Origin: Ianthella basta
Lineage: Eukaryota > Porifera > Demospongiae > Verongiida > Ianthellidae
DNA: 64,000 nt
Reading direction: 5' to 3'
Assembly: GCA_964019415.1 (NCBI GenBank)
Contig: OZ025885.1
Coordinates: 1,850,351-1,914,350 of the forward strand
Shown here: piece by piece, positions 1 through 64,000 of the stretch
How positions within the stretch are numbered: the first letter of the stretch is position 1
Layout: every line of letters starts with the position of its first letter
Notes under the pieces: model-generated
Seen by the model: only the letters and a program-made list of their open reading frames with translations
Databases searched by the model: none
Told to the model about the DNA's origin: nothing
Made by a program: the position numbers and the translations under genes

Positions 1-22
1 TATATAACCATCCCTAATGCAG

Positions 23-3000
23 TCTGGGTGAGAAGAATGATCTGTTTAATGAGGAGAACAATGAAACACAGGAAGTGAGTATTTCACTGTAGAGTACAGG
101 CTGCCCCAATTGAGCTCCATAGCTACATCCTATAGGTGGTCGCTGACATTTTGAGTAATGTCCTGGATGAAAGCAATGCGCCCGCATTTGAAGCTACGAC
201 ACAGGTAAGTTTTGCTTTTGTATTAATAGGCATTTCTGACTTGATACTGATAAAATCAGCAGTACTGAAGTGGAAGCTTGATGTGGTTGAGTGGTTTATT
301 TACTCTCATGCGCAGCTCATGTGATTAGTAGTAATAGTTTTTGTGTACCTTTTCATGGAGTGTTCATTGTGTTAACACAGTGCACCACTTAATTTGTAAT
401 ATGTATTATAATTATAGAAGAGCGCTGCTCCAGGGCCTCAAAGTGATGGAGCAACTTCTCCAGCAACCAGCATACTTCAGAGCACAGAACGAGTTGCCAA
501 TGTTATTGGAAATACACTATCAGTGAACAGGAATTCCTTCACCATATCTAGGCCAAATTTAGGTATGCAGTCAACGGTAACAGATCTGAGTACACAGTTG
601 TGCTGTAAGCTTAAATACTATTCTGAATTCCTCATCCCTCCAGCACTGCATGGCCAGCGACTCTCTTTTGGTGCAATTGGAAGAGGTTTTCAATTCCCGG
701 GTGCTGGTATCACTCTACCCAATTTCAGGCAGCCAGCAAGTATTCCTCAGATCCGTTTCCCTCCAGCTTTCCTGTTTGCTGCAAGAGGGATACCAATGCC
801 CACTGGTATGCACCTTGTGTGCATTGTGTGCCCATGAACTGAATGGTGATTCTGTGTTACAATTTCATGCATGCCATTGTGTAAATGAAATGACATGGCT
901 GTTACTATGGACACATCTGTAGATCTGCCTATGAACCATTATAATTGTGCATTGTGCAAATGAATCGTTTCTTTGAAGTTCCATAGTGTAGTTTCCGTAT
1001 TCATATTACGCATTTATTGGTATCCATCAGAAATGCCTACGGAGACACCCACAGTTATAACTGATCAGCCTACTGCAACCACAACTGACCAGCCAACCAC
1101 AGCCACAACTGACCAGCCAACCACAGTTCCTACCATGGCTATTGAAGTAGTGAATGTAGTGATGAACAACATGGAGAATTATCTGCCCACTGATGTGGTT
1201 GAACAAGATGATGATGCAAGGTATGTGATCATTGACCACTTACTTTTTGGTGATTTGCAACAATTTTATTGGTATGAATAATTTCTGTTTTCATGAAACT
1301 ACTTTAATACAATGGGTCCATCACCTTGATATATTGTAGCATTATGTATTTCACTGATGAAGAGCAGCTCTACATATAGTGGTCCAATTCTAATTTGCGA
1401 CGCTCTCCTGCATCATTGATTACAGTTATCTCTTTAAGTACATTACTAGAAAGGACTGTGGAAAATTTTCAACAAATTATTCATGCTCAAGATGACCTAC
1501 ATAGACACATATATTCCATTCTTGGGTGTAGTGGCAGTGGTGCAGAGGAGGTCAGTCCTGCCAGTCGAGTGTTCTCCAGTCAGATTCCTGGCTACGATGG
1601 AGGAGAGGTGGACACCAACGAGACTGTGGAAATCATATTCCCTCTTATTGTAAGAATGTGTATATACAATAATTAAGTTGCTTACTTATTTCAGTTCATA
1701 CTGCCGGTATAATCATCACGAGTTCTAGAAAGTACCTTAAATGATTATTGTCAAAATCAACGAGCATGCAACTTCATAATTCATTATCCCGCACAGGAAA
1801 GAGTAAATAATCTCACTGTTCCTATTGGGAGAAGGAAGCTATTCCGTTGTGCCTTCTTCAACTTCAAAGGAGGAGCCAATGCGACTGGAGCATGGTCCTA
1901 CAGTGGGGTGAAGACCAGTGTCATCAATGACACTCATGTCCGCTGCAATTCCTCCCATTTGACCAGCTTTGTGGTTCTGGTCAGTGTTGTCAACGATCCT
2001 GGATCAACAGTGAGTTTGATATAGTATGAAGTTAGTGGAGTGCATGTGAACCTTAGCAGACATTACTGCAGGGTTGTCCCATTCTTTTAGTCTTTTCTAC
2101 TCTATGTACATGTGCCACTATGATTATGCTTGCAACAATATGTACAAGTCATGTCAAGTGATAAATTATCTCTTGTATTCTTCTTGTTCCTGCAGACTCC
2201 ATTGGACTACATCACATACATTGGCTGCAGCATTTCTTTCATATGCTTGCTTGCCTCCATTGCATTCTTCTTGTCATTGAGGTACGGTTAGGTCAATTAA
2301 TAGTTACAAAGCTTGAATGTTGTGCTTTCAATAGCTAGGATTCATGCATAATATTCATATCACTACAGAAAAGAGTTGATTCAGAAGGTCCACAATTTTG
2401 TCCACCTCAACCTATGCATTGCTCTTTCCTTGGGACTACTCTTGTTTCTCACTGGAATACAAACAGCCACAGCCAATGTTGTAAGAGACAGAGGCCATCA
2501 CCATTCTTATGCTTTCTTGATTTAAGAATTATTCTAAAGAAAGCATTACTTAATGGCCTTTCTGCTTTCCACTAATCTCTTTACTATAATAGTTTGCGTG
2601 CAAAGTTATGACGGCTTTGCTGCACTACTTCTTCCTGGCCACCTTCACCTGGACACTGTGTGAAGCTGTCCTCATTTATGTTCTTCTGGTGAAAGTGTTT
2701 GGAGCCAATGACAAAAAGTGGATCTACCTCTATCTGGCACTGGGATGGAGTGAGCTTGTACCCATCACACTATTGCATTGTGTAAATAAGAGTGTTTCGA
2801 TCAGCAGTAGTCCTTTGAAGTCTTACATGTAAAGAGTATACATGGCTTACAGTATAGTAAAATTTGCTGTTATGTGTATAGGTATTAACTCACATGCATG
2901 CTCTTCCATTCCACATAAATTCACAGTCAGACTAGATGGAACTAAATTAATAACTAAACAGGAAGAGGGGATTTGTGAGCAATGGATGTGAACTTGAAGC

Positions 3001-5659
3001 ATAATAATTATACTGTAGATGCCCTGTTCCTGCTAGCAGCTATTGTTATGTACAGCAGTATACTTGTATAATGCAATGTGCCTTTCTCATAATTTGAGTG
3101 TGATAGATGATTCTCTATTTTCCTTCACTCAGTTCCACCTATCCCTGTTGTGGTGATTACTGGAGGAATGAAACACGAAGAGTATCTGATTAGATCCACT
3201 TATGATCACAGCAGTCCAAATTACAACATGTACAAGGCGTGAGATTCATACTACATATCCATACAGTGAATATTTGTTTAACTGAGTGAATAATTACAGT
3301 TTATATTCTAAATAATTCCTACAATTTCTTCATTTCAGCTGTTGGTTGCCTACACATCAAGGAGTGATTTATGCTTTCGTTGGACCAATGGTGGCTATAA
3401 TTCTGGTATGTATAATATCAGCTTGCTCTTCCCCTTAAAATGCAATAGATACTTCACATCTGACGCTGTGACCTGCACACTGTCATCATAATTAGATTTT
3501 GAGAATGCCCATTTCTCTGATTGAACCTATTTTTCATGCTTCGGAGGAATTTGCTATCAAATAATGATTATATTCAATTCTATTAGTAATACGTGTACTT
3601 GTCCAGCATTTCTCAAGAGGTGTACACCACTGTGCATACCTTCGTAACACCAGATACACCTGGAATCAGAGTCTATTAGCTACTTGTGTGGGTTGGCAAT
3701 ACACAATGAAGAGTCCATCATTGATCTTGAAGCAGATGACCAGAGCATCAAGTTATCAGTTTAATAAGAGATCTGTCTCATCCAAGTTGAATTTTACAAA
3801 GTGTATACCTCACATTTCCTAGTATCTACATCTAACCAAGTCTTCTGGAGACTGGTCGCTGCATGACTTCACCACATGTGGCTCATACACTTGCTTGTGT
3901 GGTTTATTTGATTTGTATTTACACATACTGTAAATGGCTAATGAGTATACATATGCATTGTGTGCCTGTAGATCAATGCTGTACTGCTGACTATCAGTTT
4001 GGGGTCACTAGCTAAGTCTCAGTGGAGCAAGAAGTCCGTGCTAAAGTCTGAGACAGATGAAACGAGACAGCAGCTCATGGAAGTGGGCAAGTAAGTGCAA
4101 ACATTTGGAAACATGGATGGCATAAATTTCACAGAGGTTTATGTGAGAATTTAAGAAAAATCTTCCATGATTTCAGCAGAGCACTTCAGTCGCATACACA
4201 CCAGAAACATATCCTGTGATTTTCCTGTGTACCACTCAAACATGTCCTTCCTTCTCCCCATAAAGGCGCCTGTTTAAGGCTACCCTCATCCTTGTTCCCC
4301 TCCTGGGTTTCACCTGGATCATTGGACTGTTTGCAGTGGGGGAGGAGGGAAGAGTCTTTGCCTACCTCTTTGTCATTGCCAATGTGTTCCAGGTGAGCTA
4401 TTGACCAATTAACACTCAATCTCCTGCATAATTATGCATCACTACAAGGCATTAAAGCTAGTTTGTCTTACTATGCATGTTGCATTCTTGACTGTTGATG
4501 ATTATTCCTGAAGTGGGGTCAGAAAGTGTGGTGAAGAGTCTAAATTGTTTCGTCCACAATCAGCTACATATAGCATACATGTTAGAGCTCTAGAGCCTTA
4601 TAGATAGTTCCTTCCATTCCAGAGGACTTCAATTGTGCAAGAGAACCTTGGTCACTGCTGTCCAGCTGTTGAATGTTAATGTGCATTTTGTATAAGCACA
4701 AACATAACAGGAAGCATGAGAGAATGATGATTGTCTTCAATTCTTCTCTATGTATTTTAGGGAGTGCTCATTTTCCTTCTTCATGTTGTGAGGCATGAAA
4801 AGGTGTATGGAAAAATCAAGAGCAGACTTCCCAAGTGCAGGAAGCGGGTCAGTATTAGCACAATTCATTCCTGATTAACTTGGCATGTGCTTCCAATACA
4901 ATGTTGGTGGTGTATTACAGCAAATATTGCATAATCGATCTTACTTTATTTGACATAATTATTATATTTCATCAAGTTTAGGTGTCCATCACCACTGGAA
5001 CTGCATCAGCCACAAGTGAGCTATACTATTCTATGGGACAGGCAGCCATAGAATAATGCAGAATGTCATACTGTTGCTGCGATGTTAACTGGCTAATGCA
5101 CATCAATATGTGTGACGATCGATGCATGGGTGGGTGGTGTATCTAAAAAAGACAGACTATATCATGATGCAGGTTGTTATTACTCTCTTACTCGTGTAAT
5201 CATGTAAAAAGGCTCACATGCCTAAATGTGCATCATCTCGCTATGCTATTCACAGAAACCACTCCAACACACTCTGCCAAATCTGACTGGGCTGACAGCA
5301 AAAAGAGCAGCAGCTTTGCAGCAGAATTTGAGGCCTTAATTGAGTTTGGGCAGAAGAAAGACGAAGACGCTGAGAGCATTAGAGAGGGTGATCTGGAAAT
5401 GAAACTCACCACCATTGATGAAAAGGGCGAAGATACAAAGGATGACATTGACAAGCCTACTGCAGTCACCAATACCTCCTTTGGACAGGATGATGTCATT
5501 GTGGGAGCCGTTACTGAAGATGAGAAGAGCAAAGTTGAGTACACTGAACCGAAAGACAAAGACAAAGATGAATTTGGGTTAACCACCACTGCAACCACTT
5601 TTGGAGTCCAGAAAGATAGTGAAGCTGCCAATGGCAAGGACAGCAGCGAGGGCAACTAA
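23..5659 (+). CDS. Gene A: adhesion-type GPCR, 5' part outside window
   Basis: This is the 3' part of a GAIN/GPS seven-helix adhesion receptor of the plasma membrane. Exons read from splice sites: 23-74, 136-204, 418-562, 644-805, 1031-1220, 1532-1649, 1797-2009, 2196-2281, 2369-2480, 2593-2749, 3133-3238, 3339-3405, 3972-4090, 4266-4392, 4761-4847, 4982-5015, 5256-5659. They join in frame to 748 residues plus a stop. The order is rest of GAIN, GPS exon (HLT at 1956-1964), TM1 to TM7, then an acidic Ser/Thr/Lys-rich tail. Family hallmarks include CWLPTHQGVIYAFVGP before TM5 and LLGFTWIIGLF in TM6. Exon sizes match genes B and C almost exactly, and even the introns align. Ligand and G protein are unknown. 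The missing start probably lies just left of the window. Confidence 0.93.
1031..1220 (+). other. GAIN-domain exon of gene A with Thr/Pro repeat linker
   Basis: The exon begins with a Thr/Pro-rich stretch containing three TDQPT-type units (about 1060-1130) and continues into the conserved segment VVNVVMNNMENYLP. The corresponding exons of B (22079-22241) and C (43157-43310) have shorter, different linkers. In D the linker is absent and this exon is fused to the preceding one (61979-62267). The linker is probably O-glycosylated and lies inside or beside the GAIN fold. Confidence 0.7.
1797..2009 (+). other. GPS exon of gene A
   Basis: This 71-codon exon carries the GPCR proteolysis site. It has a first Cys in CAFFNF, the WSYSGVKT segment, a Cys in VRCNSSHLTSF and the HLT tripeptide at 1956-1964. 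Cleavage would fall between Leu and Thr, giving a tethered agonist starting TSFVVLVSVV. Only two of the usual four GPS cysteines are present: the GC of the standard motif is GV here, and the CxC before HLT is reduced to one Cys. Confidence 0.85.
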
Positions 5660-5972
5660 GGAACTTGGTGTAGAGACATTATATCGAATAGCAAGTAACG
5701 GTTTCTACTAATGTGTGTGAGACATGTAGGTTTTAAGATTCTCCTAGGCTATTGAGTGTGGATTTAACAATAATTGGTAAATATGTAATACATGATCATT
5801 TTGTATATGCAACTTAAAATGATTTGCTTCTATAGATGTGTGTGACTATAATTATAGAAACAGCTGTTTTGCGGGAAAGATTATAATTATATGCTTGTGT
5901 CATTGATACATAGCTGCTGTAAAATATATATCATACATTTATTATAATGGAATTCAGAATTGTGTAATTATG
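5660..5972 (+). other. 3' flank of gene A, shared with B and C
   Basis: AT-rich sequence following the stop codon. It aligns with 26722-27030 after gene B and, less well, with 47821-48070 after gene C. The alignment with B stops at about 5972, where the SRCR fragment begins, so this point is a rearrangement junction. I saw no canonical AATAAA signal. Confidence 0.55.
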
Positions 5973-7433
5973 GTATAGGACCTGGGTAGCAGCTGGGTGA
6001 GTATATACCTCTCATATAATTATATGAAGATGACTATAATGATGACTGTTGACATGCAAGTTTGTGCAACAGAATGGAGCCTCAATTGCATGAATGATTG
6101 CTCAAGTGCACACGGTAATTGCTTCTGTACGTAGTTCTGCCATCGTTAACTTTCCTGTCAATATTGCAAGATTTGGTGTAAGCTGCAGTGGAGGAGAAGA
6201 GAGGATAACAGATTGTAGCATTGTGCAGTCTTTAGGTTCATCTTGCCCCCAAAACAATCAGTTCCATCTCAATTGCTGTAAGCCATGGCCAGTCACACAT
6301 TGTGCTATCCAATTTTGAAACAAAACTACACAAAAATCTATTATTTGTTTTTTTACCAGCAACTTCATTGTCTGCTGCATTGTACGGAGCAGTAACATTG
6401 ACGGGTGGGGGAGGAGCCAGTGGAACTCTGGCAGTGGAAAAAATAGGTTCCTTGTGTGACACTCTTCTCAGCCGTGCCACTGGTGATGTGGTGTGTAGGC
6501 AGATGGGGTACCAGGGTGCTCGGGCTGTGAAGAAAGGGTCATTGTAAGCAACATTGCACCTTTCTGTCATGTTGTAGGTGTTTCTACAGTTCATCATTGC
6601 ATTGCGTTAATTTCCATTTTTTCGTCAGCTATGGGATGCCTGCTTTGAGAGTGACAACTTCTGTAGTTTGCACTGGAAATGAACAACTTTTGACTTCCTG
6701 TCAGTTGAGTGCCTGCTCAAATACTGCAGCAGCTGGAGTTCAGTGCAGTAAGTACTTAGTTTAGTATATATTATGATCATTACTGTACATGTGCAATGTT
6801 AGATGTCATGGTGTATATGTCACTGGTCATGAGACCTTGTTTGAGTTAGTCCTGAACATTATTAAATTAATATGAGTGACAATTGACTTTGAGCCTGTAC
6901 TTGTGCCACTAACATTCCATATGCACATGCTGCAGTAACAGTACATGCGCAACTTGCCACATGTAGCTAGTAGATCAGTCCAAATTAATGTATAGCAAGG
7001 TACAGTGGAACTTTCTAAGATTGCCGCAGTGTTAGGCAGCCACCTCTCTAAAATAGCCAACCTCCCGGGACCCAAATAGCACAAAATTAAAGCGTAGCAG
7101 TATCTTTCTGTAGAGCAGCCACCTCTCTATATATAAAAATCGTTCGAACTGGCCCAAAGGTTGCCCTGTATAAGAGAGTAGCTATTTCCATTGCCAATAC
7201 TAATTAGTGGTATAAATAATAATTTTGTTTGCTATTATTATTAATTATTTCTTCTTATCACAGTGTCGTCTAATGGTGGTACAGTCAGTGACATGGAAGA
7301 CAATCATATGCATACTTTAGGCAGTTTGGCGGAACTTGCTGGCATTCTGTTGCTGTTCCTGCTTGCACTCAGTACTCTGACCATTGTTGTTGTTGTAGTC
7401 CTACGTCAAAGGATCACCGCATCCAAAAGTTAG
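5973..7433 (+). pseudogene. SRCR single-pass membrane receptor fragment
   Basis: The first 30 bases match the end of the SRCR3 first exon of gene C (near 32498-32514). Three exons with intact splice sites and phases follow: 6135-6277 (second half of an SRCR), 6360-6543 and 6629-6747 (a full SRCR). They are homologous to 32654-32796, 32881-33064 and 33148-33266 in gene C. Exon 7264-7428 then adds a short stalk and one strong transmembrane segment (AGILLLFLLALSTLTIVVVV) followed by basic RQR. Reading on gives a stop at 7431-7433. A further open frame at 7592-7717 with several Tyr codons could be a former cytoplasmic tail, but it does not join in phase. No signal peptide or start exists upstream because gene A's 3' flank abuts. 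I read this as the 3' end of a type I SRCR receptor left by rearrangement. Confidence 0.65.
7001..7185. repeat. Possible short inverted-repeat element
   Basis: This segment begins TACAGTGGAAC and ends with a rough inverse of it (GGTTGCCCTGTA). Inside, the phrase GCCACCTCTCTA occurs twice. It resembles a dispersed MITE-like repeat inserted in the intron before the TM exon of the SRCR fragment. The terminal match is imperfect, so the family assignment is weak. Confidence 0.35.
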
Positions 7434-7717
7434 TGTGAATTTGAGTTGACATCCATGCTAAAGCATGCCAGTTAAATTATTGTGCTACTTGGTCAAATTT
7501 GTATGTGAAGTTAATTTCAATAGGTGACTATTCATTTTACACCATCTCTCTATAATTATAGATTAATTTTGTAGATACTAATGCAGGGTAGTGTGTTGGG
7601 GGACCATATGTTGAGATGGACCTGAGTTACAGAGATGGGCCTCACTATGAATGTCTCGACCATGTCGATCAGGATATTGGAATGACTGTGTACCCAGCCT
7701 ACCAGCCAGTGGTTTAA

Positions 7718-9018
7718 CTTACAGTGCTAGCCATGCATAACAGGATCTTAGTCTTCAGTGTAGTGCTACAGATGTCAGAATTGTAGAGCATTTCTATATA
7801 ATTATATGCACATGAACAGACTGAGTGTATTCCATGCATTTTTATTATAATAATGGTATGTTCATGCATATTGCTTGTAAATCAGCTTGAAACAATATAG
7901 ATGTATGTTACTCTGTATTGAGGATTCAACACTTAATTCAGCACTGCATGCAGTACGTAATTATTGAAATTTATAGCATACAGTATTTATATAGTGGTAC
8001 TGTGACACAGGTGCATGATTGTGGTACAAAAACAATGATGGCAAGTAAGTATAGTTCACAGTAATACTAAACTATCAAAGGTAATTATAACTTGATCATT
8101 TATGCCTTGACTGGTGAAGATCTGTGGCAGTATTTAGACCACATTCATGCCCATTACATTACTCACTGTATAAAATTAAGTTTATGCACAATGCATGACT
8201 TACAATCTGAAGTGTGAGGTAGTATTGCTCAGCCGTATACAGAACCAAAATTATATTAGTAGAGCTATAATTATATATATATCACCTTCAGTTAGTGCTA
8301 CACACTTGGCATGATTTACATATATCCCTAAGCATGCATTAGAAGCAATAATAGTAATCTACACACTGAAAGAGACACTGAACTTAAAATTTGCTTATTC
8401 TACATCTAGCTATGGATATATACAAGCAAGCATGTCTGAGAATGATGTACCTTTGTAATGTTCTGTCCGCTTTTGCACTACTTCCAAAGGCAACAGCCAA
8501 CTTTATCACTCAATCCAAACATTACAAGTACAGAGTGCAACAGTTCTGGCATAGAATATATAGCAGCTCCATACAAAAGAACAAAGGTGGAGGCATAGGG
8601 CCTGAAATCACTAGTAAGCTAACTGTTGTGCACCCTAGTAATATAACCATACTACAAGTATAATTATACAAATTAATTATTGCTACTTCAAGAGTATAAT
8701 GTCACACTGCGTGGCAAGGTTCCACACAATTTGCATTACTTCAGTCAGTAATCACGAAGGTTGGTACTGGTCACAGACTATAAATATATTGGGAGTGCAC
8801 ATACATGTTTACGTATAGCATATGCCCTGTATCATCTCAAGACCCAAACAGTCTTCTGCAGCTGTTTCTTGTAGCTACAGTGTTATATCATAATGTACAT
8901 ACCTAATCAATTTTTACCTTTTTAAATTTTGCCGAGTATATACAGTGCAAGTTAATAACTAAGATACACCATACTTCACACATGAAGACTTATGATGAAT
9001 AATCCAATGTAGTACAAC
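7718..9018. other. Intergenic AT-rich spacer
   Basis: About 1.3 kb of low-GC sequence rich in ATAATTAT and TGCATGCA words. I found no convincing exon, RNA gene or repeat here. A 90-codon open frame at 8391-8663 resembles nothing I know and lacks coding character. Confidence 0.5.
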
Positions 9019-9080
9019 AAGTATTTCGAGTTAAAAAACTCGTGGGGCGCCAGGGCGCCCCTGAACCTCGAACTACTTGC
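9019..9080. repeat. Short palindromic element with GC-rich core
   Basis: Imperfect inverted arms CAAGTATTTCGAG and CTCGAACTACTTG flank a GC-rich core containing GGGGCGCC and GGCGCCCC. Together they can fold into one hairpin. It looks like a small foldback or MITE-type insertion in AT-rich DNA. Confidence 0.45.
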
Positions 9081-9440
9081 TAGCAATTTTCCCATGTACA
9101 TTCAGTAAATCAGATAGTTGGGGGTACAGTATTGTTGCTGGCCTGAAAGATACATCAAGACACACTAGACCGTTGGGTTTGCAAGAGTTTCAGGTCTCCA
9201 GAGCAGCCAGTCATATCCAGTGAAAGCATCCCTACCAAACTGTCAAATGTTTGCCTACTGCTTTTTTTATCTATATGACATTCTGAATGAGCAATTGTTA
9301 CTTTGTGCCTGGAGGAGGAATGTGCTGGCTAAAAGGCTACCCTATGATGACTATATGAGCGAATCATGGCTATAATTATGTGTCATGACTCGCTGGTCCT
9401 CCATTATTGGCCTACGGGTCACTAGACTTCTGTTGTATTT

Positions 9441-9791
9441 AGGGCTGTACCTCGCAGAAAAACAGTTAAGTAAGCTTCCTACCACAATAATATTACTTAA
9501 ACATGTTCTAGAAACACTTTGCGTTCTTTGGATACACGGCGAAATCTAAAGAAAGATGGTTTTGAGCCTAGCAAACAGAATGCGTCGAGCGCGCGGCCAT
9601 TTTACAATGTCCGTCAGTGATAATTGGAGCTGTATCTCGCAGAAGAGACGTTCCTTAGGCTTTTTATTAGTGTCACTCTATTAACACATGTTTATGACCA
9701 CATTTCGTTCAATTAAAATACGGCGAAACGTAATTAGAGAGGATTTAAAGCTTTGTAAAGAACGACGTGAGCGCCGCCATTTGCAAAATGA
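9441..9791. repeat. Diverged direct repeat, two units of about 165 bp
   Basis: Unit 1 (about 9441-9603) and unit 2 (about 9625-9791) share the order GCTGTA-CTCGCAGAA, an internal CACTTTGCGTTC or CACATTTCGTTC phrase, CGGCGAAA, and an ending with GCGCGGCCATTTT or GCGCCGCCATTTG. A related ending (GACGCCATTTTA) occurs at about 12470. This suggests a dispersed family. A perfect hairpin GGGGCGCC-TTC-GGCGCCCC follows at 9864-9882. Confidence 0.45.
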
Positions 9792-10275
9792 CAGAAATCT
9801 ACATATAAATTATATATACACGAACATGAAGCCATACGAAGACCTAAATCTGAAAACAATATAGGGGCGCCTTCGGCGCCCCAAAAAATGTTCTGAAGCT
9901 GCGTATGCATGACTTGAAGAAATAAGGTCATGCATGACTTGCATGTGGTTCACATACATTGCCGTGCAAGAACAGCCATCCGATTGACGCTCATTGTAGT
10001 TGTTTGCATATGGCATGCATTACGCAGTTTAGTCTCTCCCCAAAGTGAATGTGGGGGCTGGTGCTAATGTACGCAACTCAGTCCATTTAGGCCAAAGCCT
10101 AATATGGTAAAGGTGTACGCATTGTGCATATAATTATAGTTTCACTATGCATAACAAAATTTATCGTCACTCAGCAGACCCAGTTACCATTCACAGGAAC
10201 CCATGTTACCACATATAAGATATACTTGTACTTGAAACAACTGCAAAAAAGTATATAGACATGTTAAGTTATCAT

Positions 10276-10280
<5 letters not shown>

Positions 10281-10358
<78 letters not shown>
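10281..10358. repeat. (CA)n microsatellite
   Basis: An uninterrupted CA dinucleotide run of about 39 units in the spacer before gene B. It is likely length-polymorphic. Confidence 0.95.
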
Positions 10359-10359
<1 letters not shown>

Positions 10360-10558
10360 GCTAGCTAGTAGTATTGTAGAGGCTCATTGCTACATAGCCG
10401 ATTACAAAAACAGGGTAGTTATAGAGCAGTAATGCAGCATAAGGTCTGTACTGGTGTATACAGCACTGATTCATGGGTACCCAGTATCTACCTCAAGCAC
10501 GTCTTGCTTCTCTGTTCTAGATTGAAGGGGTTGTGAATATGATCATTTATCAACAGCT

Positions 10559-10786
10559 AAAATAGCATGGCAGTGTGCAACAGAAACTGTGACTGAAGCC
10601 ATTCAGTACTTTGGCTGCACAGCTATGAAGCCAGACCAGCTTCAGGTTGTGGCTAGCATTACAGCAGTGATTAATGTGTTTGTCGTCTTGCCGACTGGCT
10701 TCAATAAAGTAACCACAACATGCTTTGGTAGCTACCCAGCTTACTCTTCTCTTCTGACCATGTTTCATGAAAGCCTGCACGTATAG
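10559..10786 (+). pseudogene. RecQ-like helicase fragment
   Basis: The frame at 10589-10786 reads AIQYFGCTAMKPDQLQVV followed by VFVVLPTGFNKV. This is the start of a RecQ/DEAD-box helicase: an aromatic and Gln motif (FG..xxKPDQLQ), then motif I, normally PTGxGKS. Here motif I is PTGFNKV, missing the Gly and Ser of the Walker A loop. The frame then loses similarity within about 25 codons. Nothing helicase-like follows before gene B, so it is a short dead fragment, perhaps moved by a transposon. Confidence 0.6.
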
Positions 10787-11051
10787 ATCTAACTTACTTT
10801 CATCCTAGTCCAGCCAGCTATAGACTGTCTCAAAGGCACCTCCCCTTGGCGGGGTATACGGGAACTAGGAATATTATAGCTAGGAGGCAAGTTTATAACA
10901 CTTGTATGGCTGTACAATTGATTTGAAGCTCCGGTTTCAGCAGTTGAGGTGATCGGGCGTCTGAAATTGGTAGTGCCTGAAAAATTGATCTTTTAGTAGC
11001 TAGCTACACCGCAGAGCACGTTACATCATCTGTCAGTGGCCCAGCATGTAA

Positions 11052-11922
11052 TTGCTTCACTATGTGCTTGGTTCTTTCCAAGTTCTCGTCTGGTGCACGA
11101 TTACGGAAGGTGCTCTGTACAGGACAGTTGCCATCGGTGGAGCAGGTGGCATCGGTTTTGATGATCTGTCTGCCTTGGGCAATGTGAGCAATTTCCGTCC
11201 ACGACAGCTTGGCCTTTGGCAAAGGTGCGCAAACATCAGTTTTTGCAGCAGCCCGCCGGGTGGAATAGTTGGGTTGCAAACTTTTTATAGTGTTTGTCAA
11301 AATGGAAACTGCACCCTGTTGGATAGAAAGCTAGTTGTGAAACAGTTTTGGAATCTTCCTGCCAAAACTACAATTGTTCTTGAGCATGGAGACTTCATTG
11401 AAAAGATGTACGGGTACATGACCATATTCCCATACAGAATAATTATTCTTAATGGAGCTGGCTTTGTTATTAACAGACGTGGAGACAAAGATGAGATATT
11501 TGTGGGCAAAAAAGCAAATACGGGCATGTACATTGAAGTGCTTGGTCCATTGGTAGCCTTTTGGGGAGGTGTTGGAAGTGCTTTTGATATGCTTGGTGCC
11601 TACATTGACCCCTCTGTGTGGCCAGAACGACCCTCTCGTATTGTGGCACGAGAGATGTATGGAAGGCACTATGGGGTCGACAGTGACACATACTTCAGTA
11701 GTATCAAGTCAGGCACAGAATACTATGCAATAAGACTGCTCAACTTCACCATCTTTTCAACTCATACAAGTATTGTGGGGATTGCAGCCACATTTCAAAA
11801 TGACATCCAAGAAATTGTGACATGGAATGTTGGGACGGGCAATCCTTATACACATCAGTCAAACACTGCTGTATTTGATGGGTCAGTGAGCATTAGCGCC
11901 ATTCGTATTCCCATTGAGGCAG
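11052..11922 (+). other. Gene B exon 1: signal peptide, jacalin-like domain 1, start of domain 2
   Basis: MLHYVLGSFQVLVWCTITEG is a typical leader. Next comes a jacalin/ZG16-type fold signature: GGAGGIGFDDLSALGNVSNF at the start, LEHGDFIEKMYGYM in the middle, and IEVLGPLVAFWGGVGSAFDM with LGAYIDP at the end. A second unit starts at about residue 196 and is interrupted by the 3.1-kb intron at its IPIEAG segment. The first unit has Cys residues unusual for plant jacalins. Confidence 0.75.
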
Positions 11923-14900
11923 GTGAGTATGTACATGGGCAATGTGGAATGAAAGTCATCTAATTGTCATTTTAAATTACATGGTCTTTGAAGCCTTGTG
12001 CATCCCTGAATATAAACACTGGGGCATACTGGTAGCCATATTAACACTTAGCTGGCAAACCCTGATTGTTACTAGATATCAGAGAGTACGATAGTATTCT
12101 CTATGTAGGGATGGTACAGGGTGTTTCGAATTCACAATACATTCGTATAGGGACGAAATCGCGAAAAGCGTCGAAAACTGCCAAAACGAGGCTTCGTAGG
12201 GCTAAATGCGAAATATTCATACACTAAACTGACCTTGAAGGCAAGCGAACGCGGTCTGTAGGCGAGAAAATGACATTCGAAAACATCCATTTTCGTCTTC
12301 ATCTTCTTCGCCTGCTGTAACTGACGAACAGAATTAGCTATCGAACTAATTCGAACACAAAACTACTGAAAATTAACCGAGCTGTATTCATTCAAAGTAT
12401 AGGCTCCGAGAGCGTATTGTTCAGACTTTGGGGTTACCGAGTCTTTCGGGAGACGTTGCTACGCGCAAGACGCCATTTTATGATGACGTTGAAGAACGGC
12501 AGTTTTCCGCCTACTGTCCCTTCAGTTTCTGTCCAAAAGCTAGCCAACACCGTCAGTAGGCCGTTTCAGGTGTATACGAGACAAGGGCTTAGGCCAAAGT
12601 TAGCTTGCGCGTCGTTTCAAAAGGTCATCCGTGGACCCGCCATTTTTAGTTAGTACTCGGCTAACTTCCGGTCACTGTTTCTAAGCTCTTAGGTGGGCTG
12701 GCGCGGAAGCTAGGAGATAGCTGACACCTCGTGCTCCAGGATTAAAGAAATATGGTCCTACACTGTAACCTGCATGGATGTCCTCTAGTGGCACTTAGCA
12801 TGTGCAGTTTGCACGCCATAAAAAGTACAGAAACTAGAAATAATGAAAGTTTTCTACAAAAATAGCAAGGATGTAGGGATGGCACAAAAAGTACAGAAAC
12901 AAGTAAAGGCTGTTACACAGTGGAGCATCAACCATTGTCCTTACATTCAAGGGTATAGGACTATAAGGTGCGACATTCTTGCATGTAGGGACCATGGTTG
13001 ATGCTCCACTGTGTAACAGCCTTTACTTGTTTCTGTACTTTTTGTGCCATCCCTACATCCTTGCTATTTTTGTAGAAATTTTCATTATTTCTATAATACA
13101 TTACTATGTACAATGGTTGTGTCCAACCTTTGTTTGGGTCATTATGTATGGCATGGTACAACTGCATGATTCTTCTACAGAAGCAAAGAATCAAGTAGAG
13201 CAAACTGCTATTAATGAAATCTGGACAGCTGCTGAATACGATTTAAATTTATAAATAATTAAATTCTGTTGCATCATTGAAAGACTGCAATTTTAATTGC
13301 ATGTGAAGTTAACATTTTGAGAAGTCAAATTTGGTGGATACTAGTTAAATACAATTTTTGCCTATGCAAAGGCATGCGATTAGAAAAATGTTTATATTAT
13401 AGTGATTATTTCACTAGTTTTCTAAATTCATTAAACATTCATTTGTACCTGTTCAGATTAGTAGCCTTATGGTATAGCTGAAATGACGCATCTATAGGCT
13501 ATATAGTGCAGATGTAATGTTTACATGTTACATCACTATTTGATATAACATGTAAATCTTACTTTGTATGATAGTTGTCTAAATTGTACATAGATCCCGT
13601 TGCCATGGTAACGTGCGTCTAAACGATGTTTCTAAACGTCGTAGACACCCCGGATGTTGTTTCGCGCCGTGGTCTATTTCGTCTAGCCGTGTTCTAATTC
13701 GAAGCGCGGCGTTCGCGCCTATGTTCTAAATCGCGATTTAGAGCATGGGCGTGTCACGCGCGGCGTTCGCGCCTATGCTCTAAATCGCGATTTAGAGCAT
13801 GGGCGTGGCTTGGGCCCGTAGTCTATAGCAGAGAAACTGCAGCTGCGATAACAATAGTGGCTAACCCCACAACATACGATGCAAAGGTTGCCCGGCTTAC
13901 TTGTTTCGTCGACAAACAGGGTAAAGCAACAATCCGGCATGCAGCGGCCTACAAACCAGAGCCGAGAAAGAAACTGTCTACGAGCTGGGAACAGGCTTAG
14001 GACACCGCTCTGGTAAACGCTGTGGCTGACAGGGCCGACAGTGAGTAAGCTTACGATTAGCTTACGCGCCGCATCCACTGCCGACCTTTAGGAACGTCTG
14101 CTGCGAGATGACAAACCCAATAACCAAACGACGTTTTCTCGGCCATTGTCAGAAATTGCTAACTACTTCCGGAAGACGCGTGATGACGCAAGTACAAGTA
14201 GTTAAACTGATTCGCTGCCGCTCCTTGACCAATCGTTGGGATCTATAACACTTAAATGCTGACCAATCGGTGTCTCTGAAGATTTAGACCACTCGGCACT
14301 CGGGCGCTTCGCGCCCTCGCCCCTCGTGCTTTAAATCTCAGAGACACCTCTTGGTCAGCATTTAACTATTACATAACTTGTAGCTGATTCTTGTACAAAT
14401 TGCCATACTATTAGTATAGTCAAATGAGTTTTATTTTGAATTAACTAGCCCAGGGTAGGCATTCAATGGAATACAAGGTCACCAAAATTTGCAAATAATA
14501 CAGATAATACAAATGTATCAGCCATGTAGTCAAGTCTTCAGCATGATTAACTCAGGAAGATACAAGGCCTTTCCAGAAGCATTCTCGTATACACACAGAC
14601 AATTCTTAAGACTTTGTTTTGTAGCACAGGTCACACATGCATGCATGCATTATTTGCAACCCAGGATTGGGTCAGTGTGAAAGAACAAGGAAGCACAATG
14701 TCTGTGCTACATGCAGATTCAGACACCATGCAGCCTTTGTTCCTCTATACACCGATAGATTGAGCCAGTGGTTGGAGGCAAGCACTGTTATTAGATCAAT
14801 GCACTGTATACCTTTAATGCCTGCTGAAGGTAGCACTATGGCTAGTATATTATATGATTATAGGAATAACACCAATCTTTATTTTGTTCACTGTTGTATA

Positions 14901-17900
14901 TGTTTGAAGCTTCAAATCTGGACCTAAAACTGCATGTTCAATTGTTCATGCATTTACAAAAGGCTAACAGTTACAGCATTATAAGTGAGAGGATTTTGTG
15001 AATACAAGCAATAATTATTAACACACCTGGACCAATGCTCTTTATACCAGGTATGTGCCTGAGTGGGCTTGTCATTCAGCTAGTCTTCTCAGATGGCAGA
15101 CCTCCGGTGGACATGGTGTTTGGAAGCAATCCCACTTCATACTACAACATAACAGACAACCAGATTGTTGGTTTTCATGGTATTATTGCAACTGGAGATA
15201 ACTGTATCAGACGGCTTGGTGTTTACATGCAGCTGGATGGCAGTGAATTGAAAGGTGAGCCATCATAATATTATACGAATGACATTGTTCGATTGTGGCA
15301 GATGTTGCACCCAAGCAATATAACATGTTGTAGACCAAGAGAGGCTCATTGCTGTGTTGCTCTTTGTAGGCAAATATAGATTGTGAGCAGTGACATTGCA
15401 GATTATGCAAGTAAAAGATATAGAGTGCTATTATCACTACTAACTGTCTTGTATATATAATGTACACAACTGCACATTACTCAAAATGATTGTCTATGGA
15501 CGTTTAGCCAACTAGTCTTATTATGTGCATGCACATATACAAATTAAGTGGGCATGCAATTGATCCTAGCAATGTGGAATTATATGCTTATAATTTTATA
15601 ATAATAAATTGAGCTCTATTAATTGTATCTTTCTCGGAGAGATCAAGGATGGCATAGTGATTCATTGCAACCTGCACAGTTCAATCATCAGCTGATGAAG
15701 CTAGGCCTACATGGCCAAAATGTTCTGAACCATTGAAGAACTGCTATAATTATAAGTGTAATCAGCTTGTAAGCCTATCGTTGATCTGTGTATTCTTTCT
15801 CTTCTCCAGATACCTGTAAAGTGCCCAGTCTGAGTAAATTTGCAGACAATGTCACTCTTGCTCTAAATGCTGACCTGCCTGAAAGGATAGTGAAGGGCAC
15901 AGAGTTGAAGTTTGGCTGTAGTGAGGGCTTTGCTCTGGTTAAAGGAGGAGTGCTGACATGTGAAGATGATGGAATATGGCAGGGAGACCTTCCAGAGTGT
16001 GCTCGTAGGTGGACATTGAATGCACTTAATTAGGCAGTACAGAATGAATCATAATAATTATCAGAAGTGAAAGTGCCAGGTTAGTTTAGTGCTGCTACTT
16101 AGGAGGCAGGAACATGGTGCAGTGAAATATATATAGTTAATGGCTGGCATAGTTACTTCTATTATTTGCAATATAATTCTACAATTCTGCCACAAATAAT
16201 AAATATGTCATGATACATGTGCACCTAAATGAATATTCTAATGCCAGTTTAATGTCAGCCATTCAATTTTTACAGCTTGTCCTATATGGTGCAGCTGATT
16301 TGTCAGCATTACAGCAAGCATGCATGCATAACTATATCAAATTATATTATGGTCAAACTCCGGTCCCCAGACACCTGTAAAGTCCCCAGTCTGAGTAGAC
16401 TTGCAGACAATGTCACTCTTGTTCTGGACACTGACCTGCCTGAGAGAATATTGAAGGGCACAGAGTTGAAGTTTGGCTGTATTGAGGGATTTGCTCTGGT
16501 GAGAGGAGGAGTACTGACATGTGGAGATGATGGAATATGGCAGGGAAACTTTCCAGAGTGTGCTTGTAAGTGCATGTTCACTTATTCTGTTTATTAGGAA
16601 GTATAAAGTATAGTTACATTACACATAAATTCATCCAGATTCAACTACTTTAACTTAGCCACACTCTAGCACCTCCTCATTGCTGGCTGGCTTAGTCATT
16701 CATCTTACTCATCTTCAATATACCCCATAGGCACTTCATTTCGGGGTTTGAATTTCTTCTGCAAGCCCTACACTTCCTCTGTTATGTCTGGCACATCATC
16801 TGTACCATGTCATTCAGCTCCTTTCATGCTTACTCAACATCATCACTACTCATCTATGTAGCTCTCCAGACTGCTTGCTTCAACTCCCTCCAAGCATATG
16901 TCTCATTATTGTTGCCCACTCACCTAGTCTCATGACATAGTCTTCCACTCACCTCTACTCATCACATCTTCTCTGGTCATTCTTTGTGCTGCCATAGTAC
17001 TCATTGAAAAATTAACGTAATTATCTGGAATCTCTTACCATGCATTCTCCAGCCACCTGCCCCTGTCAGAATGGAGGCACTTGCACAACCACAGATACCT
17101 GTGCTTGTGTTGTAGGGAGGACAGGACAGCTGTGTGAAACAGGTGCTCATTATCACTTGACTATAAATAATTCTGGTTCCCTGCAAATGTTTATTGAATT
17201 ATTTAAGAATTGCATGGTGAGACAATTTCATTTGTATTGGAAGTACAGATCAGGAAGTACAGATCAGGAAGTACAGAGCAATCATAATAAGGCAGAGTTT
17301 CTGAATCATGAGCGCACAAGTAGCACATTTGACGTAACTAACAAACACTTGGCCGAACCATCTTACCTTTTCCATTGATGTTACTACATGTTCGCTCATG
17401 AATACAGTAACTCTGTCTCATATGCTCTGTAGCAATGAGCCTCTACTATGCCAATAGAATCATGATGCTGACAGAAGCTTACCTGGATCTAACTACTTCT
17501 CTCACTCTCTTCAACAGTCTGCACTCAGGAATTTTTCTTTCCTCAAACAAGCAAGACACCTGTCAACACTGTAGCATCAATGCCCTGTTCTGAACTGGAT
17601 AGCAGCTTCTTTTCTGGTGGGATGATGACAGCCAAGTGCTCTGCTAACAGAACATGGGGTCCACTGGACATGTCTCAGTGCACATTTCGAAGTGATGCAT
17701 CAGTGGCTGCAGTGGCTATGGTGGAGGTCGTGACTGATTCACCCATGGATGTTAAGGTACTGTCACACATTACCATTGAACATTGCATGACCATGCAATG
17801 AAGAAGTTCATCTCACAGGACCTGATTGATCATGAGTTCCTTTACTTATTGGATGTAACAGAATCATTCATTTCACAGGAAACTGTGCTGAATGCATTAA

Positions 17901-20900
17901 TGGGAGCCAACAAATTAAGAAGTCTATCAATGTTGAAAGCACCTAGAGGTTCAACAGTACTTACCATTAAACTGAGCAGCAGAATTGAAGAAAATGTAAT
18001 TCGCAACATTCTCTCTAACACTTCATCTAATGTTTCAAAACAGATACTGGTCCAGAAAGCAGGTACCATTTTTGTGAAAGTCAAACAGTGTGACTGTGCA
18101 ACATGCTGTAATGGAAGTATTACCATACTTCCACAGATTATTGTGACTGCTGTGAATTCTCAGCTATTGAAGCACTGCAGAACAACTCTATATCAGCCTC
18201 TTTCAACTTGTGTACTGGCCTTCGTGAAGCACCCCAGGCTTGTACCTGCTCCCAAAATGGTCTGGAAGTAAGACTCCATGCATTGTAGCAATAGGTACTT
18301 ATCAGAGCAACAATATGCTTATGTAGTGTATGCATTAACATGGCATGGTGTGCATTTCTTTAGTGCCTAAGGAGGTTTGATTTAACTGCCCAACCACCCA
18401 AACAATGCTCCCTGGACGTTGATGAAGATGGAGTTGTGGACATTGAAGTATGTAAGCATGGAGCAGTTTATTATTAATTGATTCTATAAATTTTCTTCTA
18501 TATATATCAATGTGAACCATGTGGGTTCCCTACATAATATTATATTTTGAAGGGCACTACATTTGCTAGCATCACCAGCCATATAGCAATCATGAATAAC
18601 ATTACAATTCAATCATCATGAATAATGCTACTGTACAAGCAAGTGTACAAATCCTCCTTACTTACACTATTAGGACCCCTGTGTTGGCTGCTGTCTGCCA
18701 AGCTTTGATCTAGCCTTTCAGTGGCCCCGCACTCTGCACAGTACTATCGCTGAGGCACCTTGCTCTGAGATCCACCCTAGTTTCTCAGATGCCAAGGTGC
18801 GAAGGAGGTGCAGAAGAGATGACTCGTGGGAGCCAGCAGACATCAGCTCATGCACATTCAAGAATGCTACAACGAATCCGATCTTACTCCTCACCACTAA
18901 TCTGACAGTCAGTACACAGCAGAGCAGAGATTATGCAATTAAAGGGATACAGGAAATATTCGAAAATCAGGTCAGCACAATGTGCCGCAGAGTCTATTAT
19001 CATAAATTTGTAGCAAATTGTTGATGTAACAATTTTTGATCATGGATCAATTCCTTCTGTAGCTTCCTAATTTGACCGAAGTAGCCATGCTAAGTAACTC
19101 CAGCTACACCATTACAGCACTGACAGTTGCTTCCACTGTCATAAATGGGACTAATGTTACCACTGTTGTGTTCATTGTGGACTTTGTGCAAAATGTCAGC
19201 CTGCCAGAAAATGCCACAGCTGTTCCAGAACCACCACCCAGTGGTGTTACGTACACATTTGGGGACTTGAGGGGGGTAACACCCTCACGTAAGTGTGTGT
19301 GACTATCATTAATTAGTGCTTCTATTGCACAAGGTCATGTGAATATTCTTTTGCAAGTACATGTAATACATTACTTGTGTGTAAGCTGTGACTTGCCATT
19401 AGAAATAAAGATGCAGCTGCAGTTTATATATTATGTCATTGCCTTCCATTGTTTATATGTAATTGTATTATCTCCTTCATACCTGCAGGAACATGCCCTT
19501 GCACAGCAGGTGGTGGTCAGATTGCTCACCTGTGTATTGGTACCTCCATTAGCCCTTGTGACTGCAGTGACTTGGGAACGTGTCAAGTAAGTTTAATATT
19601 ACTTTGTGCTACTGCCTATGTACACCTCGAGATTAGTACATTATGTACCCTTTCTTCCTAACGTCTTTCTGTCCAACTCCCCACACCATACAGTGTATAG
19701 ACCCATACATTAATGATACTCAGAGTAACCAGTGCACTTTGGACACAGATGGGGATACATTCCCTGACTACAGGGTAAGTGGTTTATTGAGCACATGTCT
19801 GGACATGCACAGCTAATTATAATTCATTGTTCACTTTGTGTGCAACTTGTGCACCTAGCAAGCAAACATGTTAGCCATATACTTGAGTACAGAGCATTCG
19901 TAACTGCACAATTGTGCATCACTGCCCAATACCCTTTCTATCCTATATCTACGTAGGTACTAGTGGTTGCTAGTATACACGGTATCTACTGTTCTGGTTC
20001 TTACAGGATAGCTGTCCAACAGAGTTTGGAATGGACCCAGATCTTGGAGGCTGTCGTAAGTGGTCAATTGTTACTGCACAAGCCATAGCAAAAGTACAGC
20101 TTTATACCTAATGCATTCTATAATTTGTAGTAATGAATATGCATGGGTGACTGTGTGCCTAGTAAGACAATGGATGCATGCAAGTAAAGTCTAACAATCA
20201 GTACCAAACCATTGCTTTGTGTACTTCAATATCGACTTCATTGTGACCAGAATTTGTTACATCATACGATTTTCGGCCATGTACTATGATGCAGATATCA
20301 AGCCTAAATAGATACAGTAACTTAGTCATGCATCCTATATAGGCCAAAACAATAATTGCATGTGTGCGTTATTGTATGTGTCCCTGTTGGGTTGCTATGG
20401 TTATTATCAAAAATGACTATTCTCTTGATTTTGCAGCTATGCAAATTCCTGAACCTCTTCAGTCTCAAGCCTGCAATGCAGAGATAGACACTGAATGGAG
20501 GATCCAGTGGCCTGAAGCTGCTCCAGGCTCCACTCAATCTGTTCGCTGTCCAGGAGAGGGGGACACTACTGGGTTGGGGTTGGCCCACAGGAGCTGTCTG
20601 GCTGGTGGTGTATGGGGTCCTGTTGATGCCAGTGATTGTGGATCTGTTGCTGTAAGGGAGGTCAGCATGCAGGTGAGTGAGTAGTATATAATTACACTTG
20701 TTTATGGTTGCCATCCTCATTCCTGAACTATAACAAATACACTGTACTATATTACGGCATAGCTATCAGTTGAGTGTTGGAAGGAATTATATTGCAGTAC
20801 TTTTGTCCAATATTTGGTTTTTGATATAGACTCAAAACTTCCTGAATAGTCTGAATACTACCAACAGCTCAAACCTTAACCTCACTGAGGGTCAAATAAT

Positions 20901-23900
20901 GGTAATTCAGAATATATCAGAAAGTTTGAATGCAGCTTTGATGCCATCTGATGATGAGGACAGATCAATTCCTCCCAAGGATTTGGAGACAACTGCTGAA
21001 TTTGTTGATACCCTGGCAGGGTGAGTCAAATCTTTCTTCTGCACATACTAGCTAAGCATTGAAATGTTGGTGTTTTATGCATGCCTATACCCTTCCCTAA
21101 TGCAGTCTAGGTGAGAACAACGATCTGTTTAATGAGGAGAACAATGAAACACAAGAAGTGAGTATTTTACACTGTAGAGTACAGGCTGCCCCAATTGAGC
21201 TCCATAGCTACATCCTATAGGTGGTCGCTGATATTTTGAGTAATGTCCTGGATGAAAGCAATGCACCCGCATTTGAAGCTACAGCACAGGTGAGTGGTAG
21301 CCATTTTGCTTTTCTATTAATTGGCATTTCTGACTTGCTACTGATAAAATCAGCAGCTCATGTGATTAGTAGTAATAGTTTTTGTGTACCTTTTCATGGA
21401 GAGTTTATTGTGTTAACACAGTGCACCACTTAATTTGTAATATGTATTATATTGAAGAGCGCTGCTCCAGGGCCTCAAAGTCATGGAGCAACTTCTCCAG
21501 CAACCAGCATACTTCAGAGCACAGAACGAGTTGCCAATGTTATTGGGAATACACTATCAGTGAACAGGAATTCCTTCACCATATCTAGGCCAAATTTAGG
21601 TATGCAGTCAACAGTAACAGATCTGAGTACACAGTTGTGCTGTAAGCTTTAATACTGTACTGAATTCCTCATCCCTCCAGCACTGCATGGCCAGCGGCTC
21701 TCTTTTGGTGCAGATGGGAGAGGTTTTCAATTCCCAGGTCCTGGTATCACTCTGCCCAATTTCAGACAGCCAGCAAGTATTCCTCAGATCCGTTTCCCTC
21801 CAGCTTTCCTGTTTGCTGCAAGAGGGATACCAATGCCTACTGGTACGCACCCTGTGTGCATTGTGTGCCCATGAACTGTATGGTGATTCTGTGTTATAAT
21901 TTTTGTGCATGCCATTGTGTAAATGGAATGGCATGGCTGTTACTATGGACACATCTGTAGATCTGCCTATGAACCATTATTATTGTGCATTGTGCATGAC
22001 TGTGCAAATCAATCATTTATTTGAAGTTCCATAGTGTAGTTTCTGTATTAATATTACTCATTTATTGGTATCCATCAGAAATGCCTACGGAGACACCCAC
22101 AGTTATAACTGATCAGCCAACCACACAACCTGTGCCACCCACCACAGCTCCTACCATGGCTATTGAAGTAGTGAATGTGGTGATGAACAACATGGAGAAT
22201 TATCTGCCAACCAATGTGGTTGAACAAGATGGAGATGCAAGGTACGTATGTGACCGTTGATCACTTACTGCTTGATGAGTTTGCATCTATCTAGTTCCAC
22301 CATTTGCAATAATTTTATTGGAATGCATAATTTCCGTTTTCATGAAACTATTATGATGCAATGGGGCCATCACGTTGACATATTGTAGCATTACATATCA
22401 CTGATGAAGAGCAACTCTACATAATAGCGTGGTCCAATTCTAAGTTGTGGCACTCTCTTGCGTCATTGATTACAGTTATCTCTTTAAGTACATTACTAGA
22501 AAGGACTGTGGAAAATATTTAACGAATTATTCATGCTCAAGATGACCTACATAGATACATATGTTCCATTCTTGGGTGTAGTGGCAGTGGTGCAGAGGAG
22601 GTCAGTCCTGCCAGTCGAGTGTTCTCCAGTCAGATTCCAGGCTATGATGGAGAAGAGGTGGACACCAATGAGACTGTGGAAATCATATTCCCTCTGATTG
22701 TAAGAATGTGCATATATACAGTAATTAAGTTGTTTACTTATGTCAGTTCTTACTGACTGTGTAATCATCATGAATACTATAAAGTACTTTAAATGATTAT
22801 TGTCAAGACCAACGAGCATGCAACTTTATAATTCATTATTCTGTGTAGGAGAAAGTAAATAATCTCACTGTTCCTATTGGGAGAAGGAAGCTATTCCGTT
22901 GTGCCTTCTTCAACTTCAAAGGAGGGGTCAATGCGACTGGAGCATGGTCCTACAGTGGGGTGAAGACCACTGTCATCAATGACACTCATGTCCGCTGCAA
23001 TTCATCCCATTTGACCAGCTTTGTGGTTCTGGTCAGTGTTGTCGACGATCCTGGATCAACAGTGAGTTTGATATAGTATGAAGTTAGTGGAGTGCATGTG
23101 AACCTTATATAGTAGACATTACTGCAGGGTTGTCTCATTCTTGTAGTCTCTTCTACTCTACGTACATATATCACTATGATTGTGTGTTTGCAACATTATG
23201 TACAAGTCATATGTCTAGCGTTATCTCTTGTATTCTTCTTGATCCTGCAGACTCCATTGGACTACATCACATACATTGGTTGCAGCATTTCTTTCCTATG
23301 CTTGCTTGCCTCCATTGCATTCTTCTTGTCATTGAGGTACGGTTAGGTCAATAAATGATGGTTACAAAGCTTGAATGTTGTGCTTCCAATAGCTAGGATT
23401 CATGCACGACATTCATATCACTACAGAAAAGAGTTGATTCAGAAGGTCCACAACTTTGTCCACCTCAACCTGTGCATTGCTCTTTCCTTGGGACTAATCT
23501 TGTTCCTCACTGGAATACAGACAGCCACAGCCAATGTTGTAAGAGACAGAGACCATCACCATTCTTATGCTTTCTTGATTAAGGAATTATTTTAAAGAAA
23601 GCATTACTTAATGGTCTTTCTGCTTTCCACTAATCTCTTTACTATAATAGTTTGCATGCAAAGTTATGACGGCTTTGCTGCACTACTTCTTTCTGGCCAC
23701 CTTCACCTGGACACTGTGTGAAGCTGTCCTCATTTACGTCCTTCTGGTGAAAGTGTTTGGAGCCAATGACAAAAAGTGGATCTATCTGTATCTGGCACTG
23801 GGATGGAGTGAGCTTGTACCCATCACACTATTGCATTGTGTAAATAAGAGAGTTTCGATCAACAGTAGTCTTTTGAAGAATTACATGTAATGGGTATACA

Positions 23901-26721
23901 TGGCTTACAGTATAGTAAAATTTGCTGTAATGTGTATAGGGATTATCTCACATACATGCTCTTCCATCCCACATAAATTCACAGTAAGACTAGATGGAGC
24001 TAAATTATAACTAAACAGGAAAAGGGGATTTTGTGAGCAATGGATGTGAACTTCAAGCATATACTGTAGATGCCCTGTTCCTGCTATCAGCTATCGTTAT
24101 ATGCAGCAATAAACCTGTATAGTGCAACATGCCTTTCTCGTAATTTGAGTGTGATAAATGATTCTCTATTTTCCTTCACTCAGTTCCACCTATCCCTGTT
24201 GTGGTGATTACTGGAGGAATGAAACACGAAGAGTATCTGATTAGATCAACTTATGATCACAGCAGTCCACACTACAACATGTACAAGGCGTGAGATTCCT
24301 AATAATATCCATACAGTGAATATATGTTTAACTGAGTGAATAATTACAGTTTATATTCCTAATAATTTCTACCATTTCTTCATTTCAGCTGTTGGTTGCC
24401 TACACACCAAGGAGTGATTTATGCTTTCGTTGGACCAATGGTGGCTATAATTCTGGTATGTATAATATCAGCTTGCTCTTCCCCTTAACTTAAAATGCAA
24501 TGGATACTTCACATGTGACGCTGTGACCTGCCCACTGTCATCATATAATTAGATGTTGAGAATGCCCATTTCTCTGATAGAATCTATTTTTCATACTTCG
24601 GAGGATTTTGCTATCAAACAATGATTTATATTCAATTCTATTACTACTACGTGTACTTGCCCAGCATTTCTCAAGAGGTGTACACCACTGTGCATACCTT
24701 GGTAACGTCAGATACACTTGAAATCAGTACCTATCAGCTACTTGTGTGGGTTGGCAATACACAATGAAGAGTCCATCATCGATCTTGCAGCAGATGACCA
24801 GAGCATCAAGTTATCAGTTTAATAAATAATGGAGATTTATTTCATCCCAGTTGACGTTTACAAATGTCATGTATACCCCACATTTCCTAATATCTGCATC
24901 TAACCAAGTCTTCTGGAGACTGGTCACTGCATGACTTCACCACATGTGGCTCATACACTTGCTCGTGTTGTTTATTTGATTTGTATTTACACATACTGTA
25001 AATGGCTAATGAGTAGATATATGCATTGTGTGCCTGTAGATCAATGCTGTACTGCTGACTATCAGTTTGGGGTCACTAGCTAAGTCTCAGTGGAGCAAGA
25101 AGTCTGTGCTAAAGTCTGAGACAGATGAAACGAGACAGCAGCTCATGGAAGTGGGCAAGTAAGTGTAAACATTTGGAAACATGGATGACATTAATTTTAC
25201 AGAGGCTTATGTAAGAATTTATGAAAATCTTTTAAGATTTCAGCAGAGCACTTTAATCGCATACACACCAGAAGCATATCCTGTGATTTTCCTGTGTGCC
25301 ACTCAAACATGTCCTTCCTTCTCCCCATGAAGGCGCCTGTTTAAGGCCACCCTAATCCTCGTCCCCCTCCTGGGTTTCACCTGGATCATTGGACTGTTTG
25401 CAGTGGGGGAGGAGGGAAGGGTCTTTGCCTACCTCTTTGTCATTGCTAATGTATACCAGGTGAGCTATTGACCAATTAACTCTCAATCTCCTGCATGATC
25501 ATGCATCACTACAAGGCATTAAAGCTAGTTTGTCTTGCCTTGCATGTTGCATTCTTGACTGTTGATTATGATTCCTGAAGTGGGGTCAGAAAGTGTGGTG
25601 AAGAATCTAAATTATTTCGTCCACAATCAGCTACATATAGCATACATGTTACAGCTCTAGAGCCTTATAGATAGTTTCTCCCATTCTAGAGGAGTTCAAA
25701 TGTGCAAGAGAACCTTGGTCACTGCTGCCGAGCTGTTGAATATTAATGTGCATTTTGTATAAGCACAAACATAACAGGAGGCATGAGAGAATGATGATTG
25801 TCTTCAATTCTTCTCTATGTATTTTAGGGAGTGCTCATTTTCCTTCTTCATGTTGTGAGGCACGAAAAAGTGTATGGAAAGATCAAGAGCAGGCTTCCCA
25901 AGTGCAGGAAGCGGGTCAGTATTAGCACAATTCATTCCAGATTAACTTGGCATGTGCTTCCAATACAATGTTGGTGGTGTATTACAGCAAGTATTGCATA
26001 ATCAATCTTACTTTATTTGACATATTTTTTCATCACATTTAGGTGTCCATCACCACTGGAACTGCATCAGCCACAAGTGAGTTATACTATTCTATGGGAC
26101 AGGCAGCTATAGACTAATGTAGAATGTCATACTGTTGCTGCGATGTTAATTGGCTATTACACATCAATATGTGTGACGATGGATGCATGGGTGGATGGTG
26201 TACCTAAAAAATACAGATTATATCATGATGCAGGTTGTTATTTACTCTTTTACTCGTGTAATCTTGTAAAAAGGCTCACATGCCTAAATGTGCACCATCT
26301 CGCTATGCTATTCACAGAAACCACTCCAACCCACTCTGTCAAGTCTGACTGGGCTGACAGCAAAAAGAGCAGCAGCTTTGCAGCAGAATCTGAGGCCTTA
26401 ATTGAGTTTGGGCAGAAGAAAGATAAAGACACTGAGAGCATTAAAGAGGGTGATCTGGAGATGAAACTCACCACCACTGATGAAAAGGCCGAAGATACAA
26501 AGGATGACATTGACAAGCCTACTGCAGTCACCAATACCTCCTTTGGACTGGGTGACATCATTGTGGGAGCCGTTACTGAAGTTGAGAAGAGTAAAGTTGA
26601 GGACACTGAATCGAAAGACAAAGACAAAGATGAATTTGGGTTAACCACCACTTCAACCACATTTGGAATGCAGAAGGATGGTGATGCTGCCAATGGCAAG
26701 GACAGCAGCGAGGACAACTAA
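11052..26721 (+). CDS. Gene B: jacalin-lectin/CCP/EGF adhesion-type GPCR
   Basis: Complete 33-exon gene, 1862 residues. Exons: 11052-11922, 15051-15254, 15810-16004, 16371-16565, 17053-17142, 17518-17756, 17879-18062, 18137-18267, 18364-18447, 18674-18970, 19063-19288, 19489-19586, 19694-19774, 20007-20055, 20437-20672, 20830-21020, 21106-21157, 21221-21289, 21458-21599, 21681-21842, 22079-22241, 22582-22699, 22849-23061, 23251-23336, 23427-23538, 23651-23807, 24184-24289, 24389-24455, 25040-25158, 25333-25459, 25828-25914, 26043-26076, 26318-26721. Domains by residue: signal peptide 1-21, two jacalin-like lectin domains to about 358, CCP 359-423 and 424-488, EGF to 518, three HormR modules 519-1060, GAIN/GPS to 1430 (cleavage about 1414/1415), seven helices to 1717, acidic tail. 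The start is the first Met before a hydrophobic leader. It is probably a glycan- or protein-sensing receptor; ligand unknown. The CCP/Calx-beta exons that C has after EGF are missing. Confidence 0.9.
12130..12740. repeat. CpG-containing low-copy repeat block in gene B intron 1
   Basis: Within the 3.1-kb first intron, base composition shifts to CpG-rich sequence with phrases such as GCGCAAGACGCCATTTTA that resemble 9590-9605 and 9770-9785. No open frame has recognisable similarity. I read it as an inserted non-autonomous element without clear ends. Confidence 0.35.
12835..13093. repeat. Near-perfect long foldback (106-bp arms)
   Basis: Left arm 12835-12940 is the reverse complement of right arm 12988-13093 with only a few mismatches. 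The 47-bp loop between them is itself partly self-complementary (TTACATTCAAGG against CTTGCATGTAGG). Transcribed as part of gene B intron 1, this would form a dsRNA stem of more than 100 bp. It may be a foldback transposon, a head-to-head duplication, or a hairpin-RNA source. Confidence 0.9.
13704..13808. repeat. Tandem palindromic GC-rich unit, two copies
   Basis: Two copies of a unit of about 55 bp. Each consists of GCGCGGCGTTCGCGCC followed by a perfect palindrome centred on CTCTAAATCGCGATTTAGAG (in copy 1 the first base pair differs) and then GGGCGTG. The unit sits in a CpG-rich stretch running to about 14200. Confidence 0.8.
14252..14365. mobile_element. Small MITE-like element (114 bp, 28-bp inverted ends)
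   Basis: The ends are inverted copies: TTAAATGCTGACCAA at left and TTGGTCAGCATTTAA at right, continuing into GTGTCTCTGA and TCAGAGACAC. The centre is GC-rich with GGGCGCTTCGCGCCC. The possible TTAA boundary would fit a piggyBac-type target site, but this is only suggestive. It carries no coding sequence. Confidence 0.65.
15051..15254 (+). other. Gene B exon 2: end of jacalin-like domain 2
   Basis: A phase 1-1 exon. The segment SGLVIQLVFSDGRPPVDMVF, then QIVGFHGIIATGDNCIRRLG, matches the last two beta-hairpins of a jacalin fold (GR..pfG, then ivGFhG, then ig-y). It is separated from exon 1 by an intron filled with repeats. Confidence 0.7.
15810..16004 (+). other. Gene B CCP (sushi) domain 1
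   Basis: A 65-codon phase 1-1 exon: Cys in TCKVPSLS, KFGCSEGFAL, LTCEDDGIWQGDLPEC. This is the four-Cys plus Trp pattern of a complement control protein module. Confidence 0.85.
16371..16565 (+). other. Gene B CCP (sushi) domain 2
   Basis: Same length and phase as the preceding CCP exon and highly similar to it (TCKVPSLS, LKFGCIEGFAL, GIWQGNFPEC). This indicates a recent exon duplication. Confidence 0.85.
17053..17142 (+). other. Gene B EGF-like exon
   Basis: A 30-codon phase 1-1 exon with CPCQNGGTCTT and CACVVGRTGQLC, a compact EGF-like module. It and its introns are homologous to the EGF exon of C (36738-36827). B/C homology starts about 350 bp upstream, at 16700. Confidence 0.85.
17518..20672 (+). 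other. Gene B triple HormR / TSP3-like module region
   Basis: Ten exons encode three serial modules. HormR-like 1 (17518-17756) ends WGPLDMSQC. HormR-like 2 (18674-18970) has FQWPRT, CRRDDSWEPADISSC. HormR 3 (20437-20672) has IQWPEAAPG, RCPGEG, GVWGPVDASDC. Between them lie alpha/beta segments (17879-18062 and 19063-19288, the latter possibly SEA-like), Cys-rich exons (18137-18267 and 19489-19586) and Ca-binding TSP3-like motifs split by a phase-0 intron (SLDVDEDGVVDIE/DPC and TLDTDGDTFPDYR/DSC). Confidence 0.75.
20830..23061 (+). other. Gene B GAIN domain and GPS
   Basis: Eight exons run from the helical first GAIN part (ending EFVDTLAG) through to the GPS exon 22849-23061, with HLT at 23008-23016. 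The length of about 370 residues fits a GAIN domain. One acceptor (21458) has shifted by one codon relative to A and C. Confidence 0.85.
23251..26721 (+). other. Gene B seven-helix region and cytoplasmic tail
   Basis: Eight exons carry TM1 to TM7: LDYITYIGCSISF, LCIALSLGLILFLTGIQ, HYFFLATFTWTLCEAVLIY, IPVVVITGG, YAFVGPMVAIIL, LGFTWIIGLFAV and GVLIFLLHVV. Two tail exons follow. The last (26318-26721) encodes 134 mostly acidic residues rich in D/E/K/S/T. Confidence 0.9.
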
Positions 26722-28500
26722 GGAACATGGTGTAGACACATAATATAGAATAGCAAGTAACAGTTTCTGCTAGTGTGTGTGTGACATGTAGGTTTTAAGA
26801 TTCTCCTAGGTTGCTGAGTGTGGATTTAACAATAATTGGTAAATATGTTATAATACATGATCATTTGTATTATGCAACTTAAAATGATTTGCTTCTATAG
26901 ATGAGTGTGACTATATAGAAACAGCTGTTTTTGGGAAAGAATCTCTATAATTATATGCGTATGTCATTGATACATAGCTGCTGTAAAACATATCATACAT
27001 TTTTATAATGAAATTCAGAATTGTGTAATTATGGCTGTACATGTACACATTCTTGCACTACCATCAATTATACCATATTCATAGCAAATTGCCTTATTTA
27101 TCCCCACTCTAATCATTGGAGCCTACTGTCTAGCTAGGGATGCTGGTGAGCCTATTTTCAGCAATGGAAGCTAGGCTTTGGAGTAAGTTGTGAACACTCC
27201 AAGTTTGATGCCAAAGCGTAATTTATTCTTAATGTCTACTAAGTATATAATTTTAGTGAATTTATTAAGGGTACAATATTGCTAAAAAGGTAAATGTGCA
27301 ACTTTTATATATACAAAACGTGAGTCAAAATTATTCCTTCCAGGTCTTATAATTAGACTTTTAAAATCACTGAATTAACTGCCCTTAACATAGCTTCAAG
27401 GTGTTTGTATATGTTTGCCTTAGTAAATAGAATAGGCAAAAGATGGCACTTTCATCAATCAATTCTCATTGGGGCTAGATTAATTGCCCCTCCCCAGCCA
27501 ATGTAATGTATGGGGACAACAAAAAGTTTGAATGATTCTGCGCATGTCTTCACTAAACCTTGCCTTTGACTTCAAACTTGGTTGTTTGACAAAATTCTAC
27601 TCCTATATGCATACCAATGCCAATAAAAGTGGATCAACAGCATGCTTTTATTCATTCAATCTGTTACAACTCTCCTAATCAGGATGAGGCAGGTGTTGAT
27701 TAATTGCTCGGTTCCTGAATTTAGTAATGAAGCTAAATTTTACTGCATGAGTGAAATTCTCCACACCACTGTGATTATCTTGCAGACTGTACACAATTCT
27801 TACTAAGGGTAGACGCAACAATGATAATGATTATTGCTGTTTATCATCATGCATGACCTATCAGACATGAGGATGGAATATCAAGCAAGCATGATATATA
27901 CAATGTCTGTGTCAGTGCATGTGGTATAAGGCAAACAATAGATGGGAAATGAAAATTCAGCCCGCCTTGCCATATGCATACAAAGTCAAGGAAAAGCATG
28001 CATGGGCCAATCCATTTGAAAGGTCTATAGCCACAATGGCCATGTGCACCTCACCTGATTCTGACAAGGATGCTTGCACATGTCCAAAGTTTAAACTACT
28101 CCAATAGGATGCATATGCACTATGTCTGCCAACCAAACCCTACACCAAATGCATGGGATTCAGTAGAATCAGCATGTATGGCATGATGTCATGATGATAC
28201 TACTCCTGTTATGCAACCTTTCTGTCGCTAACACTTCTTCCTGGCTTGATCATTGACAAGATCAATTTGACTTATAATTCCTCTCTGAACATGAAGACTA
28301 AATTGGCATAACAATTGCATAAGCAATTTTTGCTGAATGTGTGTTTATCGTGTTGACCAAAATCTAAGTTTTGGATGCCATACTATTATTATGCATGTTT
28401 GACAGTGTTGTCTAAGATGCATGCATGTACTAGGGAATAAACGGTACTCTGCAATCAGATGTAACTGCCAGGCAATTTGATAAGTATGTATATAATCTGA
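26722..28500. other. Spacer B-C: duplicated 3' flank then unique AT-rich DNA
   Basis: Homology to the 3' flank of C (47821-48790) continues to about 27860, including GATTATTGCTGTTTATCA against GATTATACTGTTTATCA. After that the sequence is unique and AT-rich. I saw no coding signal; a 62-codon open frame at 27919 has no recognisable features. Confidence 0.55.
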
Positions 28501-28506
28501 TTAACA

Positions 28507-28642
28507 TACCATCCATTGAGATAATGAACCAGCCAATTAGATAAATGCGCCGTCCATTTAGATAATGAACATCAATTAGATAAATGCACCATCCAATTAG
28601 TTAATGTGCCGTCCAATTAGATAAATGTGCCGTCCTGTTAGA
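28507..28642. repeat. Minisatellite, units of about 20-40 bp (family 1)
   Basis: Repeated phrases CCAATTAGATAAATG and CCGTCCAATTAGATAA or CCATTTAGATAATGAAC in tandem with variable spacing. A second array of the same family lies at 53822-53920 in gene D's large intron. Confidence 0.75.
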
Positions 28643-29161
28643 TATGTATGGTCACATTGCACAACAAGCAGAAGTTGCATATAGTTATTCTATAGACGTA
28701 GAACCACCTAGTGACAGTAAATTTATGAATGTGCACAAATTATACTATACAAGGTGATACAGCCTGCCTCACTATACCCAGCCAAGGAATTGTGGTATAA
28801 TATAGGCCGATCCGTTTAAAGAACTAGCCAACGTGACCACCACACCTGGCTTAATGTTCTCCTGCAAAACCTCAATTAGCTTCATTACCGTGGTGGCCCG
28901 GACACCTAGTCTGCATGAGTTTAGAAGGACACACCCTGTGGGACTATGTATTAGCTGAACATGCCACTAATTACTGACAAAGGTACACAGACAAAGCTCT
29001 GCTATAGCTTATACTGCGACTCTAAATTTGATTACCCATTGGGCTTTTTGCAGCTGTGAACATATATACTACTGCCAGAAGTCTATACTGTACAGTACTT
29101 GTCTCATAGCCACTTATTACGTGGGGGCAGTGTCTGATATAGCGCTGCAGACTTGCAGAAG

Positions 29162-29228
29162 ATGGAGCAGCTGTGGAGAGGGAATGCCAGCACTGTGTGG
29201 CTGCTGATTGTACTTGCCGCCAGTCAAG
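29162..29228 (+). other. Gene C exon 1: signal peptide
   Basis: Met at 29162 opens a 22-residue leader, VWLLIVLAASQ at its core, ending in a phase-1 GTGAGT donor. This fits the phase of the next SRCR exon. It is too short to stand out as an isolated open frame. The start is chosen because it is the only Met followed by a hydrophobic leader upstream of SRCR1. Confidence 0.7.
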
Positions 29229-32200
29229 GTGAGTCCCCTTAGCTGTATCGATTAGGTCAAAAGCTGTGGTCAACCATCACACTACGGTGGTCTAACTATT
29301 ATTGTCAGTGTCGCACTACTGGTGTCATCTGTGTGGGCTCAAAAATATACATATAATAATTCTTCTAATAACTCTGTGCTCGGTTTAAACACTTCCCTTG
29401 CACTTTTATGTGCGTATTAAGATGACATATAGCCTATTAACGCTACAGTTGTAGCTAGACCTTGATAAAATGTACATTGTCTGCATTTTTGTAGCACTGT
29501 GTATTTCAGTCCACTTAAGTGGAGGGGGGGGGGGGGGGGGGGGCTAACTGGCTTTTCTACCAGGCAGCCCCTAAGCACAGTTATTAATTGAATGGTATAT
29601 GATTGCGACCAACAATTGCCTTGCCATATGTACCACAGCATCTACAATGGCAGAGCTATATCAAAAGCACAAGCCAGTGCCCACGGTGTATATAATATAA
29701 TACACTCAGCATACAGCAACCCATTAAAACACTGCTTAGCACATCAAGTCGATCCACACGGGCAATATTATGGGAATTACATACATAATAGGTTACAAAT
29801 TGGCACTGTCACATGAAGCATTGTGAATGCATTCATTTGTATGCCATAAAGTGAAAGCATGCACTCATGTACACACTGCTCATATACTGGCACATATTGC
29901 TAACAGTGTGTGTATTTACTGAAGTAGTTTATTCACATTACAGCAATTAAAGCTATTTTGCATGCCAGCCTATTATGCAGTGGTGGCTATGGGCACTATA
30001 TGGCCTAAATGTTCAATCAATATATGTAGCAAGGAATGGAGCAGCATAAATTTACTTAAGTTCGCTATCTACCATGATACAAGCACGTGTGAATTTCAGA
30101 TTGAAGTAACTGCTTCCCTGATGGGCAATGATCACAAACATGCCATGTGAGGCATGCAGTGCTAGCAGAATCATACCACACCATGTTACATACTCCAAAG
30201 TAGTGGAGTTGCAGTGATGTACACAAGTTAGGGATAGCTAGGGCATTCTTCAAATGGATGTGCCCATTTCCTTATAGCCTATAGACTACGATGTTTCCAT
30301 TTGCATATGCATATAATTATACAATTACTGCAAACACTGAAGCCACACTACAAGGGAGAATATATGGGCAGTATATAGTGGTGTCTATGGCACTGTCTTT
30401 GGGCATCACTCAGCAGCCTAAAATAGTAAACTGCAGCCTGCCTCTCTCACTACTGCTCATTGTTCATTGTTATAGAAGAGTGGTGACTGTACAAACCACA
30501 TACAATACATAATGTTACAATTCATTATAATTATTTCTTGTGGTATTCATTGTAAGGTAACTATCCAAAGAGTGTATGTATATCTATTTATAGACTGTTG
30601 CTTCACACTTCGTGACTCACTAGACATCCTGACACTCTCTGCTTGACTTTGCAGCTATGTTGGCAAGCAGCTTGGCAGATGGTGACATGAGACTGGCTGG
30701 GTTTGAGTCATCCAGACTTGCTGGGAGAGTGGACGTTCACCTTTTTGGTACCTGGTGGACCATCTGCAATGATCAGTTCACTCTACGAGAGGCGGCTGTT
30801 GTCTGCAGACAGCTTGGACTGGGGTACCCAGTGAGAGTGTTCAATGAGGACACAGATGGACCAGACAAAGTGTCAGGAAGTACCTCTGATCCAGCTGTTA
30901 GCAGGTTGGTGGTTTATTCAGTATGCCCTTCTAGTGATGTCTTTGTTACTTTACTTAATTCCCCTTGGTGTTAAGATTTGGATCAGGCAGTGGCCAAATT
31001 ATCATGGATGATGTGGTCTGTAACAGAGATGAACCAAATATTTTCAGCTGCCCACGATATATAACTACAACCCACAACTGTTTCCCTCAAGAAGCAGTAG
31101 GAGTACAGTGCAGTGAGTGCGGGAAATTTGCTTTCTTATAAATTACAGTGTCATAATGCTTGTACTAAGTGGGCTAAAGTGATCATAGCAATTGCATCAT
31201 TATTCTTAGATAGTGCATGAGGGATGCCTAATAATCAGTCAGTCAATGAACCAAATGGTAATAATCTTATTTGAAATGATGTGAGAATACTGATATCCAT
31301 GTTGGTATTTAAACAGCTCCTATACTATTAACAAGATTTTCTAATTTTCTCTTATTTCATCTTTTCACTTCTTCTTTCTCTTGTATTGTATTAGGTGATC
31401 TGTACCCCCAACCTTACAATGGGCAGGTACACCTAGTTGGAGGGGAATTTCCCTCACAAGGCAGATTGGAGATGTACTTCAATGGACATTGGGGAGCGGT
31501 CTGTGGAGAAGGTACACTGGATGCTAATGTGGCTACCACTGTCTGCACACAGCTGGGATACTCAGTAGGATTTGTACAGGCAGTCAGGTAATAGGATTAG
31601 TAATTAAGCTATTAGCTATACTTAACAGATTTACAAGTGCCCTTCTATTGTTCCTCACAGTGCTACTGAAGCAGTCCCTGTGTGGCTGACGTCTTTGAGC
31701 TGTTCTAGTCCGATGAGTTGCCTGTCTTCATGTTTGGGATCAGCTCCAACAACAACTCAGACTTGTTCCAGCAATACTTACATTAACATTGCCTGTGGTG
31801 AGTTAGCATGCAGTTATAATAGCTATAATAATTATGTGATTTCTATAATATGCTCAACACATGATGTGGTATATAGCTATTGTGGAGTTTGCCCATCCTA
31901 TATTTCATGTAAGGTATCCAAAGCAAAACACCTTCATTAGTACATAGGTGTATCAAGATGAGTATTAGAAGGAGATTTGTACTACGTAATGCCATCGTAC
32001 TAGCATCTGCCTTGAAGTATTTAGACAGGAACAAGCATATAAAAGCAAGTTCACTATATGTATACATAATATTACCACTGTACATGTACATAATTGCCAT
32101 TATGTATAGCATGGATTTCAATTAGGCAGAGATGCTAAAACAGCATGTTTTTAGGGCTACGATGCATACATAAGACACTCACCTTCATTAGATTTGGTGA

Positions 32201-35200
32201 AAATTCTCTTTCACCATAATCACGTAGAGTTTGCACTGATTATTTTATCTTCCCTTCAACCTCATGTACACAGCTTTTGGTGCAGTAGTTACAAACTATG
32301 GCACCAGAGCTAGATGTGAGCTGACTTCTGCAAGCCCAGGAGAAGGGACACTGAGACTGACTGGAGGTGCTACTGCCAACTCTGGAGTGGTACAGGTGTA
32401 CCTGGGTGGAAAGTGGGGAGGAATCTGTAGTGCTGGTACCCAGCTGCAGTATAACACACAATCACTGGATGTGGCATGTCGCCAGCTTGGATACAGGACC
32501 TGGGTAGCAGCTGGGTGAGTATATGCCTCACATATAATTATATGAAGATGAACATAATGATTATTGTTGACATGCAAGTTTGTGTATTACTAATTGAATG
32601 GAGCCTCAATTAAATGATTGCTCATGTGGACACATGGTCATTGCTTTCTGTAGTTCTACCATTGTTAACTTTCCTGTGAATATTGCAAGACTTGGTGTAA
32701 ACTGCAGTGGAGGAGAAGAGAGAATAACAGATTGTAGCATTGTGCAGTCATTAGGTTCATCTTGTCCCCAAAACAATCAGTTCCATCTCAACTGCTGTAA
32801 GCCAGTCACACATTGTGCTATCCAATTTTGTAACAAAGTTATATAGCACAAGATCTAGCTGTCCTTTGCTTTTTCACCAGCAACCTCATTGTCTGCTGCA
32901 TTGTACGGAGCAGTAACATTGACTGGTGGGGGAGGAGCCAGTGGAACTCTGGCAGTGTACAGAATAGGTTCCTTGTGTGACACTCCTCTCAGCCGTGCCA
33001 CTGGTGACGTGGTGTGCAGGCAGATGGGGTACCAGGGTGCTCGGGCCATGAAGAAAGGGTCATTGTAAGCAACACTGTAGTTCTCTGTCAACTTAAGTCG
33101 TGTGGTAGGTGTTTCACCATTGCATTGTATTTCCATCTTTTCATCAGCTATGGGACGCCTGCTTTGAGAGTGACAACTTCCGCAGTTTGCAATGGAAGTG
33201 AAGAAAAGCTAACTTCCTGTCAGTTGAGTACCTGCTCAAGTACTGCAGCAGCTGGAGTTCAGTGCAGTAAGTACTTTCTGTAATTGCGGAAAATTTCATT
33301 GTGTACTAATTTTTGTGGTTGCTTCTATCCATGAAAATTATACACAAGAAAACTGATGTACAAAGAATAATGTAATGTATGATATGATAATGAAGGTTTG
33401 CATCTGATCGTGCGGCCAATGCATTGGTAGGAGCTTTGAGGGATGGCTCATTCTGAGGTCCTTACAGCGGAATAAAGGACTTCCAGATCCACACAGCTCA
33501 CTAACGTTTGCCATACTACCTTCGTGTCCATTGCAGAAGCAAACATGGAGGTCTATGCTGCGAAGACTGTGAAAGTGAAGCGCAGACCTTACCATCACTA
33601 CAACACTAGCCCTACATTTTGAACACAGATAGGCAAGCCTTCTGCTTGCATTACGGTGTGTTTGCAGCAATGCGCTTCTTTTCCAAGGAGCCGAATCAAA
33701 GGGTCAAAAAGGCGACAATGCATTTGGTCAGGAAGGCCTACATTAGAGAATGTGGAAGATCTTCACTGACAAAGAGTGGTTCTCTGTATTCTGCTGTGTT
33801 TAACAATGTACACCATAAGATTTTCGTGCAGTTCAAAATTCATGGGTAGCTGAGACCACAATATTTTTGCTATAAGAAATTTCAACGATTACAATACACT
33901 ATTTTAGTTAGTGTAATACTTGCTAGGTATCAATCTCTATCGACAAAGTCTCCTAATCATGAATAGTTGCTGATGATAACATTCCAATAAATTTTGTCAT
34001 ACATACAATGTCCTCAGCAGTAACAGCAAACACAAATATTTGTCATTGCAGTACGTGTAGTTATTTGAAATCCTGAGCATTGTGTATTGTACACATTCCA
34101 TAGCACCCACATGCAGACCCTGCCTGTGGGTACCTCTTACTGGGTCAGAAAGGTAACAGATGTGTTGAATGGGGTATTGTAGCCATTGACAAAACAGTTT
34201 TAGTTGCAGTACCCACCCACCGCCCCCAACGCACACACATCTGCAGCCAGCTAGGGTGTATTGCAACATATAGGCAGTGTGATACATGCATGAAGGAAGC
34301 TCTGCCTTCCAGAATGCAGATGCATTGCGATTATTATTAATAATTATTTCAATAAAAATTATCTACAAGTACTTTGTTTGATTTGCATAAATAACATTCA
34401 CTTAGTTGTTAACATCAGTGATGCTAATAGAGGTGACCTGAGACTGGTTGGTGGCAGTTTAACAGCAGGAAGACTAGAGATGCAATTGGATGGAGAGTGG
34501 ACTGGAGTGTGCTCATTCAGATTCAGTGCTACTTCAGCCAGTCTTGCTTGCTCACAGATGGGATTGGGATCAACAGGAACTGTGCTCACTGATGGACGGT
34601 TGGTCTATGTGCTGTGGTATATATCATTAATTTGGAATTGGCGGTTCAGCTAATAAATTGGATATCACACCTAATCACAAGCTTTGTGACTGCATGTGTT
34701 GAATACTTGCTCACTTGTGCTCTGTTTCACTTTGGCTAGGTTCGGTACTGCCAATGATGGAATAATTGTTGTTCAAAGATGCTCTGGGACTGAGGCTAAG
34801 CTGTATGACTGCTGGTATTATGCAGTGGGTGCATGCCCTGTTGTGACAGTGGAATGCAATGGAACTTGTTCCCTAATGTGTCAGAATGGTGGAACACTCA
34901 ATGCCTCATCCTGTACCTGTAACTGTGCTCTTGGATATACTGGAAAGAATTGCATTAGTGAGCTCGAGTATGATACATGCCTGCTTTATAGTAAAGTGCG
35001 ATTTAACCCTAGAATTTGGTATCAAAATACCAAGTGTAGTGGCTCTGCAAGTCGAAAATATTTTACTATTTCTCTGCCCAGCATCCCAATATAAACTTAA
35101 TCTAACACACATGCACATTATATACTCAGCAGAAATATGAGATTATACATGCTCAAGGAATTTCCAAGCTTGCAATTTGCACTCTAAATAATTAGTACCA

Positions 35201-38200
35201 TGAGGAATGGATAATATAAATTAATGCTTATGTACATATAAAGTGTACGTACCCAGATCCTAAGTACACTGATTCTTGCTGGCATCATGAAGCATAGAGT
35301 AGCAATTAAAGCATGATTTTTATGTAAACATGGAATTGCATGATTGAAGTGGTATAATTATATGAAAAATTCATTCAAGACTAAAGCATGTACATACAGT
35401 GTAATTAATATTAATAATTATATAATTATCCATATCTACATGTGGACAATTTTTGCATGCACATCAAAGCATAGCAATCAAAGAACCTAATAATGCAGGA
35501 TGGAATTCTTGCTCATATTCAAATATGTAAGTAGCTAGCTGAGTGTCTGAGAAGTCACCAGAACAAAATTCAGAATAGCCAAAGACACTATATTCTGATA
35601 TCTGTGCAAACCTTTGTCCAATATCTTTGTTCTATATGTTTGTACACCTTCGAAAATGAATTGTATGCTGATGGTATGGTAAGGCATGTGACTATCCTTG
35701 AATACCTGTAGTTCATCTACTGAGATTTATGTACAGTAGCTATAGTATCATAGCCATGCGTTTTCAGTCCAAAATGTCTCTGCGTCCATTCATTTGACTA
35801 CAGTGCAAGTGTCCTGTGGCCAGCTAGCTTCTCCCAGCAATGGTCGTGTGGACACTAGTGCAGGCACCTCCTTTGGGGACACAGTAATGTACTCATGTGA
35901 CACAGGGTACATGTTGAGTGGACCAGCTGAGAGAACATGCCAGGCTGATGGGCAGTGGAATGGGAGTGAACCAACTTGTGAAAGTGAGCAAGCACCAGCA
36001 TTATGTGAAACTTGATGTGATTTTATCTGGTTGATCTGAAAAACCTCACACAGTGCCTGAACATGGGCTGGGGAGTGACAGTACTTTTAGGCTCAGTGTA
36101 TAGTGAGATTGAAACAATGTTAGATGTATAGTCAAATGAATTTGCTACTGGCGTATGTGTGACTGTATTCCCATGCAGAATGGTTCCATTCTTTGCTTTT
36201 CCTCACCATTGCATAGGCGTTTCCTGTGGTCGGTTATCCAATCCCAGTAATGGCCGTGTAGACATTAGTGCAGGCACCTCATTTGGGGACACAGCAATGT
36301 ACTCATGTGACACAGGGTACATGTTGAGTGGCAAGGGATACTGAGAATAGGAGATGTAGTCATTGAGCAGGTAGACGGGGGGAGACAGCCCACATCTTAC
36401 TCATTTTCTACATACCCTATAGGAACTTCATTTCGCGGTTTAAATTTCTTTTGCAAGCCCTACACTTCCTCTGTTACGAATGACACATCATCTGTACCAT
36501 GTCACTCCTTCCGTGCTTACTCAACATCATCGCTACTCATCTACGTAGCTCTCCAGACTGCTGCTTCAACTCCCTCCAAGCATATATATGTCTTATCCTG
36601 GTTGTCTGCTCACTCAATCTCTCGGCATAGTCTTCCACTGACCTCTGTTCATCCTTTCTTGTCTCGTCATCCTTTGTGCTGCCAGAGTATTCAGTGACAA
36701 ATTAATGTAATTTCTGCAATCTCTTACCATTCTCCAGCCACCTGTCCCTGTCAGAATGGTGGCACTTGCACAACCCCAGATACATGTGATTGTGTTGTAG
36801 GGTGGACAGGACAGCTGTGTGAAACAGGTGCTCATTATTACCTGACTAGAACTAATTCTTGTTCCCTGCAATCGTTTATTGAATTATTTAAGAATTGGCA
36901 AGACAGTTTCATTTGTATTGGCAGTACAGACACTGGTGATAATAATAAGGCAGAGTTTCTGATTCATGAGCAAACAAGTAGCAAATTTGATGTAACTAAC
37001 AAATACTTGGTCGAAACATCTTATCGTTTCCATTGACTTTACTACATGTTCACTCATGAATACAGTAACTCCGTCTTATATGCTCTGTAGCAATGAGCCT
37101 CTACCACACCAATAGAATTATGATCATCTGCATTACATTCACTATCTTTGCAGCTGTAACCTGCAGCAGTGATCCTGGTACCCTCACAAATGGTCAATAC
37201 AATCTCTCCAGTACAACCTACATGTCTGTGGTCACATACAACTGTGATGATGGCTATACACTGCAGGGATCAAACAGTAGGACCTGTCTAGGCAGTGGGC
37301 AGTGGAATGGGAGTGTCCCACAATGTACATGTGAGTAGGTTCAATGTTGTGGACAGCTATATGGCGCAAAGCCTTGCACAGAATATAATTACGTTGAACA
37401 TACAGTAATTGCCACATCCTCTTAGTCTCTGCACTTGCGCACATGTAACAATATGTAGTTATGTATTATAGGTTAATTTCACTAAATCATGACAAATCCA
37501 CCACATTTCAAGTGTGCACTATTATTTCTTTACAGCCATTTCCATCAGTTTCAGCCAAAAAATGTATACTGTTTCTGAAGACAGAGGATCAGTAACTGTT
37601 ACAATTGTTGCCTCAAATGCACCACAAAGTACTGCTTCCTTTGAAGTTACCCTTCAAAATGGAACAGCCCAGGGTATGGATGTTGGAATTGTTCTCCTCA
37701 CACCTGTATATGGCAACTGTCAATTACATTCTGTGATATGCTTATTGCTGCATTCTCTCTCATCTTTCCCATATGCATAGTTTCAAGTGATGTTGAAGGA
37801 CCTGACAAGCTGCAAGTTGAGATTCCATCTGGTTCTACCTCTGTCAGTGTAATTATAAATATTGTCAATGACAATATTTATGAAGGAAATGAGAATTTTA
37901 CGTTAACGCTCAACAGCAAAGGAGGTGCTCAGCTCGGCTCACCTAATGAGGCACTCATAAGCATTGTGGATGATGACTGTGAGTTATTTAACTCAAATTC
38001 CATAAGGGCATGACAGAAGCTTACCTAACCCTAACTACTCCTCTCACTCTCTTCAACAGTCTGCACTCAGGAATTCTTCTTTCCCCAGACAAGCAAGACA
38101 CCTGTCAACACTGTAGAACCAATGCCCTGCTCTGAACTGGATAACAGCTTCCTTTCTGGTGGGATGATGACAGCCAAGTGCTCTGTTAACAGAATATGGG

Positions 38201-41200
38201 GTCCACTGGACATGTCTCAGTGCACATTTCGGAACGATGCATCAGTGACTGCAGTGGCTGTGGTTGAGGTCGTGACTGATTCACCCATGGATGTTAAGGT
38301 ACTGTCACACATGCGTACCATTGAACACTGCATACCATGCAATGAAGATGTTCATCTCACATGACAATTTACCAACTTGATTGAGCATGAGTTCCTTTAC
38401 TTTTTGAATGGAACTGAATCATTCATTTCACAGGAAACTGTGCAGAATGCATTAATGGGTGCCAACAAATTGAAAAGTCTATCAATGTTGAAAGCACCCA
38501 GAGGCTCAACAGTACTTACCATTAAATTGAACAACAGAATTGAAGGAAACACAATTCACACCATTCTCTCTAACACTTCATCTATGGTTACAAAACAGAT
38601 AGTGATCCAGAAAGCAGGTACCATTTTTTGTGAAAGCCACAGCAGTATGACCTTGCAACATGCTGTAATGGAAGTATTACTGTACTTCTACAGATTATTG
38701 TGACTGCTGTGAATTCTCAGCTATTGATGCACTGAAGAACAACTCTATATCAGCCTCTTTTAATTTATGTACTGGCCTTCGTGAAGCACCCCAGGCTTGT
38801 ACCTGCTCCCAAAATGGTCTGGAGGTGAGCTTCCATGCATTGAAGCAATAAGTCCGTATCAGAGCAACACATGTTAATGACCCTCTCAATGTTATTAATG
38901 CATTTCTTCAGTGCCAAAGGAGGTTTGATTTCACTGTCCAACCACCCAAGCAGTGCTCCCTGGATGTGGATGAAGATGGAGTTGTGGACATTGAAGTATG
39001 TAAGCATGTAGCAGTGTATTATATTAATTGATTCCATAATTTTCTTCTACATATAGCAATGTGAACCATGTGGATTCCCAACATACGTAATAACTATGTT
39101 TCAGACGGCAGCAGATATGCTAGCATCACCAGCCATAGCAATCATGAATAACATCACTTTTCATTCATCATGAATATATGATACTTTGCAAGCAAGTGTA
39201 CCCACCCTGTATACTTATGTTCTTAGGACTCCTGTGTTGGCTGCTGTCTGCCAAGCATTGATCTAGCCTTTCAGTGGCCTCGCACTCTGCACAGTACTAG
39301 CGCTGAGGCACCTTGCTCTGAGATCCACCCTAGTTTCTCAGACACCAAGGTGCGAAGGAGGTGCAGAAGAGATGACTCCTGGGAGCCAGCAGACATTAGC
39401 TCATGCACATTCAAGAATGCCACAATGAATCCTATCTTACTCCTCACCACTAATCTGACAGTCGGTACACAGCAGAACAGAGATGATGCAATTAAAGGGA
39501 TACAGGAAATATTTGAAAATCAGGTCAGCAAAGTGTGTCGCATAGAACAATATAATAATTATTCTGAATTACATAGCAAATTATTGATGTAACAGTTGTT
39601 GATGATGGACCAATTCCTTCTGTAGCTCCCAAATTTGACCAAAGTAGCCATGCTAAGTAACTCCAGCTACACCATTACAGCACTGACAGTTGCTTCCACT
39701 GTCATAAATGGGACTAATGTTACCACTGTTGTGTTCATTGTGGACTTTGTGCAAAATATCAGCCTGCCAGAAAATGCCACAGCTGTTCCAGAACCACCAC
39801 CCAGTGGTGTTACTTACACATTTGGGGATTTGAAGGGGGTCACACCCTCAAGTAAGTGTGTGTGACTATCATTAGCCCTTAATTAGTGCTTCTAATGCAC
39901 AAGGTCATGTGAATATTCTCTTGCAAGTACATGTAATACATTACTTGTGTGTAAGCTGTGACTTGCCATTAGTATGGAAAGTAATGAAATGGCAGTTCAT
40001 TAACTTTATTTTATTACCTACATCTCCTCCATACTTGCAGGAACATGCCCTTGCACAGCAGGTGGTGGTCAGATTGCTCACCTGTGTATTGGTACCTCCA
40101 TTAGCCCTTGTGACTGCAGTGACTTGGGAACATGTCAGGTAAGTTTAATATTACTTTGTGCTACTGCCTATGAGCACCTCTAGTAAGTATATATGTTCAC
40201 TTGCTTCCTAACATGTCCTGTCTGTCCAACTCCCCACACCATATACAGTGTATAGACCCATACATTAATGATACTCAGAGTAAACAGTGCACTTTGGACA
40301 CAGATGGGGATCTGTTCCCTGACTACAGGGTAAGTGGCTTATTGAACAGATGTCTGCATGTGTACAGCTAATTCATTGTTCACTTTGTGTACAACTTGTG
40401 CACCTAGCAAGCAAACATGTTAGCCATATACTAACTGCAGGGCATTCTCAACTGCATAATGTCTGCGAGGGCTTGTGCCAATGATAGTGAAGATAGCCAG
40501 CCATGAGCTCTTCATGTGTTACTAGTCACCTGAGCTGCATCTACTTTTCCATTGAATGCTTCCCTCTATATTCTTCATTATCAGTTACTGAGTATAATCA
40601 CAGTGACTGGATTTTAAGATCAATCAATCAATTTCCAGGACATTTCGGTCTGAAGACCTTATCAAATGGTCAATAAACTGACATGACAAAGAAAAACCTG
40701 AATTAAGTTGAAAGGATTTTGTGGGTCAGTGCAATCTGCCACAGTGAAATGGATAGAGACAAGCATGAAGAAGGACCATTGAAGCCATTCATATCAAAAG
40801 GCAACACGTTAGATTCAACCTGACTGTGGCTGGCACCTAAGCCCAGTCTGGCACACCCTCAATTCCTCACCCTGAACACAGTCACCTTTAACAGTACAAT
40901 TGCCCAAATTTATTCGTCCTATTGCATTCATTGTGCACCAATTGAGAAACGTCATCAAACCAAAATGTCCTGGAAATTGATTGATAGATCGTGAAATTCA
41001 GTCGTTGTGATTACACACAATGATTCATCACTGCTAGTACCCTTATGCAGCAATGAGTGTTAACTACTTCTATTATCACTGAGTTGATACAAGCTGCCAG
41101 CTTTGTTCACATTATCCAATAATTATGTAACCAGTTGCCCAATGTGGTAGCTAATGTGATGTGCACTGTATCTGGTTATTTCAGGATAACTGTCCAACAC

Positions 41201-44200
41201 TGTTTGGGATAAACCCAGAGTCACAAGGCTGCCGTAAGTTACTGCACATGGCAAAGCAATAGTACAGTTTTATACTTAATGCAGTCCATAGTTTGCAGTA
41301 ATGAATGAGTTGAGTATATGTGCCTGATAAGCCAATGAATGTGATGTACAAGGCTTTAATGCAAGTAATTAAAGTCTGATGTTTAACACCAAACCATTGT
41401 TTGTGTACATCCTCGTCCACTTCCACTTCACTCGTCCTTCGATCTTGCAGCTAAGGCAGTTCCCCCACCCCTTCGATCTCAAGCCTGTAGTGCAGAGATA
41501 GATGTTGTGTGGAGTATTCAGTGGCCTGAAGCTGCTCCAGTCTCCACTCAGTCTGTTCGCTGTCCAGGAGAGGGGGACACTACTGGGTTGGGGTTGGCCC
41601 ACAGGAGCTGTCTGGCTGGTGGTGTGTGGGGTCCTGTTGATGCCAGTGCTTGTGGATCTGTTGCTGTGAGGGAGGTCAGCAAGCAGGTGAGTGAGTAGTA
41701 TATTATACATACTTGTTAATGGTTTCCATACACATGCACTCTTGATCTATAACTAATACACTGTACATTAGTTTTACTATCAGTTGAGGGTGGGAAAATT
41801 GTATTACAGTATTTGTTGTCCATTTTGGTATTTCAATGTATAGACTCGGAACTTCCTGAATAGTCTCAACGCTACCAACAGCTCAAACCTTAACCTCACT
41901 GAGGGTCAAATAATGGTAATTCAGAATATATCAGAAAGTTTGAATGCAGCTTTGATGCCATCAGATGATGAGGACAAATCAATTCCTCCCAAGGATTTGG
42001 AGACAACTGCTGAATTTGTTGATACCCTGGCAGAGTGAGTGTTTCAAATCTTTCTACTGCACATGAATCAGCTTTTGCTAGCTAAGCACTAGCTATAATG
42101 CTGATGTTATATTATGCATGTATACAGTATATCCTTCCCTAATGCAGTCTGGGTGAGAACAATGATCTGTTTAATGAGGAGAACAATGAAACACAAGAAG
42201 TGAGTTTTATACACTGTAGAAAACCAGCTGCCCCAATTGAGCTCCATAGCTACATCCTATAGGTGGTTGCTGACATTTTGAGTAATGTTCTGGATGAAAG
42301 CAATGCACCCGCATATGAAGCTACCACACGGGTGAGTGGTAACACATTTTGTTTTGTATATTCTGGCATGATATGGTATGAAATAGTACCTTAATTTTAT
42401 GGAGTGTTTATTGTATGGTAATATAATCATATATAGAAGAGTGCTGCCCCTGGACCTCAAGGTGATGGAGCAGCTTCTCCAGCAACTAGCATACTTCAGA
42501 GCACAGAACGAGTTGCCAATGTGATTGGAAATACACTATCAGTGAACAGGAATTCCTTCACTATATCAAGGCCGAATTTAGGTATGCGGTCAACAGTAAC
42601 AGATCTGAGTACACAGTTGTGCTGTAAGCTTAAATACTATACTGAATTCGTCATCCCTCCAGCACTCCATGGCCAGCGACTCTCTATTGGTGCAATTGGG
42701 AGAGGTTTTCAGTTCCCTGGTCCTGGTGTCCCTCTGCCAAGTTTCAGAGGACCAGCAAGTATTCCTCAGATCCGTTTCCCTCCAGCTTTCTTGTTTGCTG
42801 CAAGAGGGATACCAATGCCTACTGGTATGCATGTGCCCTGTGTGTATTGTGTGCTTATGAACTGTATGGTGATTCTGTATTATTTTAATTTTCATGCATG
42901 CCATTGTGTAAATGTAACGGCATGGCTGCCTACTGGTATGCACCAAATGTGTATTTTATGACTACGAACTGTATGGTGATTCTAAATAATATTGTATATT
43001 TTTCATGCGCACCATTGTGTGAATATATCGGCATGCATAGCTGTTACTATGGATGCATCTTTAGGTCTGCTTATGAACCATTAAAATACACACTGAATCA
43101 TTTCTTACAAGTTTCATACTGTAATGTCTGTATTATGTATTTCTGGTATCCATCAGAAATGCCTACGGAGACACCCAGCAACAGCACAGCAACAACAGAT
43201 CAGCCACCCACCACAGTTCCTACCATGGCTATTGAAGTAGTGAATGTTGTGATGAACAACATGGAGAATTATCTGCCCACCAATGTGGTTGAACAAGATG
43301 GTGATGTAAGGTATGTGACCATTGACCACTTATATACTGTTTGGTGGGTTTGCATCTATCTAGTTCGAATAATTCCACTATGTACAATAGTTGATAAGCG
43401 TAATATCTGTTTTCATGAAACTGTTATATCCAACGAGGCCATTACATTCATATCTTCTAGCTTTATATGTATCAGTGCAATGCAGATCTGCATAGCGGTC
43501 CAATTCCAAGTTGAGGTCTAAATCCTACATGCATCATGTACATAGTTATGTTTTTATACATTACTAATGAAGAACTGTGGTATATAAACTCATGCTCAAG
43601 CAAGACCTCCACAGATATATTCCATTTTTGGGTGTAGTGATGGTGGTGGAGAGGAGGTCAGTCTTGCCAGTCGAGTGTTCTCCAGTCAGATACCTGGGTA
43701 TGATGGAGGAGAGGTGGACACCAATGAGACTGTGGAAATCATATTCCCTCTGATTGTAAGAACATGCAAATTAACATGTCATATGCTCATAATTGACCTT
43801 TCCTCTAACCAATGAAATTCATTATTCTGTGCAGGAGAAATTGAATAATCTTACAGTTCCTTCTGGAAAAAGGATGCTATTTCATTGTGCCTTCTTCAAC
43901 TTCAAAGGAGGGGCCAATGGGACTAGAGGGTGGTCCTACAGAGGGGTGAAAACCACTGTCATCAATGACACTCATGTCAGCTGCAATTCATCCCATTTGA
44001 CCAGCTTTGTGGTTCTGGTCAGTGTTGTCGACGACCGTGGATCAACAGTTAGTTTGATATAGTATGAAGCTAACTATAATGGAGTGCATGTGAACCTTAT
44101 ATAGTAGACATTACTGCAGGGCTAATGTATCATTCTTGTAGTCCATTCTACTCTACGTACATATATCACTTTGACTGTGTATTTGCAACAATTTGTACAA

Positions 44201-47200
44201 GTCACGTCAAGCGTTATATTATCTCTTGTATTCTTCTTGTTCCTGTAGACTCCATTGGACTACATCACATACATTGGTTGCAGCATTTCTTTCATATGCT
44301 TACTTGCCTCCATTGCATTCTTCCTGTCGTTGAGGTACAGTTAGGCCAAGTAATAGTTACAAAGCTTGAATATTGCACTTCTATTAGCTAGGATTCATGC
44401 ATGACTTTCATATCACTACAGAAAAGAGTTGATTCAGAAACTCCACAACTTTGTCCACCTCAACCTGTGCATTGCTCTTTCCTTGGGACTACTCTTGTTC
44501 CTCACTGGAATACAGACAGCCACAGCCAATGTTGTAAGAGACAATGGCCATCAACCATTCTTATGCTTTCTATATCTTATAGGCAATACTTTTAATGAAA
44601 GTATTACTTCATGTCCGTTCAGCTTTCCATGCACTATTTTCTTTCATTAGTTTGCGTGCAAATTTGTGACAGCCCTGCTGCACTACTTCTTCCTGGCCAC
44701 CTTCACCTGGACACTGTGTGAAGCTGTCCTCATTTACATGCTCCTGGTGACAGTTTTTGGAGCCAATGACAAAAAGTGGATCTACCTCTATCTGGCATTA
44801 GGATGGGGTGAGCTTGTACCTATCACACTATTGCATGTTTGAATGGTAGTGTTTCGTAGTAGTCCTTTGAAATCTTACATGTAACGGGTACATGGCTTTC
44901 AGTGTCGTATAATAATTATACTGTTATGTTTATAGGCATTATCCCGCATGCATGCTCTTCCATACATTCCACGTACTTCACAGTAATACTAGATGGAGCT
45001 AAATTATAAATCAACAGGAAGAGGGAATTTTGTGAGCAATGCATGGATGTGTAGCATATAGATGCCCAGTTCCTGCTATCAGCTATCGTTACATATAGCA
45101 ACAAACCTTTATAATGCAACGCACCTTTCTCATAATTTTAGTGTGATAGATGATTCTCTAACTTCTTTCACTCAGTTCCACCTATCCCTGTTGTGGTGAT
45201 TACTGGAGGAATTAAACCTGAAGAGTATCTGATTAGATCAACTTATGATCACAGCAATCCAAACTACAACATGTACAAGGCGTGAGATTCATATTACATA
45301 TGCAACGTATACTGCATAAGTTGAACTGAGTGAATAATTACGATTTATAATTCAAAATATATTCCTACAATTTCTTCATTTCAGTTGTTGGTTGCCTACT
45401 CATCAAGGCTTGATTTATGCTTTCGTTGGACCAATGGTGGCTATAATTCTGGTATGTATAATATTAAGCTGACTTACGTATGTCTTGCTGCTTAAAACAC
45501 AAATGGATAATAATTCACATGTGATGTCCTGCACACTGTCCACAAAATTTGCTTTAGACAAAGTCCATTTCTCTGATTGAACTTATTTCTCATGCCTTGA
45601 AAGATATTACCATTCAATCCTATTAAATGAATTATGTACTTGTTCAGCATTTCTCAAGAGGTGTATACCAACTGTGCATACGTATCATTCATATATATTG
45701 CCAGACGCCTGAAAGCTATTAGCACACACCTATTAGCTACTTGTGTGGGTTGGCAACACACAAGAGTCCATCATCACTCTTGCAGCAGATGACAATAGTA
45801 CCAAGTTATTGGTACGATAGTTATACACATGCAAGGACGAGTTCTGTCTCATCCAAGTTGACTTTCACAGAATGTATACCCCGCTATTTAGTATCTGCAT
45901 CAAACCAGGTCTCATGGAGACTGGTCACTGCGTGACTTCACCGTACACGGATCATCCACGTTTGCTGGTGTAGTATATTTGATTTGTACACATACTGTAA
46001 ATGGCTAATGAGTATACATATGCATTGTGTGCCTGTAGATCAATGCTGTACTGCTGACTATCAGTTTGGCGTCACTAGCTAAGTCTCAGTGGAACAACAA
46101 GTCTGCACTAAAGACCGAGACAGATAAAAAGAGAAAGCAGCTCACGGAAGTGGGCAAGTGAGTGCAAACATTTGGAAACCTGGAAGACATTAGTTTTACA
46201 GATCTTTATATAGAATATTTAAGAAATTTTCTCTTAATATTTCAGCAGAGCACTTATTACTTGAATTGCAAGGTGATGGTTCTACTTCACAATTTATATG
46301 ACATGTATTGGTACACTTGTCCTTCAGTCACATACACTTCTGAGACATACCTTGTAATTTTCCTATATGCCACTCAAACTTATACTTGACATCTGATTTC
46401 TCTGCGTGCCGCTCAAACATGTTCTCCCTCCGCACCATGAAGACGCCTGCTCAAGGCCACCATCATCATTATCCCCCTCCTGGGTTTCACCTGGATCATT
46501 GGACTGTTTGCAGTGGGGGAGGAAGGAAAGGTATTTGCCTACCTCTTTGTCATTGCCAACGTGTTCCAGGTGAGCTATTGGCCAATTAGCGCAAAATCTC
46601 CTGCATAATCATACATCACTACAAGGCATTGAAGCTTATCTTACCTTGCATGTTGCATTCTTGACTGCTGCTAATGATTCCTGGATTGGGAGTCAATAAT
46701 GAATGGTCAAGAGTACTTTTTATATCAATTCTTCCACAATCAGTCGACATAATTATACCTTACATTCTAGAGCTCCATAAATAGATAGCTCCTTGCATTC
46801 TAGAAGACTTCAAAAGTGCAAGAGAACCTTGGTCACTGCTGCCCAGCTGTTGAATGTCATTGTGCATGTTGTTACGCACTCAACAAGAAGAATGAGAGAA
46901 TGATGACTGTCTTTCATTCTTCTCTGTGTATTTTAGGGAGTGCTCATTTTCCTTCTTCATGTTGTGAGGAACGAAAAAGTGTATGGAAAGATCAAGAGCA
47001 GACTTCCCAAGTGCAGGAAGAGGGTCAGTATTAGCACAATTCATTCCAGATTAACTTGACATGTGTCTCCAAAACAATGTTGGTGTAGTGTATAGTAAGT
47101 ATTGCAAAATCAATGTTACTTTTTATTTGTTTAGTATTATTTCGTCAATTTAGGTGTCCATTATCACTGGAACTGCACCAGCCACAAGTAGGTTATGCAC

Positions 47201-47820
47201 TATACAAAGGGATAATGTTGTCATACATTTGCTGATAATTACACATCTGTACTGTACATGCATGACAATGCATGGGTGGGTGATGTACCCAAACAAAGAC
47301 AGTCTGAGATTATATTGTGATGCAGATTGTTATTAAACTCTCTAGTTACTGTAATCTTGTATTTATAAAAAGGCTCACATGCCTATGTGTGCATCATCTT
47401 GCTATGCTATTCACAGAAACCACTCCCACCAACTCTGCCAAGTCTGACTGGGCTGACAGCAAAAAGAGCAGCAGCTCTGCAGCAGAACCTGAGGCCTTCA
47501 TTGAGTTTGGGCAGAAGAAAGATGAAGGCGCTGAGAGCATTAAAGAGGGTGATCTGGAGATGAAACTCACCACCATTGATGAAAAGGCCGAAGATACAAA
47601 GGATGACATTGACAAGCCTACTGCAGTCACCAATACCTCCTTTGGATTAGGTGATGTCATTGTGGGAGACATCACTGAAGATGAAAAGAGCGCAGTGGAG
47701 GGCACTGATCCGGAAGACAAAGACAAAGATGAATTTGGGTTAACGACCACTGCAACCACATTTGGAGTGCAGAATGATAGTGATGCTGCCAATGGCAAGG
47801 GTACCAGTGAGGGCAACTAA
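29162..47820 (+). CDS. Gene C: five-SRCR/CCP/EGF/Calx-beta adhesion-type GPCR
   Basis: Complete 44-exon gene, 2230 residues. Exons: 29162-29228, 30655-30904, 30976-31112, 31395-31587, 31661-31797, 32274-32514, 32654-32796, 32881-33064, 33148-33266, 34406-34598, 34740-34957, 35804-35983, 36738-36827, 37154-37330, 37536-37673, 37781-37978, 38060-38298, 38434-38617, 38694-38824, 38912-38995, 39227-39523, 39626-39851, 40041-40138, 40249-40329, 41185-41233, 41451-41686, 41844-42034, 42148-42199, 42263-42331, 42437-42581, 42663-42824, 43157-43310, 43638-43755, 43835-44047, 44249-44334, 44422-44533, 44651-44807, 45176-45281, 45385-45451, 46039-46157, 46443-46569, 46937-47023, 47154-47187, 47417-47820. 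Domains: signal peptide 1-22, SRCR1-5 to about 590, EGF to 627, CCP, EGF, CCP, Calx-beta to 888, HormR modules to 1430, GAIN/GPS to 1798, seven helices, acidic tail. SRCR and CCP domains bind microbial or self ligands in other animals; the ligand here is unknown. A truncated CCP exon at 36217 must be skipped. Confidence 0.9.
29229..30654. other. Gene C intron 1
   Basis: This 1.4-kb intron contains a G tract of about 20 bases (29524-29543) and otherwise AT-rich sequence. Short open frames here show no domain similarity. Confidence 0.55.
30655..34598 (+). other. Gene C SRCR domains 1-5 (last half of SRCR5 in next exon)
   Basis: Each SRCR is encoded by two exons with phases 1-2 and 2-1. Hallmarks: RLAGFESSRLAGRVDVHLFG with VVCRQLGLG (1), HLVGGEFPSQGRLEMYFNG with VCTQLGYS (2), RLTGGATANSGVVQVYLGG with ACRQLGYR (3), VTLTGGGGASGTLAV with VCRQMGYQ (4), RLVGGSLTAGRLEMQLDG with ACSQMGLG (5). 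SRCR3-4 have close copies at 5973-6747. Confidence 0.88.
33267..34405. other. Gene C intron between SRCR4 and SRCR5
   Basis: A 1.1-kb intron. The part at 33400-33850 has balanced base composition unlike the surrounding AT-rich sequence. It carries interrupted open frames on both strands without recognisable domains, so it may be an inserted degraded element. No ends could be defined. Confidence 0.4.
34740..34957 (+). other. Gene C end of SRCR5 fused to EGF in one exon
   Basis: The exon finishes SRCR5 (RCSGTEAKLYDCWYY, VTVEC) and continues without an intron into an EGF-like module (CQNGGTLNASSCTCNCALGY). A similar CQNGGTLDSSVCNCTCPPLY module is fused to Calx-beta in gene D (51620-51895). This suggests one EGF type shared by different cassettes. 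Confidence 0.8.
34958..35803. other. Gene C intron after SRCR5/EGF
   Basis: An AT-rich intron of 846 bp. No exon, RNA or clear repeat seen. Confidence 0.5.
35804..35983 (+). other. Gene C CCP domain
   Basis: A phase 1-1 exon of 60 codons: VSCGQLASPSNGRVD, MYSCDTGYMLSG, RTCQADGQWNGSEPTC. Complete sushi pattern. Confidence 0.88.
36217..36332 (+). pseudogene. Truncated CCP exon in gene C
   Basis: It starts as a near copy of the preceding CCP exon (VSCGRLSNPSNGRVD, MYSCDTGYMLSG). It then breaks at GKGY followed by a stop, losing the last two Cys and Trp, and has no usable donor. B/C homology begins only about 60 bp downstream (36391). This exon was therefore cut by the rearrangement that joined the cassette to the shared base. 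Confidence 0.8.
36738..36827 (+). other. Gene C EGF-like exon
   Basis: Same size and phase as B 17053-17142, with CPCQNGGTCTTPDTCDC and GWTGQLC. It is the first exon of the B/C homologous block. Confidence 0.85.
37154..37978 (+). other. Gene C CCP and Calx-beta exons absent from B
   Basis: 37154-37330 is a CCP (VTCSSDPGTLTNGQYN, CLGSGQWNGSVPQC). 37536-37673 and 37781-37978 are the two halves of a Calx-beta domain (YTVSEDRGSVTVTIVAS; EGNENFTLTLNSKGGA, ISIVDDD). All are phase 1-1. The whole block is missing from gene B. Confidence 0.85.
38060..41686 (+). other. Gene C triple HormR / TSP3-like module region
   Basis: Ten exons with the same sizes and phases as in gene B (239, 184, 131, 84, 297, 226, 98, 81, 49, 236 bp). 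HormR-like exons are 38060-38298, 39227-39523 and 41451-41686. TSP3-like motifs cross the junctions 38995/39227 and 40329/41185. Confidence 0.75.
40590..41018. mobile_element. MITE-like element with about 62-bp inverted ends
   Basis: The left end (about 40590-40653, ATCACAGTGACTGGATTTTA then CAATTTCCAGGACATTTCGG) is the inverse of the right end (about 40954-41018). The 429-bp element has no coding capacity. The corresponding intron of B (19775-20006, 232 bp) lacks it, so the insertion probably postdates the B/C duplication. Family not recognised. Confidence 0.75.
41844..44047 (+). other. Gene C GAIN domain and GPS
   Basis: Eight exons, 41844-42034 to the GPS exon 43835-44047 with HLT at 43994-44002. 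Same structure as A and B. The Thr/Pro linker (43157 exon) is shortened to STATTDQPPTTVPT. Confidence 0.85.
44249..47820 (+). other. Gene C seven-helix region and cytoplasmic tail
   Basis: TM1 44249-44334, TM2 44422-44533, TM3 44651-44807, TM4 45176-45281, TM5 45385-45451 and 46039-46157, TM6 46443-46569, TM7 46937-47023, tail 47154-47187 and 47417-47820. The tail is acidic, 134 residues in the last exon, the same length as in A and B. The third intracellular loop is more basic here (KTETDKKRKQLTE) than in A and B (KSETDETRQQLME). Confidence 0.9.
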
Positions 47821-49660
47821 AAAACTTGGTGTAGACGCATGCACATAATTTAGAATAGCACGTAACAGTTACTGCATTAGTGTGTGTGTGTGACATGTAG
47901 GTTTAAGAATCTCCTAGGTTATCGAGTGTGGAATTAACAATGAACTATAGAAACAGCTGTTTACGGGAAACCTTTATATTCCCTATATCATACTTATACT
48001 TATGCCTATAATTATGTGTTTATAGCTGCTGTACACTACCATACAATTTTATAACAAAATCACAGATTTTTGTAACTAAGGCTGTACACATTGTGACATG
48101 TACAGCCATCAATTTTACCAACTTCATAGCAATGGGACATATTCACCACTCAAATTGGAGCCCACCAAAACTTGTCTAAGGATGCTGGTTAGCTGATTTC
48201 CAGCATTTGTAGGCCTTTGGGTAAGTTGTGAACTATAAGTATATAATTGTAGTGAGTTAACTGAACTAAATTGTATTTGTGAAACTTCCTTATACACAAA
48301 AACGTGAATCAAAATTGGTACATGGAAGTCTTGGACTTTAGAAAATGCTAAATTGGTAGCCCTAACATTTATAGGCTTATGTTGTATGCCTTAGTATATA
48401 AATAGAATGGGCAAAAGATGGCACTTTCATCTATCTATAGCAATTTTCTCGGAGGCAAGATTTATTGCCCCTCCACCAGCCAATACAGTGTATGGGGACA
48501 ATAAGTTTGAATGTTTCTCTGTCTTTACTATAAGCCCTGCTTTGGTTTCAAATTTAGTTATTTGACTTCTTACCCCAAGGCCTACCAACACAAATAGAAG
48601 CAGATTGACATCAGGCATGCTTCTAATCCATTCAATCTTTCATTCTCGCAATCAGGATGGTGCAGGAGTGGATTAATCAATTGGCACCCGAATTTGAAAT
48701 CACTGTGATTATCTTGCAGACTATCCACAATTCTTACTAAGGGTAGACCCAACAATGATAATGATTATACTGTTTATCACCATCGCCGCTCAGACTTGGG
48801 GGGTGGATTGACGAGTATAAGCATGATATAATGTGGTGTGGTATATAATATTATACAAAGTTTAACACAAGCAATAATATATAGATGGAAAATAGACTAG
48901 AAGCGTTTCAGTTTTGAATGGGACTGTGACCCTATTCCCCGTACCAGCACACAGCATATATACCTGATCACTGCATGGCTGTTTGTATACCCCTCTTCAT
49001 AATGGCAGCATGACAAGTCACCACTACATAGCTAGTTATAGTTACATGTTGATCAATTGGAAGAAGGCCTTCGACAAAGTTGAAGTGGATGCGTTTAAAT
49101 TTGCTAATTTTTCAAGTTAGCTATAGATAGTTCAGCAATGATGTTATCTGAGGTAGCATGCAAGTTTGATGGTGGATGCATTTTGTGGAAATCTCTTGCT
49201 AGCTCAGAGTGCATCAGCTGTGATGAGATTCAGTGGACCAGCTGACTGATGGATACAGACTGGTAAATAAACAGCTAGTAGGGATATATACCTCAGGGTA
49301 TTCAGCACTCAATAGTAAAATTAGGCTAAAATAATACCAGGATAGTAAAGTCTGTGAATTGAATTTATGAAACCTGTATATGAAATGCAAGGATAGGAGT
49401 TGTGGCTCATAGCCTGAACCCACAGAGGTGTGCATTGGTATGAGTCTACCAGACTTTGCAGGTGAGATCACTAAGTTAACTAGGGCATACATTAAAATGC
49501 AACCAGCCTCGCTTGAATGTGTATAGCTAGCTATTTCAGTAAAGTACAGTGCATGAGCATAACTCGGCCAGGGCAAGTACATTTCGGGCAATAGATCTGT
49601 AATCTGCTTTCACTGGCTATCAGAACGAAGGGATAGCAAGCCAGACGAAGCACTGGATGG
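47821..49660. other. Spacer C-D
   Basis: The first kilobase or so is the duplicated 3' flank (compare 26722-27860). After that the sequence is unique and AT-rich. No exon or RNA gene recognised. Confidence 0.5.
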
Positions 49661-49669
49661 CAGCTGGGC

Positions 49670-50306
49670 AATCACCTACATATTTGGAACTGCGCAGGGA
49701 AGCCCGTCCCTGCTGAGCTAATACAATGCGCGTTGAGCGCTTCACCCGAGTGAACAGTGGAAGTGTTCCAGCCACGCGGGGCAAATGACTTCAGCCAACA
49801 TGGCGGAATGGCCAACATGGCGGAATGGCCAACAGGCGTGTAGCCCTCGCTGGAGCAATGGGTGACGTTAAAAACAATCTGAACGCAGCGTGCAGCGACG
49901 AAGTGGAGTGTTGAGCAGTTTCGTGGCCGATGGTGGCCAAGTAGAGCGTTTTGTTGCCGCAAGCGCCTGCGGAGAACACCGGGCTATTGCGCAATCTAGG
50001 TGTCTCGCGTTGACTGGGACGGATATACTTATATGAACATATGCATACATATATACAAACGGGGGACGACAACGCATCATGATTACTTGCCTCGCCTTTC
50101 GGCTCGGCAATTAGTGGCCTCAGCTGCAGTGCTGATTGATCAGTGGAGTCACTTCATTGGAATACGTCACTATAATGTCCCCTCTTATGATCCATTATGA
50201 CGCGCGAAAGAGCTGAACGAGTATTGAGTACTGTACTATACGAGTACTGCGCCTTTAAATGGAATCGTATTAGTTCCAGTAACAGACGGAAGCATTGGTA
50301 GACAAG
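49670..50306 (+). promoter_or_regulatory. GC-rich upstream region of gene D (distal first exon)
   Basis: A CpG-bearing region ahead of the first signal-peptide exon. It includes two tandem 17-bp copies of AACATGGCGGAATGGCC (49797-49830) and, close to the exon, ATTGG (inverted CCAAT) beside ACGTCA (50156-50169). The latter pair recurs before the second first exon. Its promoter role is inferred from position and duplication. Confidence 0.4.
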
Positions 50307-50808
50307 ATGAGGTTTGCTGCCGTTCTTGCGCTTTCCCTTGCAGCTATCACCAACGTATATGGCCAAGGTCAGTACCTCCTTCAACGTATTGTTGCTGGGT
50401 TTTGGGCTCAGGGACCACAGCAGATTCACCGCCCTGAACGTACGGACGTCGTTCTATCATATTGACAGTATGAACGCCGGGTCCTGATAATCTATGTTTC
50501 CGCTGTAATGTATCTGCATACTTTATTGCCAGGCCCATTAGAGTAGTAGGCTTGCTTTTATTTTAACTAGCTAGCTAGCTATAATAGCTAATTCCCGTGT
50601 ACTGGAAATGTATTACAGCTATTGCAAATGGTTTGTAATTCAAATTTGAACCACACTATGTATTCCACTTTATATTCCCTTTCAAGGTACGGCATCCTTC
50701 GGTAATCTTGACTATACAATAACTGAGGCCACTGGATATGTGGCTGTTTCCGTTAGGATTGAGATGAACCATACTGATAGTTCTTCCATTGTGAGATCAC
50801 CAAGTTAG
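50307..50808 (+). pseudogene. Duplicate first exon and half Calx-beta exon of gene D
   Basis: 50307-50367 encodes MRFAAVLALSLAAITNVYGQ, a signal peptide nearly identical to that at 51008, with a phase-1 GTCAGT donor. 50697 opens a Calx-beta exon (TASFGNLDYTITEATGYVAV) that breaks off at about 50805 with a stop, where the second copy of the promoter block begins. The signal-peptide exon could still act as an alternative first exon by splicing to 51416. Confidence 0.65.
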
Positions 50809-51007
50809 TGACCTCAGCTGCAGTCCTGATTGGTCACTGGAGTTACCTTATTGGAATACGTCACTATATTCTTCCAATGTGACGTGCTAAAAAGCTGAAT
50901 GAGTACATTATATGGGCTTTGAAACAGAATAGTATTAGCTGCAGTATATGGGCTTTGAAACAGAATAGTATTAGCTCCAGTAGTAGACGAAAGCATTGGT
51001 AGGCAAG
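50800..51007 (+). promoter_or_regulatory. Second copy of the gene D promoter block
   Basis: It aligns with 50106-50306, sharing CCTCAGCTGCAGT, TTGGAATACGTCACTATA and AAGCATTGGTAG. ATTGG and ACGTCA (50850-50863) are kept at the same spacing. It also holds a tandem duplication of about 36 bp (TATATGGGCTTTGAAACAG, at about 50910 and 50946). The start codon follows at 51008. Confidence 0.45.
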
Positions 51008-54000
51008 ATGAGGTTTGCTGTCGCTCTTGCGCTTTCCCTTGCAGCTATCACCAGCGTACATGGCCAAGGTAAGTTCCTCTTTCAAAGTATTGTCACTGGG
51101 CTTTGGCCTAGGCATCACACAGATTCGCCACTCCATACGTCCGGACGGCATTCAATTACATTGACTGTAGGACCATGCAGTCCTGGTAGTCAATGTTCTT
51201 GCTGTAGTGCATCTGCATAGTTACTATATTGCCAGGCCCATTAGAGTGATGGGATTGCTTTCTTTTTAAGTAGCTAGCTCCGTATATTGTCATAACAATT
51301 CCCATGTAACTCGAAATGTACTATATAGCTATTGAAAAAGGTTTGTAGCTCATATTATTTGAACTGTAGCTTTACATGTATGCATTCCACGTTCTTGCAC
51401 CTACCCCATTTCAAGGTACGGTATCCTTCAGTGATAGTGACTACACGGTACGTGAGTCCCGTGGATTTGTTCCTGTTACCGTTGAGATTAAAGAGTCCCT
51501 TACTGTACCCTTCACTGTAACTGTGGAGACACAGGATGAGACGGCAGTTAGTGAGTGCAGCTATATGCCATATAATAATTATATGGATGCATTAATTTTA
51601 TTATACTATTGCTATTTAGATCAAGTGGACTATGAAGGAGGACAATTCAACATTACTTTTCAGATTGGTCAGATTCGAGTACCCTTCAATATCACTATCG
51701 TTAATGATGAGGAGCCCCCCTTGGAGCCTGATGAGACATTCAGAATCAATTTCCTTCCTCCAGTGAACCAACCAGAATTTGCTACAGTGACCATAAAGGA
51801 TAAGTGTACAAGACAATGCCAGAATGGTGGAACACTGGATAGCAGTGTCTGCAATTGCACTTGTCCTCCCCTCTACACTGGCTTGAGCTGTGAAAGTGAG
51901 TTATTGACCATTTTCATCATGAAGGTAACAGCATGGCCAACACCCATACACATTGTGACACTGATTGTCATAGAGACTCATTGCTGTGAATTGGGATGAT
52001 CAAGAAAGGAGAATTTTGCGCCAGTAAGCAAGCACTTTTCTCATTTCTATACTGTAGTTGTACCTTATACACATGCAGACACTACACCTCTCTAATGAGG
52101 ACAGTGCCTACTGTCCCAGCTCCATAGTGATGTGTACAAAACTACCTCTGAAATACGAACACCTCTCTAGTGAGGACAGTGCCTACTGTCCCAGCTCCAT
52201 AGTGATGTGTACAAAACTACCTCTGAAATGAGGACATCTCTCTAGTGAGGACATGCAGTACCTATTGTCCCAGCTACATAGAGATCTGTACAAAACTACC
52301 TAAAGGAATAAGGACACCCCTCTAATGAGGACATTGCCTACTGACCCAACGTCTCTTGAAAGCCCAGAAACCTTCATTTGTGAAACTTGCTCACCATGGT
52401 TTCTAACTGAAAAAGGAATACAGTGGGTGGCACATTAAGGTGTGGTAAAGGTTTCCTTCTACTCATTACGGTTCGTGCACTACTGTTGTCAAAGAATAAG
52501 GAGGAGCAGAAGAAGAAGAAGAAGAAGAAGAAGAAGAAGAAGGAGAAGAAGAAGAAGAAGAAGAAGAAGAGGAAGAAAAACAAGAAGAAGACAAAATACG
52601 TAAAATGCCCCAAGTCTTTTCTATGAAAAAACAGCTGGCATTATATATGATTAATTGCATGGCAGCCAATATTACCAATCTAATAATTATGGTGTCTAAG
52701 AATGAGTTTCTTGTCCATGGCCATGCCAGAATAGCACAATAATAACAGTAAATAATTTGGCTATTGCAGTTATGCAGTTATGCCATGCACTGTCAACAAT
52801 CACATCTCTAGCTCCTCCTTGCCTTGAAGTATGATCAAAAGAATTCAAATGAGCAAGTGTTTAAAACTAAAGGGAATCATCTACACCCAACAATGTACAT
52901 CCGCACAATCATAATAACTTGCCTTCGCCACTACATATAATGACATAACAAGGTGGCACATGTACCCATCTGGCAGCGAGACCCTCCCATTGATAAGTTG
53001 GCACAGGAAGACAAACAAGCCTTACTCGATTACATAGCCGACTGTAATTGAATTAGCTTTCATTACATACCGTCTGCTGTCTTTAGGTGCCTCTGATATT
53101 ATTTCTGTACCACATTCTGACAACCTCATACCCACTGCACTATAGGTTGGAGTGAATTTAGACGCTGGAGTGCTTGTGGAGAGGGAGTTTTTGTTTGTCC
53201 ATATGTATGTTGCTGATGTTCAGCTATATGTAGTTAAAGTAAGTCCTGCATTATGATGTTGAAAGCTCTCTTACTTGTGGGTGGTCCAATGTCAAAAAGA
53301 CACTATGTAGGCATTTTGTATCCATTGTACAAAACTGAAGGTATTGCAAGTATCCAACTGTACGTAATAGTGTTGATCATGAGTTCTGATTGTATGGTGT
53401 ACAATGTCAGCCAGTTCTTGACAAATTTCATCAAGGTTACTATAATATTCCAGCCATTACGTTTGTAAGCATGCAATCTTAGGGGCTGCCACAGGAAGCC
53501 CTTATATTGTTTTCAAATTGAGATTTTCATATGGTTTCATAATACAGATATATATTATAATTGTAGATACAGCAAGATCAAGGGACTTTCAAAACAGGCT
53601 TCCAAACGTCTTCCAAAAGTCAGCTTAGGGCATCCTCTCTCACTGCTATTTGTGGAGCAGACTCCTACAGCACTTTTGGTCAATGGACATAGAGACAGCT
53701 TTGGGAAAGCGCCCAAAAGTTCATCAACTTAAACCACATCTTCTTTGATAATGGCCTCCCGCCTGGGCGGCCTTCACAGCTCAGCAGCCTGAAACATATG
53801 ACAGGAGTAAAGATTTAATTGCCAGCCAATTAGATAAATAATTACATAAATGTGCCATCCATTGAGATAACTTTACAACCAATTATTTCAATGCACCGTC
53901 CATTTAGATAACGAACATGAAGTACTAGTTATCAATGGCTGCGAGGGCGTTCGCTAATTTATCACACGAGGGTGCGAAGTGCATGCACATGCAACTGCCT

Positions 54001-57000
54001 CACATTTGTGTCTTCACTGTGTGCCCTAAGAAACATCATAACTCATCGAATACTTCAATACACCAAGTTGGATTCATTCTTGCCATTGTGTCTTGATTCT
54101 TTAAACTCTTGACAAATATAGTAATTTCACAGTTAATATTTGGTGACTTCATTGTGGTAACTAGACTCCTTCCACTGCTCCCCTTTACACACGCTTTGTT
54201 TTTGATGATTGAGTATGCTGGTTGAGCGTAAAAGAAAACAGTGACCCCTCAAGGTCTATGTTTCTAATTGAAACTGTAATTGACACCTAACAGTTTTGTA
54301 CTACCCGTGAGTGTCTGCACTCAATCTGTAGTGCAGTAGCTATTAGCTGCAGTAGCTATAATTAGCTAGCTGATGCACACCATTTGAATTAACTACAAAA
54401 TGAAAGAAACTTAGAGTGCCAAGAAGCCAGTATTGCCTGATTGAAGGAAGTGCAAAGTGCACACATTCTACTTCTTCAGTATTCCACTGAAAAGGGTATA
54501 TAAACATAATTATATAAATCGTATCACAGGAGACCTCGCTATATATGATTGTCCGTCTAGCTCTCTCACAGTGCTGCAATGACTATTCATTGCCCAATAT
54601 TAACCAAATGATAACAGTTTCACTTTCACTCACTACATGAACATCTTCATTCCTGCTTGGTAATGCCAGCTAGATCAAATATTTCTAGACAATCAACCAC
54701 TGAGTAGCGATCACATCAACTTCACTACCATTTCACGAGCTGGACTGCTCCAACACAACATGCAGCCCAAGTGAACCTCACACAAGGAGTGCACACCCTC
54801 CGCCATGTAGACACTGAGGCCACACTAGGTGTGGTCATGTATGAGTTTGCTACTGATGTATTGTATGGGCACCCTGGAGGTCTGAACATTAATTCAGGTA
54901 AATGTATGCACTGTATACAACATACCTCTATTCAGCATATTGTGTGATCCTCTGATTTTAACTAATACCACATGACATTTTAGTACATAAGTAAGGCAAA
55001 CATTTTGGGAGAGCCAGACATTTCTCCTCATGTGTATCCATGGAGTCAAAGCCAATGCATACTTTGGTAAAAGCATTTGCAATAATTTGCATAATCAGCA
55101 TATACAGTGTGTGTATATAGCCTACAGATTTTAATTGTGCACTTCTCATTTTTTAATCATCAGTTAATCAGAACAGATGCTTCTCCAATACTAGAGGTCA
55201 TCCTTGCGAATCTTATACACGTTAAATGACAGTTAGATAATGTTATGTACATATCTCATTCTGGGTCCTCCTGTAGGCCTTTTCCCCAGCATCTCATCTT
55301 CAAAAATCTTCCTGGTTGTTCTTTCCCTACTCATCTCTTCCATTCTAGCCTTCCACTTCTCCTTCCTGGTCTTTACCATATCTAAAGCACTCGCTTGACA
55401 TAGCTTCTCCCTGACGTCCACACTCCTTACCCTATCCAGTCTGTTTACTCCTTCGATCCTCCTCAAGACATTCATCTGAGTGGCTTGTACCCTAGACTGT
55501 AGATGCTTTGACAACCACCACGTCTTACAACCATACAATAGTGTGGGGATCATTGCCGCATTCACCACTTTCAATTTTGTGCTCCTGCTCAGTTCTTTCT
55601 TATTCAACACTGTTTCGTTCAAGCCCCCAATAACTCATGTTGCACTCCTAATCCTTGCCTCCACTTCTTTCTCCATCCTTCCATCACTACTAATTATCAC
55701 ACCCTAGTACTTTATTTCATCTACCTGATCTATTTCCTTCTCACCAATTTTAACTTCACAATCCTCACTATTCCTACCCACCCTCATCACCTTAGTCTTC
55801 CTCCAGTTCACTTTCAACTCCCATTTGCTCAACACATCGCTCATTACTTGCAAATATTGCTGAAGTTTCTCCACTGATTCCAACATTACCACCATATCAT
55901 CTGCAACGAGGAGTACTCCTACATCCCCAATAGACAACCTCACTGCGCACCGAAACTGCCTTTTTGCCTCCCTTCACCGTGTCCAAAACACATGAAAAAG
56001 CCATGGAGACAAGGCCCAACCCTGTCTCACACCTCTGTACACACCAAACAGCTCCGATTCCGTTCTCCCAACATTCACCCTTGCCCTACCATCCACATAC
56101 AGTGCCTGGATCACCCTAAGTAACTTCCTCTTCACTCTATACTCATCAAGCACTTTCCAAAGCTTCTCCCTACTTACACTGTCATATGCCTTCTCTAGAT
56201 CCACAAATGCCACCTATGCCTTCTTGTTTTTCTCAGTTGTTTAACTGCAAAATCTGGTCATTGCATCCCCTTCCAGCCCTGAAACCTCCTCGCTTGTCCA
56301 TCACTTTGTCAACCGTCAATCCCTTCACTCTCTCATTCAATACCCGTGTAAACACCTTGCCAACAACACTCATTAAGCTAATTGCCCTTTAGTTCATGCA
56401 ATCCAGCCTGCTGGCCGTCTTGTATACTGGCACATGCAATTACTGCATTCTTCCAATCACTAGGGGCCACCCCTCTCTTCATACTATCTTAAACACCTTT
56501 CATTTTTCATTGTTTTTTATATGCAGTCACCCTGCCTTCCATTGTTGGCTTCAAAAGACCCTATCAGCAAGTGAGAGAGGAGGAGGGAGCGATCTTAATC
56601 TGTCTATTGAGGAGGAGAAACCTAGACCGAAATGACACAGTCATGGTGTTTACCCCACAGCAATGGATGGGAGAGGAGCTGGCTACAGGTATAATTATAT
56701 TCAACAGCAATGATCTAATGAAAATTAATGCTATGTATGTACGTAGTTTATGTCAATACACCTTGTTGGCTTGCATTTAATAACTTAAGAGTATAAAATG
56801 ATAATGGAATATATACAACCCAAGTTTAACAATGCCGTTTATTATTAGGTATCTTTTCATGTTATAAATCAAATTACAATGCGGAGTATTTCCTCCATCT
56901 TTTTTGTGCAGGTGATTTAGACTATGCTAATGTTAGTGTGAACGTTACATTTCATGTGGGTGTATCTGAGGCATGCTTTGAGGTTGAAATTTACATGGAT

Positions 57001-60000
57001 GAGGAACTGGAGTGCACTGAGCGCTTCCGTCTGAAGATAATGGACACTGGAGAAGGCATAGAGGTGGACAAGGACTCAGCAGTGATAGTGGTTGAAATTG
57101 TGGACACAAATTCCTGTGAGTGGCATGAGCAGCATTTCTCATGTGCAATGAATTGTGTGGAAATATATGTCATCATGTACAAACCAATGGCATTCACACA
57201 ATGAACAGTATTATAATATTGTTTCTTCTTGTGCTGTGTTTCTGTCCAAAATGCTGTTACATCAGCTTGCCATCCAAACTTCCTCTTTATGGAGACGGCA
57301 ATCAACTCACAAGCGAAGGTCCCTTGCTCCCAACTGGATGGCAGCTTCCTTCCTAATGGGATTGTGACTTCCATGTGCACAAATGGCAGCACCTGGGGCC
57401 CTTTGGACATGTCTCAGTGCACATTCAGGAATGATGCATCTGTGGCTGCAGTGGCTGTGATAGAAGTAATGCCATTGGTAGAAGACTCCTTCTGGAACAT
57501 GGAGGTGAGAATGGATAACATTTGTTCAAGATTAATTTTTCTTCATGCACGTGCAGCTAATACAATTTCTATAATCTACACACAACAATGGCTACAATTG
57601 TAATACTTACATATGTACACAGAACACACTAATGTACTAAATAGAAAGTCAGCCAAAATTAAACATTACAGAAAGATATATTAGGAAACACTACATGCCA
57701 AATGTTGTAGGGGCTACTCAAATGCACCCATCTACATGCATTGACTACATATGGTAAATATAAAGTTAATTATTTTGACCTTCTCTGACCACTAAGGGAT
57801 CTGGTACTGGAATTACTGAAGAGACAAAGCAGGCAAGATATGTTACCTCATGCTCAATACATCAACATGTAAAACTGAAATACCCGGTATTCTTTTCACA
57901 AACAGGCTATTTCCAGCAGTTATGTGAAAAATACCACTCTGCTAAATGAGTACTTAACATGTTACGGTGCAAGAGTGCAGGTGTATTCCCTTAGGCTCAA
58001 CTCAACAGTTGCTGCAGAAGAACTACAAGGTGATCTTAAATTTGATCCACCTGCCATGGCCACTAGAGTTATCATAACCAGGAGAGCAGGTATTTTTAAG
58101 GCACTCTGCACTACAGCCAATTGCTTGCATATAATTATGCAGAAGTCTTTCATTGTGCTCCCAGCGCAATTTCTGCTCTTCTCCTCCAGATTTTTGCAGT
58201 TGCTGTGATGGTGCAGCAATTGAACTATCAGTGAGGCTAATCAAGACAACAAACAGCTGTGCAGGGAACTTTGAGGCACCAATGGCTTGCAACACCTGTC
58301 TTAAACAAGTGTCACATGTGGGATACATATAGGAGGTCAAGGTACACTGGCCTTGACAGCCATGTTAATTTCTCTTGTGTTATGCTCTTCCTAATACACA
58401 GTGTCAACAGAGATTCAGTTCATTGGATGGCCTGTGCTTCTTGGACACTGATAGAGATGGAAAGCCAGACTATAACGTAAGACAGTGGTATATATATATA
58501 GTGTCTACAGTACAAATTACATATGAAACTGTTTAAATGAGTAGTTCTCAACTTGCTTGAAATTCATGCCCTAACTGCAGCACCAGATTGGTGTGAACAC
58601 CTTCCTTTATCTCTATTAGGATCCTTGTGTGGGATGCTGCTTGCCAGACTTTGATCTTGCATTCCAGTGGAAGCGCACAGCCCACAATCGCTTAGCTGAG
58701 GCCCTTTGCTCCAAGATCCATCCTAGTTTCACAGACACCAAAGTGCGAAGGAGGTGTCAACCAGATGACTCCTGGGAGCCAGCAGACATCAGCTCATGCA
58801 CATTCAAGAACAACACTAAGAACCCCATCGTCATACTCACAGCAAGCCTAGTTGTCAGTAGGGAGCAGGATAGAGCAAAAGTGATTTTGGACATACAAAG
58901 AACATTTGAAAAGCAGGTCAGAAACATTTTGCTTAAAACGATTTGTAATGTTGCACTATAATTATATAGTATTGCAAAAGGTTTCACACTTCTCCATCAT
59001 ACATAGCTGCCCAACATCACCAAAGGAGCATTGCCAAACAGCACTGCAGCTGTTTACAATATCACAGCACAGGAAACAACCTCTACCTTTAGTAATGGAA
59101 CCACTGTGTCAATCATTGTGTTTGTGGTTGAGTTTGAATCAAGTGTTGAACTGAGGGAGGATGTTTCCAATGTGAAAGAAGAAGCTACTTCAAGTGGTGT
59201 TTCTTATGAGTTTGTACGGTTGGTAGCTATGAAGCCTTCAGGTGAAGTTTTTGACAAGGCAGCATTTGTATAGATGCACCATTATTGTGTTCATCTGTTC
59301 CTGTTTACATACTTGGTGGAAATTATTGAACAATCGAAATGTTCATTTGTTTGTAGAGTCCTGCTCCTGTGAAACAAGCAATGGACAACTTGTTAGTCTC
59401 TGTATTGGCACATCCAGTAGCCCATGTGACTGCAGTGACATTGGATCATGCAAAGTGAGCTCACGCTAGGGTAGCAGGCACATTATTATCTAGCCTGCTC
59501 ATATACAGTACGTACATATTTGGCTTCACACTGACCCTCAATGTTTCACACTGAAGTGCATAGATCCATATGTGAATGACGCTGATACAGGAAAATGCTC
59601 CCTGGATACAGATGGAGATGGAAGACCAGACTACAGGGTCAGTGGTATTAAATCTAAAGCATGTCACATGTACAATAGCATATAACCTAGAATGTTATAT
59701 ATATATATGTGCACATTTGAATGATAATTTGGTTGTTCAGCTTTGATTGTACTGGTACTAATCCAAATGAGGTACACATTAATATTTGTTAAAGATGAAT
59801 GTATATTTGCAATACATCATGCCGGTTCATTGTCCAAAGCATTGGTGTACTGATATACTTACAGGATGACTGTCCAGGAGTGTATGGTACAGAGTCAAAT
59901 GGCTGTCGTAAGTCAAAGATATATACAGTACTCTCGATCATGTAGATTTGATCTGTATGATGCTAACATTTTGAGGAGCATAATTGCTAATATTACTAAT

Positions 60001-63000
60001 ATGTAATAGATTTAATTCTTTATCTATGTCAGATTTGGAGCTTTAGCCTGCATTGCGTATATTTGCAATAGCAGCAATTGTTTATTGTTGTTAACAAGAA
60101 AGTTTAGATACAGCATAGAGAATAATTATATTGATAAGCAATAACACTAGATAAATAGTGTCTGATTCATGCATACAGAGTCTTTGCGTATTGCATATTA
60201 TCCTATGCTGTTCACTGGAGACTCCATTCTTGTGCTCCTCCAGCTGTTGCTATATCAAGCACACTAGCTGTCTTTTGTCCAGCTGAAGAGGACTCTGTAT
60301 GGAGGATCCAGTGGCCTATTGCTGCTTCAAAATCTACTCAGTCTGTTCGCTGTCCAGGAGAGGGGGACACACCTGGTTTAGGGTTGGCTCACAGGAGCTG
60401 TCTGGCTGGTGGTGTGTGGGGACCAGTTGATGTCCGTGATTGTGAGTCATTGGCTGTCAGAAATATCAGAATTCAGGTATGTGTTTATCTGCTTGGCTAC
60501 GACTATCCCATAGTATAAGCTACGTGTGCAAAAATATAACTCCAGTTAAAATATTCAATTGTGCGAGGAGAAAGATTCTATGTGCAAGAAGGATATAGAC
60601 TGCCTATGATATAGTCTATTCAATTTGCTATGTAAATTATAATAATGTGCATGTAAGTACTATAATGGAATCATACTTGTGCCTTAGCGTGTGGAGAATG
60701 CTTACATTTGGTGGAAAACGTGAAGAGTGTGAACACTTTAATAACTGCAGATTTCATTAATTCTGTGTATTATGCTGAACTGTAAGAATGATTTGATCTA
60801 AAAATTGATACGAAATGTGAAATTTAGAATGTATGCAACAGATGTCTCAATTTCAGTCATTTTCAATGTGCACAGACGAGAGACCTGAACCTGTATTTGA
60901 ACTTCACAAGGCAAAATGGACTTCCACTTTTGCAGCAAGAGAGGAGAGCAGTTGTGAATTTATCCTTAAATCTCAGACAGACATTAAACCAGTCAGTGTC
61001 TATGCAGGGAAACCTCAGACTGTCTATTTATCCTCAAGACTTGAAGACATCCACCAATCTTCTCACACTAATAGGAGAGTTAGTTAATATTGCAGTATTT
61101 TGCACTCAGCTATGATCCGCTTCAATAAGTCATGGCATTGCCTTAATATCTCCCATTTATAGGCTTGGTGATGATAACAATCTATTTTCAAATTTGACCA
61201 TGACTGACACAGAACAGCAGAAGGAGGTAAGTTCTTTGAAGTATATTTGCTCTTTGCATGCTGCTATTGAGTCATTCTTCTAAATTTCTTTTGTAGGTAG
61301 TAGTTGACATTGTGGATAGCCTCCTAAATGAGAGGAACGAACCAGCCTTTGCCACAACTTCAGAGGTATGAGAATAAATAAAAGAATAGTATGTAGTAGC
61401 ATAGATCATATAAAACCAAACATAAATACTGTATGACAGTGCATTCCTTGATGTCACAGCTGTCTTGGCACAAGTCTTAAATGATACTCTTTTGGTTGTG
61501 GCACTGCATGAAATGCAATGTCATAACATATGCATGAAATAGTTTCACGAAATTAAACTAAGTCACTCTTGCACATTATTATATGCAATGTTGGTATGTA
61601 TATATAGTATTGCCATTTACCTGTCTTGGTTGAACTTATACTTCTGTGTATCACAATCTATTTAGCAGTAATGTTCAGTCTGCTCATATGCGATTTGCAC
61701 CTATACTACATTTAGGGTACTAATGTGGATGAAGACGCTGCTGGCCCTCCAGCCGTTCAGATTCTAGAAAGCACTGAGAAAGTGACTAATGCAATTACTT
61801 TATCTCTTTTAAATGATAATTCCAATGTCACCATCAACAGGCCAAATATTGGTAAGATGAATAGTGTGACATCATCTATAGAGTGCTACCCAAAAACACT
61901 CTTGCTACCATCCAATAGATTATGAGCAGGCTGTGAGTTGATATAATGTTGCTTTATTTCTTGTCCACTTTGTTGTAGCTGTACAAGAGCAGTCACTCTC
62001 CTTCAATCACCTTCATGTACAAGGTGGTATCCAGTTCCCTGGTGAAGGAGTCATGCTGCTCAATTTTAATGAACCTTCTCTGGTACCAAACATTAACTTG
62101 CCATCTGATTTCATTTTTGCTGCGAGGGGAAGGGAATATTCGGTGGGAGTGAATAGAACAGAAGACAACAGTGAAAGGGTAGGGGTGGTGAACACTGTCT
62201 GGAATAACATTGAGAATTACTTGCCAAATACAGTGATTGAGGAAGGCATGGATAAAGAGAGTTTGAAGTGAGGAACCAAAAATTCACTGGTGCATGTGTT
62301 TGTTACTGACAAATTGCAATATTTATTACAAATGTGACATGCACAGTGAAGGAAATCTGATGAAGCCACAGCCCCTTCCTGCTAGCCTTGTTGTCTCAAG
62401 TCAGATACTAGGATATGGTGGTGGAGCGGTAAACAGCAATGCTACAGTGGAAATTACATTTCCAGTCAAGGTGAATAGTAGGCAGATATTCAATGACAGC
62501 TGCTAACTACCTTTCCAGAATCTGGTAGATAAATTCATGCAGTGATATCATAATTAATATGATATTAATCTATCTAGTAATTAATATGTGTTATTGTTTT
62601 CTTTATAGCCTGTGTCATATCCCCGCTAACATTCTGCAGAAGGAGATCAGAAACATCACTGTGCCACCTGGCAGAGTGAAGCAATTGTGTTGTGCCTTCT
62701 TCAACTTTACAGGAGGGGCCAATGGGACTGGAGGGTGGTCCTACAGAGGTGTGAGGACTGAGGTCATCAATGACACTTATGTCCGCTGCACTTCATCTCA
62801 TCTAACCAGCTTTATGGTTCTGGTCAGTGTTGTACCACACACAGATTTGGTGAGTGTAAATTATAATTTATAATACATCTAATAGCTGTCAATAGTTGCC
62901 ATGCAGCCTAGAAATGTCACCTACAAACAAACTTAAAACTATTAGAAAGGCACTATTATCTTGAAAGTGAAGTATCATTGACTACATTACATAAGAGGCT

Positions 63001-63874
63001 TATTACAATGTTGGATGTACTACACATTCAGTATTGTACTCATTTACCCAATACTGTACATTTTCTACACTGGAATCCATCTGTATGATAATCACATACA
63101 ACTTTTATCCTTCTCTTTTAGCCACTCAGTCCTCTGGACTACATCACATACATTGGCTGCAGCATATCTTTCCTTTGTTTGCTTGCTTGCATTTTCTTCT
63201 TCATTTCACTGAGGTACGTGAATTATACTATGATGAAGATGATTTTATACATTTACCTATCATAATGCCAAGGAACAAATCCCTTATGTGCATGGATCAT
63301 TAGTTAATCTTTCTATTATAATACTAAATAGAAATGAGTTGATGCAGAAACTCCACAACTTTGTCCACCTCAACCTGTGCATTGCTCTTTCCTTGGGACT
63401 ACTCTTGTTCCTCACTGGAATACAGACAGCCACAGGCAACGCAGTAAGTGACCAGTTGCCACCAACTTGCGATTTACTGGCAACTAAGCTGTTTACAATC
63501 TTGCCCATGACAGAGTGCCTGTAAGTTTGTGACAGCCCTACTGCACTACTTCTTCTTGGCTACCTTCACCTGGACACTGTGTGAAGCTGTCCTCATTTAC
63601 ATCCTTCTGGTAAGAGTGTTTGGAGCCAATGATAGAAAGTGGATCTACCTCTATCTGTCCTTGGGATGGGGTAAGTATCAAGTTTTGAGTTTCTAGAAGT
63701 TGCCCTATCTACTTGTATATCTGTTCCTTACCCCTCCCCCCCCCCCCCCCCTCCCCCAACACATGTAGCCCTCCCCATTCCCATTGTGGTGATATCAGCT
63801 GCTGCTGGACACGATTACTATCTCATCAGGCACTCTTTCAATGAAAGTAGCTCTCACTTTAACCAGATCAAGGC
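51008..63874 (+). CDS. Gene D: Calx-beta/EGF adhesion-type GPCR, 3' end outside window
   Basis: 26 exons visible, 1334 residues: 51008-51068, 51416-51550, 51620-51895, 56527-56688, 56912-57115, 57266-57504, 57906-58089, 58190-58308, 58402-58476, 58620-58916, 59007-59241, 59357-59454, 59557-59637, 59865-59907, 60244-60476, 60876-61078, 61163-61226, 61297-61365, 61716-61851, 61979-62267, 62347-62470, 62640-62849, 63122-63213, 63332-63443, 63514-63670, 63769-63874. Order: signal peptide 1-20, Calx-beta, EGF (to 157), Calx-beta (to 279), three HormR modules (to 814), GAIN/GPS (to 1179, HLT at 62799-62807), TM1 to TM4; the rest lies beyond the edge. It is clearly more diverged from A, B and C than they are from each other, especially in the first GAIN exon. 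Two GAIN exons of A-C are one exon here. The distal ectodomain has no SRCR, CCP or lectin. Confidence 0.88.
51416..51895 (+). other. Gene D first Calx-beta plus EGF
   Basis: 51416-51550 gives the first half of a Calx-beta domain (VSFSDSDYTVRESRGFVPVT). 51620-51895 gives the second half (EPDETFRINFLPPVNQPEFA, VTIKDKC) and runs straight into an EGF module with CQNGGTLDSSVCNCTC. Confidence 0.82.
51896..52082. other. Start of gene D large intron
   Basis: The 4.6-kb intron (51896-56526) is mostly repeats, listed separately. Parts at 52620-53800 and 53930-55230 are AT-rich and show nothing recognisable. An open stretch at 53146-53240 ending in GTAAGT has no similarity to the receptor and no homolog in A-C. 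Confidence 0.5.
52083..52350. repeat. Tandem repeat, period 75-79 bp, about 3.5 copies
   Basis: Copies of a unit containing ACCTCTCTAGTGAGGACA, GTGCCTACTGTCCCAGC and GTGTACAAAACTACCTCT. Units start near 52104, 52179, 52258 and 52334. The first two are nearly identical and the later ones diverge. Confidence 0.85.
52500..52596. repeat. (GAA)n-rich purine microsatellite
   Basis: A run of mostly GAA/AAG triplets with a few interruptions. Open frames reading Lys/Glu or, on the other strand, Phe/Ser are artefacts of it. Confidence 0.95.
53822..53920. repeat. Minisatellite of family 1, second array
   Basis: Contains GCCAGCCAATTAGATAAATA, GTGCCATCCATTGAGATAA and CACCGTCCATTTAGATAACG, matching units at 28507-28642. 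Its presence in both a spacer and an intron shows it is dispersed. Confidence 0.65.
55233..56480 (-). mobile_element. LINE (non-LTR retrotransposon) fragment, antisense to gene D
   Basis: Minus-strand reading gives reverse transcriptase pieces in order. 56395-56220 gives RAISLMSVVGKVFTRVLNER and GGFRAGRGCNDQI. 56213-55977 gives FVDLEKAYDSVSREKLW and GVRQGWALSPWLF. 55943-55704 has the catalytic VADD box. 55622-55233 gives the usual end LLYGCKTWWLSKHLQ, RRIEGVNRLDRVRSV and GKRPTGGPRMR. No endonuclease domain is present, so the copy is 5' truncated, with several frameshifts and stops. The A of the usual FADD or YADD box is retained, but the QGC Cys is Trp. The family may be of CR1/L2/RTE type; not determined. 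Confidence 0.88.
56527..57115 (+). other. Gene D second Calx-beta domain
   Basis: 56527-56688 encodes YQQVREEEGAILICLLRRRN and VMVFTPQQW. 56912-57115 encodes DYANVSVNVTFHVGVSEACF, ECTERFRLKIMDTGEGIEVD and VIVVEIVDT. Both are phase 1-1, giving a complete but diverged Calx-beta fold. Confidence 0.75.
57266..60476 (+). other. Gene D triple HormR / TSP3-like module region
   Basis: Same exon order and phases as in B and C (239, 184, 119, 75, 297, 235, 98, 81, 43, 233 bp). HormR-like 1 ends WGPLDMSQC. HormR-like 2 keeps CQPDDSWEPADISSC. HormR 3 keeps RIQWPIAAS and GVWGPVDVRDC. TSP3-like motifs are FLDTDRDGKPDYN/DPC and SLDTDGDGRPDYR/DDC, the second a textbook Ca-binding sequence. Confidence 0.75.
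57505..57905. other. Gene D intron
   Basis: AT-rich 401-bp intron between HormR-like 1 and the following alpha/beta exon. Nothing further seen. Confidence 0.5.
60876..62849 (+). other. Gene D GAIN domain and GPS
   Basis: Seven exons. The first (60876-61078) is alpha-helical but shares little sequence with A-C. Exon 61979-62267 combines two exons of the other genes and lacks the Thr/Pro linker. The GPS exon 62640-62849 reads CCAFFNFTGGANGTGGWSYR then RCTSSHLTSFMVLVSVV. Confidence 0.85.
63734..63760. repeat. C-tract next to splice acceptor
   Basis: A run of about 17 C inside CCCCTCCC sequence, seven bases before the acceptor of gene D's TM4 exon. It acts as the polypyrimidine tract and is likely length-variable. 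Confidence 0.8.
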
Positions 63875-64000
63875 GTGAGTCATTGCCTGTTTATAGTTCA
63901 GGGTTAGCAGTCATTCAAAATGTAGTAAGGGAAACACTCATTACAACCAAGTCAAGGTGTGAGTGTCAGTGTAGACTGGCCCGTGGCAATGATTCATTTA

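Follow-up and report, generated by a model that had tools for sequence, protein, structure and literature searches.

Tandem adhesion GPCR genes of a sponge with a constant signalling base and probably replaced outer domains

Four tandem receptor genes with a shared base

The window (the whole 64-kb stretch of DNA analysed) contains four adhesion GPCR (aGPCR) genes, A to D, arranged head to tail on the + strand, as shown by self-comparison and exon models (Table 1). They most likely constitute a tandem family in which the base has been kept and the outermost 5′ exons have been replaced by recombination between introns of the same phase. The exon models are hand-curated from the sequence, the splicing is predicted rather than taken from cDNA, and one haplotype with four gene copies makes up the whole sample. 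A sequence-only reading had proposed a tandem aGPCR array with a common base; self-comparison, exon models, Pfam and alignments bear this out for B, C and D. For gene A, the GAIN end, GPS, 7TM and tail support membership, and its HormR region lies before the window.

Table 1 Features of the array. Phases in parentheses are those of the exon starts and ends.
Feature	Position	Strand	Evidence or remark
Gene A, 3′ part only	23-5659	+	17 exons; 5′ end cut off by window edge
A: GAIN end, GPS, 7TM, tail	23-5659	+	exon models, Pfam, identity to B
SRCR relic: end of SRCR3 first exon, SRCR3b, SRCR4 a and b	5974-6757	+	SRCR 2.2e-15; 85.3% identical to C 32492-33276
Block in B unit standing where C has 33277-36392	6758-16700	+	TM exon, lectin exons, CCP1, CCP2, palindromic repeats
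Exon with one hydrophobic TM helix, after relic (1-1)	7264-7428	+	hydrophobicity; in-frame stop just after if unspliced
Gene B	11128-26721	+	33 exons; first exon provisional
B lectin exon: first jacalin-like domain, start of second	11128-11922	+	donor 11922 in top 0.1% of GTs; start uncertain
B exon completing second jacalin-like domain	15051-15254	+	Pfam Jacalin match (205-323) extends across the two exons
B CCP1 (15810-16004), CCP2 (16371-16565)	15810-16565	+	tandem duplicates; Sushi, 2 stretches; 89% DNA identity
B EGF-like exon	17053-17142	+	homologous to C 36738-36827; EGF 20.1 bits, cut-off 21.5
B base: HormR1, spacer, TSP3-like, HormR2, Cys-rich/TSP3-like, HormR3	17518-20672	+	10 exons; HRM, 3 stretches, 1.8e-17
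B: GAIN region, GPS (22849-23061), 7TM (23251-25914), tail	20830-26721	+	stop 26719-26721
Gene C	29162-47820	+	44 exons
C candidate signal-peptide exon (0-1)	29162-29228	+	hydrophobicity script only; donor score 5.2
C five SRCR domains, two exons each (1-2, 2-1)	30655-34957	+	Pfam SRCR, 5 stretches, 2e-73
C CCP exon (35804-35983), EGF-like exon (36738-36827)	35804-36827	+	Pfam; EGF below cut-off
C 886-bp cassette, absent from B	37125-38010	+	CCP exon 37154-37330; Calx-beta exon pair 37536-37673, 37781-37978
C base: HormR1-3, GAIN, GPS, 7TM, tail	38060-47820	+	28 exons
Gene D	51008 to past window 3′ edge	+	25 exons modelled
D signal-peptide exon, Calx-beta on two exons, EGF-like stretch (by eye)	51008-51895	+	Calx-beta 4.8e-22
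D exon with second half of Calx-beta, before HormR1	56912-57115	+	Calx-beta 3e-6
D base: HormR region, GAIN, GPS, TM1-TM4	57266-63874	+	continues past window

Over aligned columns, introns included, identity is 92.7% for A-B, 80.0% for B-C and 49.2% for B-D; with gap columns counted, the values are 88.4, 53.0 and 24.1%. Positions 3-5973 of A are 90.8% identical to B at the DNA level over 6065 columns, introns included. Per segment, dS is 0.10-0.15 for A-B (0.06 for the GPS exon alone), 0.14-0.21 for the B-C base and 0.5-1.9 for comparisons with D, an older copy. The dN/dS ratio ranges from 0.02 to 0.62 over the compared segments. A pseudogene array is rejected because dN/dS is below 1 and the modelled exons keep open reading frames in A, B, C and D alike.

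An Rfam scan of the window gave no match and a tRNA scan (bacterial code) no tRNA, and none of 10 unexplained ORFs reached a Pfam cut-off (best, Involucrin_N, 15.3 bits against 27). In IMG/VR, four stretches fitted a pattern from the B 7TM and none was confirmed; in GTDB, two patterns from an alignment gave 88 stretches, none confirmed. A phage collection searched with 3 kb of B gave no match.

The constant base

The base common to B and C is composed of three HormR domains, a GPS with the motif HL/T, a 7TM domain and a tail. Pfam 7tm_2 matches B at 3.4e-51 and A at 4.5e-52, and Pfam GPS matches them at 7.4e-8 and 5.4e-8, respectively. The Pfam scan took in the GPS-7TM parts of A and B; the C base and the GPS-7TM part of D were placed by alignment to B instead, D only to TM4. 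Upstream of the GPS, Pfam HRM finds three stretches in B (1.8e-17) and two in D (6.8e-14), and 483 of 541 residues in the HormR part are identical between B and C. The sequence SSHLTSF, with the predicted HL/T cleavage site, is present at the GPS in 4/4 genes. In the 327-aa stretch before the GPS of B, the Pfam GAIN family gives no match at E 5, and only GPS matched. TSP_3 matches all fall below the Pfam threshold, a correction to the TSP3 part of the base proposed earlier. The ectodomain modules above Pfam cut-off, whose splicing to the base is predicted, are SRCR, Sushi, Calx-beta, Jacalin and HRM, with EGF below it.

The best PDB relative of B is ADGRL3 (7wy5; 5.8e-46), aligned through the GPS, the 7TM and the HLT motif. 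A secretin-type (B1) hormone receptor is ruled out by the GPS and the three HRM stretches in B; secretin-type receptors are not known to carry a GPS and have one HRM. As aGPCRs, the proteins would bind a surface or soluble ligand through their distal domains. The putative GAIN domain would self-cleave at HL/T, and ligand or pull would expose the putative tethered agonist (TSFVVLVSV...), so that different ligands would feed into one G-protein output.

The variable heads

Upstream of the base, the order in B is jacalin-like lectin-CCP-CCP. The two-domain lectin region matches Pfam Jacalin (PF01419) at 26 bits and 1.4e-5 against a cut-off of 22, and each half alone scores 15.3 and 15.6 bits. Of the two jacalin-like lectins and CCPs described by the sequence-only reading, the CCPs hold, and the lectins, which reach the cut-off only as a pair, are putative. 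A phmmer search of the lectin region against the PDB (E up to 1) returned four weak matches, none of them lectins; BLASTP of the two halves gave no match, and an AlphaFold model of the first lectin, made from a single sequence without alignment, has a mean pLDDT of 35.9 and is unusable. Splice scores in this head are weak at the acceptor 15051 (0.46; top 14% of AGs), the CCP1 donor (-0.35) and the CCP2 acceptor (-0.83). The search for a signal-peptide exon of B gave no convincing one, with weak candidates at 8442, 9385 and 9930.

In C, the order is SRCR x5-EGF-like-CCP. The proposed composition of five SRCRs, CCP and Calx-beta is confirmed by Pfam SRCR (2e-73), Sushi and Calx-beta matches, with EGF sub-threshold. 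The last SRCR exon runs in frame into an EGF-like stretch (read by eye). For D, Calx-beta (4.8e-22) is supported as claimed, and the EGF-like stretch lacks a Pfam match. A further signal-peptide-like candidate with a phase-1 donor is located at 55040; because of it, D could start there, without the exons at 51 kb.

In the final models, base exon phases agree between B and C in 28/28 exons and in 17/17 for A; D, which lacks one of the introns, keeps that order in its 21 base exons. When the units were chained independently, 22/28 base exons of B and 17/28 of C came out exactly as in the models, phase included, and 16 of these had equal rank in B and C; the remaining base exons were set by homology and phase, so the agreement is partly by construction. 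Distally, 5/5 exons of B are 1-1, C has five SRCR pairs (1-2/2-1) and five other non-signal exons that are 1-1, and 3/3 non-signal exons of D are 1-1, with the weak boundaries of SRCR1a, SRCR5a and the lectin start picked using phase. The matching phases and the distal 1-1 pattern noted before are thus present in the models, partly built in by phase-guided modelling. Of the D acceptors, 23/24 are AG; the modelled site at 60882 is not, the AG site being 60876. Patthy 2021 (PMC8001218) describes class 1-1 phases as usual for the extracellular modules that have been shuffled in animals; taken by themselves, the phases therefore do not point to an active exchange system.

Junctions and an SRCR relic between A and B

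Between B 6758-16700 (9.9 kb) and C 27900-36392 (8.5 kb), there is no DNA similarity beyond a 29-base match (E 0.002). Similarity changes abruptly at the junctions: in 50-base ungapped windows, identity goes from 34 to 94% at J1, from 26 to 86% at J3 and from 96 to 34% at J4, and at J2 from 90 to 22% (left) and 30 to 90% (right). J2, J3 and J4 fall in phase-1 introns, and J1 leads from intergenic DNA into an SRCR exon. Because only 1331 of 4912 bases in the relevant C stretch are exonic, intronic breakpoints are not surprising in themselves. The distal ectodomains, earlier called unrelated, are so for the B and C heads past those 29 bases; yet B 16701-17466 and C 36393-37124, EGF-like exon included, are 83.5% identical (26/29 residues of that exon), and Calx-beta lies next to HormR1 in both C and D. 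The view of exchangeable cassettes on one signalling base is supported, and the exchange dated and located, by the B-C base dS of 0.14-0.21, the non-homologous heads and the phase-1 junctions J2-J4.

The A-B interval contains, at 5974-7430, SRCR exons and a single-TM exon that were absent from the earlier reading. The relic SRCRs differ from those of C with a dS of 0.145 (dN/dS 0.38), comparable to the B-C HormR base (dS 0.147). A search for 5′ exons or a signal peptide of the relic found none, and the TM exon has no Pfam match; possibly it is the end of a 5′-truncated single-pass SRCR receptor. The A-B and B-C intervals are collinear in order and strand, and the former keeps a relic of the SRCR exons of C; the ancestor of B therefore very probably carried an SRCR head. 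A 5.5-kb deletion would have cut this head, and 9.9 kb with the lectin and CCP exons would have taken the place of 3.1 kb of C-type sequence (SRCR5/EGF-like/CCP), between phase-1 introns. The 886-bp CCP/Calx-beta cassette would have been lost in B or gained in C. In the whole history proposed, a unit of about 19-21 kb was copied head to tail. Purifying selection has maintained its 3′ part (EGF-like exon, three HormR, GAIN/GPS, 7TM, tail), while the exons at the 5′ end, which encode the outermost domains, were probably replaced via recombination joining introns of equal phase. Of this, the duplication, the constraint, the junctions and the domain content are read from the sequence itself.

Alternative readings of the heads

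The array could be a diversifying recognition locus, in which head exchange recurs and head content varies among individuals, for discrimination of self from non-self or of microbes. On our reading, three rearrangements (deletion, replacement, cassette) separate the B and C units while the base dS is 0.14-0.21, and SRCR, lectin, CCP and Calx-beta are domain classes that serve in animal recognition. In addition, PMC6208332 describes an incomplete aGPCR gene up-regulated by microbial patterns in one sponge and GPCRs down-regulated in another. However, comparable head modules are under purifying selection (dN/dS 0.30 for the EGF-like exon between B and C and 0.38 for SRCR; dN 0.079 and dS 0.201 for CCP1 versus CCP2 of B), and the four copies come from one haplotype only. 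We consider this reading rather unlikely, and the diversifying family for self or microbial recognition advanced from sequence alone remains hypothetical. Similarly doubtful is its germline form, in which one aGPCR base would be recurrently given new lectin, SRCR, CCP or Calx-beta heads via phase-1 introns and individuals or sister species would differ in the heads coupled to a common G-protein pathway. Were it true, germline shuffling at the locus would supply a recognition system with tethered-agonist GPCRs as its output, and the SRCR relic and single-TM exon after A, as a by-product, would indicate that heads also move to a single-pass base.

That some of the ectodomain exons form genes of their own is unlikely; these would be a secreted jacalin-like lectin with its end near 15268, an SRCR gene upstream of the C base or a Calx-beta/EGF-like gene upstream of the D base, and B, C or D would begin further downstream. 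Such a lectin gene is suggested by its reading frame, which reaches a stop 11 bases past the proposed donor, by an AATAAA at 15603 and by the lack of a firm signal peptide in B; for D, the candidate at 55040 lies inside its 5-kb gap. On the other side, a simple hydrophobicity script (not SignalP) finds no signal-peptide-like start in 15255-15830, 16005-17060, 33267-34410 or 34958-35810 and one weak start in 35984-36740. The donor 15254 (top 0.8% of GTs) and acceptor 15810 (top 0.9% of AGs) are compatible in phase, and the in-frame passage out of the last SRCR exon of C also argues for continuity.

An assembly artefact, with diverged haplotypes or collapsed repeats set side by side, is very unlikely: the units are very similar and sponges can be highly heterozygous, but divergence is 9-18% including introns, the heads differ, dN/dS is below 1, modelled frames are open and the flanks change sharply. 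Equally remote is combination at the RNA level, by read-through and splicing that would join any phase-1 head to a HormR1 exon downstream and give chimaeric receptors; in B, C and D, phase 1 marks both the end of the modelled head and the start of HormR1, but A, B and C possess separate bases and stop codons, and C and D their own signal-peptide candidates.

Comparison with known systems

Replacement of the outer exons on a kept base remains the reading that we favour. Shuffling of aGPCR ectodomains has been deduced from deep comparisons; here, different heads stand on neighbouring paralogues with a base dS of 0.14-0.21, and both the junctions and a relic of the former head can be read. The array is a direct system for asking how heads exchange, whether exchange continues in populations and whether aGPCRs served early animals in reading surfaces or microbes. 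Variation of heads among individuals would make it a new type of invertebrate recognition locus; with fixed heads, it would remain a well-resolved case of exon shuffling.

Among solved structures, latrophilin ADGRL3 is the closest through the GPS, 7TM and HLT motif, with no orthologue claim; it differs in its distal domains, which are lectin/olfactomedin, and in having one HormR. Sponge aGPCRs with HRM or SRCR are already published. Amphimedon queenslandica has 40 aGPCRs, at least eight with HRM, and two with multiple SRCR repeats that the authors call unique (Krishnan et al. 2014, PMC4302439), resembling the ectodomains here. The text of that paper and its Figure 4 legend (selected receptors) name no Calx-beta, Sushi, jacalin, triple HRM or common base with exchanged heads, and the word "tandem" is absent from the text. 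Choanoflagellate and animal aGPCRs (eLife 2025, PMC12716839) are likewise similar in having a conserved HRM/GAIN/7TM core and distal domains that vary, with Calx-beta and HRM among those listed. That module was deduced across deep time, whereas here neighbouring paralogues have readable junctions; "SRCR" and "jacalin" are absent from its main text. In the sponge SRCR superfamily, 158 of 296 SRCR genes are in tandem arrays, with duplication mainly at the gene level (PMC10855680). Its main text has no occurrence of "GPCR" and one of "7tm", whereas here SRCR exons stand on an aGPCR base and a relic precedes a single-TM exon. The heads also resemble class 1-1 exon shuffling in being built of phase 1-1 modules; PMC8001218, in its text, gives the general animal extracellular pattern, whereas here particular junctions are located. 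New relative to the earlier reading is the collinearity of A-B with B-C, with a relic of the SRCR exons of C in A-B.

Tandem array and gene models

The window holds four tandem plus-strand aGPCR genes (A–D), of which A lacks its 5' end and D runs off the 3' end. GC content is 39–42% across the window (4-kb windows), and the DNA is of animal type, modelled with GT-AG introns. Its source is probably a sponge, since HRM and SRCR-repeat aGPCRs are on record for Amphimedon (PMC4302439). DNA-level self-comparison of the window places the repeat units ~19–21 kb apart. The tandem array proposed in the sequence-only reading is real, and is now better documented by self-comparison, exon models and domain matches.

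Coordinates of aligned segments and features in the window (s, identity from DNA self-comparison)
Feature	Position	Counterpart	Remark
A and B units	A 3–5973	B 21086–27034	90.8% (s)
B and C units	B 17469–19912	C 38011–40460	87.7% (s)
B and C units	B 22830–26833	C 43816–47941	82–83%, in pieces (s)
D unit	57.2–63.9 kb	Other units	70–88%, mainly exonic (s)
Region with TM2 exon	D 63332–63670	A 2369–2749; B 23427–23807; C 44422–44807	
Head blocks	B 6758–16700	C 27900–36392	
SRCR relic	5974–6757	C 32492–33276	85.3% DNA identity
Return of similarity	B 16701	C 36393	Intron preceding EGF-like exon
Extra C segment	B 17467		886 bases
Stretch around C junctions	C 33148–38059		1331/4912 bases exonic
SRCR exons and TM exon	5974–7430		
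Tyr-rich ORF	7592–7714		
Palindromic element	12851–13078		Arms 101 bases
Palindromic element	13716–13805		Arms 36 bases
Palindromic element	14246–14371		Arms 34 bases
Partial CCP exon copy	36219–36331	C CCP exon	88% (s)
D 5' tandem duplicate	50111–50760	50805–51489	73% (s)
75-base tandem repeat	52084–52348		
AAG run	52492–52591		
Signal-peptide-like start	55040–55106		Phase-1 donor

Gene models were built by an exon-chaining script for each unit separately and then curated by hand. None contains an internal stop; A, B and C comprise 763, 1851 and 2240 codons (stop codon included in each), and D 1282 codons up to the window end. When chaining was repeated, 22 of the 28 exons of the B base (HormR1–3, GAIN/GPS, 7TM and tail) and 17/28 of the C base were reproduced exactly, phase included; 16 exactly reproduced exons share rank in B and C. 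For the remaining base exons, including those for C TM1 and TM2, placement relied on phase and on their homology to B. The matching exon phases claimed earlier do agree in the final models (B versus C, 28/28; A, 17/17; D, 21, with one intron fewer), but partly by construction, because the remaining exons were set by homology and phase. The phase regularity of the heads (distal ectodomain exons upstream of the base) is likewise partly by construction at the weak-scoring sites SRCR1a, SRCR5a and lectin start.

In Pfam, the two-domain lectin region of B matches Jacalin with 26 bits (cut-off 22; halves alone, 15.3 and 15.6), and B also matches two Sushi, three HRM, GPS and 7tm_2; its EGF match is sub-threshold (20.1 bits; cut-off 21.5). 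C has five SRCR (2e-73), two Sushi, Calx-beta (6.5e-18) and an EGF match under the cut-off; judged by eye, its last SRCR exon ends in an EGF-like stretch. D has Calx-beta (4.8e-22), half of another Calx-beta domain (3e-6) and two HRM stretches, with an EGF-like stretch by eye. Both TSP_3 matches (0.001 and 0.0027) are sub-threshold, and the tail has no Pfam match. The closest solved structure to the GPS–7TM part is ADGRL3 (5.8e-46), and HLTSF, the cleavage motif and start of the tethered agonist, is present in all four genes.

Age and constraint of the base

dN and dS of base segments, estimated by NG86
Segment	Pair	dN	dS
HormR base	B–C	0.056	0.147
GAIN-GPS	B–C	0.049	0.186
TM1-4	A–B	0.009	0.135
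TM5-7	A–B	0.003	0.150
Tail	A–B	0.056	0.099
Tail	B–C	0.087	0.140
TM1-4	C–D	0.143	0.603
GAIN-GPS	B–D	0.507	1.866

dN/dS lies at 0.02–0.62 in every segment comparison, and is highest in the tail (0.38–0.62). Intron identity over aligned columns is 92.7% for A–B, 80.0% for B–C and 49.2% for B–D (88.4%, 53.0% and 24.1% with gap columns counted). Together, these values indicate that A, B and C are, as judged from sequence, fairly recent copies under constraint, and that D is an older copy.

The TM2 exon of D is unusually similar to its counterparts at fourfold sites, which are identical at 14/15 to A, 14/14 to B and 16/16 to C in a post hoc test; for nine other D base exons compared, fourfold identity ranges from 1/4 to 16/21. 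Gene conversion of the signalling core is a possible cause. Because the intron after it shows no clear similarity, constraint on the exon itself is an alternative.

Replacement of the heads

The head blocks of B and C share nothing except a 29-base match (E 0.002). Each is immediately followed by an EGF-like exon and a base, for which B–C dS is ~0.15. Because block similarity is absent although the adjoining exons and bases differ by so little, the heads were replaced and did not just diverge.

The A–B interval is collinear with the B–C interval, and the 3' flank of A tracks that of B up to 5973/27034. There the relic begins, SRCR exons that correspond to C from the end of the first SRCR3 exon through SRCR4. 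Relic and C are identical at 133/148 amino acids (dN 0.055, dS 0.145), and their dS equals that of the B–C HormR base. At the left junction of the relic (J1), 5457 bases are absent relative to the B–C interval; in C this stretch carries the candidate signal-peptide exon, SRCR1-2 and the greater part of SRCR3a. Similarity between the B unit and C ends after 6757, a few bases inside the intron behind SRCR4, and the non-matching block measures 9943 bases in the B unit versus 3116 in C. We infer that the ancestor of B had an SRCR head. Alternatively, a separate copy of SRCR exons was inserted after A, but equal age and matching position would then have to coincide by chance.

Downstream of the replaced block, the additional bases in C carry one CCP exon along with two exons for Calx-beta. 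Calx-beta also precedes HormR1 in D, a hint that B may have lost it. By our own reading of the junction sequences, the joins show short matches: TGG at the first and ATGA close to that of the 886-base segment.

Behind the relic's SRCR exons lies a phase-1 exon encoding one TM helix, suggesting either a remnant of or a step towards a putative single-pass SRCR receptor that shares its SRCR exons with gene C. The Tyr-rich ORF downstream of the TM exon lacks a clean splice into frame. The three palindromes, possibly foldback mobile elements, belong to the replaced block, where they occupy the long intron that interrupts the second lectin domain. The partial CCP exon copy in C, whose frame runs to a stop, is dead.

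Limits on cassette exchange

Introns in the C stretch around the junctions are all phase 1, bar one inside SRCR5. With so few bases exonic there, breakpoints within introns are expected. Clean cassette exchange does not account for J1, where intergenic DNA is fused to the interior of an SRCR exon. Class 1-1 modules are common in animal extracellular proteins (PMC8001218). The phases permit the proposed exchange of cassettes without frame change, but are no proof of a dedicated mechanism.

It is unlikely, though made slightly less so by the signal-peptide-like start in the 5-kb gap of D, that some ectodomain exons, such as the B lectin, belong to separate genes. This start is a candidate alternative first exon of D that would drop its 51-kb exons. 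The first exon of B and the first half of the last Calx-beta of D were not found in the window. The same gap, from the EGF-like stretch to the last Calx-beta exon, holds the 75-base repeat and the AAG run. The D 5' duplicate spans the upstream region, the signal-peptide exon and the first Calx-beta exon, which hits a stop in the first copy.

Predicted mechanism and comparison with known systems

By homology with aGPCRs, in which this mechanism is established, ligand would be bound by the heads, the GAIN domain would cleave itself at HL|T, and the tethered agonist, once exposed, would activate the 7TM. A shared base under different heads would allow several ligands to feed a single output.

The three comparable head modules show purifying selection (dN/dS 0.30 for the EGF-like module and 0.38 for SRCR, relic versus C; dN 0.079 and dS 0.201 for CCP1 versus CCP2). 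This argues against fast diversification by point change, with module exchange left to supply the variety. The array may be a diversifying recognition system, as had been suggested, but this is a less likely reading; Hydractinia Alr and sponge aggregation factors are possible parallels.

What is new is that an entire head was exchanged recently while the base stayed conserved, and that the event is still readable. The kind of array is known in outline, from shuffled aGPCR heads and sponge HRM/SRCR aGPCRs. Among the papers listed in text searches of the open-licence literature, as judged from the starts of their abstracts, none describes such an array. In Amphimedon, some aGPCRs carry HRM and some carry SRCR repeats (PMC4302439), and the present array resembles them in its HRM- and SRCR-bearing aGPCRs.
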